DNA of 64,000 nt from Georgenia thermotolerans (GTDB taxonomy: Bacteria; Actinomycetota; Actinomycetes; Actinomycetales; Actinomycetaceae): NCBI RefSeq assembly GCF_009193185.1, contig NZ_VUKF01000013.1, positions 1 to 64,000 of the forward strand. The letters are read 5' to 3'. A program made the translations under genes and the position numbers. The notes under the pieces are model-generated. The model saw only the letters and a program-made list of their open reading frames with translations. It ran no database searches and was not told the DNA's origin. Below are positions 1-64,000 of this stretch, piece after piece; positions within the stretch are counted from its first letter, which is position 1, and each line of letters begins with the position of its first letter.

Positions 1-10
1 CCCGGCGCGC

Positions 11-1234
11 GTGGGCGCGGCGGGTGCCGCGGCCGCCCCGGGCGCGGCCCCGCTCGCCCGTCGGCACGTGCGCCGCGAGGTCGACCCCGCCACCATCCCG
101 GCCAGCGGGGCCTGGCGCGAGGGCGACGACCCGGGCCCCCGGCGCTTCGCCGACATCGGCGCCCTCCCGCTCGAGGCCGGCGGCCGGCTGCCGCACGTGC
201 GCCTGGCGTACGAGACGTGGGGCGAGCTGAACGAGGCGGGCGACAACGCCGTCCTCGTGCTGCACGCCCTGACCGGGGACGCCCACGTGACCGCCTCCCC
301 CGGCGACGGGACGGACGACGAGGGCTGGTGGGGCCAGGTGGTCGGGCCGGGCCGGGCCATCGACACCACCAAGTACTTCGTCGTCGCGCCCAACGTGCTC
401 GGCGGCTGCCAGGGCTCCACCGGCCCCTCCTCCCCCGCCCCGGACGGCAGCCCCTGGGGCTCGCGGTTCCCGCTCATCACGGTGCGCGACCAGGTGGCCG
501 CAGAGATCGAGCTCGCCGACCTGCTCGGCATCGAGCGGTGGGCCCTGGTCGTGGGCGCCTCCATGGGCGGGCACCGGGTGCTCGAGTGGGCCGTCATGGC
601 GCCCGAGCGGGTCGACGCGATCGCCGTCGTCGCCTCCACCGCGCAGACCACCGCCGAGCAGGTGGCCTGGGCCCACGCCCAGCTCGGCGCGATCCGGCTC
701 GACCCGAACTGGCGCGGCGGAGACTACTACGACGCCCCGCCCGGGCACGGGCCGCACGCCGGCCTCGGCCTCGCGAGGCAGATCGCCCACACCACCTACC
801 GCAGCCCGGCCGAGCTCGAGGAGCGCTTCGGCCGGCTGCCCCAGCACGCGGAGGAGCCGCTGAGCGGGGGGCGCTACGCGGTGCAGTCCTACCTGGACCA
901 CCACGCCTCCAAGCTCGCCGTCCGGTTCGACGCCGGCAGCTACGTCACGCTCACCCAGGCGATGATCACCCACGACCTCGGCCGCGACCGCGGCGGGGTC
1001 GAGGCGGCGCTGGCCCAGGTGCGGGCGGCGACGCTGGTGGTCGCGGTGGACTCGGACCGGCTGTTCTTCCCCGACGAGTCCGAGCGGATCGCCGCCGCCG
1101 TGCCGGGCGCCGGCCCGGTGGCCTACGTGCGCTCCGACCACGGCCACGACGGCTTCCTCGTCGAGCACGACCAGGTGGCGGCGCTGCTGGGCCGGTTCCT
1201 GCGGTCCGTGGCGCCGGTGCGCGCGGCGCGCTGA
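11..1234 (+). CDS. metX: Homoserine O-acetyltransferase (MetX)
   Basis: Transfers an acetyl group from acetyl-CoA to homoserine in the cytoplasmic methionine pathway. The 407-residue product is an alpha/beta hydrolase-fold enzyme with the MetX signatures NVLGGCQGSTGP near residue 125, the nucleophile elbow GASMGG near residue 182 (Ser nucleophile) and a C-terminal catalytic His in SDHGHDGFL. The GTG at 11 is used here, but the frame is open to the window edge, so the true start could lie upstream. metX commonly follows metY in actinobacteria, but that region is outside the window. A MetX-like serine O-acetyltransferase is the main alternative; the family call is secure. Confidence 0.93.
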   Translation: MGAAGAAAAPGAAPLARRHVRREVDPATIPASGAWREGDDPGPRRFADIGALPLEAGGRLPHVRLAYETWGELNEAGDNAVLVLHALTGDAHVTASPGDGTDDEGWWGQVVGPGRAIDTTKYFVVAPNVLGGCQGSTGPSSPAPDGSPWGSRFPLITVRDQVAAEIELADLLGIERWALVVGASMGGHRVLEWAVMAPERVDAIAVVASTAQTTAEQVAWAHAQLGAIRLDPNWRGGDYYDAPPGHGPHAGLGLARQIAHTTYRSPAELEERFGRLPQHAEEPLSGGRYAVQSYLDHHASKLAVRFDAGSYVTLTQAMITHDLGRDRGGVEAALAQVRAATLVVAVDSDRLFFPDESERIAAAVPGAGPVAYVRSDHGHDGFLVEHDQVAALLGRFLRSVAPVRAAR

Positions 1235-1284
1235 CCCTGGGGGCGGGGCCGTCCGGCGTCGGTGCCGCACGGCATGATGACCCC

Positions 1285-2424
1285 ATGGCCCGCAAGACCC
1301 CCAAGACCGACGCGCCGCACGTGCCCGACGAGACGGTGCCCGAGGACGCCGTCACCTTCCCGCCGGCGCCGCCGGCCGACCGGTGGGCCGAGGACGTGCT
1401 GGGCCAGGGTTTCGAGGCGCGCACGCTGCCATTGCTCGACGACGACGAGGGCGAGGTGGTGGCGACCCTGGTGCGCCACGTGCCGGCGGACGACCCGGGC
1501 GCGCTACCGGGCACGCCGTCCTCCCCCACATTCGCTGTGCTGTACCTGCACGGGTGGAACGACTACTTCTCCCAGCGCGAGCTCGCCCGGCAGCTCGCCG
1601 CCCTGGGGGCCGCGTTCTACGCCCTGGACCTGCGCAAGTACGGCCGGTCGCTGCGCCCGCACCAGACCCGCGGGTACGTGACGAACCTGTCGACCTACGA
1701 CGAGGACCTCCACGCGGCGCTGCGCGTGGTGCGCGCCGAGCACGGGGTGGGCACCGACCTGGTCCTCATGGGGCATTCCACCGGCGGGCTCACCGCGGCG
1801 CTGTGGGCGCACCGCCACCCGGGCGCGCTGCGCGCCCTCGTGCTCAACTCCCCGTGGCTGGAGCTGCAGGGCTCGGCGCTGCTGCGGGCGGTGTCCCAGC
1901 CGATCATCGGCCGCCTCGCCAAGCTGCAGCCCAAGGCGGTCATCCCGACGACGGACCTGGGCTTCTACCAGCGCACACTGCTGGGGTGGACCGAGGCCGA
2001 CGGGCCGGTGCCCGAGGGCCAGGAGGACGACCCGTTCATCACCGGCTGGGCCCCCGAGCCGGCGTGGCGCCTCTCCCCCAGCGCGCCGGTGCGCCCGGGC
2101 TGGCTCGCCGCGGTGCTGGCCGGGCACGCCCAGGTCGCGGCGGGCCTGCAGATCAGCTGCCCGGTGCTGGTGATGACCTCCGGGCGCACGGTGCTCAGCC
2201 CGCGCTGGTCGCCGCAGATGCGCGAGGCCGACACGGTGCTCGACGTCGAGCAGACGCGCCGGCGCGCGCTCCAGCTCGGTGACCTGGTCACGGTCGCCCG
2301 GTTCGAGGGCGCCATCCACGACGTCACGCTCTCCGCGCGCCCGGTGCGCGAGCGGATCTACACCGAGCTGCGCCGCTGGGCGCGGGCCTACGTGCTGCGC
2401 CCGGCGGGCGAGCCGGCGCACTGA
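1285..2424 (+). CDS. Alpha/beta hydrolase, monoacylglycerol-lipase-like
   Basis: Predicted cytoplasmic serine hydrolase of 379 residues in the lysophospholipase/monoacylglycerol lipase-like part of the alpha/beta hydrolase family. The oxyanion-hole segment is YLHGWNDYF, the nucleophile elbow is GHSTGG, and a late His in GAIHDVTLSA is the likely catalytic base. The ATG at 1285 is chosen because the protein then opens with a short Lys-rich segment; the frame is open further upstream but overlaps metX. It lies 50 nt after metX in the same direction and may be co-transcribed. The substrate cannot be read from the sequence. Confidence 0.8.
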   Translation: MARKTPKTDAPHVPDETVPEDAVTFPPAPPADRWAEDVLGQGFEARTLPLLDDDEGEVVATLVRHVPADDPGALPGTPSSPTFAVLYLHGWNDYFSQRELARQLAALGAAFYALDLRKYGRSLRPHQTRGYVTNLSTYDEDLHAALRVVRAEHGVGTDLVLMGHSTGGLTAALWAHRHPGALRALVLNSPWLELQGSALLRAVSQPIIGRLAKLQPKAVIPTTDLGFYQRTLLGWTEADGPVPEGQEDDPFITGWAPEPAWRLSPSAPVRPGWLAAVLAGHAQVAAGLQISCPVLVMTSGRTVLSPRWSPQMREADTVLDVEQTRRRALQLGDLVTVARFEGAIHDVTLSARPVRERIYTELRRWARAYVLRPAGEPAH

Positions 2425-2453
2425 GCGCCGCGGGGCCCGTCGGGGCGCGCGGG

Positions 2454-3716
2454 TCAGCCCCGGCGGCGGCCGGCGCCCGTGACCCGGCCGGCCGACGCCA
2501 TCAGCTCGGCGCGGGCGTCGGCCAGGCTCGGGCCGCCCTCGCCGAAGCGCCACACGCGCCAGCCGTCGACGTCGTCGCGCCCGGAGGCGGCGGTGGCGGC
2601 GAGGTCGGGGTCGTCGAAGGCGGCGCCGCTGGCCAGGCGGAGCAGGCCCTCGGTGGTGAGGGTGGCCTCGTGGCGGACGCCGCGGCGCAGCTGGACCCAG
2701 GTCAGCACCGTGTCGGCGCTCAGGGAGCCGGCGATCCGGGCGAGGTCCTCGGCCGCGGCGTCGTCGCGCTCGCGCGGGAGCGGCTCGCGGGCGGCGGCGT
2801 GCGTGCCGGCGCCGGCGGCCGCGGGCGAGGCCGCCGAGGCGGCGCCGTCCGGGGACGTGGGCGAGGTCAGTGGGGAGTGCGCCGACGGCGCGGACGCGCC
2901 GGAGCCGGCGGTGCCCGGGGACCCGGGGGTCCACGGGGACGGCGGCGTCCGGGGGGACGACGGTGTCCGCGGGGAGGCGACCGACGGCGAGACCGGCGCG
3001 GCCGGGGTCGCCGCGGAGCCGACCGGCGAGACCGGGGTGGCCGGCGAGGCCGGGCTGGCCGGGGTGGCGGGCGAGGCAGGGGTGGCCGGCGAGGCCGCCA
3101 GCTCCCGGGCCGGTGCGGCCGGCCGGCCGGAGAGCACCCGCCCCGTCTCCACGATCTCGTGCGGGCGCAGCTCGGTGACCTCGAGGAACCGGCGCCCGCT
3201 GCTCATCTGCCGCAGGGCGACCTCGTGCACCGCCACGCCGGAGGTGGTGAGCCCGGCCAGCGCGGGGCGCACCTCGTCGGCCACCGCGCCAGCGACGATG
3301 ATGAGCCGCGGGCCCGGCGCCGGACGCGGCGGCATGGACTCGCGGAAGACGTTCCAGTCCCGGCGGAAGGCGCCGACGCCGCGGGGGTAGAGGTCGCCGA
3401 GCTGGGTCCACCCGAGGGAGGAGTTCCGCGCGCTGAGGGACAGGGCGGAGACCAGGGCCGCCGAGTCCAGGCGCTCGACCACCTCGACGGTGACGACCTG
3501 GCCGGAGGCGTCCATCGCGGTCAGGCGCGGGGCGGGCGGCAGGGCACCGGCGCGCGGGGTCTCCCCGTGCCAGGAGACCGGGAAGAGGGGGCGCTGGACC
3601 ACCTCGAGCACCTGGTCGCGGATGGCCTGGAGGAGATCGGGCTCGAGGTCCTCACCGACCGGACGTCCGAACTGCGCGGGGACGAGGCGCCCCTCGTCGA
3701 ACTCGAAGAACGGCAT
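2454..3716 (-). CDS. Unrecognised protein with Ser/Pro/Thr-Ala repeat linker
   Basis: Function not recognised. The N-terminal 160 residues look globular, with a hydrophobic beta-strand pair around LTAMDASGQVVTVEVVERLD that loosely recalls degenerate restriction-endonuclease-like folds (a weak guess). Residues of about 190-300 form a low-complexity linker of tandem SPATPA- and SPRTP-type repeats, followed by a charged C-terminal domain of about 100 residues. There is no signal peptide and there are no membrane segments. The ATG at 3716 gives a clean start, and the gene is convergent with the upstream hydrolase. The high-GC tandem repeats are likely to vary in copy number between strains. Confidence 0.6.
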   Translation of the reverse strand: MPFFEFDEGRLVPAQFGRPVGEDLEPDLLQAIRDQVLEVVQRPLFPVSWHGETPRAGALPPAPRLTAMDASGQVVTVEVVERLDSAALVSALSLSARNSSLGWTQLGDLYPRGVGAFRRDWNVFRESMPPRPAPGPRLIIVAGAVADEVRPALAGLTTSGVAVHEVALRQMSSGRRFLEVTELRPHEIVETGRVLSGRPAAPARELAASPATPASPATPASPASPATPVSPVGSAATPAAPVSPSVASPRTPSSPRTPPSPWTPGSPGTAGSGASAPSAHSPLTSPTSPDGAASAASPAAAGAGTHAAAREPLPRERDDAAAEDLARIAGSLSADTVLTWVQLRRGVRHEATLTTEGLLRLASGAAFDDPDLAATAASGRDDVDGWRVWRFGEGGPSLADARAELMASAGRVTGAGRRRG

Positions 3717-3880
3717 GCGACGTAGACCTGACCTCGCAAGGAGTGGATGGGAACTTCGCCCATCTTCTCATGGTCGGGACGAGCCGCCGCGCCCGGCCTC
3801 CCCGGCCGCCGGGCTCCTCGCCCCGCCCCGGCTCCGGCCGCCGGACTCCTCGCCCACCGCTCCGGCCGCCGGGCTCCTCC

Positions 3881-6856
3881 CTACCGCTGCCCGGCGAGGA
3901 GCTGGGCGAGGTGGACGCCGTGGCGGCCGGCGAGCTGCTCGGCCTGGGTGCGGCAGGAGAAGCCGTCCGCGAGGTAGACCGTCTCGGGGCCAGCCTCGCG
4001 CAGCGCGGGCAGCAGGGCGTTCTCGGCGACGGCGACGGAGGTGTCGTAGTGGCCGGCCTCCATGCCGAAGTTCCCCGCGAGGCCGCAGCAGCCGGCCAGC
4101 GTGGTCACGCGCGCCCCGGCCCGTGTCAGCAGCGCCGCGTCGGCGTCCCAGCCCATGACCGAGTGGTGGTGGCAGTGCGGCTGGGCGACGACCTCGACGC
4201 CCTCGAGCGAGGGCGGCTGCCAGTCCGGCCCGGGCCCGACCGGGGTGGGGGCGGTGAGCAGCTCGGCGAGGGTGTAGGTCTGCTCGGCCAGCATGGGCGC
4301 GCGCGGGTCCTCGGGGAGCAGGTCGAGCAGGTCCGAGCGCAGCACGGCGGTGCAGCTCGGCTCGACCCCGACCACCGGGATGCCGTTGGCCGCGTAGGGG
4401 GCCAGGACGCCGAGCAGCTCGCGCAGGCGCTTGCGGGCGCCGTCGAGCTGGCCGGTGGAGATCCAGGTCAGGCCGCAGCAGGCGGGGTCCTCGGGGACGA
4501 TCACGGTGTAGCCGGCGCTCTCGAGGACGCCGACGGCGGCGCGCGCCCCGGCGGTGTCGAGGGTCTCGGAGAAGGTGTCCGCCCACAGCACGACGAAGCG
4601 GGGGGCGGCGGGGTCACGGGGGTCGCGCGCCGCCTCGGAGGCTGGCGCGGTGACCGCACCATCCGCGGTCGCCTCCGACGCGGCGGACGCCCGCTCGGCC
4701 GCCGCGTCGGCGGGAGCCGAGGCCGTCGTGCCCGGCCGGGCGGCGCCGTCGTCCCGCTGCTTCCACCAGGTGGAGAAGCGCTCCTCGGCGAAGGTGACGA
4801 CGTGGCGGCGGGTGTCCATGCCGCCGGCCCAGAGCACGGCCTGCTCCAGCGGCCGGGCCTTGAGCACCGTGTTGGCCAGCCTGGCCAGCGGCGGGACGGC
4901 GGTGAGCATCCGGCTCCAGCGGGGCAGCTGGCCCAGGAGATAGTGGTTGCGCGGGCGGATCTTGCCCTTGTAGCCGCGGTAGAGGACCTCGGACTTGTAC
5001 TTGGCCATGTCCACCCCGGCGGGGCAGTCGGCCGAGCAGGCCTTGCACGACAGGCACAGGTCGAGGGAGTCGATGACGGCCGGGGAGTTCCAGTCCCGCA
5101 CGAGGGAGCCGTTGGTCAGCTCCTGCAGCACCCGGGCGCGGCCGCGGGTGACGTCCTTCTCGTCCTTCGTGGCCCGGTAGGACGGGCACATGAACCCGCC
5201 GGAGGCGGAGGTGTCGGCGCGGCACTTGCCCACCCCGGTGCACCGGTGCACCGCGGTGGCGAAGTCGCCGCCGTCCTCGGTGAAGGCGAAGCCGCCGCGG
5301 GCGGGGGTGCGCCGGGCGAAGGGCCTGCGCAGGTCGGCGTCGAGCGGGGCGGGGTCGACGACGACGCCGGGGTTGAGGTGGTTCACGGGGTCGAAGAGGG
5401 CCTTGACCTTGCCGAACAGCTCGAGGACCTCCGGGGCGTACATCCGGCTCAGCAGTTCCGAGCGGGCGCGGCCGTCGCCGTGCTCGCCGGAGAGGGACCC
5501 GCCGTAGGCGGCCACCAGGTCGGCGGAGGCCTCGAGGAACTCCCGCGAGGGGCCGATGCCGGCGCGGGTCTCCAGCGGCAGGTCCAGGCGCACGTGGACG
5601 CAGCCGTCGCCGAAGTGGCCGTACAGCAGCCCGTCAACGTTGCGTTCGCGCATCAGGGCGGTGAAGTCGCGCAGGTAGTCGCCGAGCTTCTCGGGCGGGA
5701 CGGCGGCGTCCTCCCAACCGGGCCACGCCGGCGCGTTCGCCGGGGTGCGCCCGCCCAGCCCGGCGCCGTCGGCCCGGATGCGCCACAGGGCGGCGGCCTG
5801 CGCGCCGGCCGGGACCACCCGCACGGCGTCGGTGCCGGCGTCGGCGGCCAGGGCCCGGGCGCGGACGAGCACGTCGGCGTCAGTCTCGCCCTCCGCGGCG
5901 CCGACCTCCACCAGCAGCCACCCGCCGCCGGCGGGCAGCTCCGGCACGGCGGCCGGGCCGTGGTGGCGGCGGACGACGTCGACGAGCTGGGCGTCCAGGC
6001 CCTCGACCGCCAGCGGGTCGTGGGCCAGCAGCGCGGGGACGGCGTCGGCGGCGGTGGGCATGTCGGGGTAGCCCAGGGCCACCACCACCGGGGCCGTCGG
6101 GACGGGGACGAGGTTGACCGTCGCCTGCAGGATGGTCACGAGGGTGCCCTCGGTGCCCACGAGCATCTTGGCCAGGTCGGTGCCGCGCTCGGGCAGCAGG
6201 TGCTCGAGGGAGTAGCCGGAGACCTGCCGGCCGAAGCGGCCCAGCGCGGTGCGGATGGTGGCCAGGTTCGCCCGGACCAGGCCGTCGAGGCCCGGGACCG
6301 CGTCGAGGCTGCCGGCGCCGGCGGTGAACCGGCGCCCGGTGCCGTCCACGACGTCCAGGGCGGCGACGTTGTCGGCGGTGCGCCCGTAGGCCACCGCGTG
6401 CGGGCCGCAGGCGTTGTTGCCGATCATCCCGCCGAGGGTGGCGCGGTTCTGGGTGGAGGGGTCGGGGCCGAAGCGCAGCCCGTGCGGGGCCGCCACCGCC
6501 TGCAGGCTCGACATCACCACTCCGGGCTGGACGACGGCGGTGCGCGCCTCGGGGTCGAGGCTGACGATCTGGTTCATGTGCCGGGAGAAGTCGAGCACCA
6601 CGCCGGTGCCGACGGCGTTGCCCGCCACCGACGTGCCGCCGCCGCGGGCGGTGACCGGCACCTCCAGGCGGCGGGCGACCTCGAGCGCCGCGAGCGCGTC
6701 GTCGGCGTCACGGGGGGCGACGACCACCCGCGGGGGCACCCGGTAGTTCGACGCGTCCGTCGAGTACTCGGCCCGACGGCGGGTGGAGTCGTCAACCTCC
6801 CCGTCGACCACCTGGCGCAGGGCCGCGACGACGTCGATATCGGTAGCCGTGGTCAC
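3881..6856 (-). CDS. FAD/Fe-S D-2-hydroxyacid dehydrogenase (YdiJ/GlcD-GlpC fusion type)
   Basis: A 991-residue fusion that oxidises a D-2-hydroxy acid (D-lactate or D-2-hydroxyglutarate) and passes the electrons on through Fe-S centres. The N-terminal FAD-binding PCMH domain carries VTARGGGTSVAGNA and GNNACGPHAVAYGRTADN. An FAD-oxidase C-terminal domain follows, then Fe-S cysteines around CTGVGKCRADTS and LCLSCKACSADCPAGVDM, and a C-terminal cysteine-rich CCG region with PACCGLTW and GCCGLAGNFGMEAGHY. The GTG start at 6856 leaves little N-terminal excess. Length and domain order match E. coli YdiJ (about 1000 residues). A linker of about 60 residues before the CCG domains is rich in Ala, Glu and Ser. 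The exact substrate is not resolvable. Confidence 0.88.
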   Translation of the reverse strand: MTTATDIDVVAALRQVVDGEVDDSTRRRAEYSTDASNYRVPPRVVVAPRDADDALAALEVARRLEVPVTARGGGTSVAGNAVGTGVVLDFSRHMNQIVSLDPEARTAVVQPGVVMSSLQAVAAPHGLRFGPDPSTQNRATLGGMIGNNACGPHAVAYGRTADNVAALDVVDGTGRRFTAGAGSLDAVPGLDGLVRANLATIRTALGRFGRQVSGYSLEHLLPERGTDLAKMLVGTEGTLVTILQATVNLVPVPTAPVVVALGYPDMPTAADAVPALLAHDPLAVEGLDAQLVDVVRRHHGPAAVPELPAGGGWLLVEVGAAEGETDADVLVRARALAADAGTDAVRVVPAGAQAAALWRIRADGAGLGGRTPANAPAWPGWEDAAVPPEKLGDYLRDFTALMRERNVDGLLYGHFGDGCVHVRLDLPLETRAGIGPSREFLEASADLVAAYGGSLSGEHGDGRARSELLSRMYAPEVLELFGKVKALFDPVNHLNPGVVVDPAPLDADLRRPFARRTPARGGFAFTEDGGDFATAVHRCTGVGKCRADTSASGGFMCPSYRATKDEKDVTRGRARVLQELTNGSLVRDWNSPAVIDSLDLCLSCKACSADCPAGVDMAKYKSEVLYRGYKGKIRPRNHYLLGQLPRWSRMLTAVPPLARLANTVLKARPLEQAVLWAGGMDTRRHVVTFAEERFSTWWKQRDDGAARPGTTASAPADAAAERASAASEATADGAVTAPASEAARDPRDPAAPRFVVLWADTFSETLDTAGARAAVGVLESAGYTVIVPEDPACCGLTWISTGQLDGARKRLRELLGVLAPYAANGIPVVGVEPSCTAVLRSDLLDLLPEDPRAPMLAEQTYTLAELLTAPTPVGPGPDWQPPSLEGVEVVAQPHCHHHSVMGWDADAALLTRAGARVTTLAGCCGLAGNFGMEAGHYDTSVAVAENALLPALREAGPETVYLADGFSCRTQAEQLAGRHGVHLAQLLAGQR

Positions 6857-6950
6857 GGCCGCCAGTCTCCCACGGGGTTCCGACCAGGCAGGGGCCGGGC
6901 CCGGGAGGTGGGACGGCTCCGTCGAGCCGGTCCCGGCGGCCGGGCGGGCG

Positions 6951-7187
6951 TCAGCGCACGTGCTGAGGCACCAGGGCCACGCCGACCCGGCGGGCGGTCG
7001 CGGCGTCGAGGACCATGCGGGCCCCGGCCACGGCCACCGCCACCCCGCCGAAGGCGGCGCGGCCGGTCACCCGCAGGCGCACCCCGGGGCGCAGCCCGAC
7101 GCGGTGAAGCAGGGGCGGCAGGGCCGCCCCGCCGGCCACGCCGACGACCCGGACCTCGGCGCACTCACGACACCGGGAGAGCCTCAT
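6951..7187 (-). CDS. FeoA-domain protein
   Basis: A small 78-residue protein matching the SH3-like FeoA fold, which accompanies the ferrous-iron permease FeoB or forms the C-terminal domain of DtxR-type regulators. The HRVGLRPGVRLRV segment is the typical FeoA turn, and VALVPQHVR resembles the end of the family. Two Cys near the start (SRCREC) are unusual and could bind metal. No feoB lies nearby, so a role in iron transport is inference. It is the last chromosomal gene before the left island junction. Confidence 0.6.
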   Translation of the reverse strand: MRLSRCRECAEVRVVGVAGGAALPPLLHRVGLRPGVRLRVTGRAAFGGVAVAVAGARMVLDAATARRVGVALVPQHVR

Positions 7188-7509
7188 GAATGGAGATTAG
7201 GAACGTCCGGCGTGGCTCGGGGGGACGATGGTCCCGTCCCCACCCCGCCCGGTGGTCCGGCTCAAGCTCTCGTTGCGGTGGCTGCCGGGCAGGTGTGGCC
7301 GGCACGTCTGCCAAGAACGGTGTCTCCGTGTGACGTCCAGGGCCCACACAATGCGGGCATAGGAGCGCCGACGCTACCGCCGGCGAGATCCCCCGCGCAC
7401 CGACCGCTCGTCCCAGAATGCGACTCCCACCCCCACCGACGGAAAAAGCCCGCCCTTAGATTGAAGGTCTGGGCTGACCTAGTTGCCTTGCGTCATCACG
7501 GGAGTGTAG

Positions 7510-7532
7510 GGACTCGAACCCCCGACCTTCTC
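7510..7532 (-). other. Candidate left attachment site (attL-type core)
   Basis: Read on the minus strand, this is a tRNA T-arm-like 3' fragment (GGTCGGGGGTTCGAGTCC), but no D-arm or anticodon arm follows, so it is not a tRNA gene. It matches the site at 48596-48618 at 22 of 23 positions and in the same orientation, as expected for the two ends of an integrated element. The box CAACGGTTCT lies exactly 108 nt to the right of the shared core in both copies. Confidence 0.6.
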
Positions 7533-7716
7533 AAGGATTGATTTCAACTTCGTCAGTTCCGGAAGGGCTGTTGCTAGGTAGTCCGGAAGGCCCGTCACCA
7601 CCTGCAACAACTGCACAATACCAACGGTTCTGGGCTGTCCGACAGGCTCGTTCGAAACCAGGGATCGTGGGCAACGCCAGCGGTCCTGAATGTGGTGCAT
7701 CCGTGGGTTCGGGGGT

Positions 7717-7739
7717 CATTCGTGGGGCATTCGTGAGGA
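7717..7739. repeat. Integrase arm-type direct repeats, left end
   Basis: CATTCGTGGGG (7717-7727) is followed directly by CATTCGTGAGGA (7728-7739). The same 12-mer occurs as a perfect tandem pair at 48471-48494, just inside the right end of the island. Such repeats inside both ends fit arm-type binding sites for the integrase. The role is inferred from position only. Confidence 0.5.
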
Positions 7740-8017
7740 CTCGAGGAGATGAGCAGGTGACTGCTGAGCTCGAGACCGACACCGAACGCGCGCCGCCTGC
7801 GATGGAGAGGAGACACCTAGAGCGGGCGGCTCGAGGCCAAGCCCATGGGTTAGGGAAGCAACGACCGTGGATGACGCTCGCGAACGCCAAGCATCGCCTG
7901 CCAGCTCGTCGACGACTGCTCTCTCGTTCCTTCCTGTCGTGCTCCGGACCTCTTCGCCGCCTGTGTGAGTTGTGCGCCAACTGGAGGGGCCCGCTCACCC
8001 GCAGCCCTTTACGTGAA

Positions 8018-9472
8018 CTAGACGGCTTTGACGATGTCCTCGACCCGTTCCTTGGCGTCGCCGAAGAGCATGCGGGTGTTGTCCTTGAAGAAGAGCGGGT
8101 TCTGGACGCCGGCGTAGCCGGTGGCCATGGAGCGTTTGAACACGATGACCTCCTTGGCGTTCCAGACCTCCAGGACGGGCATGCCGGCGATCGGGGAGCC
8201 GGGCTCTTCCAGGGCGGCGGGGTTGACGGTGTCGTTGGCGCCGATGACGAGCACGACGTCGGTGTCGTCGAAGTCGTCGTTGATCTCGTCCATCTCCAGG
8301 ACGATGCCGTAGGGCACCTTGGCCTCGGCGAGCAGGACGTTCATGTGCCCGGGCAGGCGGCCGGCGACGGGGTGGATGCCGAAGCGGACGTCGACGCCCT
8401 TGTCCCGAAGCTTGCGGGTCATCTCGGCGACGGGGTATTGCGCCTGGGCGACGGCCATGCCGTAGCCCGGGGTAATCACGACCGACTTGGCGTTGGCGAG
8501 GAGCTGGGCGACCTCATTGGCCTGGACCTCGCGGTGCTCGCCGTAGTCGCGGGCCTCCCCGGCGACGGCGCCGTCGGAGCCGAAGCCGCCGGCGATGACG
8601 CTGACGAAGGAGCGGTTCATCGCCTTGCACATGATGTAGCTGAGGATCGCACCGGAGGACCCGACCAGAGACCCAGTGATGATCAGCAGGTCGTTGCTCA
8701 GCATGAAGCCGGCCGCGGCCGCTGCCCAGCCGGAGTAGGAGTTGAGCATGGACACGACGACCGGCATGTCGCCGCCGCCGATCGCGGCGACGAGGTGGAA
8801 GCCGAGCACCAGCGCGAGCACCGTCATGACCGCCACGGGGACGAGCGCGGCGCCGGAGTCGTCGAGCACGAACCAGACGAGCAGACCGGCGCAGGCCAGC
8901 AGGATGGCCAGGTTGAGCCAGTGCCGGCCGGGCAGCGCCAACGGGGCGGACTTCACCTTGGCGCTGAGCTTGAGGTAGGCGACGGCGGATCCGGTGAGCG
9001 TGACGGCACCGATGAACACGCCGAGGAACACCTCGACGGCGTGGATGGTCTCCATCCCGCTGGCCTCGGCGCCGGTCGCATCCCCGGACCCGAGGAAGGA
9101 GTTGTAGCCAACCAGCACCGCCGCCAGGCCGACGAAGCTGTGGAGCATGGCGATCAGCTCGGGCATGCCGGTCATCTCCACCGTACGTGCCTTCCAGATG
9201 CCGATGAGTGCGCCGACCGCCATCGGGGCGCCGATCAGCACCAGGGTGAGCGGCACGGAGGAGGAGAAGCCGGGCAGGGAGGTCTGGCGCAGCGCGAGCA
9301 CGACCGTGGCGACCAGGGCGAGGGCCATGCCGGTCATGCCGAAGACGTTGCCCCGCTTGGCGGTCTCGTGCTTCGACAGGCCGGCGAGAGCCAGGATGAA
9401 CAGGACGCCCGCGACGATGTAGGCGCCCTGGGCGAGGCCGGTCAGTCGCTCGGACGCGAGGAGGTCGGTCAC
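8018..9472 (-). CDS. pntB: NAD(P) transhydrogenase beta subunit (PntB)
   Basis: Membrane subunit of the proton-translocating transhydrogenase, which uses the proton gradient to reduce NADP+ with NADH. The 484-residue product has a run of transmembrane helices over the first 270 residues, including [13 protein letters not shown] and [14 protein letters not shown]. The C-terminal NADP-binding domain III carries [25 protein letters not shown] and the [14 protein letters not shown] end. The GTG start lies 3 nt after pntA, so the pair is translationally coupled. In this island it plausibly supplies NADPH to the Baeyer-Villiger monooxygenase. Confidence 0.95.
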
Positions 9473-9475
9473 GGG

Positions 9476-11014
9476 TCAGGCCTTCCGGAACATATCGAGC
9501 ATGCGCAGCGTCACGAAGAAGCCGCCGAAGATGTTGATCGAGGCCACCAGCACCGCGACGACCGCAAGCGCCGCTACGACCGGATTGTCGCTGCCGACCT
9601 GCAAGATCCCGCCGACGACGATGATCCCGGAGATCGCGTTCGTCTCGCTCATCAACGGCGTGTGCAGGGCGTGGTGGACCTTGGAGATCACGTAGTAGCC
9701 CACGACCACCGCCAGCGCGAACACCGTGAAGTGGCTCAGGAAGGCCGGCGGGGCAGCGGTCGCCACGGCGGCGAAGGCCACCGCGGCCAACCCCGCGCCG
9801 TACAACCGGCGCCTGGGGTCCCCCGGTGGCTTGGGGGCGGCGGGCTCGACCTCGGTGGCCGACGGCACGGCGGGGGCGGCGGAGACCTGGACCGGCGGCG
9901 GCCACATCACCTCCCCGTCACGGGTGACCGTGATGCCCCGCTGGACGACGTCGCCGAGGTCCAGAACGAGCTGGCCGTCCTTGCCCGGGGTGAGCAGCTT
10001 GAACAGGTTGACGACATTGGTGCCGTAGAGCTGGCTGGCCTGCGCGGCGAGCCGACCGGCGAGGTCGGTGTAGCCCAGGATCGTCACCTGGTTCTCGGTC
10101 ACGACCTTCTCATCGGCGACGGTGAGCTCGACGTTGCCGCCGCTTGCCGCGGCCATGTCGACGATCACCGACCCCGGCCGCATGCCCGCCACTGTCTCGG
10201 CGGTGATCAGCCGCGGCGCCGGGCGGCCCGGGATCAACGCGGTCGTGATCACGATGTCGGCGGCCCGCGCCTCCTGGTCGTACATCGCGGCCGTGGCCGC
10301 CGCCTGCGCGGCGGTCATCTCCTTCGCATACCCATCGGACGAGGCCGCCGCGGCCTCCATCGCCGGATCCTCGACGGTCACGAACTGCGCGCCCATCGAC
10401 TCCACCTGCTCGGCCACCTCCGGGCGCACATCGAAGGCACGCACGACGGCACCCAGCGCCCCCGCAGCCCCGATCGCCGCGAGGCCGGCCACTCCAGCGC
10501 CGACCACGAAGACCCGCGCCGGGGGGACCTTGCCCGCCGCCGTGACCTGGCCGGTGAACAGCCGGCCGAACTCGTGCGCCGCCTCAATCACCGCCCGGTA
10601 GCCGGCGACGTTGGCCATGCTCGACAGGACGTCCATCGACTGGGCGCGCGAGATGCGCGGCACCGCATCCATGGCCAGCGCGGTCACTCCGGCCGCGCGC
10701 AGCTTCTCGACCAGCTCGGGGCTGCGCGCCGGCGCCATCAGGCTGATCACCGTTGCCCCAGGGCGCAGCCGCGCGATCTCCTCCTCGGTCGGGGCGTTGA
10801 CCTTCACCACCACATCGCTTGACCACACCTCGACCGCGTCACCAACGGCGATCCCGGCGTCGCGGAACGCCTGGTCGGGTTGGTCCGCGCACCGGCCGGC
10901 CCCGGCCTCGACCACCACGTCGTACCCGAGCTTCGCCAGCTGCCCTGCCGTCACCGCGGTCGCGGCCACCAGCCTCTCACCGGGCCGCAACTCGCGGGGA
11001 ATGCCGATACGCAT
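9476..11014 (-). CDS. pntA: NAD(P) transhydrogenase alpha subunit (PntA)
   Basis: NAD(H)-binding domain I plus the first membrane helices of the proton-pumping transhydrogenase, 512 residues. The N terminus MRIGIPREL is canonical; the ATG at 11014 is preferred over the in-frame TTG just before it, and an AGAAAGAAGAG purine run lies upstream. The Rossmann segment [22 protein letters not shown] and the mobile-loop region near RDGEVMWPP are visible. A linker rich in Ala and Pro precedes the C-terminal membrane helices ([16 protein letters not shown]). This is the unsplit alpha form. It is transcribed away from the CoA-transferase operon across a shared region holding operator A. Confidence 0.95.
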
Positions 11015-11173
11015 CAATCACTCTTCTTTCTGCAGTGAAGCGGAGGCGACGCCTTCACCCGATGCTCAGTTGAGCTTTGGGGGCACACCGCGATGCTGCC
11101 CATCATGGCTGACAGGAGAATTCCGGAGACCCCGGCACTGCTAATGCCATGGCAACAGCCCCTGACGCTTGTC

Positions 11174-11193
11174 AACCATACGATCGTTTGGCT
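11174..11193. promoter_or_regulatory. Candidate TetR operator A
   Basis: AACCATACGATCGTTTGGCT fits the island palindrome AACCAAnCGnnCGnTTGGTT with two half-site mismatches. It lies between the divergent pntAB and CoA-transferase operons, 160 nt from pntA and 114 nt from the CoA-transferase A start, so it could control both directions. Confidence 0.65.
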
Positions 11194-11306
11194 ACGGTGA
11201 CCATACCGTCTCTGGTCGTTCAATTACCCGTGAGACAGGTAACCCTCTGGGCACCGCGGTCCACCACGCTCCGACAGGTGCCAATGAGTCGAGATGAAGG
11301 TGTGCG

Positions 11307-11999
11307 GTGATTGACAAAGAGGTCACGGACGCGGCGGCGGCAGTCGCTGACGTCCCGGACGGTGCGACGCTGATGATCGGCGGCTTCGGCCCTCCCGGCC
11401 AGCCCGTGCACCTCATCGAGGCCCTCCTCGAGCTGGGCACGACGGACTTGACCGTCATCAACAACAACGCCGGCGCCGGTGGCGAAGCCATCTCCCAGCT
11501 GTTCGCCGCGCGTCGGGTCCGCAAGGTCATCTGCTCGTTCCCCAAGGCGATCGGCTCGACCGTCTTCGACGAGCTGTACCTGGCCGGCGAAATCGAACTC
11601 GAGCTCATCCCGCAGGGCACGCTCGCCGAACGGATCCGGGCTGCTGGAGCGGGCATCGGCGGCTTCTACACCCGCACGGGGTACGGGACCGAGCTGGCGG
11701 AGGGCAAGGAGGTGCGGGAGCTCGACGGCAAGCACTACGTCTTCGAACGTCCACTCGCCGCCGACTTCGCCCTCATCAAGGCTCACAGCGCCGACCCGAT
11801 GGGCAACCTCGTCTACCGCAAGACCGCGCGGAACTTCGGTCCGGTCATGGCGACCGCAGCCAGGACGACCATCGCCGAGGTGGACCACGTCGTGCCGGTG
11901 GGAGCCCTCGACCCCGAGGCCATCGTGACGCCCGGGATCTACGTGGACCGCTTCATCCGATCAGTTCCGGCCGCCGCCAGGAAGGAGGCGTCCTCGTGA
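11307..11999 (+). CDS. 3-oxoacid CoA-transferase subunit A
   Basis: Alpha subunit of a two-subunit family I CoA-transferase (PcaI/ScoA/AtoD/DcaI type), which moves CoA from succinyl-CoA or another donor to an organic acid. The 230-residue product has the family glycine-rich segment MIGGFGPPGQPVHLIEAL and the INNNAGAGG motif. The GTG start at 11307 follows an AAGG ribosome-binding site. It overlaps subunit B by 4 nt. In this cluster it probably activates the dicarboxylic or hydroxy acid released after lactone hydrolysis, or 3-oxoadipate; the acceptor cannot be assigned from sequence. Confidence 0.9.
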   Translation: MIDKEVTDAAAAVADVPDGATLMIGGFGPPGQPVHLIEALLELGTTDLTVINNNAGAGGEAISQLFAARRVRKVICSFPKAIGSTVFDELYLAGEIELELIPQGTLAERIRAAGAGIGGFYTRTGYGTELAEGKEVRELDGKHYVFERPLAADFALIKAHSADPMGNLVYRKTARNFGPVMATAARTTIAEVDHVVPVGALDPEAIVTPGIYVDRFIRSVPAAARKEASS

Positions 12000-12685
12000 A
12001 ACTCTCCCGTCACCAGATCGCCGCCCGAGTGGCGCAGGACATCCCGGACGGCTCCTACGTGAACCTGGGCATAGGACTGCCCACGCTGATCGCCGACTTC
12101 CTGCCCGAGGACCGCCAGGTCATCCTGCACACCGAGAACGGCATGCTCGGCATGGGACGCGCGGCCGCCCCTGGCGAGGAGGACGCCAACCTCATCAACG
12201 CCGGGAAGGTCTACGTGACCGAGGAGCCCGGCGCCGCGTACTTCCACCACGCCGACTCCTTCGCCATGATGCGCGGCGGGCACCTCGACTTCTGCGTCAT
12301 GGGCGCCCTGCAGGTCTCCACCCGCGGTGACCTCGCGAACTGGCGCACCACCTCCCCCACGGCGATTCCGGGCGTGGGTGGCGCCATGGACCTCGCCGTG
12401 GGCGCGAAGCACGTCTTCGTCGTGATGGAGCTGTTCACCCGCTCCGGCGACTGCAAGCTAGTCGAGGACTGCACCTACCCGCTCACCGCGGCGGAGTGCG
12501 TCGAGCGCGTCTACACCGACGTCGCGATCTTCGCACCCGACCCCGAGGGCCTCCGCGTCCTGGAGATCTTCGACGATGTCGACCTCGAGACACTCAGCCA
12601 CCAGGTCTGCCTTCCCCTTCTCGACGGGCGAGGCTCGGCTCCCACCGAGCAGCGTGCCGCCCTTGTTCCTGACTCGTCATCATGA
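11996..12685 (+). CDS. 3-oxoacid CoA-transferase subunit B
   Basis: Beta subunit of the CoA-transferase, 229 residues. The catalytic glutamate that forms the glutamyl-CoA intermediate lies in the conserved TENGMLGMG motif near residue 46, preceded by YVNLGIGLPTLI. GTGA coupling to subunit A (4-nt overlap) indicates one heteromeric enzyme. It is followed 10 nt later by bioY. Homologues include PcaJ, ScoB and DcaJ. Confidence 0.92.
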   Translation: MKLSRHQIAARVAQDIPDGSYVNLGIGLPTLIADFLPEDRQVILHTENGMLGMGRAAAPGEEDANLINAGKVYVTEEPGAAYFHHADSFAMMRGGHLDFCVMGALQVSTRGDLANWRTTSPTAIPGVGGAMDLAVGAKHVFVVMELFTRSGDCKLVEDCTYPLTAAECVERVYTDVAIFAPDPEGLRVLEIFDDVDLETLSHQVCLPLLDGRGSAPTEQRAALVPDSSS

Positions 12686-12695
12686 TCGGAGATTC

Positions 12696-13304
12696 ATGAC
12701 CGCCATCACTGTCCAGCCGCACGGTCGCGTGCTGGCCGACCTGCTCCCCCGCAGCGCTGCGACCAACGCCGCCCTTGTCGTCGGCGGGACGGCCCTCGTG
12801 GGCGTCCTCGCCCAGGTCTCGGTGCCGCTGTGGCCCGTCCCCATCACCGGGCAGACGCTGGGCGTCATCCTCGTCGGCGCGAGCCTCGGGGCCCGGCGCG
12901 GGGCGGCATCGCTCGCGCTCTACCTCGTCGGCGGCCTCGCGGGCCTGCCGATCTTCGCCAACTTCACCGGCGGTCCGCTGTCCGTGATGAAGCCGAGCTT
13001 CGGCTTCGTCATCGGCTTCGTGATCGCCGCGTACGCCATCGGCTGGTTCGCCGAGCACAACTGGGGCGCCACCTTCTGGAAGTCACTGGCGGCCTTCTCG
13101 ATCGGCAGCGTGATCCCGTTCCTGGTCGGCGTGCCCTACCTCGGGCTGATGCTCGGCCACCTCGGGCAGCCCAACGACCTCGGCACGCTCATGGCCCTTG
13201 GCGTGACGCCGTTCCTCCTCGGCGGGGCCATCAAGGCCCTCCTTGCGGCGGGCCTCCTGCCGCTGTGCTGGAAGGCCGTGCGACGGATCGACCGCGCGCG
13301 CTGA
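12696..13304 (+). CDS. bioY: BioY-family biotin transporter S component
   Basis: Integral membrane substrate-binding subunit for biotin uptake, 202 residues. The sequence has about six hydrophobic segments and the BioY signatures PITGQTLGVILVGASLGARRG and the GGLAGLPIFANFTGG loop. The ATG at 12696 is chosen because the membrane protein begins there and the frame upstream overlaps the transferase. No dedicated EcfT/EcfA genes are adjacent. Its placement in a catabolic operon makes sense because the same regulon encodes a biotin-dependent carboxylase (34559-38024). Confidence 0.92.
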   Translation: MTAITVQPHGRVLADLLPRSAATNAALVVGGTALVGVLAQVSVPLWPVPITGQTLGVILVGASLGARRGAASLALYLVGGLAGLPIFANFTGGPLSVMKPSFGFVIGFVIAAYAIGWFAEHNWGATFWKSLAAFSIGSVIPFLVGVPYLGLMLGHLGQPNDLGTLMALGVTPFLLGGAIKALLAAGLLPLCWKAVRRIDRAR

Positions 13305-13305
13305 A

Positions 13306-13354
13306 GCCACCAACCAACCGGTCGTTGACAGAAGGGGCGACCGGTGGTTGGTTG
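13306..13354. terminator. Imperfect 19-bp inverted repeat after bioY
   Basis: The arms 13306-13324 and 13336-13354 can pair around an 11-nt loop. Each arm carries the ACCAACC/GGTTGGT half-site seen in the TetR operators; the left arm alone also matches the operator pattern over 13312-13331 with a degenerate right half. It could be the bioY terminator, an operator, or both. No U-run follows. Confidence 0.5.
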
Positions 13355-13362
13355 CCTTCAGC

Positions 13363-13382
13363 AACCAAACGCTCGGTAGATG
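13363..13382. promoter_or_regulatory. Candidate TetR operator B
   Basis: AACCAAACGCTCG is a perfect left half plus both central CG pairs of the island palindrome; the right half (GTAGATG) is degenerate. It lies 90 nt upstream of the Baeyer-Villiger monooxygenase start and just after the inverted repeat at 13306-13354. Confidence 0.5.
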
Positions 13383-13471
13383 CGGGGCCGCCTCTTCCCG
13401 CCAGTCCCGGAAGAGGCGGTTCCGACGACACCGGGATCAGTTTCCCACTTCACGAACCCAATGGAGAGTTC

Positions 13472-15112
13472 ATGATGGCTACGCAGCACACCCAGAGCGG
13501 GTCCGACGTCGACGTCGTCGTCATCGGTGCCGGCTTCTCCGGACTCTACGCCACATACAAGGCCAAGCAGCTCGACCTGTCGGTTAAGGCCTTCGACGCG
13601 GGCGACGACGTCGGCGGCGTCTGGAACTGGAACCGATACCCCGGAGCCCGGACCGACTCCCTGCACCACACGTACCAGTTCTCCTTCGACAAGGAGCTAC
13701 TCAACGAGTGGGCCTACTCCGAGATCCACCCCTCGCAGCCCGAGGTGCTCGAGTACCTCCACCTGGTCGCGGACCGCTACGACCTGCGCCAGCACTACAC
13801 GTTCAACACCACGGTGAAGTCGGCGGTGTTCAACGAGAGCACGGGCCGCTGGGAGTTCGAGACCGACACCGGCCAGACCGCCTCGGCCAAGTACTTCCTC
13901 ACCGGCATGGGCCTGGTGTCCGACCCGCACAAGCCCCGCTATCCCGGCGAGGAGACGTTCGCGGGCGAGATCTACCACACCTCCCGATGGCCCCAGGAGC
14001 CCGTCGACTTCACCGGCAAGCGGGTCGCCGTCATCGGCACAGGCTCGAGCGGTGTGCAGATCGTGCCCCAGATCGCTAAGGTCGCCTCCGAGCTGACCGT
14101 CTTCCAGCGCACCCCGAACTACTGCCCCGGCACCGGGAACCGCCCGGTGACGGCGGAGGAACTGCAGGAGATCCGGGAGAACTACGACGAGGTGTGGCGC
14201 CGCGTGCGCAACCACCCCGCCGGCTGGCCGTGGGAGCCCACCGGGCGGCTCACGCTGGAGGCCACGGAGGAGGAGCGCGAGCGCCTGTTCGAGGAGATGT
14301 GGAACCGTGGCGGGTTCTCGATCCTTTACGAGGCTTTCGACGACCTCGCCACCAACTGGGAGGCAAACGAGCTGGCGTGCGACTTCATGCGCCGCAAGAT
14401 CCGCTCCATCGTCAAGAACCCGGTCGTCGCGGAGATGCTGTGCCCGGACTACCCGTACGGTGCCAAGCGGCCGCCGGCCAGCGACGGCTACTTCGAGTCC
14501 TTCAACCTGCCGCACGTGAGCCTCATCGACGTCAACGCCACACCCATCACGGCGCTCACGCCGGCCGGTATCCGCACGTCCGCCACGGACGTCGACGTCG
14601 ACATCATCGTCTACGCGACCGGCTTCGACGCCATCACCGGGGCCTTCACGCGGATGGACATCCGCGGTCGCGGCGGCGAGCGGCTCAACGACCACTGGGC
14701 CCAGGGTCCGGACACCTACCTGGGGATCTCGGTCGCCGGGTTCCCGAACATGTTCATGGTCGCCGGACCGCAGAGCCCGTTCGCCAACCTGCCCCCCGGG
14801 GCGCAGCAGATCGGCGACTGGATCGGTGACCTCATGGCGTACATGCGGGAGCACGACATCGAGTTCATGGAGCCCACCCGCGAGGCCGAGGTCGCGTGGA
14901 CCGCGCACCTCAACGAGGTCGCGAAGATGTCGACGGCGGGCGACGGCGAGGCCGTCAACTCCTGGTTCACCGGCGCGAACATCGAGGGCAAGGTGCGGGC
15001 GTTCAACGTCTACTTCGGTGGCGCCAACAACTACGCGGACCGGTGCGACGCCGAGGCCGCGAGCGGGTACGCCAGCTTTGTGCGCAGCGGGCGGCTCGCC
15101 GAGCTCGTCTGA
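13472..15112 (+). CDS. Type I Baeyer-Villiger monooxygenase, cyclohexanone monooxygenase-like
   Basis: NADPH- and O2-dependent flavoenzyme that converts a cyclic ketone to a lactone. The 546-residue product resembles cyclohexanone monooxygenase throughout. It has the FAD Rossmann motif GAGFSGLY near residue 19, GVWNWNRYPGARTD, the Baeyer-Villiger fingerprint FAGEIYHTSRWP, the NADPH motif GTGSSGVQ, and late conserved segments ATGFDA and NMFMVAGPQSPFANLPP. The ATG at 13472 has a GGAGAG ribosome-binding site; a second ATG follows at once. It heads the ring-opening operon. The ketone range is not readable; cyclohexanone-sized or terpenoid ketones are reasonable. Confidence 0.9.
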   Translation: MMATQHTQSGSDVDVVVIGAGFSGLYATYKAKQLDLSVKAFDAGDDVGGVWNWNRYPGARTDSLHHTYQFSFDKELLNEWAYSEIHPSQPEVLEYLHLVADRYDLRQHYTFNTTVKSAVFNESTGRWEFETDTGQTASAKYFLTGMGLVSDPHKPRYPGEETFAGEIYHTSRWPQEPVDFTGKRVAVIGTGSSGVQIVPQIAKVASELTVFQRTPNYCPGTGNRPVTAEELQEIRENYDEVWRRVRNHPAGWPWEPTGRLTLEATEEERERLFEEMWNRGGFSILYEAFDDLATNWEANELACDFMRRKIRSIVKNPVVAEMLCPDYPYGAKRPPASDGYFESFNLPHVSLIDVNATPITALTPAGIRTSATDVDVDIIVYATGFDAITGAFTRMDIRGRGGERLNDHWAQGPDTYLGISVAGFPNMFMVAGPQSPFANLPPGAQQIGDWIGDLMAYMREHDIEFMEPTREAEVAWTAHLNEVAKMSTAGDGEAVNSWFTGANIEGKVRAFNVYFGGANNYADRCDAEAASGYASFVRSGRLAELV

Positions 15113-15118
15113 GACGAC

Positions 15119-15173
15119 GGGTGGCCGGGCACCTCGCCCGGCCACCCCACCCCGGCGTGCCGTCGGGGTGGCC
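15119..15173. promoter_or_regulatory. Overlapping, mutually exclusive hairpins after the monooxygenase
   Basis: GGGTGGCCGGGC (15119-15130) pairs perfectly with 15136-15147 around a 5-nt loop. The right arm region 15140-15148 (GGCCACCCC) can pair instead with GGGGTGGCC at 15165-15173. Neither hairpin is followed by a U-run. The arrangement could be a Rho-independent-like terminator, an mRNA processing or stabilising element, or an attenuator between the monooxygenase and esterase genes. Confidence 0.55.
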
Positions 15174-15245
15174 AGCCGCCGTCGGTCGACGCGGAAGATT
15201 TCCCGCAGCCCCACGGGTGCGGGTGGAAAGGACAAGTGAGGAATC

Positions 15246-16169
15246 ATGAGCGAGACCCGAGTGAGCGAGGTCCTCGTCGAGGACCAGCAGGCCGTCCTCG
15301 ACGAGGTCGTGAAGATGTTCGTCGACGCCACCCCGCCGGTGGGCGCCCCCATCGAGGACTGGCGCGCCGGCTTCGAGAACATGGCCGCGAGCTTCGAGAT
15401 CCCCGCCGACGCGGTCATCGAGCCCGTCGAAGCCGACGGCGTGCCCGGCCTGAAGGTGTCCGCACCCGGCGCCGCGGATGATCGCGTGATCATCCACTTC
15501 CACAGCGGCGGCTACGTGCAGGGATCGTCCACCTCCTACCGCAACTTCGCCTACCGCCTCTCCGCGGTCACCCAGGCGCCGGTGATCGTGCCGGACTACC
15601 GGCTCGCGCCCGAGAACCCGTTCCCCGCGCCTGTTGAGGACGCCACCACGGTGTACCGGTGGGCCCTGGCGCAGTGGGACGCCTCGAGGATCGTGATCAG
15701 CGGCGACTCCGCCGGCGGCGGCCTCGCCATGGCCACGCTGCTGGCCCTGCGCGACAGCGGCGCCCCGCGCCCGGCTGCCGGGGTCACCATCTCGGCGCTG
15801 CTGGACCTCGCCGGCGAGGGCCAGTCGGCCACGACCAACGCCGAGTCGGACCCGCTCATCGACCGGGCCATGGTCGTGGACATGGGCAAGGTCTATATCG
15901 GCGACATCGACCCGCACACGGAGCCATACTGCTCGCCGCTGTGGGGCCAGCACAACGACCTGCCCCCGCTGCTGCTGCTGGCCAGCAACTCCGAGGTGCT
16001 GCGCGACGACTCCGTCCGCTTCGCCGAGAGCGTGCGCGCCGCCGGCGGCTCCGCCGAGCTGTCGCTCCCCGAGGGCATGGTGCACATCTGGACCCTGTTC
16101 CCCAAGCTCGAGCAGGCCGAGGCCAGCCTCAAGGAGATCGGCGACTTCGTCCGGTCCCACCTCGGCTGA
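15246..16169 (+). CDS. Alpha/beta hydrolase (HSL-type esterase), probable lactone hydrolase
   Basis: Hormone-sensitive-lipase family esterase of 307 residues. The oxyanion hole is HSGGYVQG (the family HGGG with Gly2 replaced by Ser), the nucleophile elbow is GDSAGGG, and DYRLAPENPFPAP is the typical HSL segment; the catalytic His is in EGMVHIWTLF. The ATG at 15246 sits downstream of a GGAAAGGA site. Placed directly after a Baeyer-Villiger monooxygenase, it most likely opens the lactone product to a hydroxy acid, the usual pairing in cyclic ketone pathways. Confidence 0.85.
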   Translation: MSETRVSEVLVEDQQAVLDEVVKMFVDATPPVGAPIEDWRAGFENMAASFEIPADAVIEPVEADGVPGLKVSAPGAADDRVIIHFHSGGYVQGSSTSYRNFAYRLSAVTQAPVIVPDYRLAPENPFPAPVEDATTVYRWALAQWDASRIVISGDSAGGGLAMATLLALRDSGAPRPAAGVTISALLDLAGEGQSATTNAESDPLIDRAMVVDMGKVYIGDIDPHTEPYCSPLWGQHNDLPPLLLLASNSEVLRDDSVRFAESVRAAGGSAELSLPEGMVHIWTLFPKLEQAEASLKEIGDFVRSHLG

Positions 16170-16178
16170 GGAGCCGGC

Positions 16179-16949
16179 GTGGTAGCGGCCCGGGACCGGT
16201 TCCGGGGCAGAAGCGCGCTGGTCACCGGCGCGGGCGGCGACATCGGCTCCGCCGTCGCCGCCCGCCTCGCCGCGGAGGGCGCAAAAGTGACCCTCGTCGA
16301 CCGCGACCGTGACGCGCTGGACGGCGTCGCCGCCGCCATCACTCGCGGCGGCGGCGATGTCCGGCCGTACCCGGCGGACGTCGCGGTAGAGGACGAGGTG
16401 GCGCAGGCGGTCGCCGCCGCCGTGACCTTCGGCGGCGGCCTGGACTGCGTCTTCAACAACGCGGGCGTCACCGGTCCCGTCGCCCCGGTGACGGAACTCG
16501 ACCTCGCCGCCGTGGCACGCGTGCTCCAGGTCAACGTGCTCGGCGCCCTCGCCGTCGCCAAGCACACCCTCCCCCACCTGAAGGCCGGCGGCGTCCTCGT
16601 CCAGACGGGGAGCACCGCCTCCGTTGCCGGTGCGCCGCACCTGGCCCCCTACGTCATGTCCAAGCACGCCCTGCTCGGCCTGACGCGCGCGGCCGCGAAG
16701 GAAGTCGCCGGCCGGGGCGTCCGTGTGTGCGCTATCAGCCCGGGACCCGTGCAGGGCCGGATGATGGCCGGCATCGACGGCGGCCGCGAGCGAGCCGGCA
16801 CCGAGCCGCCGCCGAACCCGCTCGCGTTGGACGGCGGCCGGTACGCGCGGGTCGGCGAGGTGGTCGACGCAGTGCTGTTCCTCCTGTCCGACGACGCCAG
16901 CTTCGTCAGCGGCTCGGCCCTCGTGGTCGACGGCGGGAGGCTCGCATGA
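16179..16949 (+). CDS. SDR-family oxidoreductase (first of pair)
   Basis: Classical short-chain dehydrogenase of 256 residues. It has the cofactor motif TGAGGDIG near residue 15, an NNAG motif, the catalytic Ser region QTGSTAS and the YVMSK catalytic Tyr-Lys, ending in SGSALVVDGGRLA. Asp in LVDRDRD after the second strand favours NAD(H) over NADP(H). The GTG start follows a GGAG site 9 nt after the esterase. It probably oxidises a cyclic or hydroxy-acid alcohol. It overlaps the next SDR by 4 nt. Confidence 0.88.
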   Translation: MVAARDRFRGRSALVTGAGGDIGSAVAARLAAEGAKVTLVDRDRDALDGVAAAITRGGGDVRPYPADVAVEDEVAQAVAAAVTFGGGLDCVFNNAGVTGPVAPVTELDLAAVARVLQVNVLGALAVAKHTLPHLKAGGVLVQTGSTASVAGAPHLAPYVMSKHALLGLTRAAAKEVAGRGVRVCAISPGPVQGRMMAGIDGGRERAGTEPPPNPLALDGGRYARVGEVVDAVLFLLSDDASFVSGSALVVDGGRLA

Positions 16950-17701
16950 CGGACCGGCCGAACCTCCCCCTGGCCGGCAAGCGCTGCCTCGTCACTGGCG
17001 GCGGCACCGGGATCGGCGCCGCCTGCGCGGTCGATCTCGCGGGGCGCGGCGCGTCGGTCATGGTCGCGGACATCGATCACGCCGCCGCGACGTCGGTGGC
17101 TCGCTCGATCGGGGACCGCGCGGCGGCCTGCGCCATCGACGTGCGCGACCCGGCATCCGTGGCGGCCGCCGTGGATGCCACCGTCACCGCCCTCGGAGGG
17201 CTGGACGTCGCCGTCAACAACGCGGGCGTCGGCGTGCCGGTCGCCCGGGACACCGGGGACACCCCGGTGGACGAGTGGCGGCGCGTCCTGTCGGTCAACC
17301 TCGACGGCGTCTTCTACTGCCTGCGGGCGGAGCTGAACGCGATGCTCGCCGCAGGCGGCGGCTCGATCGTCAACATGGGGTCGGTCGGCTCGCTCGTGGG
17401 GTTGCCGGGGGCGTCGTCCTACACGGCCGCCAAGCACGGCATCCTCGGGCTGACTAAGGCGGCCGCCGCGGAGTACGCCGGCCGCGGGATTCGGGTCAAC
17501 CTGGTCACCCCCGGGTACGTCGACACTACGATCTCCCCACGCACTCCGGAGCAGAAGGCGGCGCTGGCAGCGAAGCACCCGCTGGGCCGGCTCGCCCAGT
17601 CCCCAGAGGTCGCTACCGTGGTGTGCTTCCTCGCCTCCGACGAGGCGTCCTACGTCACCGGTGCCGAGTACACCGTCGACGGCGGGTACACCGTGATCTG
17701 A
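16946..17701 (+). CDS. SDR-family oxidoreductase (second of pair)
   Basis: Classical SDR of 251 residues with TGGGTGIG, DIDHA after beta-2 (NAD-type Asp), NNAGVG, the MGSVGS serine and YTAAK active site, and the C-terminal YVTGAEYTVDGGYTVI. The ATG overlaps the stop of the preceding SDR, so the two are translationally coupled. One of the pair could be the entry alcohol dehydrogenase (alcohol to cyclic ketone) and the other could act on the hydroxy acid; which does which is not visible. Confidence 0.88.
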   Translation: MTDRPNLPLAGKRCLVTGGGTGIGAACAVDLAGRGASVMVADIDHAAATSVARSIGDRAAACAIDVRDPASVAAAVDATVTALGGLDVAVNNAGVGVPVARDTGDTPVDEWRRVLSVNLDGVFYCLRAELNAMLAAGGGSIVNMGSVGSLVGLPGASSYTAAKHGILGLTKAAAAEYAGRGIRVNLVTPGYVDTTISPRTPEQKAALAAKHPLGRLAQSPEVATVVCFLASDEASYVTGAEYTVDGGYTVI

Positions 17702-17782
17702 CCGCCGCCCCCTCATCGGGCCACGACGGCACCCTCATCGCCATGCACGACCTGACGATCCCACGGACGGACGGACAAGCAC

Positions 17783-18091
17783 TTGCTCTACCTCGTCGAG
17801 TCTCGGGTGGCTCCACCGGCGGAGATCACCCCCGAGGACTGGCAGCGCCTGGCGCAGGCTGAGAGTGACTACGGCATCCAGGCGCGCCGAGACGGCCACC
17901 TGCTCCACATCTGGCGGATCGCCGGGAGGTACGCCGCGATGAGCATCTGGGAGGCGGCGGACCATGACGAGCTCCACGCTCTCCTGTGCGGGCTGCCGCT
18001 GTTCCCCTACGCCGACCTCACCGTCACCGCCCTGGCGACGCATCCGTCGACCCTCAGGTGGGGCGCCATCCAGTCCGGACAGCAGACCTGA
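17783..18091 (+). CDS. Muconolactone Delta-isomerase-like protein
   Basis: A 102-residue protein of the muconolactone isomerase (CatC) family: MLYLVESRV start, the Glu in PEDWQRLAQAES, LLHIWRIAGRYAAMSIWEAADHDELHALL and the LPLFPYADLTVTALATHPS end are characteristic. The start is a TTG at 17783 with a weak ribosome-binding site. The usual partners (CatA/CatB) are absent, so the substrate may be another unsaturated lactone. Together with the CoA-transferase it recalls the 3-oxoadipate pathway, but this is inference. Confidence 0.85.
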   Translation: MLYLVESRVAPPAEITPEDWQRLAQAESDYGIQARRDGHLLHIWRIAGRYAAMSIWEAADHDELHALLCGLPLFPYADLTVTALATHPSTLRWGAIQSGQQT

Positions 18092-18137
18092 GGGCTGCCG
18101 CACCACGCCCCCTCGAAAACCTCACGCAAGGAGACGA

Positions 18138-19181
18138 ATGCCCCACCTCTCGCCCGTGCCGACCATGTCCCGCGTGGTCACCCTCGCCCGGCGCCCGTCA
18201 GGCGTCCCGCAGCCCACCGACTTCAGCGTGGAGGAGGTCGAGCTGCCCCGGCTCCGAGAGGGCGACGTCCTCGTGTCGAACGAGTGGTTCTCGGTCGACC
18301 CCTCGATGCGGATCCGCCTCCACGGTGGCGACTCCGCGTACTTCGCGTCCTTCGCCGTGGGCGCCCCTCTCGAGGGATGGGCGGTCGGCAGGACGGTCGC
18401 CTCCGAGCACCCGAACTTCCAGGTCGGGGACTACGTCTTCCACAGCGCCGGCTGGCGCGAGCACGCCGTCGTCGCGCCCACCGCCGACGCATGGACGTCG
18501 CCACGGGTGGTCGATGTGTCGCGGTCGCGTCCGCCGCAGACGTATCTGGGCGCGCTGGGCCCCAGCGGGCTCACCTCGTGGGCCGGGTTGCTGCACGTGG
18601 CCGAGCTGCGCGAGGGGGACGTGGTCTACGTGTCCGCCGGGGCGGGCGCCGTGGGCACCTTGGCGGTGCAGATCGCCCGGCTCAGGGGACACCGCGTGAT
18701 CGCCAGCGCCGGGAGCGCGGACAAGGTCCGCTTCCTCACCGACGTGCTGGGAGCCGACGCCGCCTTCTCCTATCGCGACGGGGACCTCTCCGACCAGCTC
18801 GCCACCCACGCCCCGGGTGGCATCGACGTGTATTTCGACAACGTCGGCGGCGACCACCTGGACGCCGCCCTTGCGCATCTGAACCCCGGCGGCCGTGTCG
18901 CGCTGTGCGGGTCCATCTCCAGCTACAACGAGACCGGAGCCTCGCAGCCCGCGGTGCGGAACCTCTTCCGGGCTGTGGAGAAGGGGCTGACGCTGCGGGG
19001 CTTCCTCGCGCGGATGTTCGCCGACCGGCGCGAGGAGTTCCAGCGCGACCTGCACTCGTGGCTCGAGTCGGGCTCGATCCGCTTCCCCGAGACCATCGTC
19101 CGAGGGCTCGATGCCGCTCCCGCGGCGTTCACCGGGCTGTTTTCCGGGCAGAACCTGGGCAAGACGCTCGTGCAGCTGTGA
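18138..19181 (+). CDS. MDR-family NADP-dependent oxidoreductase (CurA/LTB4DH-like)
   Basis: Zinc-free medium-chain reductase of 347 residues, similar to E. coli CurA and leukotriene B4 12-hydroxydehydrogenases that reduce the C=C bond of enones. It has the N-terminal SVDPSMRIRL, the cofactor motif SAGAGAVGTLAVQIARLRG, and the family segment YFDNVGGDHLDAAL followed by ALCGSISSYN. The ATG at 18138 has a strong AAGGAGA site. In the cluster it may saturate an unsaturated ring or acyl intermediate. Confidence 0.88.
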   Translation: MPHLSPVPTMSRVVTLARRPSGVPQPTDFSVEEVELPRLREGDVLVSNEWFSVDPSMRIRLHGGDSAYFASFAVGAPLEGWAVGRTVASEHPNFQVGDYVFHSAGWREHAVVAPTADAWTSPRVVDVSRSRPPQTYLGALGPSGLTSWAGLLHVAELREGDVVYVSAGAGAVGTLAVQIARLRGHRVIASAGSADKVRFLTDVLGADAAFSYRDGDLSDQLATHAPGGIDVYFDNVGGDHLDAALAHLNPGGRVALCGSISSYNETGASQPAVRNLFRAVEKGLTLRGFLARMFADRREEFQRDLHSWLESGSIRFPETIVRGLDAAPAAFTGLFSGQNLGKTLVQL

Positions 19182-19219
19182 CCCCGGGACAAGATCCGCC
19201 GAGCGAAGGAGGCTCCACC

Positions 19220-20020
19220 ATGCCGCCGTTCTGGTCCACCGCTACGGAGAACGGGGTCGTCGTCGCCCGGTACCGCAACCCACCGGTGAACTACTACACC
19301 GACGTCGCGCTCGGCGAGCTCGACGCCCTGGTGGACGGCCTGGCGACCGAGTCGGTCCGGGCGCTCGTGCTCGCTGGGGGCACGCCCGGCACCTTTGTCA
19401 CCCACTTCAGTCCCGAGGAAATCCTCGCTGGCATCCGCGACCGTGAAGCCCTGGTGCGCGCCGGCGCCGTCCGCAGCGGGCGGGCGAACCGGCCGCTGGG
19501 CAGGCTCGCCGAGCTACCCTTCCCGGTGATCGCGGCGATGAACGGCGACACGATGGGGTTCGGCTACGAGCTCGCCCTCGCGTGCGACCTTCGGGTCGGC
19601 CAGCGCGGCAACTATCGCTACGGCCTGCCAGAGGTGCGGCTGGGTGTGGTGCCCGGGGCCGGCGGCATGCAGCGGCTCACGCGGCTGGTCGGCCTGGGAC
19701 GCTCGCTCGACATGGTCCTGCGCGCCCGCGTCTTCACGCCCGAGGATGCCTACGAGCACGGCCTGGTCGACGAGCTTGCCGACGACGCGCTGCGCACTGC
19801 CGTGGCGATCGGTCGTGAGATCGCGGCGCTGCCGCCCGTGGCGGTGGCAGCGGCAAAACGAGCACTGCACGCCGGCGCCGACGCCCCGCTCACCGCGGCA
19901 CTGGTGCTCGACGGTGACGCCAACGTCCGCGCCAAGGGCGGTGCCGAGGTCGTGGAGGTGCTGACCGAGTACGTCGGGCTCCCACCCAACCGGCGCCGGG
20001 AGTGGCTAGAGCGCCGGTAG
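19220..20020 (+). CDS. Enoyl-CoA hydratase/isomerase
   Basis: Crotonase-superfamily enzyme of 266 residues. Both catalytic glutamates of the hydratase are present, in GYELALACD and LPEVRLGVVPGAGG, so a true hydratase activity is plausible. The ATG follows an excellent AAGGAGG site at 19206-19212. It is the last gene of the plus-strand catabolic run and is followed by a strong hairpin. Confidence 0.88.
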   Translation: MPPFWSTATENGVVVARYRNPPVNYYTDVALGELDALVDGLATESVRALVLAGGTPGTFVTHFSPEEILAGIRDREALVRAGAVRSGRANRPLGRLAELPFPVIAAMNGDTMGFGYELALACDLRVGQRGNYRYGLPEVRLGVVPGAGGMQRLTRLVGLGRSLDMVLRARVFTPEDAYEHGLVDELADDALRTAVAIGREIAALPPVAVAAAKRALHAGADAPLTAALVLDGDANVRAKGGAEVVEVLTEYVGLPPNRRREWLERR

Positions 20021-20028
20021 CGGCAAAG

Positions 20029-20076
20029 CCCGAGGTCCCGGTCACCGAGCCTGCGCACGGTGACCGGGACCTCGGG
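20029..20076. terminator. Perfect 18-bp hairpin between convergent operons
   Basis: CCCGAGGTCCCGGTCACC at 20029-20046 is an exact inverted repeat of 20059-20076, with a 12-nt loop. It begins 9 nt after the enoyl-CoA hydratase stop and faces the convergent flavin monooxygenase, so it is probably a bidirectional terminator. It lacks a U-run, as is common in high-GC actinobacteria. Confidence 0.85.
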
Positions 20077-20132
20077 GACGTCCACGCCGTCGCCCTGACA
20101 TGACGCGCGACGTGGCCGGCGTGGCGTGGACG

Positions 20133-21533
20133 CTAGGACGACGCCGCTAGTACCGGTGCTTCGTTCTTCGCGGGCAGACGGCTGTAGAAGTCGTCCTCGG
20201 GCGAGGTCGGCATCTCGATGCCGAACCGGTTCTGCATCTCCTCGGTCATCGCTAGGAGTTTCTCCATGTCGTACTGGTTGATGTTGCGGTGCGTCTTGAC
20301 GAGGTTGTCGTTCTTCAGCACCGGCTTGTAGCTCATGATTTCGTCCACGAACTCTTGGCCCTCGCCGGTCATCAGGCGTTTCGCATCCCACGCCGCGATC
20401 TGGATCAGCCGGTCCCAGGTGAAGTAGGTGAGCCCGGGGAAGTGGACCGCACCGGCGGCGTACAGGCCCTCGACCTTGCTCGACATGGTGCCGAGGTGGA
20501 ACGCGGGCGAGTCTTCCACCCAGTCCACCAGCTCCGGGTCCAGCCACGGGATGTCAAAGACGTATCCGGTCGCGCAGATGATGACATCCACCTCGGCGGA
20601 CGTGCCGTCGACGAACTCGACGGTCTTGCCGCTGACCGACTTCACGTCCTGGTGCGGCTCGAGGTGCCCGTGCGCGATCTGGTACAAGACCTGGTCGTTC
20701 ATGACGAAGTGCGTAGCACCGACCTCGTGGTCCGGCTTCTGCAGGCCGAAGTCGCTCAGGTCGCCGACGCTCTCAAGCGCGAGCTGCATCGCTTCCGCAG
20801 GAGTCAACTCTTCGAGCGGCGTCACGTTCTGCGGGACGCGGCCGGCGCGGCTGAGGATCTGAAGGATCGGCTGACCGAAGACCAGCTTGGGAAAGAACCA
20901 GTAGCCGCGGCGGGTCGAGAGATGTGCTGCCTCACCGGCGACGGCGGCGTCGCACACGATGTCGACGCCGCTGTTTCCGGCGCCGATGACCAGGACACGC
21001 TTGCCGACGATCTGCGAGACGCTCTTGTACTTTCGGCTGTGGTAGACCTCACCCTCGAAGTCCTCCAGGCCCTTGATCTCGGGCATGTACGGAGTGCGCT
21101 GCAGGCCACAGGCCCAAACCACCCCGCGGTACATCGCCTGCTCACCGTCCGAGGTCTCGACGACCCAGCGCTGTCCGTTCTCGGTCTCGACCGGGCGCGC
21201 GTTCGTCACCTCTTTGCCGAAGGTCACCGACCCCTCAAGGTCATGGTCGCGCGCGAAGGCTTGGATGAAGTCGCGAACGTGGCGCCAGGTCGGGAAGACC
21301 GGATAGTCCTCCGGCATCGGGTACCCCACGAATGCGCTGCTGACCCGGTCGGAGATGAAGTTGCACGATTCGTACACCGGGCTCTCGGGGTTGTCGATGT
21401 TCCAGATGCCGCCTATCGCGTCATGACGCTCGAGGATGTCGAAATCGAGCCCTGCGCGCTTGAAAGCGCGAGCTGCGATCAGTCCGTTCGGTCCGGCGCC
21501 GACGATGGCGAAGCGGTTTTCCAAGTTCTTCAT
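20133..21533 (-). CDS. Flavin-containing monooxygenase
   Basis: FAD/NADPH monooxygenase of 466 residues. It has the N-terminal GAGPNGLIAARAF, the FMO fingerprint FEGEVYHSRKYKS, the NADPH motif GAGNSGVDIV and the ICATGY segment. The ATG at 21533 has an AGGAG site and starts the conserved region exactly, so upstream in-frame codons are discounted. It is distinct from the Baeyer-Villiger enzyme at 13472 (FMO-type fingerprint). It lies downstream of the SnoaL-like gene in the same direction, 285 nt away, with a hairpin between them. The substrate is unknown; it may be a second ketone or terpenoid oxygenase. Confidence 0.86.
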   Translation of the reverse strand: MKNLENRFAIVGAGPNGLIAARAFKRAGLDFDILERHDAIGGIWNIDNPESPVYESCNFISDRVSSAFVGYPMPEDYPVFPTWRHVRDFIQAFARDHDLEGSVTFGKEVTNARPVETENGQRWVVETSDGEQAMYRGVVWACGLQRTPYMPEIKGLEDFEGEVYHSRKYKSVSQIVGKRVLVIGAGNSGVDIVCDAAVAGEAAHLSTRRGYWFFPKLVFGQPILQILSRAGRVPQNVTPLEELTPAEAMQLALESVGDLSDFGLQKPDHEVGATHFVMNDQVLYQIAHGHLEPHQDVKSVSGKTVEFVDGTSAEVDVIICATGYVFDIPWLDPELVDWVEDSPAFHLGTMSSKVEGLYAAGAVHFPGLTYFTWDRLIQIAAWDAKRLMTGEGQEFVDEIMSYKPVLKNDNLVKTHRNINQYDMEKLLAMTEEMQNRFGIEMPTSPEDDFYSRLPAKNEAPVLAASS

Positions 21534-21766
21534 CGAACTACTCCTAGTCAAGGCTTCCGTCTGGTTTGAATCAGGAGATACGAACAGGCCCACGGTGGCC
21601 GCAGCGTCGCATCGAGGAAGGAGGTGCCCCTCGTTCGCGCCCTGCTGCGCCAGCACACTGCACATGGCACGTGAAGACGCATCGCTCTCACCGGTCGAGA
21701 CCGTGCCTGGTCCGACTGCTTCCGGTCGCGCTCAGACACCGAAGCAGTGCACGTCGGACAGGGTGC

Positions 21767-21804
21767 GGGCCCCTCGGCCTTGTCGGTGAGACGTCGAGGG
21801 GCCC
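21767..21804. terminator. Hairpin downstream of the SnoaL-like gene
   Basis: GGGCCCCTCG (21767-21776) pairs exactly with CGAGGGGCCC (21795-21804), with an 18-nt loop. It lies 15 nt beyond the stop of the minus-strand SnoaL-like gene and before the flavin monooxygenase, so it is a likely terminator or partial attenuator between them. Confidence 0.65.
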
Positions 21805-21818
21805 GATTTCCCGCTGCG

Positions 21819-22208
21819 TCAGCCGAAGTCCTGGTAGTCGACCAGGCGACCCTCGGCGAACGTCATGAAGGTGGCGAGCTCGAGGGCGATCAGCTTGCCC
21901 TTCTCTCCGAACCCGGGGACGTCCGCCAGCGGCGTCCCGCCCCATACGTGACGAATGACGACAGAGTCAGGCGAAACCTGCTTGATCAGCGAGCGCTTGC
22001 TGAATCCCTTGTCCGGGAGGATCGCCGTGAAGTCGCGCATCATCTGGATCGCCGGCCGGCTGCCGCTGTTGTCGACGCCGCGCGGGAAATGACGCATCCG
22101 CACGTTCTCGTCCAGCAGCTCCTGGAGGGAGTCGTAGTCCCCGGTGTTGTAGGCCTCCACGTACCGGTCGGCAAGCTTCTCAAGGTCCGTTGCGGGCGCG
22201 ATGCTCAT
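21819..22208 (-). CDS. SnoaL/NTF2-like protein
   Basis: A 129-residue protein of the NTF2-like alpha+beta barrel superfamily (SnoaL, ketosteroid isomerase and limonene-epoxide hydrolase relatives). The typical opening RYVEAYNTGDYDSLQELLDENVRM is followed by an antiparallel strand-rich remainder. The ATG at 22208 has an AAAGGAG site. The fold serves isomerases, cyclases and hydrolases, so the reaction cannot be fixed. Operator C lies 32 nt upstream, placing it in the island regulon. Confidence 0.8.
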   Translation of the reverse strand: MSIAPATDLEKLADRYVEAYNTGDYDSLQELLDENVRMRHFPRGVDNSGSRPAIQMMRDFTAILPDKGFSKRSLIKQVSPDSVVIRHVWGGTPLADVPGFGEKGKLIALELATFMTFAEGRLVDYQDFG

Positions 22209-22239
22209 ATTGCTCCTTTGCAGTCTCGTCGTCGAGATG

Positions 22240-22259
22240 AACCAACCAATCGTCTGGTC
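22240..22259. promoter_or_regulatory. Candidate TetR operator C
   Basis: AACCAACCAATCGTCTGGTC fits the island palindrome, with CA for the first central CG and C for T at the start of the right half. It lies 32 nt upstream of the SnoaL-like start, close enough to overlap the promoter or transcription start. Confidence 0.65.
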
Positions 22260-22385
22260 AGTCTAGTGGGGGGCGCGAGGAAGTCAATGGCGGTTGCATC
22301 AGGTCGAACGATCTCGAGCGGATTCTCGCACCGTCAGAGGATTCGCCGACCACAGTGCCATCGGAGCCGCCACCGTCTGGTGCGG

Positions 22386-23351
22386 CTAGCGCGTGACCTT
22401 CCCCGTCAACGATGCGACGGGGCCGATGAAGAGCGGCCGGGCGAGGACCCACCCAACGGCCATGACGACCAGCGAGCCGGCGAAGTACCAGAAGCCCACC
22501 CAGCTGTCGCCGTCGTTCGCGGCGTACATGTGGTTGAGGTTGCGCAGCGCGCCGCTGGCGAGCACGAGCGTCACGTGGACGATCACGAAGCCCACGAAGT
22601 AGAGCATCACCGGGAAATGGACGGCCCGCGCGAGCTCGACGGGGTAGACGCGGTTGAGCCTCGTCGCGTCCTTCGGCCACGCCCCGGACATCCGGATCCC
22701 GGTCGCGATGGCGAGCGGCGCGGCGACGAAGACGGTGACGAAGTACGCCAGCTGCTGCAGGGCGTTGTAGTTCACCCAGCCGTTCTCGGTGGGCCAGGCG
22801 AGCGAGGCGTACTGGATCGCGACGGAGAGCGCGTTCGGGAAGACCTCCCAGCTGGTCGGGACGATGCGCATCCACTGCCCGGTCGCGAACAGCAGGACGT
22901 AGAACACGATGCCGTTGAGCACCCACAGGGCATCGAGGCTGAGGTGGAGCCACAGGTTCAGGCTGATCTTGGTCGGTGCGTTCCGGGTGCGGAACCGCCC
23001 GGTGTTGCTGCGGGTCCAGTGTCCCTGGGGCCGCTTGGTGGCCCGCACCAGCCAGCCCGTACGCACGATCAACAGCAGGAAGAAGGCGTTGAGGAAGTGC
23101 TGCCAGCCCAGCCACGCTGGGAAACCGACCGGGGCACCCTGTGGCAGGTCGTACTCGCCGGGGTAGTCGCTCAGGAACGCGGCGACGGCGGGGACGTCGC
23201 GCAGCCACCGCGCCAGGAGCACGAGGCCCACAAGCGCGGCGAGCGCCGCCGGGACGACCTTGAGCAGGAGGGACAGCCGGGAGGAGCCGCCGCGCGGTCT
23301 GCCCTTCGACCCCGTCGTCGGCGCCTGCTTGTTCTTGGTCAGCGTCGGCAT
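22386..23351 (-). CDS. Di-haem cytochrome b-type membrane protein
   Basis: Membrane protein of 321 residues resembling the cytochrome b subunits of formate dehydrogenase, thiosulfate reductase and related enzymes. Hydrophobic helices carry four well-spaced His suited to ligating two b-type haems: [28 protein letters not shown] and VIVHVTLVL. The N terminus is basic and likely cytoplasmic. The gene starts 7 nt after etfA and must be co-transcribed with etfBA. This suggests transfer of electrons from reduced ETF towards the quinone pool; no classical ETF:quinone oxidoreductase is nearby. Confidence 0.8.
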
Positions 23352-23358
23352 GGTTCCG

Positions 23359-24327
23359 TCACTTGCCTCGCGCCTCGATGGCGTCGATCAGCTGGGGGAC
23401 GACGTCGAAGACGTCGCCCACGACCCCGAAGTCGGCAATGTCGAAGATCGGCGCGTCCTCGTCCTTGTTGATCGCCACGATGGTCCCCGCGGTCTGCATG
23501 CCGGCGCGGTGCTGGATCGCCCCGGAGATCCCCAGTGCCACGTACAGCTGCGGCGAGACGGTGATCCCGGTCTGGCCGACCTGGTAGGACTGGGGCACGT
23601 AGCCGGCGTCGACGGCCGCCCGCGAAGCGCCCACCGCACCGCCCAGGGCGTCGGCCAGCCGCTCGACCAGCTCGAAGTTCTCCTGCGAGCCGAGCCCGCG
23701 CCCGCCGGAGACCACCGTGGTCGCCGCGCCCAGGTCCGGCCGGCTCGATGCGACCGCCGCGGTGACACGGTCGATCGCCGCCGCGCCCGCCGGGTCGACG
23801 TCGAGCGGGACCCGCACGACGGTCGCCTCTGCCGGGGACGGCTCGCCCTCGATCGCACCTGGACGGATGGTGACGATGGGCAGGCCCGCCTGCGCCGTCG
23901 ACTCGACGACGTAGGCCCCGCCGAACACGGAGTGGGTGGCCCGCACCGCGTCACCCTCGGCACGGACGTCGACGACGTCGACCAGGAGCGCGCCGCCCGT
24001 GCGCACGGCCAGCCGGGCCGCAGTATCGCGGCCGGTGACCGAGTGGGCGAGCAGCACCGCGGCCGGCTCGAGCGCGGCGACGGCGGACATCACCGCCTCG
24101 ACCTGCGGCTTGATGAGGACGGTGCCGACCTGGTCGCTCTCGACCAGGTAGACCTGTTCGGCGCCCAGGTTGCCGAGCTGCTCGACGAGAGCGTCGCCGT
24201 CGCCGGGCCGGGTGACGACGACCGCCACGGGCGTGCCGAGGCGACGAGCCGCGGAGAGCAGCTCCGGGGCGGTGCTGCGCAGCCCGCCCGAGGCGGACAG
24301 CTCGATCAGCGTCAGGATGTGTGCCAT
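23359..24327 (-). CDS. etfA: Electron transfer flavoprotein alpha subunit
   Basis: FAD-binding subunit of ETF, 322 residues. The C-terminal FAD domain shows [26 protein letters not shown], the segment [23 protein letters not shown] and [26 protein letters not shown], all diagnostic. The ATG has a GGAGG site. It lies 14 nt after etfB and 7 nt before the cytochrome b gene. It accepts electrons from the acyl-CoA dehydrogenases encoded at 26422-28457. Confidence 0.96.
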
Positions 24328-24341
24328 CGGAAGTTCCTCCG

Positions 24342-25115
24342 TCAGATCAGGCGGGCCGCGGCCAGGAAGTCGGCGAGCTCGGCGCCGGCGGTGCCCGTGT
24401 CGACGATCTTCGTGCCGGCCGCGCGCGGGGGTCGCTCACTGGTCGAGACGACGGTGGTGCGGCTCGCGGACGCGGTGGCCTGGCCATCGAGGTCCGTGAG
24501 CGTGAGGACCTCGAGCGGCTTCCGCTTGGCCGTCATGATGCCCTTGAAGCTGGGGTACCGCGGCTCGGCGGCACGCTCGGTGACCGAGAGCACGGCGGGC
24601 AGCGGGGCACGGACCTCCTCGGTGCCGTCATCCCCGGCCCGGACCCCGGCCACCTCGTTGCCGGTGATCTCGACCGCGTTCAGGAAGGTCAGGTGCGGCA
24701 CGCCGAGGTGCTCGGCGACCATCGCGGGGACCATGCCGCCGCGCCCGTCGGTGGACTCGTTGCCGGCCACCACCAGGTCGAAGCCGGTCCTCCGCAGTGC
24801 GGCGGCGAGCACCGCCGAGGTGCGGGCGACGTCGGATCCGCGCAGGTCGTCGTCCTGGACGAGGACCGCGGAGTCCGCCCCCATCGCCAGTGCGCGCCGC
24901 AGCGCGGCGACCGTGGTGTCCGGGCCCATCGACAGCGCGACGACCTCGGTCCCCTTGTTCGCGTCCTTGTGGCCGAGCGCCACCTCCAGGGCCCGCTCGA
25001 CGATCTCGTCGATGACGGGCTCACTGGCCTCGCGGTCGACCCGTCCGGTGGTCAGGTCCAGTGCGCGCTCGCCCCCCGTGTCCGGGACCTGCTTGACCAG
25101 CACGATCAATTTCAC
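24342..25115 (-). CDS. etfB: Electron transfer flavoprotein beta subunit
   Basis: AMP-binding subunit of ETF, about 257 residues. The [13 protein letters not shown] start is canonical and is reached from the GTG at 25115, with GAGGGAG about 9 nt upstream; a GTG three codons earlier lies too close to that site. [26 protein letters not shown] is the family signature and LLIAARLI-like sequence ends the protein. It is the first gene of the etfB-etfA-cytochrome b operon, with operator D about 96 nt upstream. Confidence 0.95.
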
Positions 25116-25210
25116 GTCGTCCACTCCCTCGGCGCGTCTGGCACCTCGTCCTTGCGGTGCTGGCGGGTCGTCCCCGCGTCGGGATCGAGTACAGCACCTG
25201 ATTCACGATT

Positions 25211-25230
25211 AGTCAAACGACCGTTTGATT
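25211..25230. promoter_or_regulatory. Candidate TetR operator D
   Basis: AGTCAAACGACCGTTTGATT contains a perfect 7-bp inverted repeat (TCAAACG/CGTTTGA) with a 2-nt spacer, in register with the island palindrome. It lies between the etf operon and the thiolase stop and probably controls etfBA-cytochrome b. Confidence 0.72.
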
Positions 25231-25232
25231 GA

Positions 25233-26429
25233 TCAACTGAGCCGTTCGAGGACCATAGCCATGCCCTGCCCGCCGGCGACGCACATGGTCTGCAGGCCGA
25301 TCCCCTTGTCGTGCCAGCGCAGGGAGTTCAGCAGGGTGGTGGTGATCCGGGCACCTGACATGCCGAACGGGTGCCCGAGCGCGATGGCCCCACCGTTGAC
25401 GTTGACCTTCTCCAGCGGGACGCCGAGGTCCTCGTAGCTCGGGATGACCTGCGCGGCGAAGGCCTCGTTGATCTCCACGAGGTCGAGGTCGTCGACGCTC
25501 ATGCCTGCTGCGCGCAGGGCGCGCCGGCTCGACTCGACCGGGCCGAGCCCCATGATCTCGGGCGACAGGGCGGAGGCGGCCGTGGACACGATCCGGGCGA
25601 GCGGGGTGATGCCGAGCTCGCGTGCGCGGACGTCACTCATGATGACGAGGGCGGCCGCCCCGTCGTTGAGGGGACAGGCGTTCCCCGCTGTCACCCGGCC
25701 GCCCTGCCGGAACACCGGGTCCAGCGCGGCGAGCTTGTCCAGCGAGGTCCCCGGCCGAGGGCTGTCGTCCCGCGCGAGGACCGTGCCGTCCGGAAGCGTC
25801 ACCGGTGTGATGTCGACGTCCCAGAAGCCCTCCTCCTGCCGCTGGGCCGCGAGCGTCTGGCTGCGGAGGGCGAACTCGTCCATCCGTTCCCGCGAGACGC
25901 CGAGGAGGGAGGCGACGTTCTCGGCCGTCTCCCCCATCGAGACGAACACGTCAGGCACCCGGCCCTGCGTGCGCGGGTCGGTCCAGGTGCCGTTGCCGGG
26001 CTCCGCCGGCGCGAACATCGGGTGACGCTCCGCCGGCGTCGGATCGGGACTTCTCTCCCCGATCCGGGAGACCATCTCGACCCCGAGGGAGAGGAAGACG
26101 TCCCCATCCCCGGCGCGGATGGCCTGGGCCGCCATGCGGGTGGTCTGCATGCTGGAGGCGCAGTACTTGTTCACGGTGCAGCCCGGCAGGCCGTCCAGCC
26201 CCAGCATGACCGCGAGCACCCGGGCGAGGTTCCCGCCCTGCTCGCCGGCCGGGAGCCCGGTGCCGAGGAAGACCTCATCGATCGTGTGGGGGTCCAGCTG
26301 CGGGACCGCCGCCAGCGCGGACCGGGTGATCTGCGCCAGGACGTCCTCCGCCCTCAGGTCGACCATGGACCCCTTGAAGGCACGCCCGATCGGTGAGCGG
26401 ACCGCCGCGACGATGACCGCCTCAGGCAT
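25233..26429 (-). CDS. Thiolase (acetyl-CoA C-acyltransferase)
   Basis: Beta-ketothiolase of 398 residues, cleaving 3-oxoacyl-CoA. The nucleophilic Cys is in NKYCASSMQ, the catalytic His in GHPFGMSGAR and the second Cys in CVAGGQGMAM; NEAFAAQ is also present. The ATG at 26429 overlaps the upstream acyl-CoA dehydrogenase by 8 nt and opens the conserved MPEAVIVAAVRSPIG. It is the last gene of the long operon starting at the solute-binding protein. Whether it is specific for 3-oxoadipyl-CoA or branched substrates is unknown. Confidence 0.93.
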   Translation of the reverse strand: MPEAVIVAAVRSPIGRAFKGSMVDLRAEDVLAQITRSALAAVPQLDPHTIDEVFLGTGLPAGEQGGNLARVLAVMLGLDGLPGCTVNKYCASSMQTTRMAAQAIRAGDGDVFLSLGVEMVSRIGERSPDPTPAERHPMFAPAEPGNGTWTDPRTQGRVPDVFVSMGETAENVASLLGVSRERMDEFALRSQTLAAQRQEEGFWDVDITPVTLPDGTVLARDDSPRPGTSLDKLAALDPVFRQGGRVTAGNACPLNDGAAALVIMSDVRARELGITPLARIVSTAASALSPEIMGLGPVESSRRALRAAGMSVDDLDLVEINEAFAAQVIPSYEDLGVPLEKVNVNGGAIALGHPFGMSGARITTTLLNSLRWHDKGIGLQTMCVAGGQGMAMVLERLS

Positions 26430-27321
26430 GGTTCGCGCCCAGACCGGTGACCAGCTCACGAGCCATCAGCATGTGACGCAGGTAGAAGTGCAGACCCATC
26501 TCCCAGGTGAACCCGAGACCGCCGTGGACCTGCATGGCGATCTCCGCGGCCTCGACGGCGCGGTCGACCGCGAACCCGGCGCTCCGGAACGCCGCGTCCT
26601 CCTCCTGGCTGGCCCGGATCACCGCGGTCTCGGCCAGCTCGACGGCGATCAGCGCGTTTGCGAGGTGGTGCTTGACGGCCTGGAACGACCCGATGGGCCG
26701 GCCGAACTGCTCCCGCTCCTTCGCGAAGGCCACCGCGTCGTCAAGCAGACGCCGGGCCGCACCGGCCGCCTCGGCCGCCAGGACGACGGCGACCTCCCGA
26801 GCCGCCACCGCGGAGAGCGTGGTCCGGATGGGGGCCACGACGCCCCGCATGGTCAGGGCGAGCTCGTCGGCCTCGCCGTCCGGGACCGCGGCGAGGTCGT
26901 CGGAGCCCGCTCCCAGGCCCAGCGCCACGCGGATGCCCTCGTGCTGCCCGAAGGGGACGTAGGAGACGTCCTCCGGCTGCAGGGACGACGGCAGCGCGTA
27001 CGTCACCGGGCCGTCGGCCTGCCGCGCCGCCGCCGAGTGCCGCTTGGCCAGGATGGTCGGCAGGAGCGGGAGCTGGACGCAGCTGTAGCCCCAGGCAAGG
27101 GCCACCTCGACGAGGTCGCGCAACGTGGCGCCATCCTCGTCCTCGGCGATGCCGATCTCGTCCCACCCGCCGTCGGCGAGGTCCGCCCACGCCAGGGGCG
27201 GCGCCCCCTCGGCGAAGGTGGCGATGTTGGCACCGTTGGTCGCGCGGTCGAGGACGTCGCGGATGGCCTCGGCGCCCAGCTCCCCGATCTCACCGGCGGT
27301 GGTCGTGATCATCGTGCTCAT
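26422..27321 (-). CDS. Acyl-CoA dehydrogenase, short subunit of a probable heteromer
   Basis: A 299-residue acyl-CoA dehydrogenase-like protein, about 80 residues shorter than typical. The C-terminal helical domain is well conserved (FAKEREQFGRPIGSFQAVKHHLAN, EIAMQVHGGLGFTWEMGLHFYLRHMLM). The central FAD/substrate region is reduced. It overlaps the preceding full-length dehydrogenase by 4 nt. This pairing resembles alpha2beta2 enzymes such as mycobacterial FadE28-FadE29, where each partner supplies part of one active site for bulky ring-bearing CoA esters. Confidence 0.88.
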   Translation of the reverse strand: MSTMITTTAGEIGELGAEAIRDVLDRATNGANIATFAEGAPPLAWADLADGGWDEIGIAEDEDGATLRDLVEVALAWGYSCVQLPLLPTILAKRHSAAARQADGPVTYALPSSLQPEDVSYVPFGQHEGIRVALGLGAGSDDLAAVPDGEADELALTMRGVVAPIRTTLSAVAAREVAVVLAAEAAGAARRLLDDAVAFAKEREQFGRPIGSFQAVKHHLANALIAVELAETAVIRASQEEDAAFRSAGFAVDRAVEAAEIAMQVHGGLGFTWEMGLHFYLRHMLMARELVTGLGANHA

Positions 27322-28457
27322 TTCGGCAGCCCCAGAACTCGCTCGGAGATGATGTTGCGCTGGATCTCGTTCGTACCCGAGTAGACGCTCACGGCCCGGG
27401 ACTCGAGGTACTGGTAGCGCCAGTGCTCCCGGTCGGTCGGGAGCGCGGCCTTGATGCCGAGCCGGGTGACGTCCTGCCACAGCTCGCTCCACATGACCTT
27501 CAGGATCGAGACCGCCCGCCAGAAGGTGGCGTCCTCCCGCGGTGCCCGGTCGATGACCTTGAAGAGCTGCCAGCGCAGCAGCTCGGTGCGCACGTCCAGG
27601 TCGCTGAGCTCGTTCGCCAGGTCGGGCCGGTCCCGGCAGGTGCGCAGGAGGAGGTCGACGTCGGCGCGGATCTCGACGTAGCGCGACGCGGTCTCGGCGC
27701 CTCCGCGCTCGTCGCCGAGCACGCGCATGGCGACCTTCCAGCCCCCGCCGTCCTCACCGACCCGGTCGCTGTCCGGGACGAAGACGTTCTCGAACTGCAC
27801 CTCCGCGAAGTGGACGGCGCCCGAGATCTGTTTGATGTCGTTGACGGCGACACCCGGCTGGTTCATGTCGACCAGCAACATGCTGAGGTTGCGGTACCGC
27901 GGCGCGTCGGGCTGGGTCACGGCCAGCACGAAGCAGTGGCTGGCGTGCTGGACGAACGAGGTCCAGGTCTTGCGGCCGTTAACCAGGTAGCCGCCCTCGA
28001 CGCGGGTGGCGCGGGTCTGGACGCCGGCGAGGTCCGAGCCGGCCCCCGGCTCGGAGAAGCCCTGGCACCACACGTCCTCCCCGCTGAGGATGGGGCGCAG
28101 GTACTTCGCGCGCTGTTCCTCGGTGCCGCTCGCGATCAGCATGGGAGCGGTGAGGATCTTGCCCACGCGCGCCAACCCGTCTGGCGCCTGGGCCTTCGCG
28201 GCCAGGACGGCGAAGACGACTTCCTCCGCCAGGCCGAGTCCCTGCCCGCCGAACTCGCGCGGGATGGTGATACCGGCGAACCCGCCGCGCCACAACTGCC
28301 GGTCCCACTCGCGGCGGATCGCGTCGGACTCCTCGGGGCTCAGGCTGCCCCGGTGCTTGCGCCACCGGGCCGGCACGTTCTCCTCGAGCCATGCCCGCGC
28401 CCTGTCGGCGAAGGCCTGGATCTGCTCAACTTCCTCGGTCACCTGCTCGGTGATCAC
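27318..28457 (-). CDS. Acyl-CoA dehydrogenase, long subunit
   Basis: FAD-dependent acyl-CoA dehydrogenase of 379 residues. The flavin/substrate motif GFSEPGAGSDLAGVQTRA and NGRKTWTSFVQHASH are clear, and the end SGTNEIQRNIISERVLGLPK is typical. The GTG at 28457 is preferred because AGGAGGGG lies just upstream; the frame extends further but without support. It passes electrons to ETF (24342 and 23359). The 4-nt overlap with the short partner indicates co-translation. Confidence 0.92.
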   Translation of the reverse strand: MITEQVTEEVEQIQAFADRARAWLEENVPARWRKHRGSLSPEESDAIRREWDRQLWRGGFAGITIPREFGGQGLGLAEEVVFAVLAAKAQAPDGLARVGKILTAPMLIASGTEEQRAKYLRPILSGEDVWCQGFSEPGAGSDLAGVQTRATRVEGGYLVNGRKTWTSFVQHASHCFVLAVTQPDAPRYRNLSMLLVDMNQPGVAVNDIKQISGAVHFAEVQFENVFVPDSDRVGEDGGGWKVAMRVLGDERGGAETASRYVEIRADVDLLLRTCRDRPDLANELSDLDVRTELLRWQLFKVIDRAPREDATFWRAVSILKVMWSELWQDVTRLGIKAALPTDREHWRYQYLESRAVSVYSGTNEIQRNIISERVLGLPK

Positions 28458-28538
28458 TTGCAACCCCTCCTCGCGATCATGCTCAGTTCTGTCGGCGGTG
28501 GACCGTGCCCGGGACACCGGGGCAGGTCCGCGTCAGGC

Positions 28539-29657
28539 TCAGTCGGCCGGGACCAGGACGGCCCGCTCGGGACGCCACGCGAAGCTGACGGCGGCGCCGG
28601 ACGCCAGCGGGGCGTCCCCGGACTCCGTCGCGCGCACGACGCCGATGCTGCCGTCGGCGAACGCGACGGAGATCCGCCGGCTGGCGCCGAGGTAGACGTC
28701 GTCGATCACCCGGGCGGGCATCGACACGTGCCCGTCGGGCACCGCCCACCCCTCGGGCGCGACGACGGCGTTCTCCGGGCGGATCACCAGGGCCCCGGCG
28801 CCCTGCACGGGCGTGGGGCTGACCGGTGCGGGCAGGGCCTGTCCGGCGTAGTCCAGGGCCGCTGCACCGCCCTGGCGCGTGACCGGGCCCGCGAAGATCG
28901 TCGACTCCCCCAGGAACTTCGCCACGAAGAGGGACTCGGGCCGGGCGTACAGGTCCTGCCCGGTGCCCACCTGCTCGATGCGCCCGTCCCTGAACACCGC
29001 GATACGGTCCGACAGCGCGAGGGCCTCCTCCTGGTCGTGCGTGACGAGGATGACGGTGCTGCCGAGGTCGCGGTGGATCCGGCGCAGCTCGGCCTGCATC
29101 GACTCGCGCAGCCCCCGGTCCAGAGCGCCGAGCGGCTCGTCCATGAGCAGCAGGCCGGGCTCGAAGACGATCGCCCGGGCGAGGGCGACCCGCTGCTGCT
29201 GGCCGCCGCTGAGCTCGGCAGGCCGGCGGCCGCCGTACCCGGCCAGCCGCACGATCTCCAGGGCGGCCTCGACCCGCTCGTCGCGCTCCCGCTTGGGCAC
29301 TCTCCGCTGCCCCAGCGGGAACGCGATGTTCTGTGCCGCCGTCATGTGGGGGAAGAGGGCGTAGTTCTGGAACACCATCCCGATGCCGCGCTTCCGGGGC
29401 GGGACCTTCGCGATGTCGACGCCGTCCATGAGGATCGACCCCGCATCCAGCTCGGTGAACCCGGAGATGGTGTTGAGCGTGGTCGTCTTGCCGGAGCCGG
29501 AGGGGCCGAGCAGCGTCATGAACTCGCCAGGCTCGACGTCGAGGGAGACGTCGTCGATGGCGGTCTGGCTGGCGTACCGCTTGCGCAGCCCCCTCAGGAC
29601 GAGGCGCGATCCCTTGCCGTGGATGGTCCCGGCGGGAGCCTGTTGCGTGAGTGTCAT
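28539..29657 (-). CDS. ABC transporter ATPase, spermidine/putrescine (PotA)-type
   Basis: ATP-binding subunit of 372 residues energising the importer. It has Walker A GPSGSGKTT, the signature LSGGQQQRVALARAI, Walker B LLLMDEPLGALD and the H-loop VTHDQEEAL, followed by a C-terminal TOBE-like domain. The start overlaps the permease stop by 4 nt. The order solute-binding protein, permease, permease, ATPase is that of the polyamine/opine/thiamine importer class. In this context the cargo may be the pathway substrate, probably polar or acidic. Confidence 0.94.
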   Translation of the reverse strand: MTLTQQAPAGTIHGKGSRLVLRGLRKRYASQTAIDDVSLDVEPGEFMTLLGPSGSGKTTTLNTISGFTELDAGSILMDGVDIAKVPPRKRGIGMVFQNYALFPHMTAAQNIAFPLGQRRVPKRERDERVEAALEIVRLAGYGGRRPAELSGGQQQRVALARAIVFEPGLLLMDEPLGALDRGLRESMQAELRRIHRDLGSTVILVTHDQEEALALSDRIAVFRDGRIEQVGTGQDLYARPESLFVAKFLGESTIFAGPVTRQGGAAALDYAGQALPAPVSPTPVQGAGALVIRPENAVVAPEGWAVPDGHVSMPARVIDDVYLGASRRISVAFADGSIGVVRATESGDAPLASGAAVSFAWRPERAVLVPAD

Positions 29658-30463
29658 CGCGCGGCCTTACCTTTCATGAGACGGAGCCGACCGGAGACTC
29701 CCCACGCACCGAGCAGGAGCACGGCCGTGGTGATGGCGAGGACGATCGTCGAGGCCGCCGCGATGGTGGGGTCGGTGTCGCTAACGACGCTGACGTACAT
29801 CCGGACGGGCAGGGTCTCGAGGAACGGCGACTTGATGAAGAGCGAGACGAGGATCTCGTCGAACGAGGTGACGAACGCGAAGAGCGCACCTCCCAGCACA
29901 CCAGGCATCACGAGGGGCAAGGTCACGCTGCGGATCACGGACCAGCGCGTCGCCCCGAGGATGACGGCGGCACGTTCGAGGTTGGGGTCGACCGAGGCCA
30001 ACGTCGCCGACACCGAGACCAGGACGTACGGCAGCCCCAGCGCGGCGTGGGCTAGGACGAACGCCCCGGTTGTCCCCACGATGCCGAACTTGAGGAACGC
30101 CGTGTAGACGCCGATGGCCAGGACGATGCCGGGCACGACGATCGGGGACAGCAGGATCGCGCGGACCCCGGCGACGGCGCGCGCCCTGGTCCACTTGACT
30201 AGGCCGAGCGCGGCCATGGTGCCCGCCACGGTCGCCACCGCCGCAGAGAGCACGGCGATCAGGAGCGAGCGCTGCAGGGACCCGTACCAGGCGGAGTCCT
30301 CGAAGAACTCGCGATACCACCGCAGTGACCAGGACTCCGGCGGGAAGACGAACGACGCCTTGCCGGTGAAGCTCATGGGGATGACCACGAGCGTCGGGAG
30401 GATGAGCAGCAGGGCAACGAAGAAGCCGATGAGCTTCACCGTGAGGTGGCTGGGACGCCTCAT
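29654..30463 (-). CDS. ABC transporter permease, PotC-type
   Basis: Inner-membrane permease of 269 residues with six predicted helices. The cytoplasmic EAA-like loop is LERAAVILGATRWSVIRSVTLPLVMPGV, which docks on the ATPase. The N terminus is MRRPSHLTVKLIGFFVALLL. The ATG at 30463 overlaps the upstream permease by 4 nt. An apparent longer reading frame upstream is only the shadow of that gene. Confidence 0.92.
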   Translation of the reverse strand: MRRPSHLTVKLIGFFVALLLILPTLVVIPMSFTGKASFVFPPESWSLRWYREFFEDSAWYGSLQRSLLIAVLSAAVATVAGTMAALGLVKWTRARAVAGVRAILLSPIVVPGIVLAIGVYTAFLKFGIVGTTGAFVLAHAALGLPYVLVSVSATLASVDPNLERAAVILGATRWSVIRSVTLPLVMPGVLGGALFAFVTSFDEILVSLFIKSPFLETLPVRMYVSVVSDTDPTIAAASTIVLAITTAVLLLGAWGVSGRLRLMKGKAAR

Positions 30464-31356
30464 CGCCGGCCTCCGATCCGACCGAGGAGCCGGCCGGCTC
30501 CGACCACCGCTGCCACCAGGACCATGGCCGAGATGATGAGCAGCATGGACATCGCGCCGGCGCGCCCGAGGTTGCCCAGGGAGCTGGCCTGCGTGTATAT
30601 CGCGTTGCCGATCATCGCCGTCGAGGGCGAGCCCAGCATCTGCGGCAGGACGTAGAACCCGAGGGTCAGGATGAACACCACGAGGGAGCCGGCCTGGACG
30701 CCCGGGAGGGACAGGGGGACGAAGACCCGGAAGAAGGCGACGCTGCGGCGCGCCCCGAGGCTCTCGGCCGCCTGCATGAGCCGCGGGTCGACGGTCCGGA
30801 TGCTGTTGTAGAGGGGAAGGATCATGAAGGGCAGCAGCACCTGCACCAGGCCGATCTGGACGGCGAGCTGGGTGCGCAGGAGGCCTTCGCCACCCAGGAA
30901 GGGCAGCAGGGTCGAGACGGGTCCCCCGGACTGCAGGAGGATCACCCAGGCGAAGATCCGGACCAGCCCGCTCACCCAGAACGGGATGAGCGTGATCACC
31001 AGCAGCGCGGTGCGCCACCGGGGGCTGACGAGCACCATCAGGTAGGCGTAGGGGTAGCCCAGGGCCAGCGCCATGACCACGGTGAGTGCCCCGGTGAGGA
31101 GCGTCTGCCGGAGGATGTCGATGTAGACCGGGTTCTCGGCCAGCCACCGGAAAGCGCTTTGCCCCTCGTCCTGCGCGGTCAGGGCGCTCCACGCGCTGGT
31201 CAGCAGCGGGTACGCGACGACCAGCACCGCCAGGATCACGCCCGGCACCACCATGGCGATGGACACCCAGGTGCTGCTCCGGCGCTTGGCCGGTTCCGCG
31301 TCGAGCACCCGCTGGCGGCGGCCTGGAGCCGCGGTGATTTCGGTCAAAGCGACCAT
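30460..31356 (-). CDS. ABC transporter permease, PotB-type
   Basis: Inner-membrane permease of 298 residues, the first of two. Hydrophobic helices begin near residue 33 (VSIAMVVPGVILAVLVVAYPLL). The EAA-like loop is LMQAAESLGARRSVAFFRVFVPLSLPGVQAG. A basic N-terminal tail of about 30 residues is likely cytoplasmic. It lies 58 nt after the solute-binding protein. Confidence 0.92.
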   Translation of the reverse strand: MVALTEITAAPGRRQRVLDAEPAKRRSSTWVSIAMVVPGVILAVLVVAYPLLTSAWSALTAQDEGQSAFRWLAENPVYIDILRQTLLTGALTVVMALALGYPYAYLMVLVSPRWRTALLVITLIPFWVSGLVRIFAWVILLQSGGPVSTLLPFLGGEGLLRTQLAVQIGLVQVLLPFMILPLYNSIRTVDPRLMQAAESLGARRSVAFFRVFVPLSLPGVQAGSLVVFILTLGFYVLPQMLGSPSTAMIGNAIYTQASSLGNLGRAGAMSMLLIISAMVLVAAVVGAGRLLGRIGGRR

Positions 31357-31414
31357 GGGTACCTCTCTCGTCCGGGGTGGGCCGCGCGGACGCGGCCCAC
31401 CCCTCGCCGTGGTC

Positions 31415-32536
31415 CTACTGGGAGACCCAGGTGGTCCAGCGGTCGGTCAGCGTGGCCTGGTTCTCGACCCAGAAGTCGATGTCGACCCGGTTGGCGTTGA
31501 AGCGCTCGTCGAGCACGTTGACGGCGTCGGCCGCCTCGCTGAGCTCGACGTCCGTCTCGCGGTTCATCGACGGGTAGGCGGTCTCCGTCTGCCAGAGCTC
31601 CTGCTGCTCCTTGCCCAGGAAGTAGTTGATCGCGGCGTGGGCGAGGTCGACGTTCTTGCCGCCCTTGGGGATGCCCCAGTAGTCGATCCGCAGCTGCGGC
31701 GGCGCCTCGTCGGAGAGCGCCCACTGCCCGCCGTTGTCGATGATCGTGTAGACCCGACCGGACCAGCACAGGCAGGCGACGATCTGGTCGCTCTCCATCA
31801 TCTGCTGGGACTCCGACCCGGTGGTGTAGAACAGAAGGTCGTCGCGGATGGAGTCGTACTTCGCGAGCGCGCGGTCGACGTCGAGCGGGTAGAGGTCGTC
31901 CACGGCGACGCCGTCACCGAGGAGACCGATCTCGAGCTGCAGCTGCGGGATGGCCGAGTAGATTGCCCGCTTGCCCGGGTAGTTCTCGGTGTCGAAGAAC
32001 CGCTCCCACGTCATGTCGTCGGCACCGGCGAACGCCTCGGTGTTGTAGGCTAAGGACCAGCCGTTCGCGTTCATCGGGACGCCGCACTCCACGAGCGGGG
32101 CGACCTCTGGCAGGTTGCTGGTGTCGATCTTCGACGTGTCGATCTTCTCCACGAGCGTCCCGCACAGCTCGGGGTCGTTGGCGACCACGTCGCTGAGCAC
32201 GACGAGGTCCCAGCTCACCTGGCCCGACTCCACCTGCGCCTGGATCTTCGCGAGCTCCGGAGGCCCGTCAGGCGCATAGTTCGCGCCCACGATCTCGGCG
32301 AAGTCCTTGAGAATGGCGTCCTGTGCCTCCTGGCTCGTCCCGCCGTGACCGGAGAACGCGAACTTGCTGCCCTTGAACGCATCGGGCGTCGCCTCGCCGG
32401 CGACGACCGGTCCGGTGCTGCCACCGGCGGGCTGGTCGTCCGCCTTGTCCTCCGCCGCGCCGCTCGCACAGGCGGCCAACATGAGTGCCGCGCCGACCCC
32501 CAGCGCCACGGCACTCCTTGCCTTCTTCATCACCAT
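31415..32536 (-). CDS. ABC solute-binding lipoprotein (family 1, PotD-like)
   Basis: Extracytoplasmic ligand-binding protein of 373 residues. The start MVMKKARSAVALGVGAALML is a lipoprotein signal peptide ending in a LAAC lipobox, with an Ala/Asp/Gly-rich linker after the Cys. The body has PotD-like segments such as NGWSLAYNTEAF and YWGIPKGGKNVDLAHAAINYFL. The ATG at 32536 is chosen; a second in-frame ATG two codons later is possible. It is the first gene of the import/beta-oxidation operon and has operator E 61 nt upstream. Confidence 0.92.
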   Translation of the reverse strand: MVMKKARSAVALGVGAALMLAACASGAAEDKADDQPAGGSTGPVVAGEATPDAFKGSKFAFSGHGGTSQEAQDAILKDFAEIVGANYAPDGPPELAKIQAQVESGQVSWDLVVLSDVVANDPELCGTLVEKIDTSKIDTSNLPEVAPLVECGVPMNANGWSLAYNTEAFAGADDMTWERFFDTENYPGKRAIYSAIPQLQLEIGLLGDGVAVDDLYPLDVDRALAKYDSIRDDLLFYTTGSESQQMMESDQIVACLCWSGRVYTIIDNGGQWALSDEAPPQLRIDYWGIPKGGKNVDLAHAAINYFLGKEQQELWQTETAYPSMNRETDVELSEAADAVNVLDERFNANRVDIDFWVENQATLTDRWTTWVSQ

Positions 32537-32596
32537 GAGAGATCGCCCTCGTCGTTGAGTTCCGGCGCGACGCCTGCGTCGCTGCCTCGGCCTTGC

Positions 32597-32616
32597 AACC
32601 AATCGGTCGTTTGGTT
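32597..32616. promoter_or_regulatory. Candidate TetR operator E (best match)
   Basis: AACCAATCGGTCGTTTGGTT has perfect AACCAA/TTGGTT half-sites and both central CG pairs, 16 of 20 bases being self-complementary. It lies 61 nt upstream of the solute-binding protein and would control the operon down to the thiolase, 32536-25233. Confidence 0.8.
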
Positions 32617-32760
32617 GCCGTGTCCGGACCATATTCAGGTCTCTGCGAGATGTCAACGGCCCCACGTCCCGGCCGTGGACACCGCCGACCGCGAGCGACT
32701 GGCGCCGGGGAGCGACCCTGCGTTCGGACGCCACCACGGCGCAGATGCGCCAGGAGGCGG

Positions 32761-33735
32761 CTAGAGGATCGCCATCGCGTTGGCGGTCGAGCTCACCGCG
32801 CCCTGGACGTGCAGCGGCACGGACACGAAGAAGAACTCCCACCGTCCGAGCCCGGCGCAGCGCTCGGCGAGGCGGTCGAGCTCGAGCAGCTCCATCAGCG
32901 GCACGCCCAGCGCGGGCAGAAGCCGCCGGTGCAGCGAACCGAGCCGCGGGTCACCGGGGCCGTTCTCCACGGCCGGGTTGTCGCTGCCGACCAGCGCGAA
33001 CCGACCGTCCCAGACGAGCTCGGCCATGCCCGCGTGGGCGGCCAGGCCGTTCCACCCGGTGTGCGCCGTGCGCTGCTCCGGGTCGAGCGCGAGGTACCGG
33101 CCGACCCAGCCCGTCCGGACGAGCACGATGTCGCCCGGACGCAGCCGCACCTCCTGGTGCTCGGCGGTCGCCTGCAGCTCCTCGGGCTCGTAGCCCGCTC
33201 CCTCGAACGGCTCCGAGGGACGCCCCGTCTCTCGGTGGAACCGCTCGACGTCGAGCAGCACGCCTCGGCCGCTGATGCCTCGGCGGGCCCAGTGATGCAT
33301 GCCGAGCCGACTGCGTGCCGCGGCCAGGTCGGTCTCGCCGCCGTAGTACCCGAACTCGCGGGCGCGGACGTGCGCCAGGCCGTCGAGCTGGGAGGACGCC
33401 TGGGGGTTGAACGTGCTCAGCACGTCCTCGCACTCGTTCCGCCCGGTCTGCAGCACCTGGTGGTCGAGCTGCTTGCGGCCGAACAGCGGCGGGTCGAACG
33501 CGTCGACGGGCAGGTTCAGGGGGATGGTCTCGCCGGTGGTGACTAGCCCGGCGGCCGCCGCCACCTCCGCCGGCCCCGCGAAGGAGAGGGTCCCCTCCTC
33601 CGGGGGTAGCAGCCCCCAGGAATGGCGGATGTCCAGCGCCCCGAGCGCGGGGAGGTCTCGGTAGGCGGGGAGCTGGCGTGCCGATCCCTGGTTGGGTGCG
33701 GCGGTCGGGACGTCGTCGAGGGTTCGGCTGCTCAT
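32761..33735 (-). CDS. PF04199 cyclase-family hydrolase (first)
   Basis: A 324-residue member of the cyclase/kynurenine-formamidase-like family, metal-dependent hydrolases that include isatin hydrolase. The usual HxGTHxD motif is replaced by SSQLDGLAHVRAREFGYYGG, as in the variant subfamily; RPGDIVLVRTGWVGRY and EFFFVSVPLHVQGAVSSTANAMAIL are typical. The ATG overlaps the crotonase stop by 4 nt, so it is the last gene of the carboxylase operon. It may open a ring or cleave a C-C or amide bond; the substrate is unknown. Confidence 0.82.
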   Translation of the reverse strand: MSSRTLDDVPTAAPNQGSARQLPAYRDLPALGALDIRHSWGLLPPEEGTLSFAGPAEVAAAAGLVTTGETIPLNLPVDAFDPPLFGRKQLDHQVLQTGRNECEDVLSTFNPQASSQLDGLAHVRAREFGYYGGETDLAAARSRLGMHHWARRGISGRGVLLDVERFHRETGRPSEPFEGAGYEPEELQATAEHQEVRLRPGDIVLVRTGWVGRYLALDPEQRTAHTGWNGLAAHAGMAELVWDGRFALVGSDNPAVENGPGDPRLGSLHRRLLPALGVPLMELLELDRLAERCAGLGRWEFFFVSVPLHVQGAVSSTANAMAIL

Positions 33736-34562
33736 GGGGCGTCCTCGGCGTTGAACCGGGCGATCGCACCCTTCAGCCCGTACGTCTTGATCGACTCCTG
33801 GTACGCCTGCACCTCCGGCGTCAGGTGCAGCAGGGCGTCGGTCTCGGCGCCCATCCGCGCATAGGTCAGCAGCCCCTGCAGCTCGGCGGCGCGGTTGATC
33901 GCCTCCTTCTTGAGACGGAGCAGCGGCGCCGGGGTGCGCGCGATCGAGTGAGCGGTGCGGGCGACGTGCTCGTCGAACAGCTCTGGCGGCACGGACTCCG
34001 CGGCCCAGCCCCACTCCGCCGCCTGCTTGCCGGAGATCTTCCGTCCGGCGTCGAAGGACATGAGCTTCGCCCGCTTGGGGCCGACGAGGTGCACCCACAG
34101 GGGCGAGAGGTAGCCGCCGCCCAGCGGCAGCGCCGGCGAGGCCATGATGGTCGCGTCGTCACTGACGATGGTGATGTCGGCCAGCGAGGCGAGCTGGGTG
34201 GCGCCGGCCACGCAGTAGCCATGCACGGCGGCGATCACCGGCTGGGGGTGCCGCCAGACCTGGGTGAACCGCTCGATGTTGGACACGAGCCGGTCCCGGT
34301 CCTCCACCGGGGTGCGCTCGGCGGCGTAGCCGACCTCCGCGGAGTCGGCGGCGACGTCGTACCCGGCGCTGAAGGCCCGGCCCGCGCCGCGGATGACGAC
34401 GACCCGGTTGTCCGACGCCGCGAGGTCGGCGAGAACGGCCTCCAGCTCGTCGAGCATGGCGTCGTTCATCGCGTTGAGGCGCTCCGGCCGGTTCAGCGTG
34501 ACCCAGGCGACGTGGCGCTCCCGCTCGAGCAGGACGGTCTCGTTGCTGACGTCCACGGTCAT
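33732..34562 (-). CDS. Crotonase-family protein lacking both catalytic Glu
   Basis: A 276-residue crotonase-fold protein. N-terminal NRPERLNAMNDAMLDEL and the oxyanion-hole segment GAGRAFSAGYD are normal. The two hydratase glutamates are missing: the first falls in GATQLASLAD (Gln for Glu) and the second in ASPALPLGGGY (no Glu). It therefore probably does not hydrate enoyl-CoA; isomerase, hydrolase or C-C-bond chemistry is more likely. It is coupled by 4-nt overlaps to the carboxyltransferase upstream and the cyclase downstream. Confidence 0.85.
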   Translation of the reverse strand: MTVDVSNETVLLERERHVAWVTLNRPERLNAMNDAMLDELEAVLADLAASDNRVVVIRGAGRAFSAGYDVAADSAEVGYAAERTPVEDRDRLVSNIERFTQVWRHPQPVIAAVHGYCVAGATQLASLADITIVSDDATIMASPALPLGGGYLSPLWVHLVGPKRAKLMSFDAGRKISGKQAAEWGWAAESVPPELFDEHVARTAHSIARTPAPLLRLKKEAINRAAELQGLLTYARMGAETDALLHLTPEVQAYQESIKTYGLKGAIARFNAEDAP

Positions 34563-36019
34563 CGCTTGCTCACCTTCACGCTGTACTCCGGCGTCGAGAC
34601 GGCGAAGGAGGTGCTGCCGCCCGGGTCGGCGATCAGGTCGGTGATCGCGTTGACGATGTTGCTGGCGCTGCGGCGCGGGTCGGTCCGGATCGGGCCCTTG
34701 GCCAGCATCGCGTCGACCTCCTCGTCGGACATCATGAAGCGCAGGAGCAGCTCCTCGTCGGAGATGCCCGCGGGGAAGTTCTTGCGAATCTCGGTCAGCG
34801 ACGGGTCGGGCCGGGTCCAGTCCGCGAACTGCTTGGCGCGCGGGGTGGAGAGGATCCGGTCGAGCACGTCGGGCGCGATCGGGGACGGCAGGGGACCGTA
34901 GTGGCCGAGCGCGTAGTGGACGACCTCGTCGGGGACCATGCTGTACGGGTCGCCCGTGATGATGTTCAGGACCGCCTGGATCCCGACGAACTGAGAGAAG
35001 GGCGTCGCCATGATCGGCGAGCCGAGGTCGATGCGCACCTGCGGGATCTCGGCCAGCACCTCGGGCAGCTTGTCCCCCATCCCGTGGCGCTCGAGCTGGT
35101 TGATGAGGGTGCCGGTCATGCCGCCGGGCAGCTGGTGGTCGTAGATGCGCGGGTCGAACTCCGCGGGCACGCCCAGCGGGTGGTTGCCCGCCTGGGCCGC
35201 CCGGGTGAGCGCCTCGGCGACCGGCGCGAACGTCGAGGTGTCGAGCCCGTGCGTGTGGCCCATGTGCTCGATGATCGCCACCATCATCTCCGTGGAGGGC
35301 AGCGACGCCCCGTTGGCGAGCGGCCGCGAGGCGGTGTGCAGCCGGTTGAAGCCGCTCTCGACCGCGACGACGTAGTTGTGTTGGGCAAGCCCGGTGGTGT
35401 TGTGCGCGTGCATCTCGAGGGGCATCTCCCCCACCGCGGCCCTGATCGCCGGGAGCAGCGTCCGCGCACGTTCGGGCTTGAGCACGCCGGCGGCGTCCTC
35501 GACGTAGATGGACTCCACGCCCTCCCACGTGGCCATTTCGCGGGCGCGGTCAGCGAAGAACGCGTCGTCGTGCACGTCGGTTAGCCCGTACATGATCGCC
35601 GGCACCGGCTGACCGCCCGCGTCACGGACCACATTTACCATGTGCCGCATGGTCGGCATGTCGAACAGGCAGTCATAGAGCCAGAAGCTCGTCGCCCCGT
35701 GCTTGATGAGCGTCTGGATCCAGAGGTCCAGGATCGCCTGGGGCGTGGGGGCGAACCCCACGGCGCTGATGGTCCGAAGGCCGGAACGCAGCTCGTTACC
35801 GGGAAGGTTCTTCACCTGGAAGTCCAGGGTGGCCCAGGGGTCGTCGTAGTACTCGCGCAGCAGCACGGTGAACATGCCGGCGCCCGTGAGGTCGATGGTC
35901 CGGTAGCCGGCCCGTGCGAGGTGGGGTAGAGCCTCGGCGCCCTCGTAGGCACGCATCCGCATGCCCCACAGGCTCTGCTGCCCGTCGCGGAGGCTCTGGT
36001 CGACGAAATCGATGTGCAT
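34559..36019 (-). CDS. Biotin-dependent carboxyltransferase, pyruvate-carboxylase/OadA type, variant active site
   Basis: TIM-barrel (HMGL-like) carboxyltransferase of about 486 residues, homologous to transcarboxylase 5S, OadA and the CT domain of pyruvate carboxylase. The metal ligands Asp in DQSLRDGQQS and HxH in MHAHNTTG (near 204/206) are present, as are QLPGGMTGTLINQL and ATPFSQFVGIQAVLNII. The segment SIYVEDAAGVLKP has Glu near residue 174 where homologues have the carboxylated metal-bridging Lys (IKDMAG). The second of two ATGs is chosen for AAGGAGA spacing. It lies downstream of BCCP and biotin carboxylase genes. The acceptor (pyruvate or another keto compound) is unresolved. Confidence 0.85.
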   Translation of the reverse strand: MHIDFVDQSLRDGQQSLWGMRMRAYEGAEALPHLARAGYRTIDLTGAGMFTVLLREYYDDPWATLDFQVKNLPGNELRSGLRTISAVGFAPTPQAILDLWIQTLIKHGATSFWLYDCLFDMPTMRHMVNVVRDAGGQPVPAIMYGLTDVHDDAFFADRAREMATWEGVESIYVEDAAGVLKPERARTLLPAIRAAVGEMPLEMHAHNTTGLAQHNYVVAVESGFNRLHTASRPLANGASLPSTEMMVAIIEHMGHTHGLDTSTFAPVAEALTRAAQAGNHPLGVPAEFDPRIYDHQLPGGMTGTLINQLERHGMGDKLPEVLAEIPQVRIDLGSPIMATPFSQFVGIQAVLNIITGDPYSMVPDEVVHYALGHYGPLPSPIAPDVLDRILSTPRAKQFADWTRPDPSLTEIRKNFPAGISDEELLLRFMMSDEEVDAMLAKGPIRTDPRRSASNIVNAITDLIADPGGSTSFAVSTPEYSVKVSKR

Positions 36020-36115
36020 CATTGTCTCCTTGCGTGGCGGGCCGGCCGCTTCGCCGGTCCCGCGGTCACAGCCGGGCTCGCTGCCGCGGGCAGCGCGGAT
36101 TGGGTGGTGGCACGG

Positions 36116-37483
36116 TCACGAGGGCTGCCAGGCGGGAAGGAACCGCTCCTCGATCCACTTGGTCGTGATGGGCCGAGTGGCGAACTCGTCGTCGGCCATG
36201 ATCGCCCGATGGACGTCGACCGTGGTCTTGATGCCGGTGATGGCGACCTTGTCCAGCGCGCGGGACATCAGGCGCACGGCCTCGTCGCGCGACTCTGCAT
36301 GCACGATGAGCTTGGCGACGAGGGAGTCGTAGTACGGGCTGACCCGGGCGCCGGGGTGGGCGTAGGTGTCCACCCGGATCCCCGCGCCCTGCGGCACGGT
36401 CCACTCCTCGATCGTCCCTGGGGTTGGCGCGAAGTTGTTCTGCGCGTCCTCGGCGTTGATCCGCACCTCGATGGCATGGCCGCGGAAGTAGACGTCATCC
36501 TGGGTGAAGGACAGCGGTTCACCGCGGGCGACGCGCAGCTGCTCGCGGACGATGTCGATCCCGGAAATCATCTCCGTGACGGGATGCTCGACCTGCACGC
36601 GGGCGTTCACCTCGAGGAAGATGAACGCGCTCTTCTCCACGTCGACGAGGAACTCGACCGTTCCCGCGCCGACGTAGTTCAGCGCCCGGGCGAGGTCGAC
36701 CGCAGCCTGGCGGATCTGCTCGACCAGTGCGGCTGGCAGACCCACGCTAGGGGCCTCTTCGACGATCTTCTGGTAGCGACGCTGGGCCGAGCAGTCCCGC
36801 TCGCCCAGGTGAACGACGTTCCCGTGGGTGTCGGCGATGACCTGGACCTCGATGTGCCGGGCGTTCTCGATGTACGGCTCCATGTAGACGGTGCCGTCAC
36901 CGAACGCCCGCTCGGCCTCGTTGCTCGCTCGCGTGAAGTGTTCGAGGAGGTCCTCGGGCTTCCGGATGATGGTCATCCCCCGGCCGCCACCACCGGCCGA
37001 GGCCTTGAGCAGGAGGGGGTAGTTGTCGAGCGCCTCGGCGGCGTCGATCGCCTCGTCGACGGTGCGCAGCCCGGTGGTTCCCCGGCCGGTGGGGATCCCG
37101 ACAGACTCGGCGACCTCCCGCGCCCCGAGCTTTGAGCCGGCTCGGCGCATGACGTCTGCCGGTGGGCCGACGAATGTCAGTCCGTACTCCTCGCAGGCGT
37201 CCACGAGCTCGGGGCGCTCGGAGAGGAACCCGTACCCCGGGTGGACGGCGTCCGCGTCGGCGTAGGTCGCTGCGGCGATCACCCGGTCGATCGAGAGGTA
37301 GCTCTCGATCGCGGGTGCGGGGCCGACGACGACGACTCGGTCGGCCAGCCGTGCGGCCAGGGTGTCGCGATCGGCGTCGGAGACGACGAGGACGCTCTCG
37401 AGCCCCTCGTCGAAGCACGCCTTGACCACGCGCACCGCGATCTCCCCGCGGTTGGCTACCAGGACCCGGCGCATCTCAGGCAT
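36116..37483 (-). CDS. Biotin carboxylase
   Basis: ATP-grasp biotin carboxylase of 455 residues that carboxylates biotin on BCCP. It has RRVLVANRGEIAVRV, the glycine-rich loop KASAGGGGRGM, HIEVQVIADTHGNVVHLGERDCS, QRRYQKIVEEAPS and the active-site FLEVNARVQVEHPVTEM. The ATG at 37483 overlaps the BCCP stop; the Met three codons later is an alternative. It is AccC-like, but is placed with a 5S/OadA-type transferase rather than an AccA/AccD type. Confidence 0.95.
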   Translation of the reverse strand: MPEMRRVLVANRGEIAVRVVKACFDEGLESVLVVSDADRDTLAARLADRVVVVGPAPAIESYLSIDRVIAAATYADADAVHPGYGFLSERPELVDACEEYGLTFVGPPADVMRRAGSKLGAREVAESVGIPTGRGTTGLRTVDEAIDAAEALDNYPLLLKASAGGGGRGMTIIRKPEDLLEHFTRASNEAERAFGDGTVYMEPYIENARHIEVQVIADTHGNVVHLGERDCSAQRRYQKIVEEAPSVGLPAALVEQIRQAAVDLARALNYVGAGTVEFLVDVEKSAFIFLEVNARVQVEHPVTEMISGIDIVREQLRVARGEPLSFTQDDVYFRGHAIEVRINAEDAQNNFAPTPGTIEEWTVPQGAGIRVDTYAHPGARVSPYYDSLVAKLIVHAESRDEAVRLMSRALDKVAITGIKTTVDVHRAIMADDEFATRPITTKWIEERFLPAWQPS

Positions 37484-38024
37484 CCGGCTGGATCGTGAAC
37501 AGCGGCGTGCCGTGCTCGACGCCTGCGGCGTTGTCCAGATGGACCGCAGTGACGACGCCCGCAACGTCCGAGCTGACGTTGCTCATGAGCTTCATGATCT
37601 CGATGATGCAGAGGGTGTCCCCCACCTCGACATGATCACCGACCTCCGCGAACGGTGCGGCGCCCGGCTCGGGCGAGCGCCAGAAGACCCCCACGCTCGG
37701 CGACGTGATGACGTGCCCCTCCTGGGTCGCGGGCCCAGCGCTCGGGGCGGCGGGGGCGCCGGCGGGGTGCGCGGGCGCGGCCGCCGGTGCCGGGACCGGC
37801 GCGGCCGCCAGTGCCTGTGCTGCGGCGGGTGCGGGTGCCCCGGCGGGCACTGCCGCAGGTGCCGCACCGTGCGCTGCGGACGCATGGCCGTTCTGCTCCG
37901 CGAGCGTCGCACCGTTGCGCGCAACCGCGATCCGCACGTCACCGACGACCACCACCGCCTCGTCCCAGGCGGACTCCTGCAGAGTCTCGACGATGTTCTT
38001 GATATCTGCTGACGAGAGAGACAA
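37476..38024 (-). CDS. Biotin carboxyl carrier protein
   Basis: AccB-like BCCP of about 182 residues. The C-terminal biotinyl domain has the attachment site IIEIMKLMS (Lys biotinylated), preceded by GVFWRSPEPGAAPFAEVGDHVEVGD. An Ala/Pro-rich flexible linker covers about residues 55-100, and the N terminus is the AccB-type SSADIKNIVETLQ. The TTG at 38024 is preferred because AAAGGAAG lies upstream; another TTG at 38054 is possible. It is the first gene of the carboxylase operon, 41 nt after operator F. Confidence 0.9.
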   Translation of the reverse strand: MSLSSADIKNIVETLQESAWDEAVVVVGDVRIAVARNGATLAEQNGHASAAHGAAPAAVPAGAPAPAAAQALAAAPVPAPAAAPAHPAGAPAAPSAGPATQEGHVITSPSVGVFWRSPEPGAAPFAEVGDHVEVGDTLCIIEIMKLMSNVSSDVAGVVTAVHLDNAAGVEHGTPLFTIQPDA

Positions 38025-38064
38025 CCTTGGCTTCCTTTGCAGATCGTGGCGCAAGCGGCGACGG

Positions 38065-38084
38065 AATCAAACAATCGGTTGGTC
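38065..38084. promoter_or_regulatory. Candidate TetR operator F
   Basis: AATCAAACAATCGGTTGGTC matches the island palindrome with CA for the first central CG and two half-site changes. It lies 41 nt upstream of the BCCP start and is nearly identical to operator G. It probably controls the operon 38024-32761. Confidence 0.72.
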
Positions 38085-38231
38085 GAATGCTAGCCGGTTC
38101 AGTACTGCACCGCAAGGGACGCTGAGCCCAGGTGAGTGCCTCCTGTTCCCTCCGCGCGGACGCTACTCCGGCGCGGGGAACCGGCCCTCACCGCGCGAAG
38201 GGACGGACCTCACCTCACGAGCGGGCGGACC

Positions 38232-39077
38232 TCACCGGGCAAAGGCGAGCGGCCGGATCGGCGAGCCGGTGCCGCCCTTGATTCGCAACGCGGCTGCGGT
38301 GAAGAAGAATTCGTACACCCCGTCGGCCGCCAACCCCTCCAGGTTGACCGACTCCATGATGGGGACTCCTTGCTCGACGAGCAGATGCACGTGCACGTCG
38401 AGCGCCGGGACGCTCACGTGTGGCTTGTGCTCGAAGTTGACGGTGTCGGACCCGACCGCTCGGACGCCACGCTCGGTCAACCAGCGCGCTCCGGAGAGCT
38501 TGACCCCCGGCAGACCGGTGGCGAGCCCGAGGTACCGGTCGCTGTCCTCCCAGTACCGCATCCAGCCGGTCCGGAAGAGCACGATCGACCCAGGACCGGG
38601 CGTCTCCCGGTTGTCGAACCAGGACTGGAGCTCCTCGGCGCCGAAGCCGTCGGCCGGCGTCATCTCCCGGCCGAACAAAGCCGGGCCGTCCACCAGGTGG
38701 CCCGGCCCTACAAGGGGAGGCAGCTCCTCTACCGAGCCAACCTCGACACCGGCATGCGGGGTCTGGCGCTCCGCGACGGGGCGGCCGCCGTAGATACAGC
38801 CGTCGAGCGAGATGTGTCCCGGCGCGTCGACGTGGGTGCCCACGTGGGCCCCCATGGTGAGCAGCTCCATCGCCGACGAGATGCCGCCCGGGTACGGATG
38901 CTCACCGTGCTTCTTGACGAGGGTGTAGGAGTAGGGCGGGTGCGCCGGGTGGTGGGTCATCCCGTGCTCGAGCCGTACCGCGAGGTCGTAGGTCCGCTCG
39001 CTTGGCTCCTGCGGCCAAGCGGTCTCGCCTGACCACGTCTTGCCGCCCCAGTTGACGGCGACATCCTGTTGCGTCAT
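38232..39077 (-). CDS. PF04199 cyclase-family metal hydrolase (second)
   Basis: A 281-residue cyclase/kynurenine-formamidase-like hydrolase with the intact metal-binding motif HVGTHVDAPGH, then ALFGREMTPAD, PGSIVLFRTGWMRYW and GARWLTERGVRAVGSDTVNFEHKP. The ATG at 39077 has an AGGAGAGGA site. It differs from the first cyclase in keeping the canonical motif, so the two are not simple duplicates. It follows the FadB-like gene by 151 nt. A ring-opening hydrolysis is the likely role. Confidence 0.87.
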   Translation of the reverse strand: MTQQDVAVNWGGKTWSGETAWPQEPSERTYDLAVRLEHGMTHHPAHPPYSYTLVKKHGEHPYPGGISSAMELLTMGAHVGTHVDAPGHISLDGCIYGGRPVAERQTPHAGVEVGSVEELPPLVGPGHLVDGPALFGREMTPADGFGAEELQSWFDNRETPGPGSIVLFRTGWMRYWEDSDRYLGLATGLPGVKLSGARWLTERGVRAVGSDTVNFEHKPHVSVPALDVHVHLLVEQGVPIMESVNLEGLAADGVYEFFFTAAALRIKGGTGSPIRPLAFAR

Positions 39078-39228
39078 TTCAGTTCCTCTCCTGGCGTCTT
39101 TTTGGCACGCGCCCCTGGTTGTGTCTCGGGGGCGGCGTCACGGTCGTCGCGCTCTGGGCCTCGTGGCGGTCGTCTTCTTCGCCGGCATCGTGGCCGTGGC
39201 GCACCGGGGCGGGCCCGGGCGCGCGCGG

Positions 39229-41262
39229 TCATCTCGATGCCGCGCGCTCGAACATCTCGTGCGGAGCCACCTGCCGTAGCACCGCGCGGACAGCCTGGGG
39301 CAGCTCCCCGCGTGTGGCCGGCTCGGCAAGGGCGAAGGTCACGCGGCAGGAGCGGTAGGCCGCGGTAAGCGCCGCGATCACGTCGTCCTCCTCCCAGCGC
39401 GAGAGCAGGCGCAGGGGACCGCCGGTTGCGCGGGGGAAGGCGAAGCCCTCGGTGAGGGCGACGTCGATGTCCGAGGCGCGTTGCGCGACGCCGCTCTCCA
39501 TGAGCTGTACGGCCGCGCACAGCATGGAGGCCAGGATGCGCGCACGGATTTCGCCGTCGTCGATGCTGCGGGCGGCGATGCCCTTGGTGGCCCGGGCCTC
39601 CTCGATGATCCTGACGGCGTCGGGGTCGGGGAGGCCGCGCCGCGCCCCATCGGGATAGCCGTACCAGCCGGCACCGGTCTTGCGGCCGAGACGGCCGGCC
39701 TCGCAGAGCCGGTCGGGTATGTCGACGTAGCGCTGGAGCGGGTCGCGGGTCGGTGCGATGCGCTTCCGGCGGGCCCAGGCGATGTCTAGGCCTGACATGT
39801 CAGCCACCGCGAAGGGCCCGATGGCGAGGCCGAGCTGGACCATGGCGGCGTCGACCTGCTCGGGGGTGGCGCCCTCCTCGACGAGGAACTCCGCCTGCGT
39901 GCGGTAATCGGCGTAGACGCGGTTGGCGACGAACCCGTCTCCCACGCCGGCGGGGATGCCGGTCTTACCCAGCGCCTTCACCACGTCGGCGAGGGTGGCG
40001 GCGGTGACGTCGTCGGTCGTTTCCGCCCGGATGAGCTCCACGAGGGGGTTGCGGTCCGGCGGGTTGAAGAAGTGCAGGCCCCCGAAGCGCCGCGGATACT
40101 CAAGCGAGCGGGACATCTCGTTGATGTCCAGGTAGGAGGTGTTGGTGGCGAGCACGGCGCCCGGGGCGACGTGTCGCTCGACCTCGGCGAAGAGGTCGCG
40201 CTTGACGTCCATGTCCTCGAAGACGGCGTCGACCACGAGGTCGGCGCCAGCCAGGCCGCCCACCGTCTCGGTCGTCGTCAGGCCCGGCATCGCGCCGGCC
40301 ACCCGCGCAAGGGCCGCAGGGTTGGTGTCGAAGAGGACGACGCGATAGCCGGCCCCCGAGCAGGCACGCGCGAGCGCGGCGCCCATCGTGCCCGCACCGG
40401 CGATACCGACCGTGCGTACCGGGCGGGGCGCCACCTTCCCGCGCAACGCCTTGGCGGCGGCGCGCTTGGCGAAGAACAGGTACCGCAGGTTGGCCGCCTC
40501 CTCGCTCACCCGCAGCCGCTCGAAGATCGCGCGCTCCTCACTGAGCGCCAGACCGGCGTCCACCTCGGCGGAGCGGCGGACCATCCCGACCGCCTCGAGG
40601 ACGTTGGGCCGTGCCTTCCGGGCGTGCCGGGCGACGGCCTCCTCGACCTGCTCGGGGTTCGCGTGCGGGACTGACCGGTCACGGAGTCGACTCTTCCCGG
40701 CGAGGGACCGGGCAAGGTCAACGGCCCGGGCGAGCAGGTCTTCGGCCGGAACCACGTGGTCGAGGAGGCCGAGCTCGAGGGCCTCGTCGGCGTCGACCTG
40801 CCGCGCGCTGGCGACGAGGTCGATGGCGGTGGGCACGCCTAGCAGGCGGGCCGCGCGGACGGTTCCGCCCGCCCCGGGAAGGATGCCCAGCGTCACCTCC
40901 GGAAAGCCGAGTCGGGCGCTCGTCGCTCCGATCCGACCATCACACCCGAGCGCCAGCTCCAGGCCCCCTCCGAGCGCCAGCCCGGAGATTGCGGCGACCA
41001 CCGGCACCGGCAGCGACTCGATCACCTCGATCACGGCGGGCAACTGAGGGTCGATGAGCGGTCCGTCGAACTCGGAGATGTCCGAGCCCGCGTAGAAGTG
41101 TCGACCGGCGCCGATGATGACTACGCCGACGACGTCCGGGCCGGCCGCCCCGAGCGCATCGTAGAGGTCACGACGCAGCGTCGCGTTGCCCATGTTGACC
41201 GGTGGATTGTCGATGGTCAGGACGGCGACGTCTTCCACCATGGTGATCGAGACAGTTTCCAA
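39229..41262 (-). CDS. Bifunctional enoyl-CoA hydratase/3-hydroxyacyl-CoA dehydrogenase (FadB-like)
   Basis: Multifunctional beta-oxidation enzyme of about 677 residues. The N-terminal crotonase domain keeps both catalytic Glu (GGGLELALGCD and GFPEVTLGILPGAGG). The dehydrogenase domain begins with GIAGAGTMGAALARACSGAGY and includes the catalytic-His segment GGLHFFNPPDRNPLVELI and a C-terminal half with FVANRVYADY. The start is uncertain: the TTG at 41262 has AGGGA upstream, while GTG codons near 41286 are alternatives. It handles the second and third beta-oxidation steps. It is divergent from tetR, sharing operator G. Confidence 0.9.
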   Translation of the reverse strand: METVSITMVEDVAVLTIDNPPVNMGNATLRRDLYDALGAAGPDVVGVVIIGAGRHFYAGSDISEFDGPLIDPQLPAVIEVIESLPVPVVAAISGLALGGGLELALGCDGRIGATSARLGFPEVTLGILPGAGGTVRAARLLGVPTAIDLVASARQVDADEALELGLLDHVVPAEDLLARAVDLARSLAGKSRLRDRSVPHANPEQVEEAVARHARKARPNVLEAVGMVRRSAEVDAGLALSEERAIFERLRVSEEAANLRYLFFAKRAAAKALRGKVAPRPVRTVGIAGAGTMGAALARACSGAGYRVVLFDTNPAALARVAGAMPGLTTTETVGGLAGADLVVDAVFEDMDVKRDLFAEVERHVAPGAVLATNTSYLDINEMSRSLEYPRRFGGLHFFNPPDRNPLVELIRAETTDDVTAATLADVVKALGKTGIPAGVGDGFVANRVYADYRTQAEFLVEEGATPEQVDAAMVQLGLAIGPFAVADMSGLDIAWARRKRIAPTRDPLQRYVDIPDRLCEAGRLGRKTGAGWYGYPDGARRGLPDPDAVRIIEEARATKGIAARSIDDGEIRARILASMLCAAVQLMESGVAQRASDIDVALTEGFAFPRATGGPLRLLSRWEEDDVIAALTAAYRSCRVTFALAEPATRGELPQAVRAVLRQVAPHEMFERAASR

Positions 41263-41328
41263 GGGATTCCCTATCGTTGGCACGACGTGACTGCCCCCGT
41301 CGGCAGGTCGCGTACATCCGGATGATAG

Positions 41329-41348
41329 AATCAAACAAGCGATTGGTC
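41329..41348. promoter_or_regulatory. Candidate TetR operator G (autoregulatory)
   Basis: AATCAAACAAGCGATTGGTC matches the island palindrome and operator F. It lies in the divergent region, 67 nt from the FadB-like start and 56 nt from the tetR start, the usual place for a TetR autoregulatory site. Confidence 0.75.
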
Positions 41349-41403
41349 GATACCGTCGCGCACGGCGCTAGGCACCACGCACTCTCGGCAAGGGAAACAG
41401 ACG

Positions 41404-42036
41404 ATGACGGCAACGACGGCCGGCCGAAGCCGGCGGCCCAATGGCGCAGCACCCACCGAGCGGCGGAACCGGGACAGTGCAGTCATCGCTGCCGCGATCA
41501 CCGTGATGTCCCAGAAGGGGTATGCGGCGACGTCCATCCAGGAAGTCGCTGACCGTGTGGGCGTCCTCAAGGGCAGCCTGTACCACTACTTTCGGTCCAA
41601 GGAGGAACTGCTCTTCCGCATCCTCGAGGAGTCGCACGAGCAGGTTGTGGAGATCGAGCACGAGGTCGCGGCCCTGGACCTGTCCGCATTCGAGGAGCTC
41701 CTGGAGTACGTGCGCCGGTCCTCGACCTGGTACCTGTCCAACATCGACCGGGCCAACATCTTTTTCAGCGAGCGCAATCAGCTGACCGGCGATCGGCTGA
41801 CCGAGGCACAGGCCTGGGGGCGGGCGTTCGAGAAGCACATCGCGAAACTGTTGACGTCCGCCCAGACCGACGGCGACGTCCGTAGCGACATGGACCAGCG
41901 CCTGCTCACGCGGTTCGTACTGGGAGCCCTGAACAACATTCGCTTCTGGCCGTCCCGCTCGGGCAAGTCATTCAGCAACGACGAGATGGCAGCCGCTCTG
42001 GTGTCGCTGACACGGAGCGCGATTGCGGCTCCCTGA
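41404..42036 (+). CDS. TetR/AcrR-family transcriptional regulator
   Basis: Helix-turn-helix regulator of 210 residues. The N-terminal domain has AAAITVMSQKGYAATSIQEVADRVGVLKGSLYHYFRSKEEL, a recognition helix like that of KstR2-type acyl-CoA-responsive repressors. The C-terminal ligand domain includes SNIDRANIFFSERNQL and NNIRFWPSRSGKSFS. The ATG is used as the start. It is the only TetR gene in the island and is the obvious candidate to bind operators A-G. It probably represses and is released by a pathway CoA-thioester; this is inferred from family and context. Confidence 0.93.
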   Translation: MTATTAGRSRRPNGAAPTERRNRDSAVIAAAITVMSQKGYAATSIQEVADRVGVLKGSLYHYFRSKEELLFRILEESHEQVVEIEHEVAALDLSAFEELLEYVRRSSTWYLSNIDRANIFFSERNQLTGDRLTEAQAWGRAFEKHIAKLLTSAQTDGDVRSDMDQRLLTRFVLGALNNIRFWPSRSGKSFSNDEMAAALVSLTRSAIAAP

Positions 42037-42078
42037 GGCTGCGCACGACCGCGACGCACGCGGGATGCGCGTACCTCG

Positions 42079-42480
42079 TTGTGGAAGCGCTGGATGCGTC
42101 CACACCTAATCAACCGAGTAGGGGGCCTGCCGAAAAAGCTCGCTTCGGCCGAAGCTACAGCACTCCTCTCATGGGTCGCGACGCTTCCAGAACCTCAGGA
42201 CCTCAACGAGGCTGCAGACCTTCTCCTGAAGGCAAAAGTCGGCTTCGCCCAAACGAGCCACCCGCTACGCGTCTACCTCGACGAAGCGAGCCTCGCTCTG
42301 GCACCCGATGCCTGGTCGCGGCTGATAGCAGGAATGCTGGATCACACCGCGTTCCTCCAAAGCCACACGGGATGGTCCGTAAGGCGAATTGCACAGAAGC
42401 TCGCGGAAATCGACGGAGACCAAGAAGCGATCACGAAGATTCAGCAGGCGTTGTACAACCTTGGGCATGGAGAGCGGTAG
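42079..42480 (+). CDS. Hypothetical protein, lower GC
   Basis: Function not recognised. The 133-residue product (GTG at 42079, or ATG at 42094) is mostly helical, with LEPQDLNEAADLLLKAK-like and IAQKLAEIDGDQEAITKIQQALYN segments. It has no membrane helix or known motif. Codon use is visibly less GC-rich than in the catabolic genes, suggesting separate acquisition. It follows tetR by 42 nt but is unlikely to belong to the pathway. Confidence 0.5.
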   Translation: MWKRWMRPHLINRVGGLPKKLASAEATALLSWVATLPEPQDLNEAADLLLKAKVGFAQTSHPLRVYLDEASLALAPDAWSRLIAGMLDHTAFLQSHTGWSVRRIAQKLAEIDGDQEAITKIQQALYNLGHGER

Positions 42481-42578
42481 CCGGACCCCGCACCCATGGC
42501 CGATCACCTCATGCAGAAAGCCCTTCCGGGATGGTGCGGGCGCGGTGCCTCCCACGTTCGGTGATCAGACGCCGAGCC

Positions 42579-43373
42579 TCACTGAGTCTGATCAGCAGTT
42601 GACTCGCCTGGCGACAGCGATTGCTCGTCGTCTGCCATGGACACTTCGGCTCCCGAATCATGGCGGAGCTCATCGGACGAACCGAACCCTTGGTTCGCCG
42701 TCGAAGCGTGCGGATTCGGAAAGTTCCAGAACTTGGCGAATAGGGCGAGTGCGCGCCGAAAATACGCGATCGCAGAGGTGATCAGGGCCGATACCACACT
42801 CCACCCGAACAAAGTGCGCCATGGGTCCATAGGCGCTGGCCCGTAACCCCACGGCGCGCTCACATCTGGTCCAAACTGGACGAAAACTGTCGTGGCACCC
42901 GTAATTGCTGCGACGAGGAAGGTAACCCACCAAATCAGTCTTCGCGTTCGGTGGGCGGAGACGCTCGCCATGAGCGTCAAGATCACGACAGTAAGAAGCT
43001 CGTAGTTTGTGAATAGTCCCAAGCCTGAAATTTCGAACAGCCGTGCCGTGCCCATAGGAATCAAAGAGAGCCCGGCGACAACACCTCCAATCACGAGGGA
43101 CACGAGAGCGAACTGCGCCAACTCCAGCGATTCCTTATGAACAGCCGGTAGGCGACGATCCCTGCCTTGCCCTGGGTGTGCCGTTGCAGCCACCACGAGA
43201 AGAACGATGGAGGCAAGCACTAGCGCGAAGGTCCAAACGAACGGCAACTGAAGCTCCGCGGACACCAAATTGACTGCGAGCGAAGGCAAGATGCCCGCAA
43301 GCACTTGGACGCCGATCTGGTTGGCCGGCGAACCTTCCCCGCCCTTGCCGCCCGGGCTACTTTCCGTCACCAC
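42579..43373 (-). CDS. Hypothetical membrane protein, lower GC
   Basis: Function not recognised. The 264-residue product has about six hydrophobic helices (e.g. FVWTFALVLASIVLLVVAAT, LAQFALVSLVIGGVVAGLSL, YELLTVVILTLMASV, LIWWVTFLVAAITGATTVFV) and a hydrophilic, acidic C-terminal tail of about 50 residues. The GTG at 43373 is the start. Codon use is less GC-biased than in neighbours. It is convergent with the preceding small gene; the two may be an accessory insertion. Confidence 0.65.
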   Translation of the reverse strand: MVTESSPGGKGGEGSPANQIGVQVLAGILPSLAVNLVSAELQLPFVWTFALVLASIVLLVVAATAHPGQGRDRRLPAVHKESLELAQFALVSLVIGGVVAGLSLIPMGTARLFEISGLGLFTNYELLTVVILTLMASVSAHRTRRLIWWVTFLVAAITGATTVFVQFGPDVSAPWGYGPAPMDPWRTLFGWSVVSALITSAIAYFRRALALFAKFWNFPNPHASTANQGFGSSDELRHDSGAEVSMADDEQSLSPGESTADQTQ

Positions 43374-44236
43374 CCGATACTATGGCGTGTCTCCTAATCG
43401 GATTCAATTTGGGCCTCCATGCCCGGTTCGTGTCCCGCACCTCTGTTCAATGTCTCGGCGAGGCGCTTGCAGGTGTGGGTCTCGCCCGCCCAAGGAGCCG
43501 CATTGGACAGCGCGACAGCAGTGGGGATGGGTGCTTCGATCATCCGCACCCAGCTCCCTGCGCTAAGGCACCAGTTGATGTCAGGACGTGAACTCAGGCA
43601 GAACGCCCTTGACAATCACAAAGCAGTCAGGACCGCGAAGGCCGAGCGGGCGCTCGTAAACGGCGTGGTGCTCGATCGAGTTCCGTGGTCACCGTGAGGC
43701 CCGCTGCCCCTCGACGGTGCGCGCCACCTCCTGGAAGGGCGTGACCGCACTGAGGTCACCGACGACCTCCATCCGCTGCAGCGGCGTCTCCTGGAAGATG
43801 TCTGGCGGGAGCAACGACGAAACGGCCCGTACAGCCACAGCCCACGCCGTCGAGGCGGTGCAAGCGGGCGGCGCCGGCGTACACGGGGTAGTTGCGGTCC
43901 GCATCGACGGGCTCGTCGCCCCCCCATCTGGGCGAGGGTGAGAAGGATCTACGGGGACATGAAGATTTCAGGCTGGGGCGATTCGCCCCAGCCGTGTAGT
44001 CGCTCCGCCGCGCCATCCTCCAGCCTCGACGGTGTTGCTTCCCCGTTCCTGTGGCAAGGGTCGCGGATTGGGCATGACAGCACCGTGGCAATCAACCCGA
44101 GCCCTGACAAGACGGCCGCGATCGGGGCACGGCGGGAAGCGACGGCGGGCAACACCGCCACAGCCGATGATCACCTGTCCGCTCCGCGCAATTCGCGTGG
44201 TCTCGGCGTGGCGGAGATCCTTCGCGGCTGGACGCG
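43374..44236. other. No confident gene; probable degraded DNA
   Basis: About 860 nt with only short open frames of weak codon character on both strands. A minus-strand frame around 43689-43904 ends in a plausible protein-like C terminus (DLSAVTPFQEVARTVEGQRASR region) and could be the remnant of a lost gene, but no family was recognised. No tRNA or strong hairpin was found here. Confidence 0.45.
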
Positions 44237-44983
44237 CTACCCCTTGCGGCTCTGGAAGGCGGCGATCTCTTCGAACAGCTTCGTCACCCTCGACCATCGC
44301 GGGTCGAAGCGCTCACCCGCCATGAACAGTCGGCCGACGAGGCCCTGGACCACCCGGGCGCTGGCCGTGGGCGTGGCCAGGACGCGGTCCACGCAGTCGT
44401 CGATGCCGTGAAGCCTGCTTTGGTGATCGGCCGTCCTGCCCTGCAGCTGGTCCACGATCGCGTGCTGGACCCGGTCGGTGATGCGGACGGTGGGACGGTT
44501 CTGCTCCGTCCTGATCCGAGGCCCGACGGGCGACGGAGCCAATGCCAGGCGCTGCGCGAGCCCAGTGGGTTGTTTGCGTCCGGCCCGCCAGCGCCGGATC
44601 TGTTCGGCGAGCCCGTCGAAGGCGTCGAGGACCTCGCCCCATCTCTCAGCGTCGTCGAAGAGGTGCATGGACGCCCTCTCTGGCAGGTTCTCGAGCACGT
44701 AGGCCATCGAGGCGGGCGAGCCGGTGACGGTGTGGACGCACTTCTCGCCGGTGTCGTGGGAGTAGCACCGGTCGCAGCGCAGGACCGGTTGGAGCATCTG
44801 GACCTGTGGCACGACCTCCTTGGCGATCGCGCCTCGTTCGGCGGCGCGCTTCTCCTCCGACGCGGCGCGCCGGCAGCGCTCTGAACACCACCTCGCGGGT
44901 CGGCCGGTGCGCTTGGCCGGGACGGGCTCGCCGCACCGGGGGCAGCGTCGCCCGGTGACCTCGACGATCTCAACGTCCCTCAT
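44237..44983 (-). CDS. Zinc-ribbon-containing element protein
   Basis: A 248-residue protein of unknown function that opens with a zinc-binding pattern, CPRCGEPVPAKRTGRPARWC with a further Cys soon after, as found in many actinobacterial plasmid and integrative-element proteins. A second Cys group, LRCDRCYSHDTGEKC, follows near residue 70; the remainder is helical and charged. The ATG at 44983 is used; a GTG three codons earlier is possible. It lies next to the integrase remnants, so it is probably a mobile-element accessory gene rather than part of the catabolic set. Confidence 0.65.
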   Translation of the reverse strand: MRDVEIVEVTGRRCPRCGEPVPAKRTGRPARWCSERCRRAASEEKRAAERGAIAKEVVPQVQMLQPVLRCDRCYSHDTGEKCVHTVTGSPASMAYVLENLPERASMHLFDDAERWGEVLDAFDGLAEQIRRWRAGRKQPTGLAQRLALAPSPVGPRIRTEQNRPTVRITDRVQHAIVDQLQGRTADHQSRLHGIDDCVDRVLATPTASARVVQGLVGRLFMAGERFDPRWSRVTKLFEEIAAFQSRKG

Positions 44984-45059
44984 CGCGACCACCCCAGTTT
45001 CGTGCGGACGAAACCAGCGACTCTGGTGCCAGACGAGTGGGGACCCATGGAAACATCAC

Positions 45060-45745
45060 CTACCCCCACTCCAGCTCGCCCTGCGTCCACCGTGCGGCCA
45101 CCCGCTCCCCGGCCGACGTTCCGCCAGATGGCCGCTCCGTCGTGCGCGAGGCGGGCGGGCTCTCGGCGTCGACCGGCGGCGGGGAGGGTGCGGGCGGGGT
45201 CGTTGACGGCGGATGGTCCGGCGCGGCGTGGTCGTCGGCTCGGGCGGCTGCTCGGCGCTGCTCCCTGCGACGGGCTTTGGCAGTCTGGGAGGCGTCGTTC
45301 TCGCCGGCCACACGTCTGGCACTGAGGCCGGCTGATTGATCCGCACGAAACTCGCCGTCGTCCGGCGGGACTTCCTCCCAGCCGCCGGACTCCTCCGCCC
45401 GCGCCTCGGCCTCCCCGATCTCGATGAGGGCCTGCAGCACCGCCGAGGTGTCGGGCGCGAGCCGCAGCCGCTCGATGTAGTGCCGCGTCGTCACGCTCGA
45501 GTCGGCTCGGTGGCCGAGCAGGGCGCCGGCGTCGGCGACCGACATCCTCCGGGCCACGAACGTGGCGACGGTCGAGCGCAGCAGGTGCGGGTAGATGTTG
45601 TCTTCGATCCCGGCGGCCTGAAGGGCCTGGCGCAGGCTGCTGCGGACGTTGTTGGTGGTCCGCGGCGGCGGCGGGCCGTCGGCGTTCTGGAACTGCCGGG
45701 CCGGGAACACCGGCCACCCGCCCGGCCCCGTTACCTTCTTCGCAG
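45060..45745 (-). pseudogene. Tyrosine integrase, C-terminal fragment
   Basis: The catalytic C-terminal part of a phage-type tyrosine recombinase: HLLRSTVATF gives the HxxR, GHRADSSVTTRHYIERL gives the His and the nucleophilic Tyr, and WPVFPARQ is typical. The N-terminal part lies at 47249-48165, separated by the IS110-family element. After the Tyr the frame continues through an unusual Ala/Arg/Pro-rich tail of about 115 residues. The upstream boundary with the insertion sequence is approximate. The gene cannot produce an intact integrase as assembled. Confidence 0.8.
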
Positions 45746-45986
45746 CCCTCGGGGTCGTGTTGGATCGGGGGTGCTGGCCTGTCGGGCTCGGTATGGCTCT
45801 TTGCCCCCAGTCATCGATGATCCGGGGGGTGTTGCCGCCGAGGCCCATAGGTGGCTGGTGATCGCTGATAGGGGCCGGGCCAGACACCCTGATCGGGGTG
45901 CGGAGTCGCCTTCGTAACGTGGATGCCGACATCCAGCCACCGCGGACAGTCCAGCGTCCCGTTCGTAGCGGCTAGGGAGGTCATGG
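45746..45986 (+). ncRNA. Probable bridge-RNA region of the IS110 element
   Basis: About 240 nt of non-coding left end precede the transposase. In IS110-family elements this segment is transcribed as the bridge RNA, which pairs with donor and target DNA. Local inverted complementarity is present, but the RNA loops were not modelled, so the call rests on position and family knowledge. Confidence 0.45.
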
Positions 45987-47186
45987 GTGATCCAAGAACA
46001 CCACCAGGTCGAGGTCTTCGTTGGCCTCGACGTCGGCAAGAGCGAGCACCACGCGGTCGCCCTGGACCGGGCCGGAAAGGTCCTGTTCGACAAGGCGCTG
46101 CCCAACGATGAGGCGAAGCTGCGGACGATCCTCGCCGAGCTCGCCGCGCACGGGCCGGTGCTGGTGGTCGTGGACCAGCCGGCCACGATCGGCGCCCTGC
46201 CCGTGGCGGTCGCCCGGGACGCCGGCGCCCTGGTGGGATACCTGCCCGGGCTGTCGATGCGGCGGATCGCGGACCTGCACCCAGGCCAGGCCAAGACCGA
46301 CGCCCGCGACGCGCTGATCATCGCCGAGGCCGCCCGGACGATGCCCCACACGCTGCGCTCGATCGAGCTGGCCGACGAGCAGGTCGCCGAGCTGACCATG
46401 CTCTGCGGGTTCGACGACGACCTGCGCGGGCAGATCACCGCCACCTCTAACCGCCTGCGCGGGCTGCTGACGCAGATCCACCCCGCCCTCGAGCGGGTGC
46501 TCGGCAGGCACCTGGACCACCCGGCCGTGCTGGACCTAATCCAGACCTGGCCCACCCCGGCCGACCTCAAGGCCGCCGGGACCAAGCGGATCGCGGCACG
46601 CCTGACCAAGCGCGCCCCGCGCCTGGGCAAGCGTCTGGCCGAGGAGATCACCGCCGCCCTGGCCGAGCAGACCGTGGTCGTCGCCGGCACCTCCGCCGCC
46701 GGGATCGTGCTGCCCCGCCTGGCCGCCCAGCTCGCCGAGCTGCGCGCCCAGCGCGCCGACGTCGCCTTGAAGGTCGAGGAACTGGTGCGTGACCACCCTC
46801 TTCACCAGGTCCTGATGTCGATGCCGGGCAACGGCATCAGGACCACCGCACGGCTCCTGACCGAGCTCGCCGGCAAGGACTTCACCTCCGCCGCCCACCT
46901 GGCCTCCTACGCCGGCCTGGCCCCGGTGACCCGCCGCTCGGGCACCTCCATCCGCGGCGAGCACCCGAACCGGGCCGGCAACAAGGTCCTCAAACGCGCG
47001 CTCTTCCTCGCCGCCTTCGCCTCGCTCAGCGACCCCATCTCCCGGCGCTACTACGACCGCAAACGCGCCGAGGGCAAGAGACACAACCAGGCCCTCATCG
47101 CCCTCGCCCGCCGCCGCTGTGACGTCCTGTTCGCCATGCTCCGCGACGGCACCCTCTACGACGCACCCCAACCGCTCGCCGCTTGA
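45987..47186 (+). CDS. IS110-family transposase
   Basis: A 399-residue DEDD recombinase. The RuvC-like N-terminal domain begins FVGLDVGKSEHHAVALD (first Asp near 15), continues with VVVDQPATIG and has the paired Asp in KTDARDALIIAE (near 105/108). The C-terminal Tnp20 domain has MPGNGIRTTARLL, SYAGLAP and RRSGTSIRGEHPN with the probable catalytic Ser. The start follows a GGGAGG-type site. The second acidic residue is Asp in VDQP where many relatives have Glu. It is intact and could be active. Confidence 0.95.
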   Translation: MIQEHHQVEVFVGLDVGKSEHHAVALDRAGKVLFDKALPNDEAKLRTILAELAAHGPVLVVVDQPATIGALPVAVARDAGALVGYLPGLSMRRIADLHPGQAKTDARDALIIAEAARTMPHTLRSIELADEQVAELTMLCGFDDDLRGQITATSNRLRGLLTQIHPALERVLGRHLDHPAVLDLIQTWPTPADLKAAGTKRIAARLTKRAPRLGKRLAEEITAALAEQTVVVAGTSAAGIVLPRLAAQLAELRAQRADVALKVEELVRDHPLHQVLMSMPGNGIRTTARLLTELAGKDFTSAAHLASYAGLAPVTRRSGTSIRGEHPNRAGNKVLKRALFLAAFASLSDPISRRYYDRKRAEGKRHNQALIALARRRCDVLFAMLRDGTLYDAPQPLAA

Positions 47187-47197
47187 CGAACCCGATA

Positions 47198-48161
<964 letters not shown>

Positions 48162-48165
<4 letters not shown>

Positions 48166-48398
48166 CAGCCCGAGTCGGTGCCACGCTGCTCGACCTGGGT
48201 CGCCTCCTGCTCGGCGAGCCAGGCGCGCACGTCGGCCTCGGCGAACATCAGGTGCCGGCCGATGCGGTACGCCCTGGGGGCGGTGCCGCGCTTGCGCCAG
48301 GTGTGGATGGTCGCCTTGGAGATCCGCAGCTTCTCCGCCAGGTCGTCCATCGTCCACAGCGGCACGTGGTCCAAAGGGGGTTCCGAGGTGGGTTCCAT
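48162..48398 (-). CDS. Excisionase-type helix-turn-helix protein
   Basis: Small MerR/excisionase-fold DNA-binding protein of 78 residues. The helix-turn-helix is WTMDDLAEKLRISKATIHTWRKRG, followed by the wing YRIGRHLMFAEADVRAWL. The ATG at 48396-48398 has a GAGGGG site; a longer frame upstream lacks support. It overlaps the integrase start by 4 nt, the usual xis-int arrangement at the end of integrative elements. Confidence 0.88.
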
Positions 48399-48470
48399 GC
48401 CCCTCAGGTGTGCCGGGCCCACCTCGAGAGCGAGGCACCCGATCCCAACCGTGGCCACCGTGAGGCTGCG

Positions 48471-48494
48471 CATTCGTGAGGACATTCGTGAGGA
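48471..48494. repeat. Tandem 12-bp repeats, integrase arm type
   Basis: CATTCGTGAGGA occurs twice without spacing, upstream of the excisionase gene. The same 12-mer occurs at 7728-7739 inside the other end of the island, supporting a role as arm-type sites for the integrase. Confidence 0.6.
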
Positions 48495-48540
48495 CACCTG
48501 GTCACCGGCTTCCGCGTCGGTGCCCTCCGGAAATCGGAAA

Positions 48541-48575
48541 GGTCCCTGACCTGGGCTTTCACCCGGTCAAGGACC
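48541..48575. terminator. Hairpin beside the right attachment site
   Basis: GGTCCCTGACC (48541-48551) pairs with GGTCAAGGACC (48565-48575) with one mismatch; TGGG/CCC extends the stem. It lies between the excisionase promoter region and the T-arm-like core. It may be a terminator or a structural part of the recombination site. Confidence 0.55.
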
Positions 48576-48595
48576 TTCCGGAAGTGGAGCTAGGG

Positions 48596-48618
48596 GGATT
48601 CGAACCCCCGACCTTCTC
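48596..48618 (-). other. Candidate right attachment site (attR-type core)
   Basis: The minus strand reads GGTCGGGGGTTCGAATCC, a perfect five-pair T-arm (48592-48610) without the rest of a tRNA. It is a direct copy of 7510-7532 (22 of 23 bases). The CAACGGTTCT box is 108 nt to the right of the shared core, as in the left copy, so the flanks outside the island also resemble an element arm. Confidence 0.6.
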
Positions 48619-49143
48619 CCGCTGGTTCACAAGTCCCGGCACTCCCGGAGTCCGTTGTCTGAAACGCCCATTGCCGACATCGTGACCTCCACAATTAGCG
48701 GAATATCAACGGTTCTCAGCGGGCCGACTCCAGGGTCGCACCGCTCGTGAACATCGTCAATCGCGGTCATCCGGTGGCGGCAGACGCGTGGAACTCGCGT
48801 GGAATCTGGGCTCACGCGTGGAACTCGCGTGGACTCCACTCAGCGCGAGGCTTCCCCCGAGCGAGTCAGACGTTGAACTGTTCGAACTCACCCGGACCTG
48901 CAGAATCGTCGTGAGCCCGGAGGCTGCGGGGAACCACCATTGGGAATGAGGACGCCTGCGCGCTCCCCCGCCGAGTTGAAGGTGGCGAGACCCTGACGGT
49001 CACGTCTTGATCTCGGGTGGGCAAGCACCCACCATCCGGAATCTCTACAGAGCACGGGTCGTCCGCAGCCACGGACCCTCTTCAGTTGGGTCCGCAAAGT
49101 GGCGCAAGGGCAGCCCGGTAAGCGTGTCGTCGACGAGAGCGAC
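48619..49143. other. Gene-free right flank with element-like arm
   Basis: About 525 nt without a convincing gene. The first 120 nt resemble the interior side of the left attachment site, including CAACGGTTCT at 48708-48717. A 30-nt-period direct repeat follows at 48784-48833. The rest, up to the mocA stop at 49144, shows no clear feature. Confidence 0.5.
48784..48833. repeat. Direct repeat outside the right attachment site
   Basis: ACGCGTGGAACTCGCGTGGA occurs at 48784-48803 and again at 48814-48833. The unit itself contains two CGCGTGGA copies, giving four in 50 nt. The position, beyond the CAACGGTTCT box, parallels the arm repeats at the left end, so it may be the arm of a second, lost element. 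Confidence 0.6.
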
Positions 49144-49710
49144 CTAGTTGCGCCACATCGGCGCGCCCGCCGTCGGAACGTCGATGTCGCGGCCGGATGC
49201 CAGATCTGCGCACTCGACACGCACAAGGTCTGGCAGAGCAGCGAGGTAGCGGCCGGCACCGGCCGCGTCGTCGAGGACCGCCAGCAGCGCGGCGACGTGA
49301 TGCCGAGGCAGAGACACCGGGTGTCCCGGCCGCCCCTCGAAGACGGCTCTGGCCGGTAGGGTGGCGTCCTGCGCCAAGACACGGGCCACTACGCGTGCGT
49401 CGACATCTGGGCAGTCGACGACGTGGACGAGGACGCGATCAACCTCCGGCTCCACAGCCTCGAGGCCGGCGCGCAGGGAGGCACCCATGCCACGGTGCCA
49501 ACGCGGACAGAAGACTTCGCCGACGTCGAACGGCAGATCAATACGGGCGGCCCCAGTTACGACGCGGACGTTCGTCACCCCGGCGCCGTCGAACGCTCCG
49601 AGCGCGGCATCGAGGAAGCCCGGGACGAGGATCTTCGGACAGCCGTACCGCGTGCCGGCGCCAGCCGCGAGCACGATTCCCGCCGTGCCAACCAGGTCTC
49701 CGCCGCTCAC
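49144..49710 (-). CDS. MobA/MocA-like nucleotidyltransferase
   Basis: NTP-transferase-domain protein of 188 residues, probably cytidylating or otherwise maturing the molybdenum cofactor. It has the opening GIVLAAGAGTRYGCPK (nucleotide-binding loop), RWHRGMGASLRAGLEAV and HVVDCPDVDARVV, followed by FEGRPGHPVSLPRHH. The GTG at 49710 is the start. It lies 178 nt after xdhC in the same direction. MocA proteins load the cofactor used by xanthine-dehydrogenase-type enzymes such as the one at 53080. Confidence 0.88.
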   Translation of the reverse strand: MSGGDLVGTAGIVLAAGAGTRYGCPKILVPGFLDAALGAFDGAGVTNVRVVTGAARIDLPFDVGEVFCPRWHRGMGASLRAGLEAVEPEVDRVLVHVVDCPDVDARVVARVLAQDATLPARAVFEGRPGHPVSLPRHHVAALLAVLDDAAGAGRYLAALPDLVRVECADLASGRDIDVPTAGAPMWRN

Positions 49711-49888
49711 GAGAGCGGCTCCCCGGTGCAGGCCCGATCTGGGGTGTGCTGGTGGGACGGCGGGCTCCAGCTGAGCGCGGGCTTGCGCATCATCGTGTAC
49801 TGCTGTCCGATCTCATCGGAGCAGCACTCAGCGTGGTCCACCTGATCCAAAGTCCCTCCCCTGTCCGCGCGACCGCCCAGACGTCGCA

Positions 49889-50983
49889 TCAGGCGTGAAT
49901 GGGCGTCGACAGCTCCGTCAGCCGCTTTCCGGTGCCGCCCCACTGCAAGGCGATGATCTCCGCCGCGATGGACACCGCTGTCTCCTCCGGCGTCCGGCCC
50001 CGCAGGTCTAGGCCGATCGGGGACGCGAGCCGGGCGAGCGCTGCCTCCCCCACCCCGGCCTCCCGAAGCTTCTCGAGTCGGTCCAGGTGGGTGCGCCTGC
50101 TCCCCATCGCCCCGATGTAGCCCGCCTTCGTCCCCAGGGCCTGCACCAGCAGCGGGACGTCGAACTTCGGGTCGTGGGTCAGGACGCACAGGACGGTTCG
50201 CTCGTCGACCGTCCGGCGCGCGAGGTACTGGTGCGGCCACTCGACGACGATCTCGTCGGCGTCGGGAAACCTCCGCCGCGTCGCGAACACCGGGCGGGCG
50301 TCGCAGACGGTGACGTGATAGCCGAGGAACTTGCCGATGCGTACCACGGCGGCAGCGAAGTCGATGGCGCCGAAGACGATCATCTCCGGTGATGGGGCGA
50401 AGGACTCGACGAAGACGCTGACGTCGTCCATCCTGTGCTCACCGTTCATGCCGAGATGGATGACGCCGTTGCGGCCCTGGGCGAGCATTCCGCGTCCCAT
50501 CTCCGCGATGCTGTGGTCGAGGGCCGCTGCTCCCGCGGACCCCGTCGCGGCGTCCTCGGTGAGAACGATGTGCGCACCGACGGCGCCGGGGGCGCCGATG
50601 ACGGTGGCGACGGCCATCGCACTCCGGCGGCTCACGGCGTCGGCCACGTCGAGGAGATCGGGAAACCGGTCCACGGTGACCAGCTCGACGAAGACCTCGA
50701 GCGTGCCGCCGCACATCAGCCCGACGGCGAAGGCGTCACCGTCGGACACCCCGTACGTCTCCCGGGCCGGGACGCCGGTGGCGATGACCTCCTGGGCGAG
50801 CTCGAAGACGGCGCCCTCGACGCATCCTCCGGAGACGCTCCCGACGACCTCGCCGGATTCGGACACGGCCATGGCCGCGCCCGCGGACCTTGGCGAGGAG
50901 TGCCAGGTCTGCACCACCGTCGCCAGCGCGAACCGTGTGCCCGCGCGGTACCAAGCAGTCACCTCGTCAAGGATGTCTCTCAC
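49889..50983 (-). CDS. XdhC/CoxI-family molybdenum-enzyme maturation protein
   Basis: A 364-residue XdhC/CoxI protein, which binds molybdenum cofactor and promotes its sulfuration and insertion. The N-terminal CoxI domain has TVVQTWHSSPRSAGAAMAVS and VSGGCVEGAVF; the C-terminal Rossmann domain has VFGAIDFAAAVVRIGKFLGY, TVCDARPVFATRRRFPDADE and YIGAMGSRRTHLDRLE. The GTG at 50983 overlaps the VWA gene by 4 nt. It is part of the molybdenum-hydroxylase operon. Confidence 0.93.
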   Translation of the reverse strand: MRDILDEVTAWYRAGTRFALATVVQTWHSSPRSAGAAMAVSESGEVVGSVSGGCVEGAVFELAQEVIATGVPARETYGVSDGDAFAVGLMCGGTLEVFVELVTVDRFPDLLDVADAVSRRSAMAVATVIGAPGAVGAHIVLTEDAATGSAGAAALDHSIAEMGRGMLAQGRNGVIHLGMNGEHRMDDVSVFVESFAPSPEMIVFGAIDFAAAVVRIGKFLGYHVTVCDARPVFATRRRFPDADEIVVEWPHQYLARRTVDERTVLCVLTHDPKFDVPLLVQALGTKAGYIGAMGSRRTHLDRLEKLREAGVGEAALARLASPIGLDLRGRTPEETAVSIAAEIIALQWGGTGKRLTELSTPIHA

Positions 50984-52182
50984 GGACGGCCGCCTTTCTT
51001 GCTGCTCGAGCCGCGACCGGCCAGCACCTGGGTCAGCCCCTCGAGGCTGGCGATGTTGTGGCCGGCGCGGAAGTCGTCGATGTAGGGAAGTGCCGCGGCC
51101 ATGCCGCGTGCCAGCGGCCGGTAGCGCGGGTCCGCCTTGAGCGGGTTGAGCCACACCAGCCGGTGGGATAGGCGCTGGAAGCGAGCCATCGCCGCGGCGA
51201 GCTCGACGGGGTCGTCGTGGTCGAGCCCGTCGGAGCAGATCACGACGACGGCGCCGCGCAGGGCGTTCTGACCGTGACGGCGGCGGAGCAGCGCGGAGAA
51301 CGAGCTGGCCAGGCGGGTGCCGCCGTCCCAGTCGCTGACGGCCTGGCCCGCGCGCTCCAGCGCCCGGTCCGCGGAGGAGGACCGGAGCGCGTCGGTGACC
51401 CGGTGCAGGCGCACCCCCACCGTGAAGACCTCCACCCGCTCGCCCACGCGCATCAGCGCGTGGGCGAACCGCAAGATCGCCTGCCCGTAGGCCGCCATCG
51501 ACCCGGAGACGTCAACCAGGAAGGTGACGGGCCGCTGCCGGATGCGCCGACGGCGTCGCCCCAGCCGCGTCGGTTCGCCGTCCGTGGACAGCAGCAGCCG
51601 CAGTGTCCCGCGCATGTCGAGGAAGGGGCCGGTCCGTGCCGTGGTCCGCCGCCGGCTCGGCCGGCGGTCGAGACGCAGCCGCATCTCCCGGATCATCCTC
51701 GCGGCCTCGCGGCGTTCCTCCGCGGTCATCGCCGCGAACGACTTCGCGCGCAGGCGTTCGGCCGCGCTGGCGATAACGCGGGCCTCCTCGGGGAGCTCGA
51801 GCACCTCCTCGCCGACCGCCAGCGTCCTGGGGGGCCGGCCACTCTGGTCCGCCTCCTCGGCGAAGACGGCCAGGGGTGGGCGGGCGGCCGGTGGCAAGTC
51901 CTCCCCCGCCCCCACGCCAGAGAAGCATTCGGCGAACGCCAGCGCGTACGGCGCGTAGGCGGCGGGATCTGAGGCGAGGACGGCCCGGCCGGCCCAGAAC
52001 AGCTCGGCGAGGGAGAAGTCACCCAGCTCGTGGACGGCCGCGTAGAAGGTCAAGCTCTGCGCCGTACCCACCTCGACGCCATACCGGCGCAGCGCCGCGG
52101 AGAGGTCCGCGCACATCTGAGCCGTGCCCGCTCGTGTCGCATCCCCCTCGTGTCGGCCGTTCTCCGCGACCAGCCCGACCAT
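50980..52182 (-). CDS. VWA-domain protein, CoxE-like
   Basis: A 400-residue CoxE-type protein with a C-terminal von Willebrand A domain. The MIDAS motif is DVSGSMAAY, followed by FTVGVRLHRVTDAL, DWDGGTRLASSF and VVVICSDGLDHDD. A basic stretch of about residues 160-215 is rich in Arg. CoxE works with the AAA+ protein CoxD in activating the metal centre of CO dehydrogenase-type hydroxylases. It is directly adjacent to the CoxD gene. Confidence 0.92.
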   Translation of the reverse strand: MVGLVAENGRHEGDATRAGTAQMCADLSAALRRYGVEVGTAQSLTFYAAVHELGDFSLAELFWAGRAVLASDPAAYAPYALAFAECFSGVGAGEDLPPAARPPLAVFAEEADQSGRPPRTLAVGEEVLELPEEARVIASAAERLRAKSFAAMTAEERREAARMIREMRLRLDRRPSRRRTTARTGPFLDMRGTLRLLLSTDGEPTRLGRRRRRIRQRPVTFLVDVSGSMAAYGQAILRFAHALMRVGERVEVFTVGVRLHRVTDALRSSSADRALERAGQAVSDWDGGTRLASSFSALLRRRHGQNALRGAVVVICSDGLDHDDPVELAAAMARFQRLSHRLVWLNPLKADPRYRPLARGMAAALPYIDDFRAGHNIASLEGLTQVLAGRGSSSKKGGRP

Positions 52183-53067
52183 CTACGTCTCCGCGGGGAG
52201 GACGCTCTCGAGGTTGTCGAGCACCGTCTGCTGGTCGTCGACGTCCTTGACGAGCGCCGCCAAGGTCGAGCGCGCCGTCTCGCGGTCCAGCGACATGACG
52301 TCCAGCATGTGCAGCGCGCTCGCCCAGTCCAGCGCCTCGCCGACACCCGGACGGTGAGCAAGGTCGAGGCCACGGATCCGCGCGACGGCGTCGCTGACCT
52401 CGACCGCGAGCGGCTCTGGCACCTCCGGCGCCCGGAGCCTGAGGATCTCCAGCTCGCGTTCGGGGTCCGGGTGGGCCACCCAGCTGTACAGGCAACGCCG
52501 GCGGACCGCGTTGTGCAGCTCGCGGGTGCGGTTGGACGTGAGGATGACGAGCGGGGGCTCCGCTGCCCGGACCTGCCCTACCTCCGGGATCGTGACCGCG
52601 AAGTCAGAGAGCAGCTCGAGCAGGAACGCCTCGAACTCATCGTCGGCCCGGTCGAGCTCGTCGATGAGCAGGACGGCGCCCGCTCCTTGCTCCAGCGCCC
52701 GGAGCAAGGGTCGGGCAACCAAGAACTCCCGCGTGAAGACGTCGCGGTGCCCCTGACCTTCCCGCACCGCCAAGAGCTGCCGGGGGTAGTGCCAGTCGTA
52801 GAGCGCTTGGCTGGCGTCGATGCCCTCGTAGCACTGCAGACGGACGAGCTCCCGGCCGAGGAGCCGGGAGAACGCGTGGGCGATCTCGGTCTTGCCCACC
52901 CCGTTCTCCCCCTCGAGGAGAAGGGGTCGGCCCAGCCGGAGCGCCAGGAAGGCCGCCATCGCGAGGTCGTCGCCGGCGAGATACCCGACGCCGCGCAGGC
53001 TCGCCTGCAGCTCTGCCGCGGTGGCGGGAACGCCCGCGCGTGCGGCCGGGCCGAGAGCTTCTGTCAT
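52183..53067 (-). CDS. MoxR-type AAA+ ATPase, CoxD-like
   Basis: A 294-residue AAA+ ATPase. Walker A is LEGENGVGKTEIA, Walker B is VLLIDELDRADDEFEAFLLELL and sensor 1 is LVILTSNRTRELHNAVRRRC. It is homologous to CoxD, a chaperone that helps assemble the active site in aerobic CO dehydrogenase-type enzymes. It lies 12 nt after the large-subunit gene and forms a CoxD-CoxE pair. Confidence 0.93.
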   Translation of the reverse strand: MTEALGPAARAGVPATAAELQASLRGVGYLAGDDLAMAAFLALRLGRPLLLEGENGVGKTEIAHAFSRLLGRELVRLQCYEGIDASQALYDWHYPRQLLAVREGQGHRDVFTREFLVARPLLRALEQGAGAVLLIDELDRADDEFEAFLLELLSDFAVTIPEVGQVRAAEPPLVILTSNRTRELHNAVRRRCLYSWVAHPDPERELEILRLRAPEVPEPLAVEVSDAVARIRGLDLAHRPGVGEALDWASALHMLDVMSLDRETARSTLAALVKDVDDQQTVLDNLESVLPAET

Positions 53068-53079
53068 TGCCTCAATCCC

Positions 53080-55554
53080 CTACTGCTGGGCCCTCGACTC
53101 GACCACGGTCGAGACGATCGCCGACGGTTTGATCGGCAGCTCGCGCACCCGCATGCCGAACTCTGCCAGCGCATCGTCGATGGCCGCCGACAGCACCCCG
53201 GGTGTCGCCATCCGGCCGCCCTCACCGCCGCCCTTGATACCGAACTCGGTGTAGGGCGAGGGCGTCTCGACGTGGCCGAGCTTGATGGGCGGCACCTCGT
53301 GCGCCGTCGGGACGAGGTAGTCGCGGAAGGAGGTGGCTTGGAATTGCCCGTTCTCGTCGTACGGGAGCTCCTCGAGCAGGGCGGTGCCGATGCCCTGGGC
53401 GGTGCCGCCGGTGACGTGCCCACCCAACGTGATCGGGTTGACGATCGTGCCGGCGTCGTGGACGGCGGCGTAGTCAAGGATCTTGATGATCCCGGTGTCT
53501 GGGTCGACCTCGACGACGGCGATGTGGCAGTTGTGCCCCATGATCGGGTAGAAGATGCCCAGGTCACTGCGGTCCGGCGCCGGCATCGTCGTGATCGGGT
53601 GGTCGTAGGTGTACTGCTCCTCCAGGCCGCTCGTCACGCCCGGCGGGAGGTTGAGCGCGAAGAAGTACGCGGTGGCGGCCACCTCGGCGAGCGCCTGCCC
53701 CACCTCGGGTGCGCCCTTGACCTGCACGCGTCCGTCGGTGATCTCCATGTCCTCCGGCGGCACCTCGAGGGTGTGCGCGGCGATCTCGATCACCTTCTTC
53801 TGCAGCTTCCTCGACGCGCCGCGGATGGCTCCGGTGACCATGACGGTGAAGCGGCTGCCGCCGGGCCCGGTGCCGGGCAGGGCGTGGGCGGAGTCGGCGT
53901 AGCGGATGTTGACCTTGGCCGGGTCGACGCCGAACTCCTCCGCGACGACCATGGCCGCGACGGTCTCCGGGCTGTTGCCCCACATGGCTTGCGAGTGCAG
54001 CACTACCTGGAACTCGCCGGTGGGATCGATCGATACGGTCGCGCTCTCCGGGCTGGAGGTCACCGGGAAGCCGGGTTCGTCGAACCAGTACCAGAACTCG
54101 GTGGAGCTGAACACGCTGCGCTCCTGGGTGGAAACCAGGCCGATGCCGATGTAGCGGCCCTCCTCCTCGCGCAGCCGCTCCTTCTCCTGACGCCAGTGGT
54201 CCAGGTCGACGAGCGACAGCGCCTCGTCGAGCACGGCGTCGTAGTTGCCGGAGTCGTAGAGGTTGCCGCCAGGGATCTTATGAGGGAACTGCTCGGGCTG
54301 GATGAAGTTCTTTCGGCGGATCTCCTCGGGCTTCAGGCCGGTCTCCTTGGCGGCGAGGTCGACGAGCCGCTCGAGGACCCAGTTCTGTACCTCCGACCCG
54401 AAACCGCGGTAGGCGCCCTGCTGGCACTTGTTCGTCACGACCGCGCGCAGGTGGTAGCGCAGGTTCCCGATCCGGTACGGCCCGACGGACTGCGAGAGCG
54501 CGTTGCCGTGGGTCCCAACGCCGAACTGCAGGTACGCGCCGTAGTCGTCGATGACGTCGATGTCGAGCGCCACGAACGTGCCGTCGGCCTTCAGCGCCAG
54601 GCTGGCGTCGTAGTACCTGTCCGAGGCGTGGTGGTCGGAGTTCATCGTGTGGTCGAGGCGGTCCTCGATGTACGCCACCGGCTGGTTCACCTGCAGGGCG
54701 AGGAACCCGGCCAGCGTCGGCACCTTGTGCGCCGTGAACTTGGAGCCGAAGCTGCCGCCCGCCGGCACCGGGTGCAGGGTGATGCGGTTGCTCGGCAGCT
54801 TCAGGGCCGTGGCGATGAGCCAGGAGAAATAGGTGAAGTTGATGGAGTTGCAGTAGATCTCCAGCACCCCATTGAGGCCAGGACGCGCGATGGCGCCCGT
54901 GGTCTCCATGGGGGTGCCGGCCGAGCGGCCCCAGTGCAGCCGATCGGAGACGACGATGTCCGCTTCCGCGAACTCCTTGTCCACCTCGCCGAAGGTGAAG
55001 GTCCGCTCGTAGGCGAGGTTGGAGCCGTGCTCCTCGTGCAGCAGCGGTGAGTCCGGCTCGAGGGCGGCCATCGGGTCGACCACCGGAGGCAGCTCCTCAA
55101 TCTCCACCTTGAGCGCGTCGACGCCGTCCTCGGCTATGTAGCGGCTGTCGGCGATCACGGCGACCACCGCCTCGCCGTAGTAGCGGACCTTGTCGACGGC
55201 GAGCGGGTACTGCGGGATCGTGGTGGGACCGAAGTTCATGCAGGGGTTCATCTGCGCCTTGCAGTCCTCGCCCGTGACAACGGCGACGACGCCGGGGATG
55301 TTCAGCGCCTCGGTGGCGTCGATGGAGACGATCCGACCGTGGGCGACGGGACTGCGGTACACGGCCGCGTGCTTGAGCCCGGGGAGGCGCAGGTCGGAGA
55401 TGAATCCGCCGCGCCCGACGAGCAGGCGCGGATCCTCGACCCGCTTCATGCTGCGCCCGATGTACTTGTGCTTGCTGCCGGGCGGGGCGGGCACGCTCTC
55501 GGTGCCGCTGCGGTACTCCCGGCTCGTGCTGGTCACCTGGGTCGTCTCGGTCAT
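53080..55554 (-). CDS. Molybdenum hydroxylase large subunit (xanthine dehydrogenase/CoxL family)
   Basis: Molybdopterin-binding catalytic subunit of 824 residues. It has GRSMKRVEDPRLLVGRG at the start, GGSFGSKF, the loop GAYRGFGSEVQ and the late catalytic Glu in GIKGGGEGGRMATPG. The loop is AYRGFG rather than the AYxCSFR of form I CO dehydrogenase, so CO is an unlikely substrate; a hydroxylase of a heteroaromatic ring, ketone or aldehyde is more plausible. It is co-transcribed with the FAD and 2Fe-2S subunits and with CoxD/CoxE. Confidence 0.92.
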   Translation of the reverse strand: MTETTQVTSTSREYRSGTESVPAPPGSKHKYIGRSMKRVEDPRLLVGRGGFISDLRLPGLKHAAVYRSPVAHGRIVSIDATEALNIPGVVAVVTGEDCKAQMNPCMNFGPTTIPQYPLAVDKVRYYGEAVVAVIADSRYIAEDGVDALKVEIEELPPVVDPMAALEPDSPLLHEEHGSNLAYERTFTFGEVDKEFAEADIVVSDRLHWGRSAGTPMETTGAIARPGLNGVLEIYCNSINFTYFSWLIATALKLPSNRITLHPVPAGGSFGSKFTAHKVPTLAGFLALQVNQPVAYIEDRLDHTMNSDHHASDRYYDASLALKADGTFVALDIDVIDDYGAYLQFGVGTHGNALSQSVGPYRIGNLRYHLRAVVTNKCQQGAYRGFGSEVQNWVLERLVDLAAKETGLKPEEIRRKNFIQPEQFPHKIPGGNLYDSGNYDAVLDEALSLVDLDHWRQEKERLREEEGRYIGIGLVSTQERSVFSSTEFWYWFDEPGFPVTSSPESATVSIDPTGEFQVVLHSQAMWGNSPETVAAMVVAEEFGVDPAKVNIRYADSAHALPGTGPGGSRFTVMVTGAIRGASRKLQKKVIEIAAHTLEVPPEDMEITDGRVQVKGAPEVGQALAEVAATAYFFALNLPPGVTSGLEEQYTYDHPITTMPAPDRSDLGIFYPIMGHNCHIAVVEVDPDTGIIKILDYAAVHDAGTIVNPITLGGHVTGGTAQGIGTALLEELPYDENGQFQATSFRDYLVPTAHEVPPIKLGHVETPSPYTEFGIKGGGEGGRMATPGVLSAAIDDALAEFGMRVRELPIKPSAIVSTVVESRAQQ

Positions 55555-55557
55555 GTC

Positions 55558-56133
55558 TCAGGCCTTCCCATCCTGGTCGGGACGCGGGCCGCCCGTGCCC
55601 ACTCCGGCCGCCATCGGCGCCGGTCCGTCGGCGGCGAGCTTTCGGGCAGCGCACTGCACGGCGTTGACGATGTTCTGGTACCCGGTGCAGCGGCACAGGA
55701 TGCCGGAGATGCCGTCGCGCACCTCCGCGTCGGTGCGGTCGCGCCGCTCGGTGAGCATCTCCTTGGCCCGCAGGACCATCGCCGGCGTGCAGAACCCGCA
55801 CTGGAGGCCGTGCTCCTCGTGGAATGCCTCCTGGATGGGGTGCAGGTCCTGCGGGTTGGCGGACAGGCTCTCGACGGTCTCGATCTCGTGACCCTCGGCC
55901 TGGACGGCGAGCATGAGGCAGGACCGGACGGACTGCCCGTCCAGCAGGACGTTGCAGGAGCCGCACGCGCCCTGCTCACAGCCCAGGTGCACGCTGACCA
56001 GGTCGAGGTCGTCACGGAGCCAGTCGGCGAGCGTGGTGCGGGTGTCGACGTCGCGGGTGACGTCGCGGCCGTTGACTGTGGCGGTGATCTGGCGGCGGTA
56101 GGCCCTGTCGGGGGCGGTGGACTGCGTCGTCAT
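55558..56133 (-). CDS. Molybdenum hydroxylase 2Fe-2S subunit
   Basis: Small electron-transfer subunit of 191 residues with two 2Fe-2S clusters. The N-terminal plant-ferredoxin-like motif is LGCEQGACGSCNVLLDG plus the later SCLMLA cysteine; the helical C-terminal domain has LQCGFCTPAMVL and ILCRCTGYQNIV. A C-terminal Gly/Pro tail of about 25 residues is extra. The ATG overlaps the FAD-subunit stop by 4 nt. Confidence 0.95.
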   Translation of the reverse strand: MTTQSTAPDRAYRRQITATVNGRDVTRDVDTRTTLADWLRDDLDLVSVHLGCEQGACGSCNVLLDGQSVRSCLMLAVQAEGHEIETVESLSANPQDLHPIQEAFHEEHGLQCGFCTPAMVLRAKEMLTERRDRTDAEVRDGISGILCRCTGYQNIVNAVQCAARKLAADGPAPMAAGVGTGGPRPDQDGKA

Positions 56134-57008
56134 GACTGGTCTCCTCTCGTGCCGCGGGTGACCGCAGCCCTGATCGAGCGCGCGGTGATGACCGCGGCGA
56201 CGTGCTTCCGGTACGCCCGTGTGGCGTGGATGTCGTCGCCGTTGCTCACCTGCTCAGCGACCGTCTGCGCCGCCTCGGTGATGAGCTCGTCCGTGGGCAC
56301 CTGACCGAGCAGGGCCTGCTCGACGGCCGTGGCGCGCAGCGGGCGGTCGGCGATATTCGCCACGCCGACGGCGGCCGAGACGACCCGGCCGTCGTCGTCG
56401 AGCGCGATCTGCGCGGCGGCCGCAGCGAGCGGCCGGTCGCCCACGCGGCGGGAGACCTCGACGAATCCGTGCCGGCCGGGCGGCTCGGCGGGGATCCGCA
56501 CGGCGACGAGCAGCTCGTCGGGGCCGATGGCGTTGGCCATCGCGCCGACGAAGAAGTCGCTCGCCTTCACGATGCGGGTGCCTGTAGGGCCTGCCACGAC
56601 CATCTCGGCGTCGAGCGTGACGGAGGCACAGGGCAGCTCGGTGGCGGGGTCGGCGAAGGAGAGGCTCCCGCCCACGGTGCCGCGGTGGCGGATCTCGGGG
56701 TGCCCGATGTAGGTCACCATCTCCGCCACCAGGGGAAGCTGCTCCCTGACCTCGGCGTCGACCTCGACGGCGTGCTGGCGCACGCCCGCACCGATCTCCA
56801 TGTGACCGTCGTTCCGTCCGACCCTCTGCAGCTCGGCGATTCGGTTGATGTCGATGAGCACCCTGGGCCGGGTGATGCGCATGCTGATGAGCGGCATGAG
56901 ACTGAGCCCGCCGGCGAGGATCAGGGCGTCGGAGCCGTGCTCACGCTTGAGCGCGGCCGCCTCGTCGAGCGTCTCGGGATCGTAGTAGGCGAAGGCCGAC
57001 GGCTTCAT
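56130..57008 (-). CDS. Molybdenum hydroxylase FAD subunit
   Basis: Medium FAD-binding subunit of 292 residues. It has the N-terminal MKPSAFAYYDPETLDEAAAL, LAGGLSLMPLISMRI, GHPEIRHRGTVGGSLSFADPATELP and a CO_deh_flav_C domain with VSAAVGVANIADRPLRATAVEQAL. The ATG has an AAAGGAG site. Order FAD, 2Fe-2S, Mo subunits matches the coxM-coxS-coxL arrangement. A 29-residue leader frame ends on its start codon. Confidence 0.94.
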   Translation of the reverse strand: MKPSAFAYYDPETLDEAAALKREHGSDALILAGGLSLMPLISMRITRPRVLIDINRIAELQRVGRNDGHMEIGAGVRQHAVEVDAEVREQLPLVAEMVTYIGHPEIRHRGTVGGSLSFADPATELPCASVTLDAEMVVAGPTGTRIVKASDFFVGAMANAIGPDELLVAVRIPAEPPGRHGFVEVSRRVGDRPLAAAAAQIALDDDGRVVSAAVGVANIADRPLRATAVEQALLGQVPTDELITEAAQTVAEQVSNGDDIHATRAYRKHVAAVITARSIRAAVTRGTRGDQS

Positions 57009-57094
57009 CGCGCTCCTTTGCGGCAGGGGCCAGGTTTCCGGGCGTCGGTGGCCTCGACAGCAGAGCCGCCGTAAGCCAGTGCGGGGGGCTTCAT
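57005..57094 (-). CDS. Short leader frame, degenerate copy of the FAD-subunit N terminus
   Basis: A 29-codon frame beginning MKPPALAYGGSAVEATDARK, similar to the FAD subunit start MKPSAFAY. It has its own GAAGGAG site and its TGA overlaps the FAD-subunit ATG, so the two could be translationally coupled. It is either a partial duplication of the gene start or a small leader peptide. Whether it is translated is unknown. Confidence 0.45.
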   Translation of the reverse strand: MKPPALAYGGSAVEATDARKPGPCRKGAR

Positions 57095-57215
57095 CGCTCT
57101 CCTTCAGACAAACACCCACCGAGAACCTTCTCGGCGCACAACCGATTAGGACGCCACTCTGCCGGGACGTTGGACCTACACCAATGGATGCCGCCACTGT
57201 GTCGGGGGATCAGAC

Positions 57216-57229
57216 TGTGTCACGCCACA
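57216..57229. promoter_or_regulatory. Candidate PucR-type operator 1
   Basis: TGTGTCACGCCACA, on the minus strand TGTGGCGTGACACA. It lies in the divergent region between the molybdenum-hydroxylase operon and the GAF-PucR regulator and matches 63182-63195 at 13 of 14 positions when inverted. Confidence 0.55.
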
Positions 57230-57278
57230 CCCCGCGGTCGACGCCGCCTGGCTAGTGTCACTGTGTTGAGGGCGCTCC

Positions 57279-59144
57279 GTGGGGCGTGGCACAGTGCCGA
57301 TCGTGTCGATCCCTCGCCTCGAACTTCAGGACTGGCTGCACGGCGTCGCCGAGATCGCGTCCGCTGTCAACCAGCCGGTATCCCTGCCCGCACTGCTGAA
57401 CCTGGTGGCTGAGACGGCCTGCCGTCTCATGGGCTTCGACTTCTGCGGTGTGCTGCTGGCCGATGCCGACCGAAGCGCCCTGCTCATCGAGGGGTCGCAC
57501 GGCCTCTCGGCGGAGTACATCGCCAACGTCAACGCCCAGCACCCCATCGTGCTGCGCGAGGGCGAGACGCAGGCGCCGTCGAGCCGAGCTTTTCTGACGC
57601 ACCGCCCGGTCCAGGTCATCGACACCGGCTCGGACCCCGCCTTCGAACCGTGGGGCCTCGGCGCGAGGGCGCAGGGCTTCACCTCGATGATTGCCGTCCC
57701 CCTGCTGGTGTCCGGTTCGGCATTGGGCACGCTCAACTGCTACACGACCCGGTCGCACGAGTTCGCCGAGGACGAGGTCGAGCTGCTCACCACGCTGGCG
57801 AACCAGGCGGCCGTCGCGATCGCCACGACGCGGATGCGCGCCGCTGAGGCCCGGACCATCGCCGACCTCCGCGACCTCAATACCTCGCTGGAGGAACAGC
57901 ACGGCCTCCTGCGCCAGGGCGAGGCGATCCACCAGCGCCTGACCGACGTCGCTCTCCGCGAGGGTGGCGTGGCCGGGGTCGCCGAGGCGCTTTGCGAGCT
58001 GCTGGCACGGCCGGTCCTCGTCGAGGACGCCTCCGGACGGCCGCTCGCCTCCGTCCCCGTTGACGGGGTGACACTCGACGTCCCGGACGACGAGCAGCAG
58101 GACGCCCTGCGGGCGGTCCTGGTCCAGGCCGGCGTGACGGGCGCTCTGGTCGACGTTCCGGACTGGCAAGGCGCGGTGACGCCCGGGCCGCGCATGGCCG
58201 CGCCGGTGCAGCTCGACGGGGAGGTCGTCGCGAGGATCTGGCTGCCAGGCCGGGTCGCGGATCTCGCGCCGCTCGACCACCGCGCGGTCGAGCACGCTGC
58301 CACCGTCCTGGCGCTGGAACTGCTGCGGATGCGAACGGCCCTGGAGGTCGAATGGCGCATGGCCGGGGAACTGGTGACCGACCTGATCACCGCCAATCCG
58401 GCCGCCCGGGCCACGCTCGTTCCGCGTGCGGAGCGCATGGGTCACGACCTCGGCCAGCCCCATATCGCTCTCGTCGCCCGGGCCGACGCCGACATCGAGG
58501 ACGTCGTCCCGAGGATCTTGAGCACCGTCCGGGCCGTGGCATCGCCCGTGCGCCCCCGCCCCCTGGTGGCGCAGACCGGGGCGTACGTCGTTGCGCTGTG
58601 GCCAAGAACCGGCAGCACGGGCGCGACAGCCGCCGTCGCGGACAAGATACGCACGGCGTTCCGGCGGGCCGGCGGCCGCGGCACACTTTCGGTCGCCGTC
58701 TCGCCGCTGTGCCGCTCCCTCGAGGAGTACGGCCGCGCCTTCCGGCTGAGCCGCGGGGCGGTCGAGCTGGCACGGCTTCGCGGCCGCACCGACACGACGG
58801 TCACGCTCGCCGACCTCGGACCGCTCGGCCTGTTGCTCCAGCTCGAGCACATCGAGGAGCTCGTCGCGTTCACCGACCGCGTGCTCGGGCCGCTGCGTAC
58901 GTACGACGAGAAGCGCGGCACGTCGCTGACCCAGACCCTGGACGCCTATCTGAGGCACAACCTCAACACGGCCGAGACCGCGGCTGAGCTCCACGTGCAC
59001 CCGAACACCGTCGGCCTGCGCGTTCGGCGGGCGGAAGAGCTGCTGCGAATGTCCGTGGCTGACACCGACTCCGTCATCCATGTCGGCCTGGCGCTCATGG
59101 CGGACCAGGTCGTGCAGATCGCCGGCGCGACGACGTCCGGCTGA
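57279..59144 (+). CDS. GAF-PucR/CdaR-family transcriptional regulator
   Basis: A 621-residue regulator. The N-terminal GAF domain covers about residues 30-190 (GFDFCGVLLAD, FTSMIAVPLLVSGSALGTLNCY). A central region follows, and the C-terminal PucR helix-turn-helix is YLRHNLNTAETAAELHVHPN followed by VGLRVRRAEELL. The GTG at 57279 has GAGGG upstream; later GTGs are alternatives. It is divergent from the molybdenum-hydroxylase operon and probably activates it in response to the substrate. PucR-type proteins often control purine or other heterocycle catabolism. Confidence 0.92.
   Translation: MGRGTVPIVSIPRLELQDWLHGVAEIASAVNQPVSLPALLNLVAETACRLMGFDFCGVLLADADRSALLIEGSHGLSAEYIANVNAQHPIVLREGETQAPSSRAFLTHRPVQVIDTGSDPAFEPWGLGARAQGFTSMIAVPLLVSGSALGTLNCYTTRSHEFAEDEVELLTTLANQAAVAIATTRMRAAEARTIADLRDLNTSLEEQHGLLRQGEAIHQRLTDVALREGGVAGVAEALCELLARPVLVEDASGRPLASVPVDGVTLDVPDDEQQDALRAVLVQAGVTGALVDVPDWQGAVTPGPRMAAPVQLDGEVVARIWLPGRVADLAPLDHRAVEHAATVLALELLRMRTALEVEWRMAGELVTDLITANPAARATLVPRAERMGHDLGQPHIALVARADADIEDVVPRILSTVRAVASPVRPRPLVAQTGAYVVALWPRTGSTGATAAVADKIRTAFRRAGGRGTLSVAVSPLCRSLEEYGRAFRLSRGAVELARLRGRTDTTVTLADLGPLGLLLQLEHIEELVAFTDRVLGPLRTYDEKRGTSLTQTLDAYLRHNLNTAETAAELHVHPNTVGLRVRRAEELLRMSVADTDSVIHVGLALMADQVVQIAGATTSG
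57280..57293. promoter_or_regulatory. Candidate PucR-type operator 2
   Basis: TGGGGCGTGGCACA differs from the perfect palindrome at 63182-63195 at two positions. It overlaps the regulator start codon region at 57279, suggesting autoregulation. Confidence 0.45.
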
Positions 59145-60309
59145 GCGATCTGGGCAGCGCGGCGACCGGTACCAGCCAGAGTGCGCCGGTGACGCTCAGT
59201 GCGAGGACGCTCTGCCCGCTCTCGATGGCGGCGGCTAGCAGCGGAGTTCCGATGACGACGAGCGAGTTGGCCATCGCGTTGAGGAGCCCGACCGCCGCGG
59301 CGGGCCGGTCGGGCCGCCATCGCTGGGCGGAGGCGAGCACCGCGGCGAAGGGCAGCCCGCTCGCCACCCCGAGGGTGAGCACGACGGCCACGGCGACCGC
59401 GGCGGTCGAGGGGAACGCCAGCGCCACCGTGTCGATGGCACATACCGCGAGCGCAAGCGCGACCACCCACCGCATCTGGTGCGGGAACCGCTCGGCGAGG
59501 TAGCCGCCCAGCGGCCGACTGACGATGGTCGTCAGCAAGACCAGCGAGGCGATCGCCGAGGAGGCGCCGGACGGCAGGCCCCAGCGGTCATGAAGGATTA
59601 CCGCCGCCCAGTTGCCGAGCACCACACCGAGCCCAAGCGTGACGCCATGGACGGCGGCGAGCCGGTAAAGCTCACCGTCGCCCAGCACTGAGGGGCCGGC
59701 AGCGAGTCGGGCCGGGCGCGCCGCGCGGGCCGACGGCGCATCCACCCCCACGGCCACCGCGACGATGGCGGCTGCAGCGGTAGCCGCACAGGTCACCCAC
59801 GCCGCGCTCCACCCGAGGAGCGGCTCGAGCGCCGGGACGACGCCGACGGCCAGCCCACCGGAACCGATGGCCGCCCCGCCAAACACGCCGAGACCGACCG
59901 GCCCGACACCCGCGCGGCGGGCCAGGTCGGCGCCCACCACGAACCCGACCGCGCTCCCGGCACCAGCCAGGATCCGGGCACCGAAGGCGACCGCCAGGAC
60001 CGGCACGACGACAGCAGCCACGTAGGACAGCACGACCACGCCGAGACCGACCAGCGCCGTGCGGCGAGCGCCGAAACGGTCCACCAGATGACCGGCCGGC
60101 AGTTGCATCGCGGCGTAGGGCACGGCGAGCACCGTCGTCAGCAGACCGATGACGACGAGACTCGTGTCGTAGCGGGTCGCGAGTGTGCCGGCGCCGGCCC
60201 CGGCAGCCGTGAGGCCCCAACCGCCTGCTGCGGCCACCAGACACGCCGGGACGAGCGCTCGCGAGGTCTGCCCCCGCTGCGCCCGTCCCGGCTCAGTAGA
60301 GCGCGACAC
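59095..60309 (-). CDS. MFS transporter
   Basis: Major facilitator superfamily protein of 404 residues with about 12 hydrophobic helices. The loop 2-3 motif is GHLVDRFGARRTALVGLG. The C-terminal end overlaps the convergent regulator gene by 50 nt. The GTG at 60309 is the start. As the last gene of the FAD-monooxygenase operon, it probably imports the pathway substrate. Confidence 0.88.
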   Translation of the reverse strand: MSRSTEPGRAQRGQTSRALVPACLVAAAGGWGLTAAGAGAGTLATRYDTSLVVIGLLTTVLAVPYAAMQLPAGHLVDRFGARRTALVGLGVVVLSYVAAVVVPVLAVAFGARILAGAGSAVGFVVGADLARRAGVGPVGLGVFGGAAIGSGGLAVGVVPALEPLLGWSAAWVTCAATAAAAIVAVAVGVDAPSARAARPARLAAGPSVLGDGELYRLAAVHGVTLGLGVVLGNWAAVILHDRWGLPSGASSAIASLVLLTTIVSRPLGGYLAERFPHQMRWVVALALAVCAIDTVALAFPSTAAVAVAVVLTLGVASGLPFAAVLASAQRWRPDRPAAAVGLLNAMANSLVVIGTPLLAAAIESGQSVLALSVTGALWLVPVAALPRSLSRTSSRRRSARPGPP

Positions 60310-60318
60310 TCCCTGAAG

Positions 60319-60759
60319 TCAGTCGTTTCCGACCGGCAGCGGGGCGTTGTCGCTGTCCAGGTGCTCGACCGTGGTGAAGACCAGCTCCTCGGTCCCGATG
60401 TTCTCGATGTCGTGGAGCAGGTACTCCCCCGGCCCGAAGTGGAAGTGCCGGGTCTCGCCCGCCTCGTACGCCACCTCGCGGGTCGTCCCGTCGAAGGTGT
60501 GCTGACGGCTCTTGCCGGCGGTCACGGCAGTCCAGAAGTAGTCGAGGACGTGGCGGTGAGCGTGCCAGCGCTCGCCGGGCGCGAGCCGAATCTCCCAAAC
60601 CCGGACCCGGTCGTTCTCGCTCAGCAGCCGGGAGCCGACGTGGCCGTCGAAGGCCAACAGCTCAAACTCCACTTTCAACTCGTCGGACCAGCCCTCGAAG
60701 TTCTCTCCGACCAGAGATCCGGCGAGCGGGAGGTCGTTGAGGAAGCCTGATGTCGTCAC
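60319..60759 (-). CDS. Cupin-domain protein
   Basis: A 146-residue single-domain cupin. RLAPGERWHAHRHVLDYFWTAV gives the HxH of motif 1; the matching region TRHFHFGPGEYLLHDIENIG gives motif 2. It could be a small dioxygenase, isomerase or binding protein. The GTG overlaps the alcohol dehydrogenase stop by 4 nt. Confidence 0.82.
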   Translation of the reverse strand: MTTSGFLNDLPLAGSLVGENFEGWSDELKVEFELLAFDGHVGSRLLSENDRVRVWEIRLAPGERWHAHRHVLDYFWTAVTAGKSRQHTFDGTTREVAYEAGETRHFHFGPGEYLLHDIENIGTEELVFTTVEHLDSDNAPLPVGND

Positions 60760-61790
60760 TGGTTCAGCACCACCTTCAGCGCGTTCGTGTCCGCAGCGTT
60801 ACGGAAGATCTCGTACCCCTGCTTCATCTCCTGAAGTGGCAGGCGATGGGTGATCAGTGTGGTCCCGTCGAGCGTGCCGGCCGCGATGGCCTTCATCAGC
60901 GTCGGGACGCTGAGCGCCGATGGGATGCCGGTGGTGAGCGTGATCTGCTTCGCCCACAGGCTCTCGAGGTGCAGCATGGCCGGCTCCTCGTGCACGCCGA
61001 TGTTGGCGATGCGCCCGCCGGGGCGGACGAGCGCGGCGGCCAGCTCGAACGGGGCCGGGAAGCCGGCGGCCTCGATGGTGACGTCCGCCCCGAGGCCTCC
61101 GGTGAGCTCGTTCACGACCTCGCGCGCCGCTTCTGGGGAGACCGCGTGCGTGGCGCCGAGCTCCAGCGCCTTCGCCCGCCGGCTCTCGACGAGGTCGACG
61201 ACGACGACGTTGGCCGGGCTGAAGAGCTGCGCCGTCAGTGTGGCGGAGAGCCCCACGGGGCCTGCACCGACGATCACGACGGTGTCGCCGGGCCCGACCT
61301 CGCCGCGCAGGATCCCGACCTCGTACGCGGTCGGCAGGATGTCGGTGAGGAACAGGACCTGCTCGTCGTCGAGCTCGTCCGGGATCTTGTACAGCGAGTT
61401 CTGGGCGAACGGGATGCGCACGTACTCGGCCTGCAGCCCGTCGACGAGGTGGCCGAGTGCCCACCCGCCCGAGTTCTGGCACTGTCCGACCATCCCCGCG
61501 GTGCAGAAACGGCAGTAGCCGCACCCGCTGACACAGGTGGCGATGACCCGGTCGCCTGGCTTCACGTTGCTGACGGAAGCCCCGACCTCCTCGACGACGC
61601 CGACGCCCTCATGGCCGAGGACCGTTCCCGCGGGTGTGTCCGGCACCCCGCCCTTGATGATGTGGGCGTCGGACCCGCAGATCGTCGTCGTCGTGACCCG
61701 CATGATGATGTCGGTGTCGTTCTGGATCGTGGGGTCGGGATGCTCCCGCCACTCGATCTGGCCCGGGGCGTCGTACACGAGTGCCTTCAT
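60756..61790 (-). CDS. Zinc-dependent alcohol dehydrogenase (MDR)
   Basis: Medium-chain dehydrogenase of 344 residues. The catalytic zinc site is CGSDAHIIKG with GHEGVG, the structural zinc site is CGYCRFCTAGMVGQC, and the cofactor motif is VVIVGAGPVGLSAT followed by VVVDLVESRR (NAD-type Asp). The ATG has an AGGAGAG site. It lies 42 nt after the FAD monooxygenase and probably oxidises an alcohol in the same pathway. Confidence 0.93.
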   Translation of the reverse strand: MKALVYDAPGQIEWREHPDPTIQNDTDIIMRVTTTTICGSDAHIIKGGVPDTPAGTVLGHEGVGVVEEVGASVSNVKPGDRVIATCVSGCGYCRFCTAGMVGQCQNSGGWALGHLVDGLQAEYVRIPFAQNSLYKIPDELDDEQVLFLTDILPTAYEVGILRGEVGPGDTVVIVGAGPVGLSATLTAQLFSPANVVVVDLVESRRAKALELGATHAVSPEAAREVVNELTGGLGADVTIEAAGFPAPFELAAALVRPGGRIANIGVHEEPAMLHLESLWAKQITLTTGIPSALSVPTLMKAIAAGTLDGTTLITHRLPLQEMKQGYEIFRNAADTNALKVVLNQ

Positions 61791-61832
61791 TACTCTCCTT
61801 CTCCGCGTTCTGGCGTGGCCGGGTTGGTGTGG

Positions 61833-63053
61833 TCAGGCAACCGGTGCGGCCTGGGTGAGGATGCCCGGACCGTACAGCCCGAACTGCAGCTCGGGATCTC
61901 CAGGGGTCCAGGTGTTCAGGAATTGGGACCGCGCCCCCATCTGGGACACCCGGTCGACGAGCGCGTTGCCGATCTTCAGACGTGTCGGCTCCCAGACGGC
62001 GAGCGCGCCGGCGATGTCCCCCGCGCTTGCCTCGAGGGTCTCGGCCAGGGCCCAGGCGTCGGCGGCCGCCTTGGCCGTCCCCGCCGCGGCGTGCGGACGG
62101 GCTGCGAAGGCGGCATCGCCGATGACGGCCACCCGCCCCGACGCCATGCGCTCGGAACGGATGTCGAGGACGGCCTGGATGTAGGGCTCTGCCGTCCGCT
62201 GCACCAGCTCCGCGGCCGCGGGTGCGAGCAGGCGCCTTGCGGCCTCCTTCATCTCGGCCACGTACCGGTCCTGGACCTGCCCCGGATGCACCGAGACGGG
62301 ACGCGGGATCCCCTGCTTGTCCAGGAGGATCTCCTCGAGCTCCGGTCCCTCGGGAACGTTGCGGTACCACACGTAGTTGAGCAGTCGCTCCCCCACGCTC
62401 AACGCCTCGTCGGGGCCGGGGATGGGGTACATGCAGATGTGGGTGTCGGGCCCGACCGAGTAGGCGAGCGCGTCGCCTAGGAGCGCGTGAGTCTCTCGCG
62501 AGACCTCTCGCTCCGGCACCGTGCCGCGCCAGCCGATGTAGCCGGAGTAGCTCGCGGCGGAGTCCGGGCTGAGACGGCGACGTCCGATCGAGGAGATCCC
62601 GTCGGCGAAGACGACGAGCTCGGCGCGCTCGGTGCGACCGCTGACGAACCGGACGTCGACGCCGTCGTCGTCCTGGCTGAAGCCGGCGGCGAACTCGCCC
62701 AGGACGTAGCGGTCGGGGTCGAAGTCCTCGAACAGGGCGCGGTAGATGGTGCTCCACGAGCTGTAACGCCACTCCACGGACTCCTCGTGGAGCACGGCGT
62801 TGCCGGCGCCGAGGTAGCGAAGGTGGTTCGTGAACGTGCTGACCTCCTCCGGCTTGCGCCGGCTGCGCTCGGCGAACCACCTGAGGGTGTCGGGCTGGAG
62901 GACGATCCCGCCGCCGCGGCCGGACAGCACCTGCGGGGTGCGCTCGACGACCGTGACGTCGAAGCCCAGGTCGCGGAGGAGCAGGCCGGCGGTCAGCCCA
63001 CCGATCGAGCCGCCCACAACCAGAGCCCGGCTGCCCTCGTAGTTGCTTGCCAT
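61833..63053 (-). CDS. FAD-dependent aromatic monooxygenase, 2,6-dihydroxypyridine 3-hydroxylase-like
   Basis: Class A flavin hydroxylase of 406 residues. It has the FAD motif VVGGSIGGLTAGLLLRDLG, the conserved DG in VVFADGISSIGRRRL, YSGYIGWRGTVPE typical of the dihydroxypyridine hydroxylase group, and VAVIGDAAFAARPHAAAGTAKAAADAWAL (GD motif). The ATG at 63053 is the start. Similar enzymes hydroxylate nicotinate- or nicotine-derived pyridines. With a molybdenum hydroxylase in the same regulon this suggests N-heterocycle degradation; the exact substrate is unknown. Confidence 0.88.
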   Translation of the reverse strand: MASNYEGSRALVVGGSIGGLTAGLLLRDLGFDVTVVERTPQVLSGRGGGIVLQPDTLRWFAERSRRKPEEVSTFTNHLRYLGAGNAVLHEESVEWRYSSWSTIYRALFEDFDPDRYVLGEFAAGFSQDDDGVDVRFVSGRTERAELVVFADGISSIGRRRLSPDSAASYSGYIGWRGTVPEREVSRETHALLGDALAYSVGPDTHICMYPIPGPDEALSVGERLLNYVWYRNVPEGPELEEILLDKQGIPRPVSVHPGQVQDRYVAEMKEAARRLLAPAAAELVQRTAEPYIQAVLDIRSERMASGRVAVIGDAAFAARPHAAAGTAKAAADAWALAETLEASAGDIAGALAVWEPTRLKIGNALVDRVSQMGARSQFLNTWTPGDPELQFGLYGPGILTQAAPVA

Positions 63054-63181
63054 GGAGTGCCTGCGCTTCCTTCTCGTCGGTCCATCTCATCGATCGCCTG
63101 TGACCTGGCAATGGGCTCCAAGTATGGAAAGGCGCCCCTGACGCAAGCCATGGCCAACACCACAGCAGACTCAAGAAACAG

Positions 63182-63195
63182 TGTGGCGTGCCACA
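63182..63195. promoter_or_regulatory. Candidate PucR-type operator 3 (perfect palindrome)
   Basis: TGTGGCGTGCCACA, perfect 6-bp arms with a GT centre, about 130 nt upstream of the FAD monooxygenase start. Related sites at 57216 and 57280 flank the regulator, tying the two operons together. Confidence 0.6.
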
Positions 63196-63343
63196 GCGCG
63201 GGTTCCACGACCATCGGGCAGGCTGGGCGTCTAGAGCCGCTGGCGTCTTGCGCCCGCACGTCGCTCCTGAGGGCGACTGCGGTGACGAAAGACCGCCGTC
63301 CTCCGCGTCGGCGCGGCACGCTCCAGCACGAGGAGACCCTTGC

Positions 63344-64000
63344 ATGGCACTGCCGACCACCGCGCCGGTCCCCCTGGGTATTCCTCTCGTCCCGCCTCGC
63401 GCGGAAAGCGCCACTGTTGCCGGAGGAGGGCGCCCGGCACCGGCGCCCGGTCGCCCAGCTACGCGCTCGCTCATCGACCGTTACAGCAGAACGGCACGCG
63501 ACCTCCGGGTGTCCCTGACGGACCGCTGCAACCTGCGCTGCCAGTACTGCATGCCCGCAGAGGGCCTCGAGTGGGCACCAACCTCGACGGTGCTCAGCGA
63601 CGACGAGGTTATCCGCGTCCTGCGCGTCGCGGTCGAACGACTCTGGGTCCGGGAGATCCGCTTCACCGGCGGCGAGCCCCTGCTGCGCAAGGGACTCGAG
63701 CGGATCATCGAGGCAACCTCGGCGCTGCGCACCGATGAGGGGCAACCGCCCGCGACCTCACTGACCACCAACGGGCTGGGGCTGGCGCGCCGGGCCCACG
63801 GCCTCGCCGAGGCCGGGCTCCGCCGGGTGAACGTCTCTCTCGATTCCGTCGACCGAGCCACGTACACCGCGATCACCCGGCGTGACCGGCTCGACGACGT
63901 ACTCGCCGGCATCGAGGCCGCCGCCGACGCCGGCCTGGCGCCGATCAAGCTCAACGCCGTACTCATGCGTGGCCAGAACGAGGACCAGGCCGTCGAGCTG
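63344..64000 (+). CDS. moaA: GTP 3',8-cyclase MoaA (truncated by window end)
   Basis: Radical-SAM enzyme for the first step of molybdenum-cofactor synthesis; 219 residues are visible and the frame is open at the window edge. The radical-SAM motif is [19 protein letters not shown] near residue 70, followed by [13 protein letters not shown] and [11 protein letters not shown] and VNVSLDSVD. The ATG at 63344 has an AGGAGA site; an N-terminal extension of about 50 residues rich in Pro and Ala precedes the domain, as in actinobacterial MoaA. It supports the nearby molybdenum hydroxylase. Confidence 0.93.

Follow-up and report, generated by a model that had tools for sequence, protein, structure and literature searches.

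KstR2, the repressor of cholesterol catabolism, is a TetR-family protein whose operator is the palindrome AnCAAGnnCTTGnT, and P450cin (CYP176A1) is the hydroxylase of 1,8-cineole. Also in the TetR family, PaaR of Thermus thermophilus (TTHA0973) regulates phenylacetate genes, and the motifs AACnAACGTTnGTT and CNAACGNNCGTTNG have been reported for it (PMC6651687). The carveol/dihydrocarvone pathway of Rhodococcus erythropolis DCL14 runs through a dehydrogenase, a carvone reductase, a ketone monooxygenase and an epsilon-lactone hydrolase (PMC4097962). On the breakdown of cineole or carveol, the literature listings searched, which carry the beginnings of abstracts, gave nothing direct about a regulator or a carboxylase, nor did they show a regulator of P450cin-type clusters.

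Here we analyse a catabolic island within a window of 64,000 nucleotides (the whole stretch of DNA studied), in which a 20-bp palindrome recurs between operons. Our main reading, to which we assign a probability of roughly 0.8, is that the TetR-family protein encoded at 41404-42036 has this palindrome as its operator and would repress six or seven operons of an island for the breakdown of alicyclic, probably p-menthane monoterpenoid, compounds. The genes concerned are as follows.

11307 to 12685, forward strand: 3-oxoacid CoA-transferase subunits A and B, coaTA (TIGR02429, TIGR02428)
12696 to 13304, forward strand: BioY biotin transporter (PF02632)
13475 to 15112, forward strand: Baeyer-Villiger-type monooxygenase (BVMO); closest solved structures are phenylacetone and cyclohexanone monooxygenases, E 1e-156
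15246 to 16169, forward strand: hormone-sensitive-lipase-type ester/lactone hydrolase (PF07859)
16179 to 17701, forward strand: two short-chain dehydrogenases (SDRs)
17964 to 19181, forward strand: CurA-like double-bond reductase (NF058644, below its cut-off), of uncertain operon membership
20133 to 22208, reverse strand: flavin monooxygenase (FMO, 20133-21665) and SnoaL-like protein (21819-22208)
22386 to 25124, reverse strand: cytochrome b561-like protein (cytochrome b match below the Pfam cut-off), EtfA and EtfB (etfB start taken as 25124)
25233 to 32536, reverse strand: thiolase, two acyl-CoA dehydrogenases, ABC importer and its binding protein
32761 to 38024, reverse strand: carboxylase operon, with PF04199 hydrolase, enoyl-CoA hydratase, carboxyltransferase, biotin carboxylase and biotin carrier (chosen start TTG 38024)
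38232 to 41283, reverse strand: PF04199 hydrolase and FadB-like protein (chosen fadB start GTG 41283)
41404 to 42036, forward strand: TetR-family regulator, predicted repressor (TetR_N 4e-18, TetR_C_24 2e-14)

The palindrome, in its best form AAYCAAACRA-TYGTTTGRTT, stands at six places, with a weak copy at 13363; the preliminary description had placed all seven correctly. The sites are intergenic in the window and lie 31-113 nt from the chosen starts, and 159 nt from pntA, in agreement with the 32-160 nt given earlier. They are listed here without strand.

11174 to 11193: predicted operator AACCATACGATCGTTTGGCT, 113 nt before coaTA, within the spacer of TTGTCA-18-TACGGT
13363 to 13382: weak predicted operator AACCAAACGCTCGGTAGATG, 92 nt before the BVMO gene; matrix score 19.3, only the left half good
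22240 to 22259: predicted operator AACCAACCAATCGTCTGGTC, 31 nt before the SnoaL-like gene, directly after TTGACT-16-TAGACT
25211 to 25230: predicted operator AGTCAAACGACCGTTTGATT, 86 nt before etfB, covering the -35 element of TTGACT-17-TGTACT
32597 to 32616: predicted operator AACCAATCGGTCGTTTGGTT, 60 nt before the ABC binding-protein gene, downstream of TTGACA-17-TATGGT
38065 to 38084: predicted operator AATCAAACAATCGGTTGGTC, 40 nt before the biotin carrier gene, just after TTGCGG-17-TAGCAT
41329 to 41348: predicted operator AATCAAACAAGCGATTGGTC, between fadB (45 nt) and tetR (55 nt)

The pattern first proposed, AACCAANCGNNCGNTTGGTT, is matched without mismatch by AACCAATCGGTCGTTTGGTT and, with up to three mismatches, occurs eight times in the window (0.07 expected after dinucleotide shuffling), the additional match lying at 42676 (three mismatches). 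At the same tolerance the whole 4.64-Mb genome holds ten places, eight of them in the window (backward control 4); the off-island matches, C41:25919 and C72:74547, do not match the refined pattern AAYCAAACRATYGTTTGRTT. This refined pattern, again with up to three mismatches, was found at six places in the genome, all of them island sites (backward control 0). Because AAYCAAACRATYGTTTGRTT was built from the six island sites themselves, the independent test of the motif is a second genome, G255. Matrix scores were 26.4-31.1 for the six training sites, and the window holds seven matches of at least 17 against a mean of 0.0 in 20 shuffles. A half-site pairing test over 8001-43000 recovered all six strong sites with a common inner gap of 4, and neither 13363 nor 42676 at gap 0 or 4; the earlier claim that all seven sites share the same internal spacing therefore holds for six and fails for 13363. 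The match at 42676, with no such pair and a matrix score of 12.5, was dropped as an operator.

The weak copy lies directly 3' of an inverted repeat (13300-13362; 25 nt, 80% complementary), as might be expected if the palindromes were chance matches or structural repeats, such as terminator hairpins or a mobile palindrome, and not operators. We regard this as scarcely credible in view of the eight matches found where shuffles predict 0.07, the empty backward control of the refined pattern and the recurrence of the motif beside counterpart genes in rearranged operons.

That recurrence is seen in G255, whose TetR is 61% identical to that of the window. There the refined motif occupies five distinct places (six overlapping matches), all within C30:14.6-40.9 kb (backward control 0). 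The operons are rearranged relative to the window, yet the sites adjoin counterpart genes: four of the five stand beside counterparts of acad2 (acyl-CoA dehydrogenase), etfB, coaTA/bccp and tetR/fadB, the thiolase/etfB and tetR/fadB junctions being occupied as at 25211 and 41329. The fifth (14624) is flanked by a binding-protein gene on one side and, on the other, by a gene of the metallo-beta-lactamase fold, after which comes the PF04199 hydrolase. Among 394 sampled genomes of the class, at least five matches were found only in G255 and the genome of the window. Matrix matches of at least 17 numbered nine in 45 kb of G255 (two overlap) against a mean of 0.25 over 20 shuffles, and four against 0.25 and five against 0.15 on plasmids of Rhodococcus pyridinivorans and Rhodococcus opacus, respectively. 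These plasmids encode TetRs of about 50% identity and carry the motif in a cluster that also encodes a P450cin-like P450; on that of R. opacus a site precedes SnoaL/FMO, equivalent to 22240, and on the plasmids the site at an LLM gene falls just inside the annotated reading frame. No matrix match of at least 17 precedes the P450cin operon itself on these plasmids, and a LuxR-type regulator lies nearby.

The site is thus kept with the orthologous regulators of G255 and the two plasmids, and is weak or missing where the TetR is 32-44% identical; there 20-bp matches numbered two in G736, one each in G484 and G454, and none in G698 and G705, and G454, G698 and Rhodococcus qingshengii tend instead towards a 16-bp form of the site. 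A locus search with the TetR gave, among the best 80 of 388, distant relatives only, mostly 25-33% identical and higher only over short segments, which served mainly as background.

The TetR of the island matches PF00440 (N-terminal helix-turn-helix, HTH) and PF17932 (C-terminal domain), both above their cut-offs, and palindromic sites stand at its own gene as well as at the target promoters. The HTH stretch G(V/M)LKGSLY(H/Y)Y is retained in all nine correctly framed TetR sequences, including that of the window. Binding by this protein is a prediction, and the genome holds 14 TetR matches at E<=0.001, that at 41404 included, so the palindrome might be the operator of a regulator encoded elsewhere, with the local TetR controlling its own gene only or other genes. 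We consider this unlikely: the motif accompanies the close orthologues of this TetR in different genera, occupies the tetR/fadB junction in the window and G255 alike, and has no place outside the island in its refined form. The one homologue looked at singly, 32% identical and encoded at C72:49972, is disfavoured as the regulator, as the surrounding 40 kb of C72 contain no matrix match of at least 15.

Six of the nine gene-oriented junctions have a promoter-like pair scoring above 7.9, the 99% null, with hand-set weights and null windows that were mostly coding, and at these six the sites occupy repressor-type positions; by the same scoring, no such pair was found at the tetR or BVMO junction. 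At three promoters (etfB, coaTA and fadB) the operator lies at the -35 element or in the spacer, where activation is not strictly excluded, and the sites could then be real operators of a protein acting as an activator or mixed regulator. This seems decidedly improbable, since at the SnoaL, bccp and binding-protein genes the operator lies downstream of a -10-like element, where a bound protein would block transcription, and TetR proteins with autoregulatory sites of this kind are repressors in most cases. The proposal of a single TetR regulon is therefore supported: the refined motif is limited to the island, recurs near close TetR orthologues beside counterpart genes and takes up repressor-type positions. 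Two points of the preliminary description need correction, the strength of the 13363 site, which is weak, and pntAB as the target of 11174. In the pntA direction from 11174 no promoter-like pair exceeds the 99% null, and four related loci compared contain no pnt match above 90 bits; the site therefore most likely serves the CoA-transferase/bioY operon, and pntAB is probably only a neighbour of the regulon.

Under repression by the local TetR, as predicted from sequence, a dimer would occupy or adjoin the promoters and prevent transcription of tetR itself, fadB, the carboxylase operon, the importer/acyl-CoA dehydrogenase/thiolase operon, etfBA-cytochrome b, SnoaL-FMO and CoA-transferase/bioY, and the BVMO operon may be a more weakly repressed target. 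Two overlapping dimers could bind each operator, since the half-sites recur in 4-nt steps. Release would be triggered by a pathway intermediate, most likely an acyl-CoA or a ring-opened acid.

The island TetR resembles KstR2 weakly (4w1u, E 7e-9); the operator palindrome of KstR2 differs from that of the island, and profile scans of the island proteins recognised no steroid gene set. PaaR is likened by operator motif only: its half-sites, CNAACG/CGTTNG, fit the core of the island consensus, and its two motifs resemble the 16-bp and 20-bp forms seen here. At its core positions the refined consensus agrees with CNAACGNNCGTTNG by inspection, with single sites deviating. The island palindrome is longer and has other target genes. 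The scans of island proteins brought up no phenylacetate (paa) gene set; the PaaH and PaaF models did match FadB, with scores short of their cut-offs.

The P450cin-type clusters of both Rhodococcus plasmids, a link absent from the preliminary description, have in common with the island a TetR relative, the carboxylase trio, two PF04199 hydrolases, an enoyl-CoA hydratase, FadB, CoA-transferase, acyl-CoA dehydrogenases, thiolase, an FMO and related operators. The island differs in having neither P450cin (best P450s in its genome 27-29% identical; none in G255; up to 31% in G008) nor its flavodoxin, for which the window gave no match, and instead has the BVMO, hydrolase, two SDRs, reductase and ABC importer. 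The BVMO, hydrolase, SDRs and reductase fit the DCL14 carveol/dihydrocarvone route, compared by enzyme class. This fit, and the lower half that the island has in common with the plasmid clusters, make an alicyclic ketone or alcohol of the p-menthane monoterpenoid type its probable substrate.

The putatively co-regulated carboxyltransferase has glutamate, in all 11 sequences (that of the window included), at the position aligned with the lysine of the KDMAG-like motif of pyruvate carboxylase, OadA and 5S carboxyltransferases, where this carbamylated lysine binds the metal. Among the 394 class genomes the carboxyltransferase (E<=1e-150) occurs in four, all within the seven with a TetR match at E<=1e-30, the genome of the window belonging to both. 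Tentatively, and with considerable doubt, we suggest that a biotin carboxylase with Glu for the carbamylated lysine might turn a ring-derived methyl ketone into a 3-oxo acid, cleaved via CoA-transferase and thiolase, and that these TetR operators might be 4-nt ladders for one or two dimers, the half-site spacing moving between 16 and 20 bp from one member of the TetR subfamily to another. No match to such a carboxylating monoterpenoid pathway appeared in the literature listings searched.

In summary, what had appeared as a string of loosely related operons becomes a single predicted regulon, with an operator named to the base, a predicted ligand-responsive repressor and a link to clusters with a P450cin-like P450. 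The substrate of its sequence-distinct, co-regulated biotin carboxylase can now be sought.

The palindrome described before seven catabolic operons of the Georgenia thermotolerans island was confirmed: with up to three mismatches, it occurred at 8 places in the window against 0.07 expected from shuffles; genome-wide (4.64 Mb) it had 10, of which 8 lie in the window (backward control, 4). A consensus refined from six sites (11174, 22240, 25211, 32597, 38065 and 41329), AAYCAAACRA-TYGTTTGRTT, matched exactly six places in the genome with up to three mismatches, every one in the island, and its backward control none. The sites are all intergenic, at these distances from the chosen start codons:

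11174: coaTA (CoA-transferase), 113 nt; pntA on the other side, 159 nt
13363: BVMO, 92 nt
22240: SnoaL-like gene, 31 nt
25211: etfB, 86 nt
32597: ABC binding protein, 60 nt
38065: biotin carrier (bccp), 40 nt
41329: fadB, 45 nt; tetR, 55 nt
41404-42036 (+): predicted TetR repressor
42676: extra match to the initial pattern

A matrix of the six sites scored 13363 at 19.3 and 42676 at 12.5, while 1.47 Mb of other compared loci, of composition not matched to the window, held nine matches of at least 19.3. We therefore regard 13363 as probably a weak operator and reject 42676. The best match in those other loci (L012 of the same-genus genome G008) adjoins a TetR relative.

A -35/-10 scan with hand-set weights and search spans of unequal length gave scores of 8.1-10.2 at six of the nine gene-oriented junctions (coaTA, SnoaL, etfB, binding protein, biotin carrier and fadB), exceeding the 99% level of 7.9 from 1000 random 140-nt windows, which were mostly coding. 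The BVMO (7.0), pntA (7.0) and tetR (6.5) junctions fell under that level, and the membership of pntAB claimed earlier is doubtful given its score. Of the six promoter-like junctions, coaTA and fadB have the operator within the -35/-10 spacer and etfB has it over the -35, while at the SnoaL, biotin carrier and binding-protein genes it lies 3' of the -10; all are predicted placements of the repressor type. Inverted repeats of 25 nt (80%) and 16 nt (88%) also lie in the bioY-BVMO interval (13300-13424), perhaps the terminator of the CoA-transferase operon.

The 41404 protein (TetR_N and TetR_C_24 domains) is, as described, the sole TetR among the island proteins scanned. A G(V/M)LKGSLY(H/Y)Y stretch is kept in all nine correctly framed TetR sequences, the window's included, and VGVLKGSLY is exact in six of them; a tenth, mis-framed sequence was left out of this count. 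Among 396 sampled genomes of the order, only G255, besides the genome itself, had a TetR match at E<=1e-25 (61% identity). There, gene order is rearranged, and the refined pattern gave six overlapping matches at five distinct places, none of them outside C30:14.6-40.9 kb (control, 0): before the acyl-CoA dehydrogenase gene acad2, at the thiolase/etfB junction, in the bccp-coaTA and tetR-fadB intervals, and at 14624, with a binding-protein gene on one side and a metallo-beta-lactamase-fold gene followed by a PF04199 hydrolase on the other. A second matrix match (21.1, at 14729) shares the interval of 14624, and further ones lie before FMO (22.2) and at the 5' end of a hydantoinase-type pair (17.5). 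Among 394 sampled genomes of the class, only the window genome and G255 held five or more refined matches; G447 and G492 held four each, at scattered places. Comparative evidence thus gives good support to the reading of a single regulon under one local TetR, in which pntAB is a doubtful member and 13363 a weak site.

On two Rhodococcus plasmids the TetR is about 50% identical across 80% of its length (43-44% whole-length), and matrix matches of at least 17 number 4 (R. pyridinivorans) and 5 (R. opacus), where shuffles averaged 0.25 and 0.15. One of the R. opacus sites precedes SnoaL-FMO and another (18.0) lies in the acad2-tetR interval. On the R. pyridinivorans plasmid the latter place scores 15.0 and the former has a counterpart about 0.47 kb 5' of the annotated FMO start; other sites precede a ribA-CoA-transferase-fadB run and a flavin reductase-carboxylase run, and another falls just within the annotated start of an LLM oxidoreductase gene. 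No match of at least 17 precedes the P450cin operon of these plasmids, near which a LuxR-type protein is encoded.

Other TetR carriers had few 20-bp matches (G736, two; G484 and G454, one each; G698 and G705, none). G008 has a single refined match, at a distance of 1.3 kb from a TetR of 30% identity, which may be a paralogue that shares the operator; this site (L136 1080-1119; G008:C12:205099-205118; score 29.3) lies by a thiolase gene. The G705 locus (L163 1-14921), where a TetR relative adjoins BVMO, HSL-type hydrolase and SDR genes, contains no 20-bp site scoring at least 14, and may belong to a related pathway for ketones that uses another operator. Across 11 locus sets, 45 of 61 convergent half-site pairs (gaps of -4 to 12; block-shuffled controls never above 0.3 for any gap in any set) had their inner ends 0 nt (20 pairs) or 4 nt (25 pairs) apart, in loci that are partly non-independent, with some sites counted at both gaps and an AANC period in the half-site. 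The dominant gap is 4 in the window and 0 in R. qingshengii and G454/G698. We infer an operator built in 4-nt steps, which would leave room for one or two dimers.

The carboxyltransferase (34559-36022) is similar to the beta subunit of pyruvate carboxylase and to OadA subunits, in which the lysine of KDMAG is carbamylated. In all 11 carboxyltransferase sequences, the window's included and one partial, the aligned position is Glu (EDAAG). At E<=1e-150 the protein occurs in 4 of 394 class genomes, all among the seven with a TetR at E<=1e-30 (own genome in both). A 3-oxoacid CoA-transferase and a thiolase share the regulon, which makes it tempting to guess that the enzyme carboxylates a methyl ketone to give a 3-oxo acid. 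G484 and G736 carry two and four copies (L154-L159), most sharing their stretch with dehydrogenase or acyl-CoA dehydrogenase genes, which suggests that several pathways may use this enzyme.

The island, G255 and the two Rhodococcus plasmids have in common a biotin carboxylase trio, two PF04199 hydrolases, enoyl-CoA hydratase, FadB, CoA-transferase, two acyl-CoA dehydrogenases, thiolase and FMO (island FMO 44% identical to G255, 77% to Rhodococcus). The plasmid loci (L122 1-40498 and L123 1-40504) encode a near-P450cin P450, flavodoxin and reductase, and are probable 1,8-cineole clusters. Aligned over 397 residues, the R. pyridinivorans P450 differs little from P450cin (872 bits), and the R. 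opacus P450 is 92% identical to the R. pyridinivorans one. 1,8-Cineole metabolism is described as starting with P450cin, which is at present attributed to R. globerulus (PMC11889516). P450cin was not found in the window genome, but same-direction island genes encode a BVMO, an ester/lactone hydrolase, two SDRs and a CurA-like reductase, enzyme classes described for the carveol/dihydrocarvone route (PMC4097962). On chemical reasoning, the two routes would converge on closely related C10 keto acids produced by ring opening. Because of this expected convergence, the shared core and the carveol-route enzyme classes, a p-menthane monoterpenoid appears the likeliest substrate, at slightly better than even odds (about 0.55).

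G+C per 4-kb step is 65-73% in the island against 74-78% in the first 8 kb; the right flank, at 69-72%, matches the island in this respect. Beyond the island (45987-48438) lie an IS110-family transposase (45987) and an integrase-like fragment (47383). Among the sampled order genomes the TetR (E<=1e-25) is shared only with G255, and acquisition of the island is likely. In the left part, a tRNA-Val called by ARAGORN at 6270-6359, within a same-strand FAD-oxidase gene, is probably a false positive. TetR regulons of this kind are already known; of interest here are the link to P450cin clusters, the altered carboxylase and the operators apparently built in 4-nt steps.
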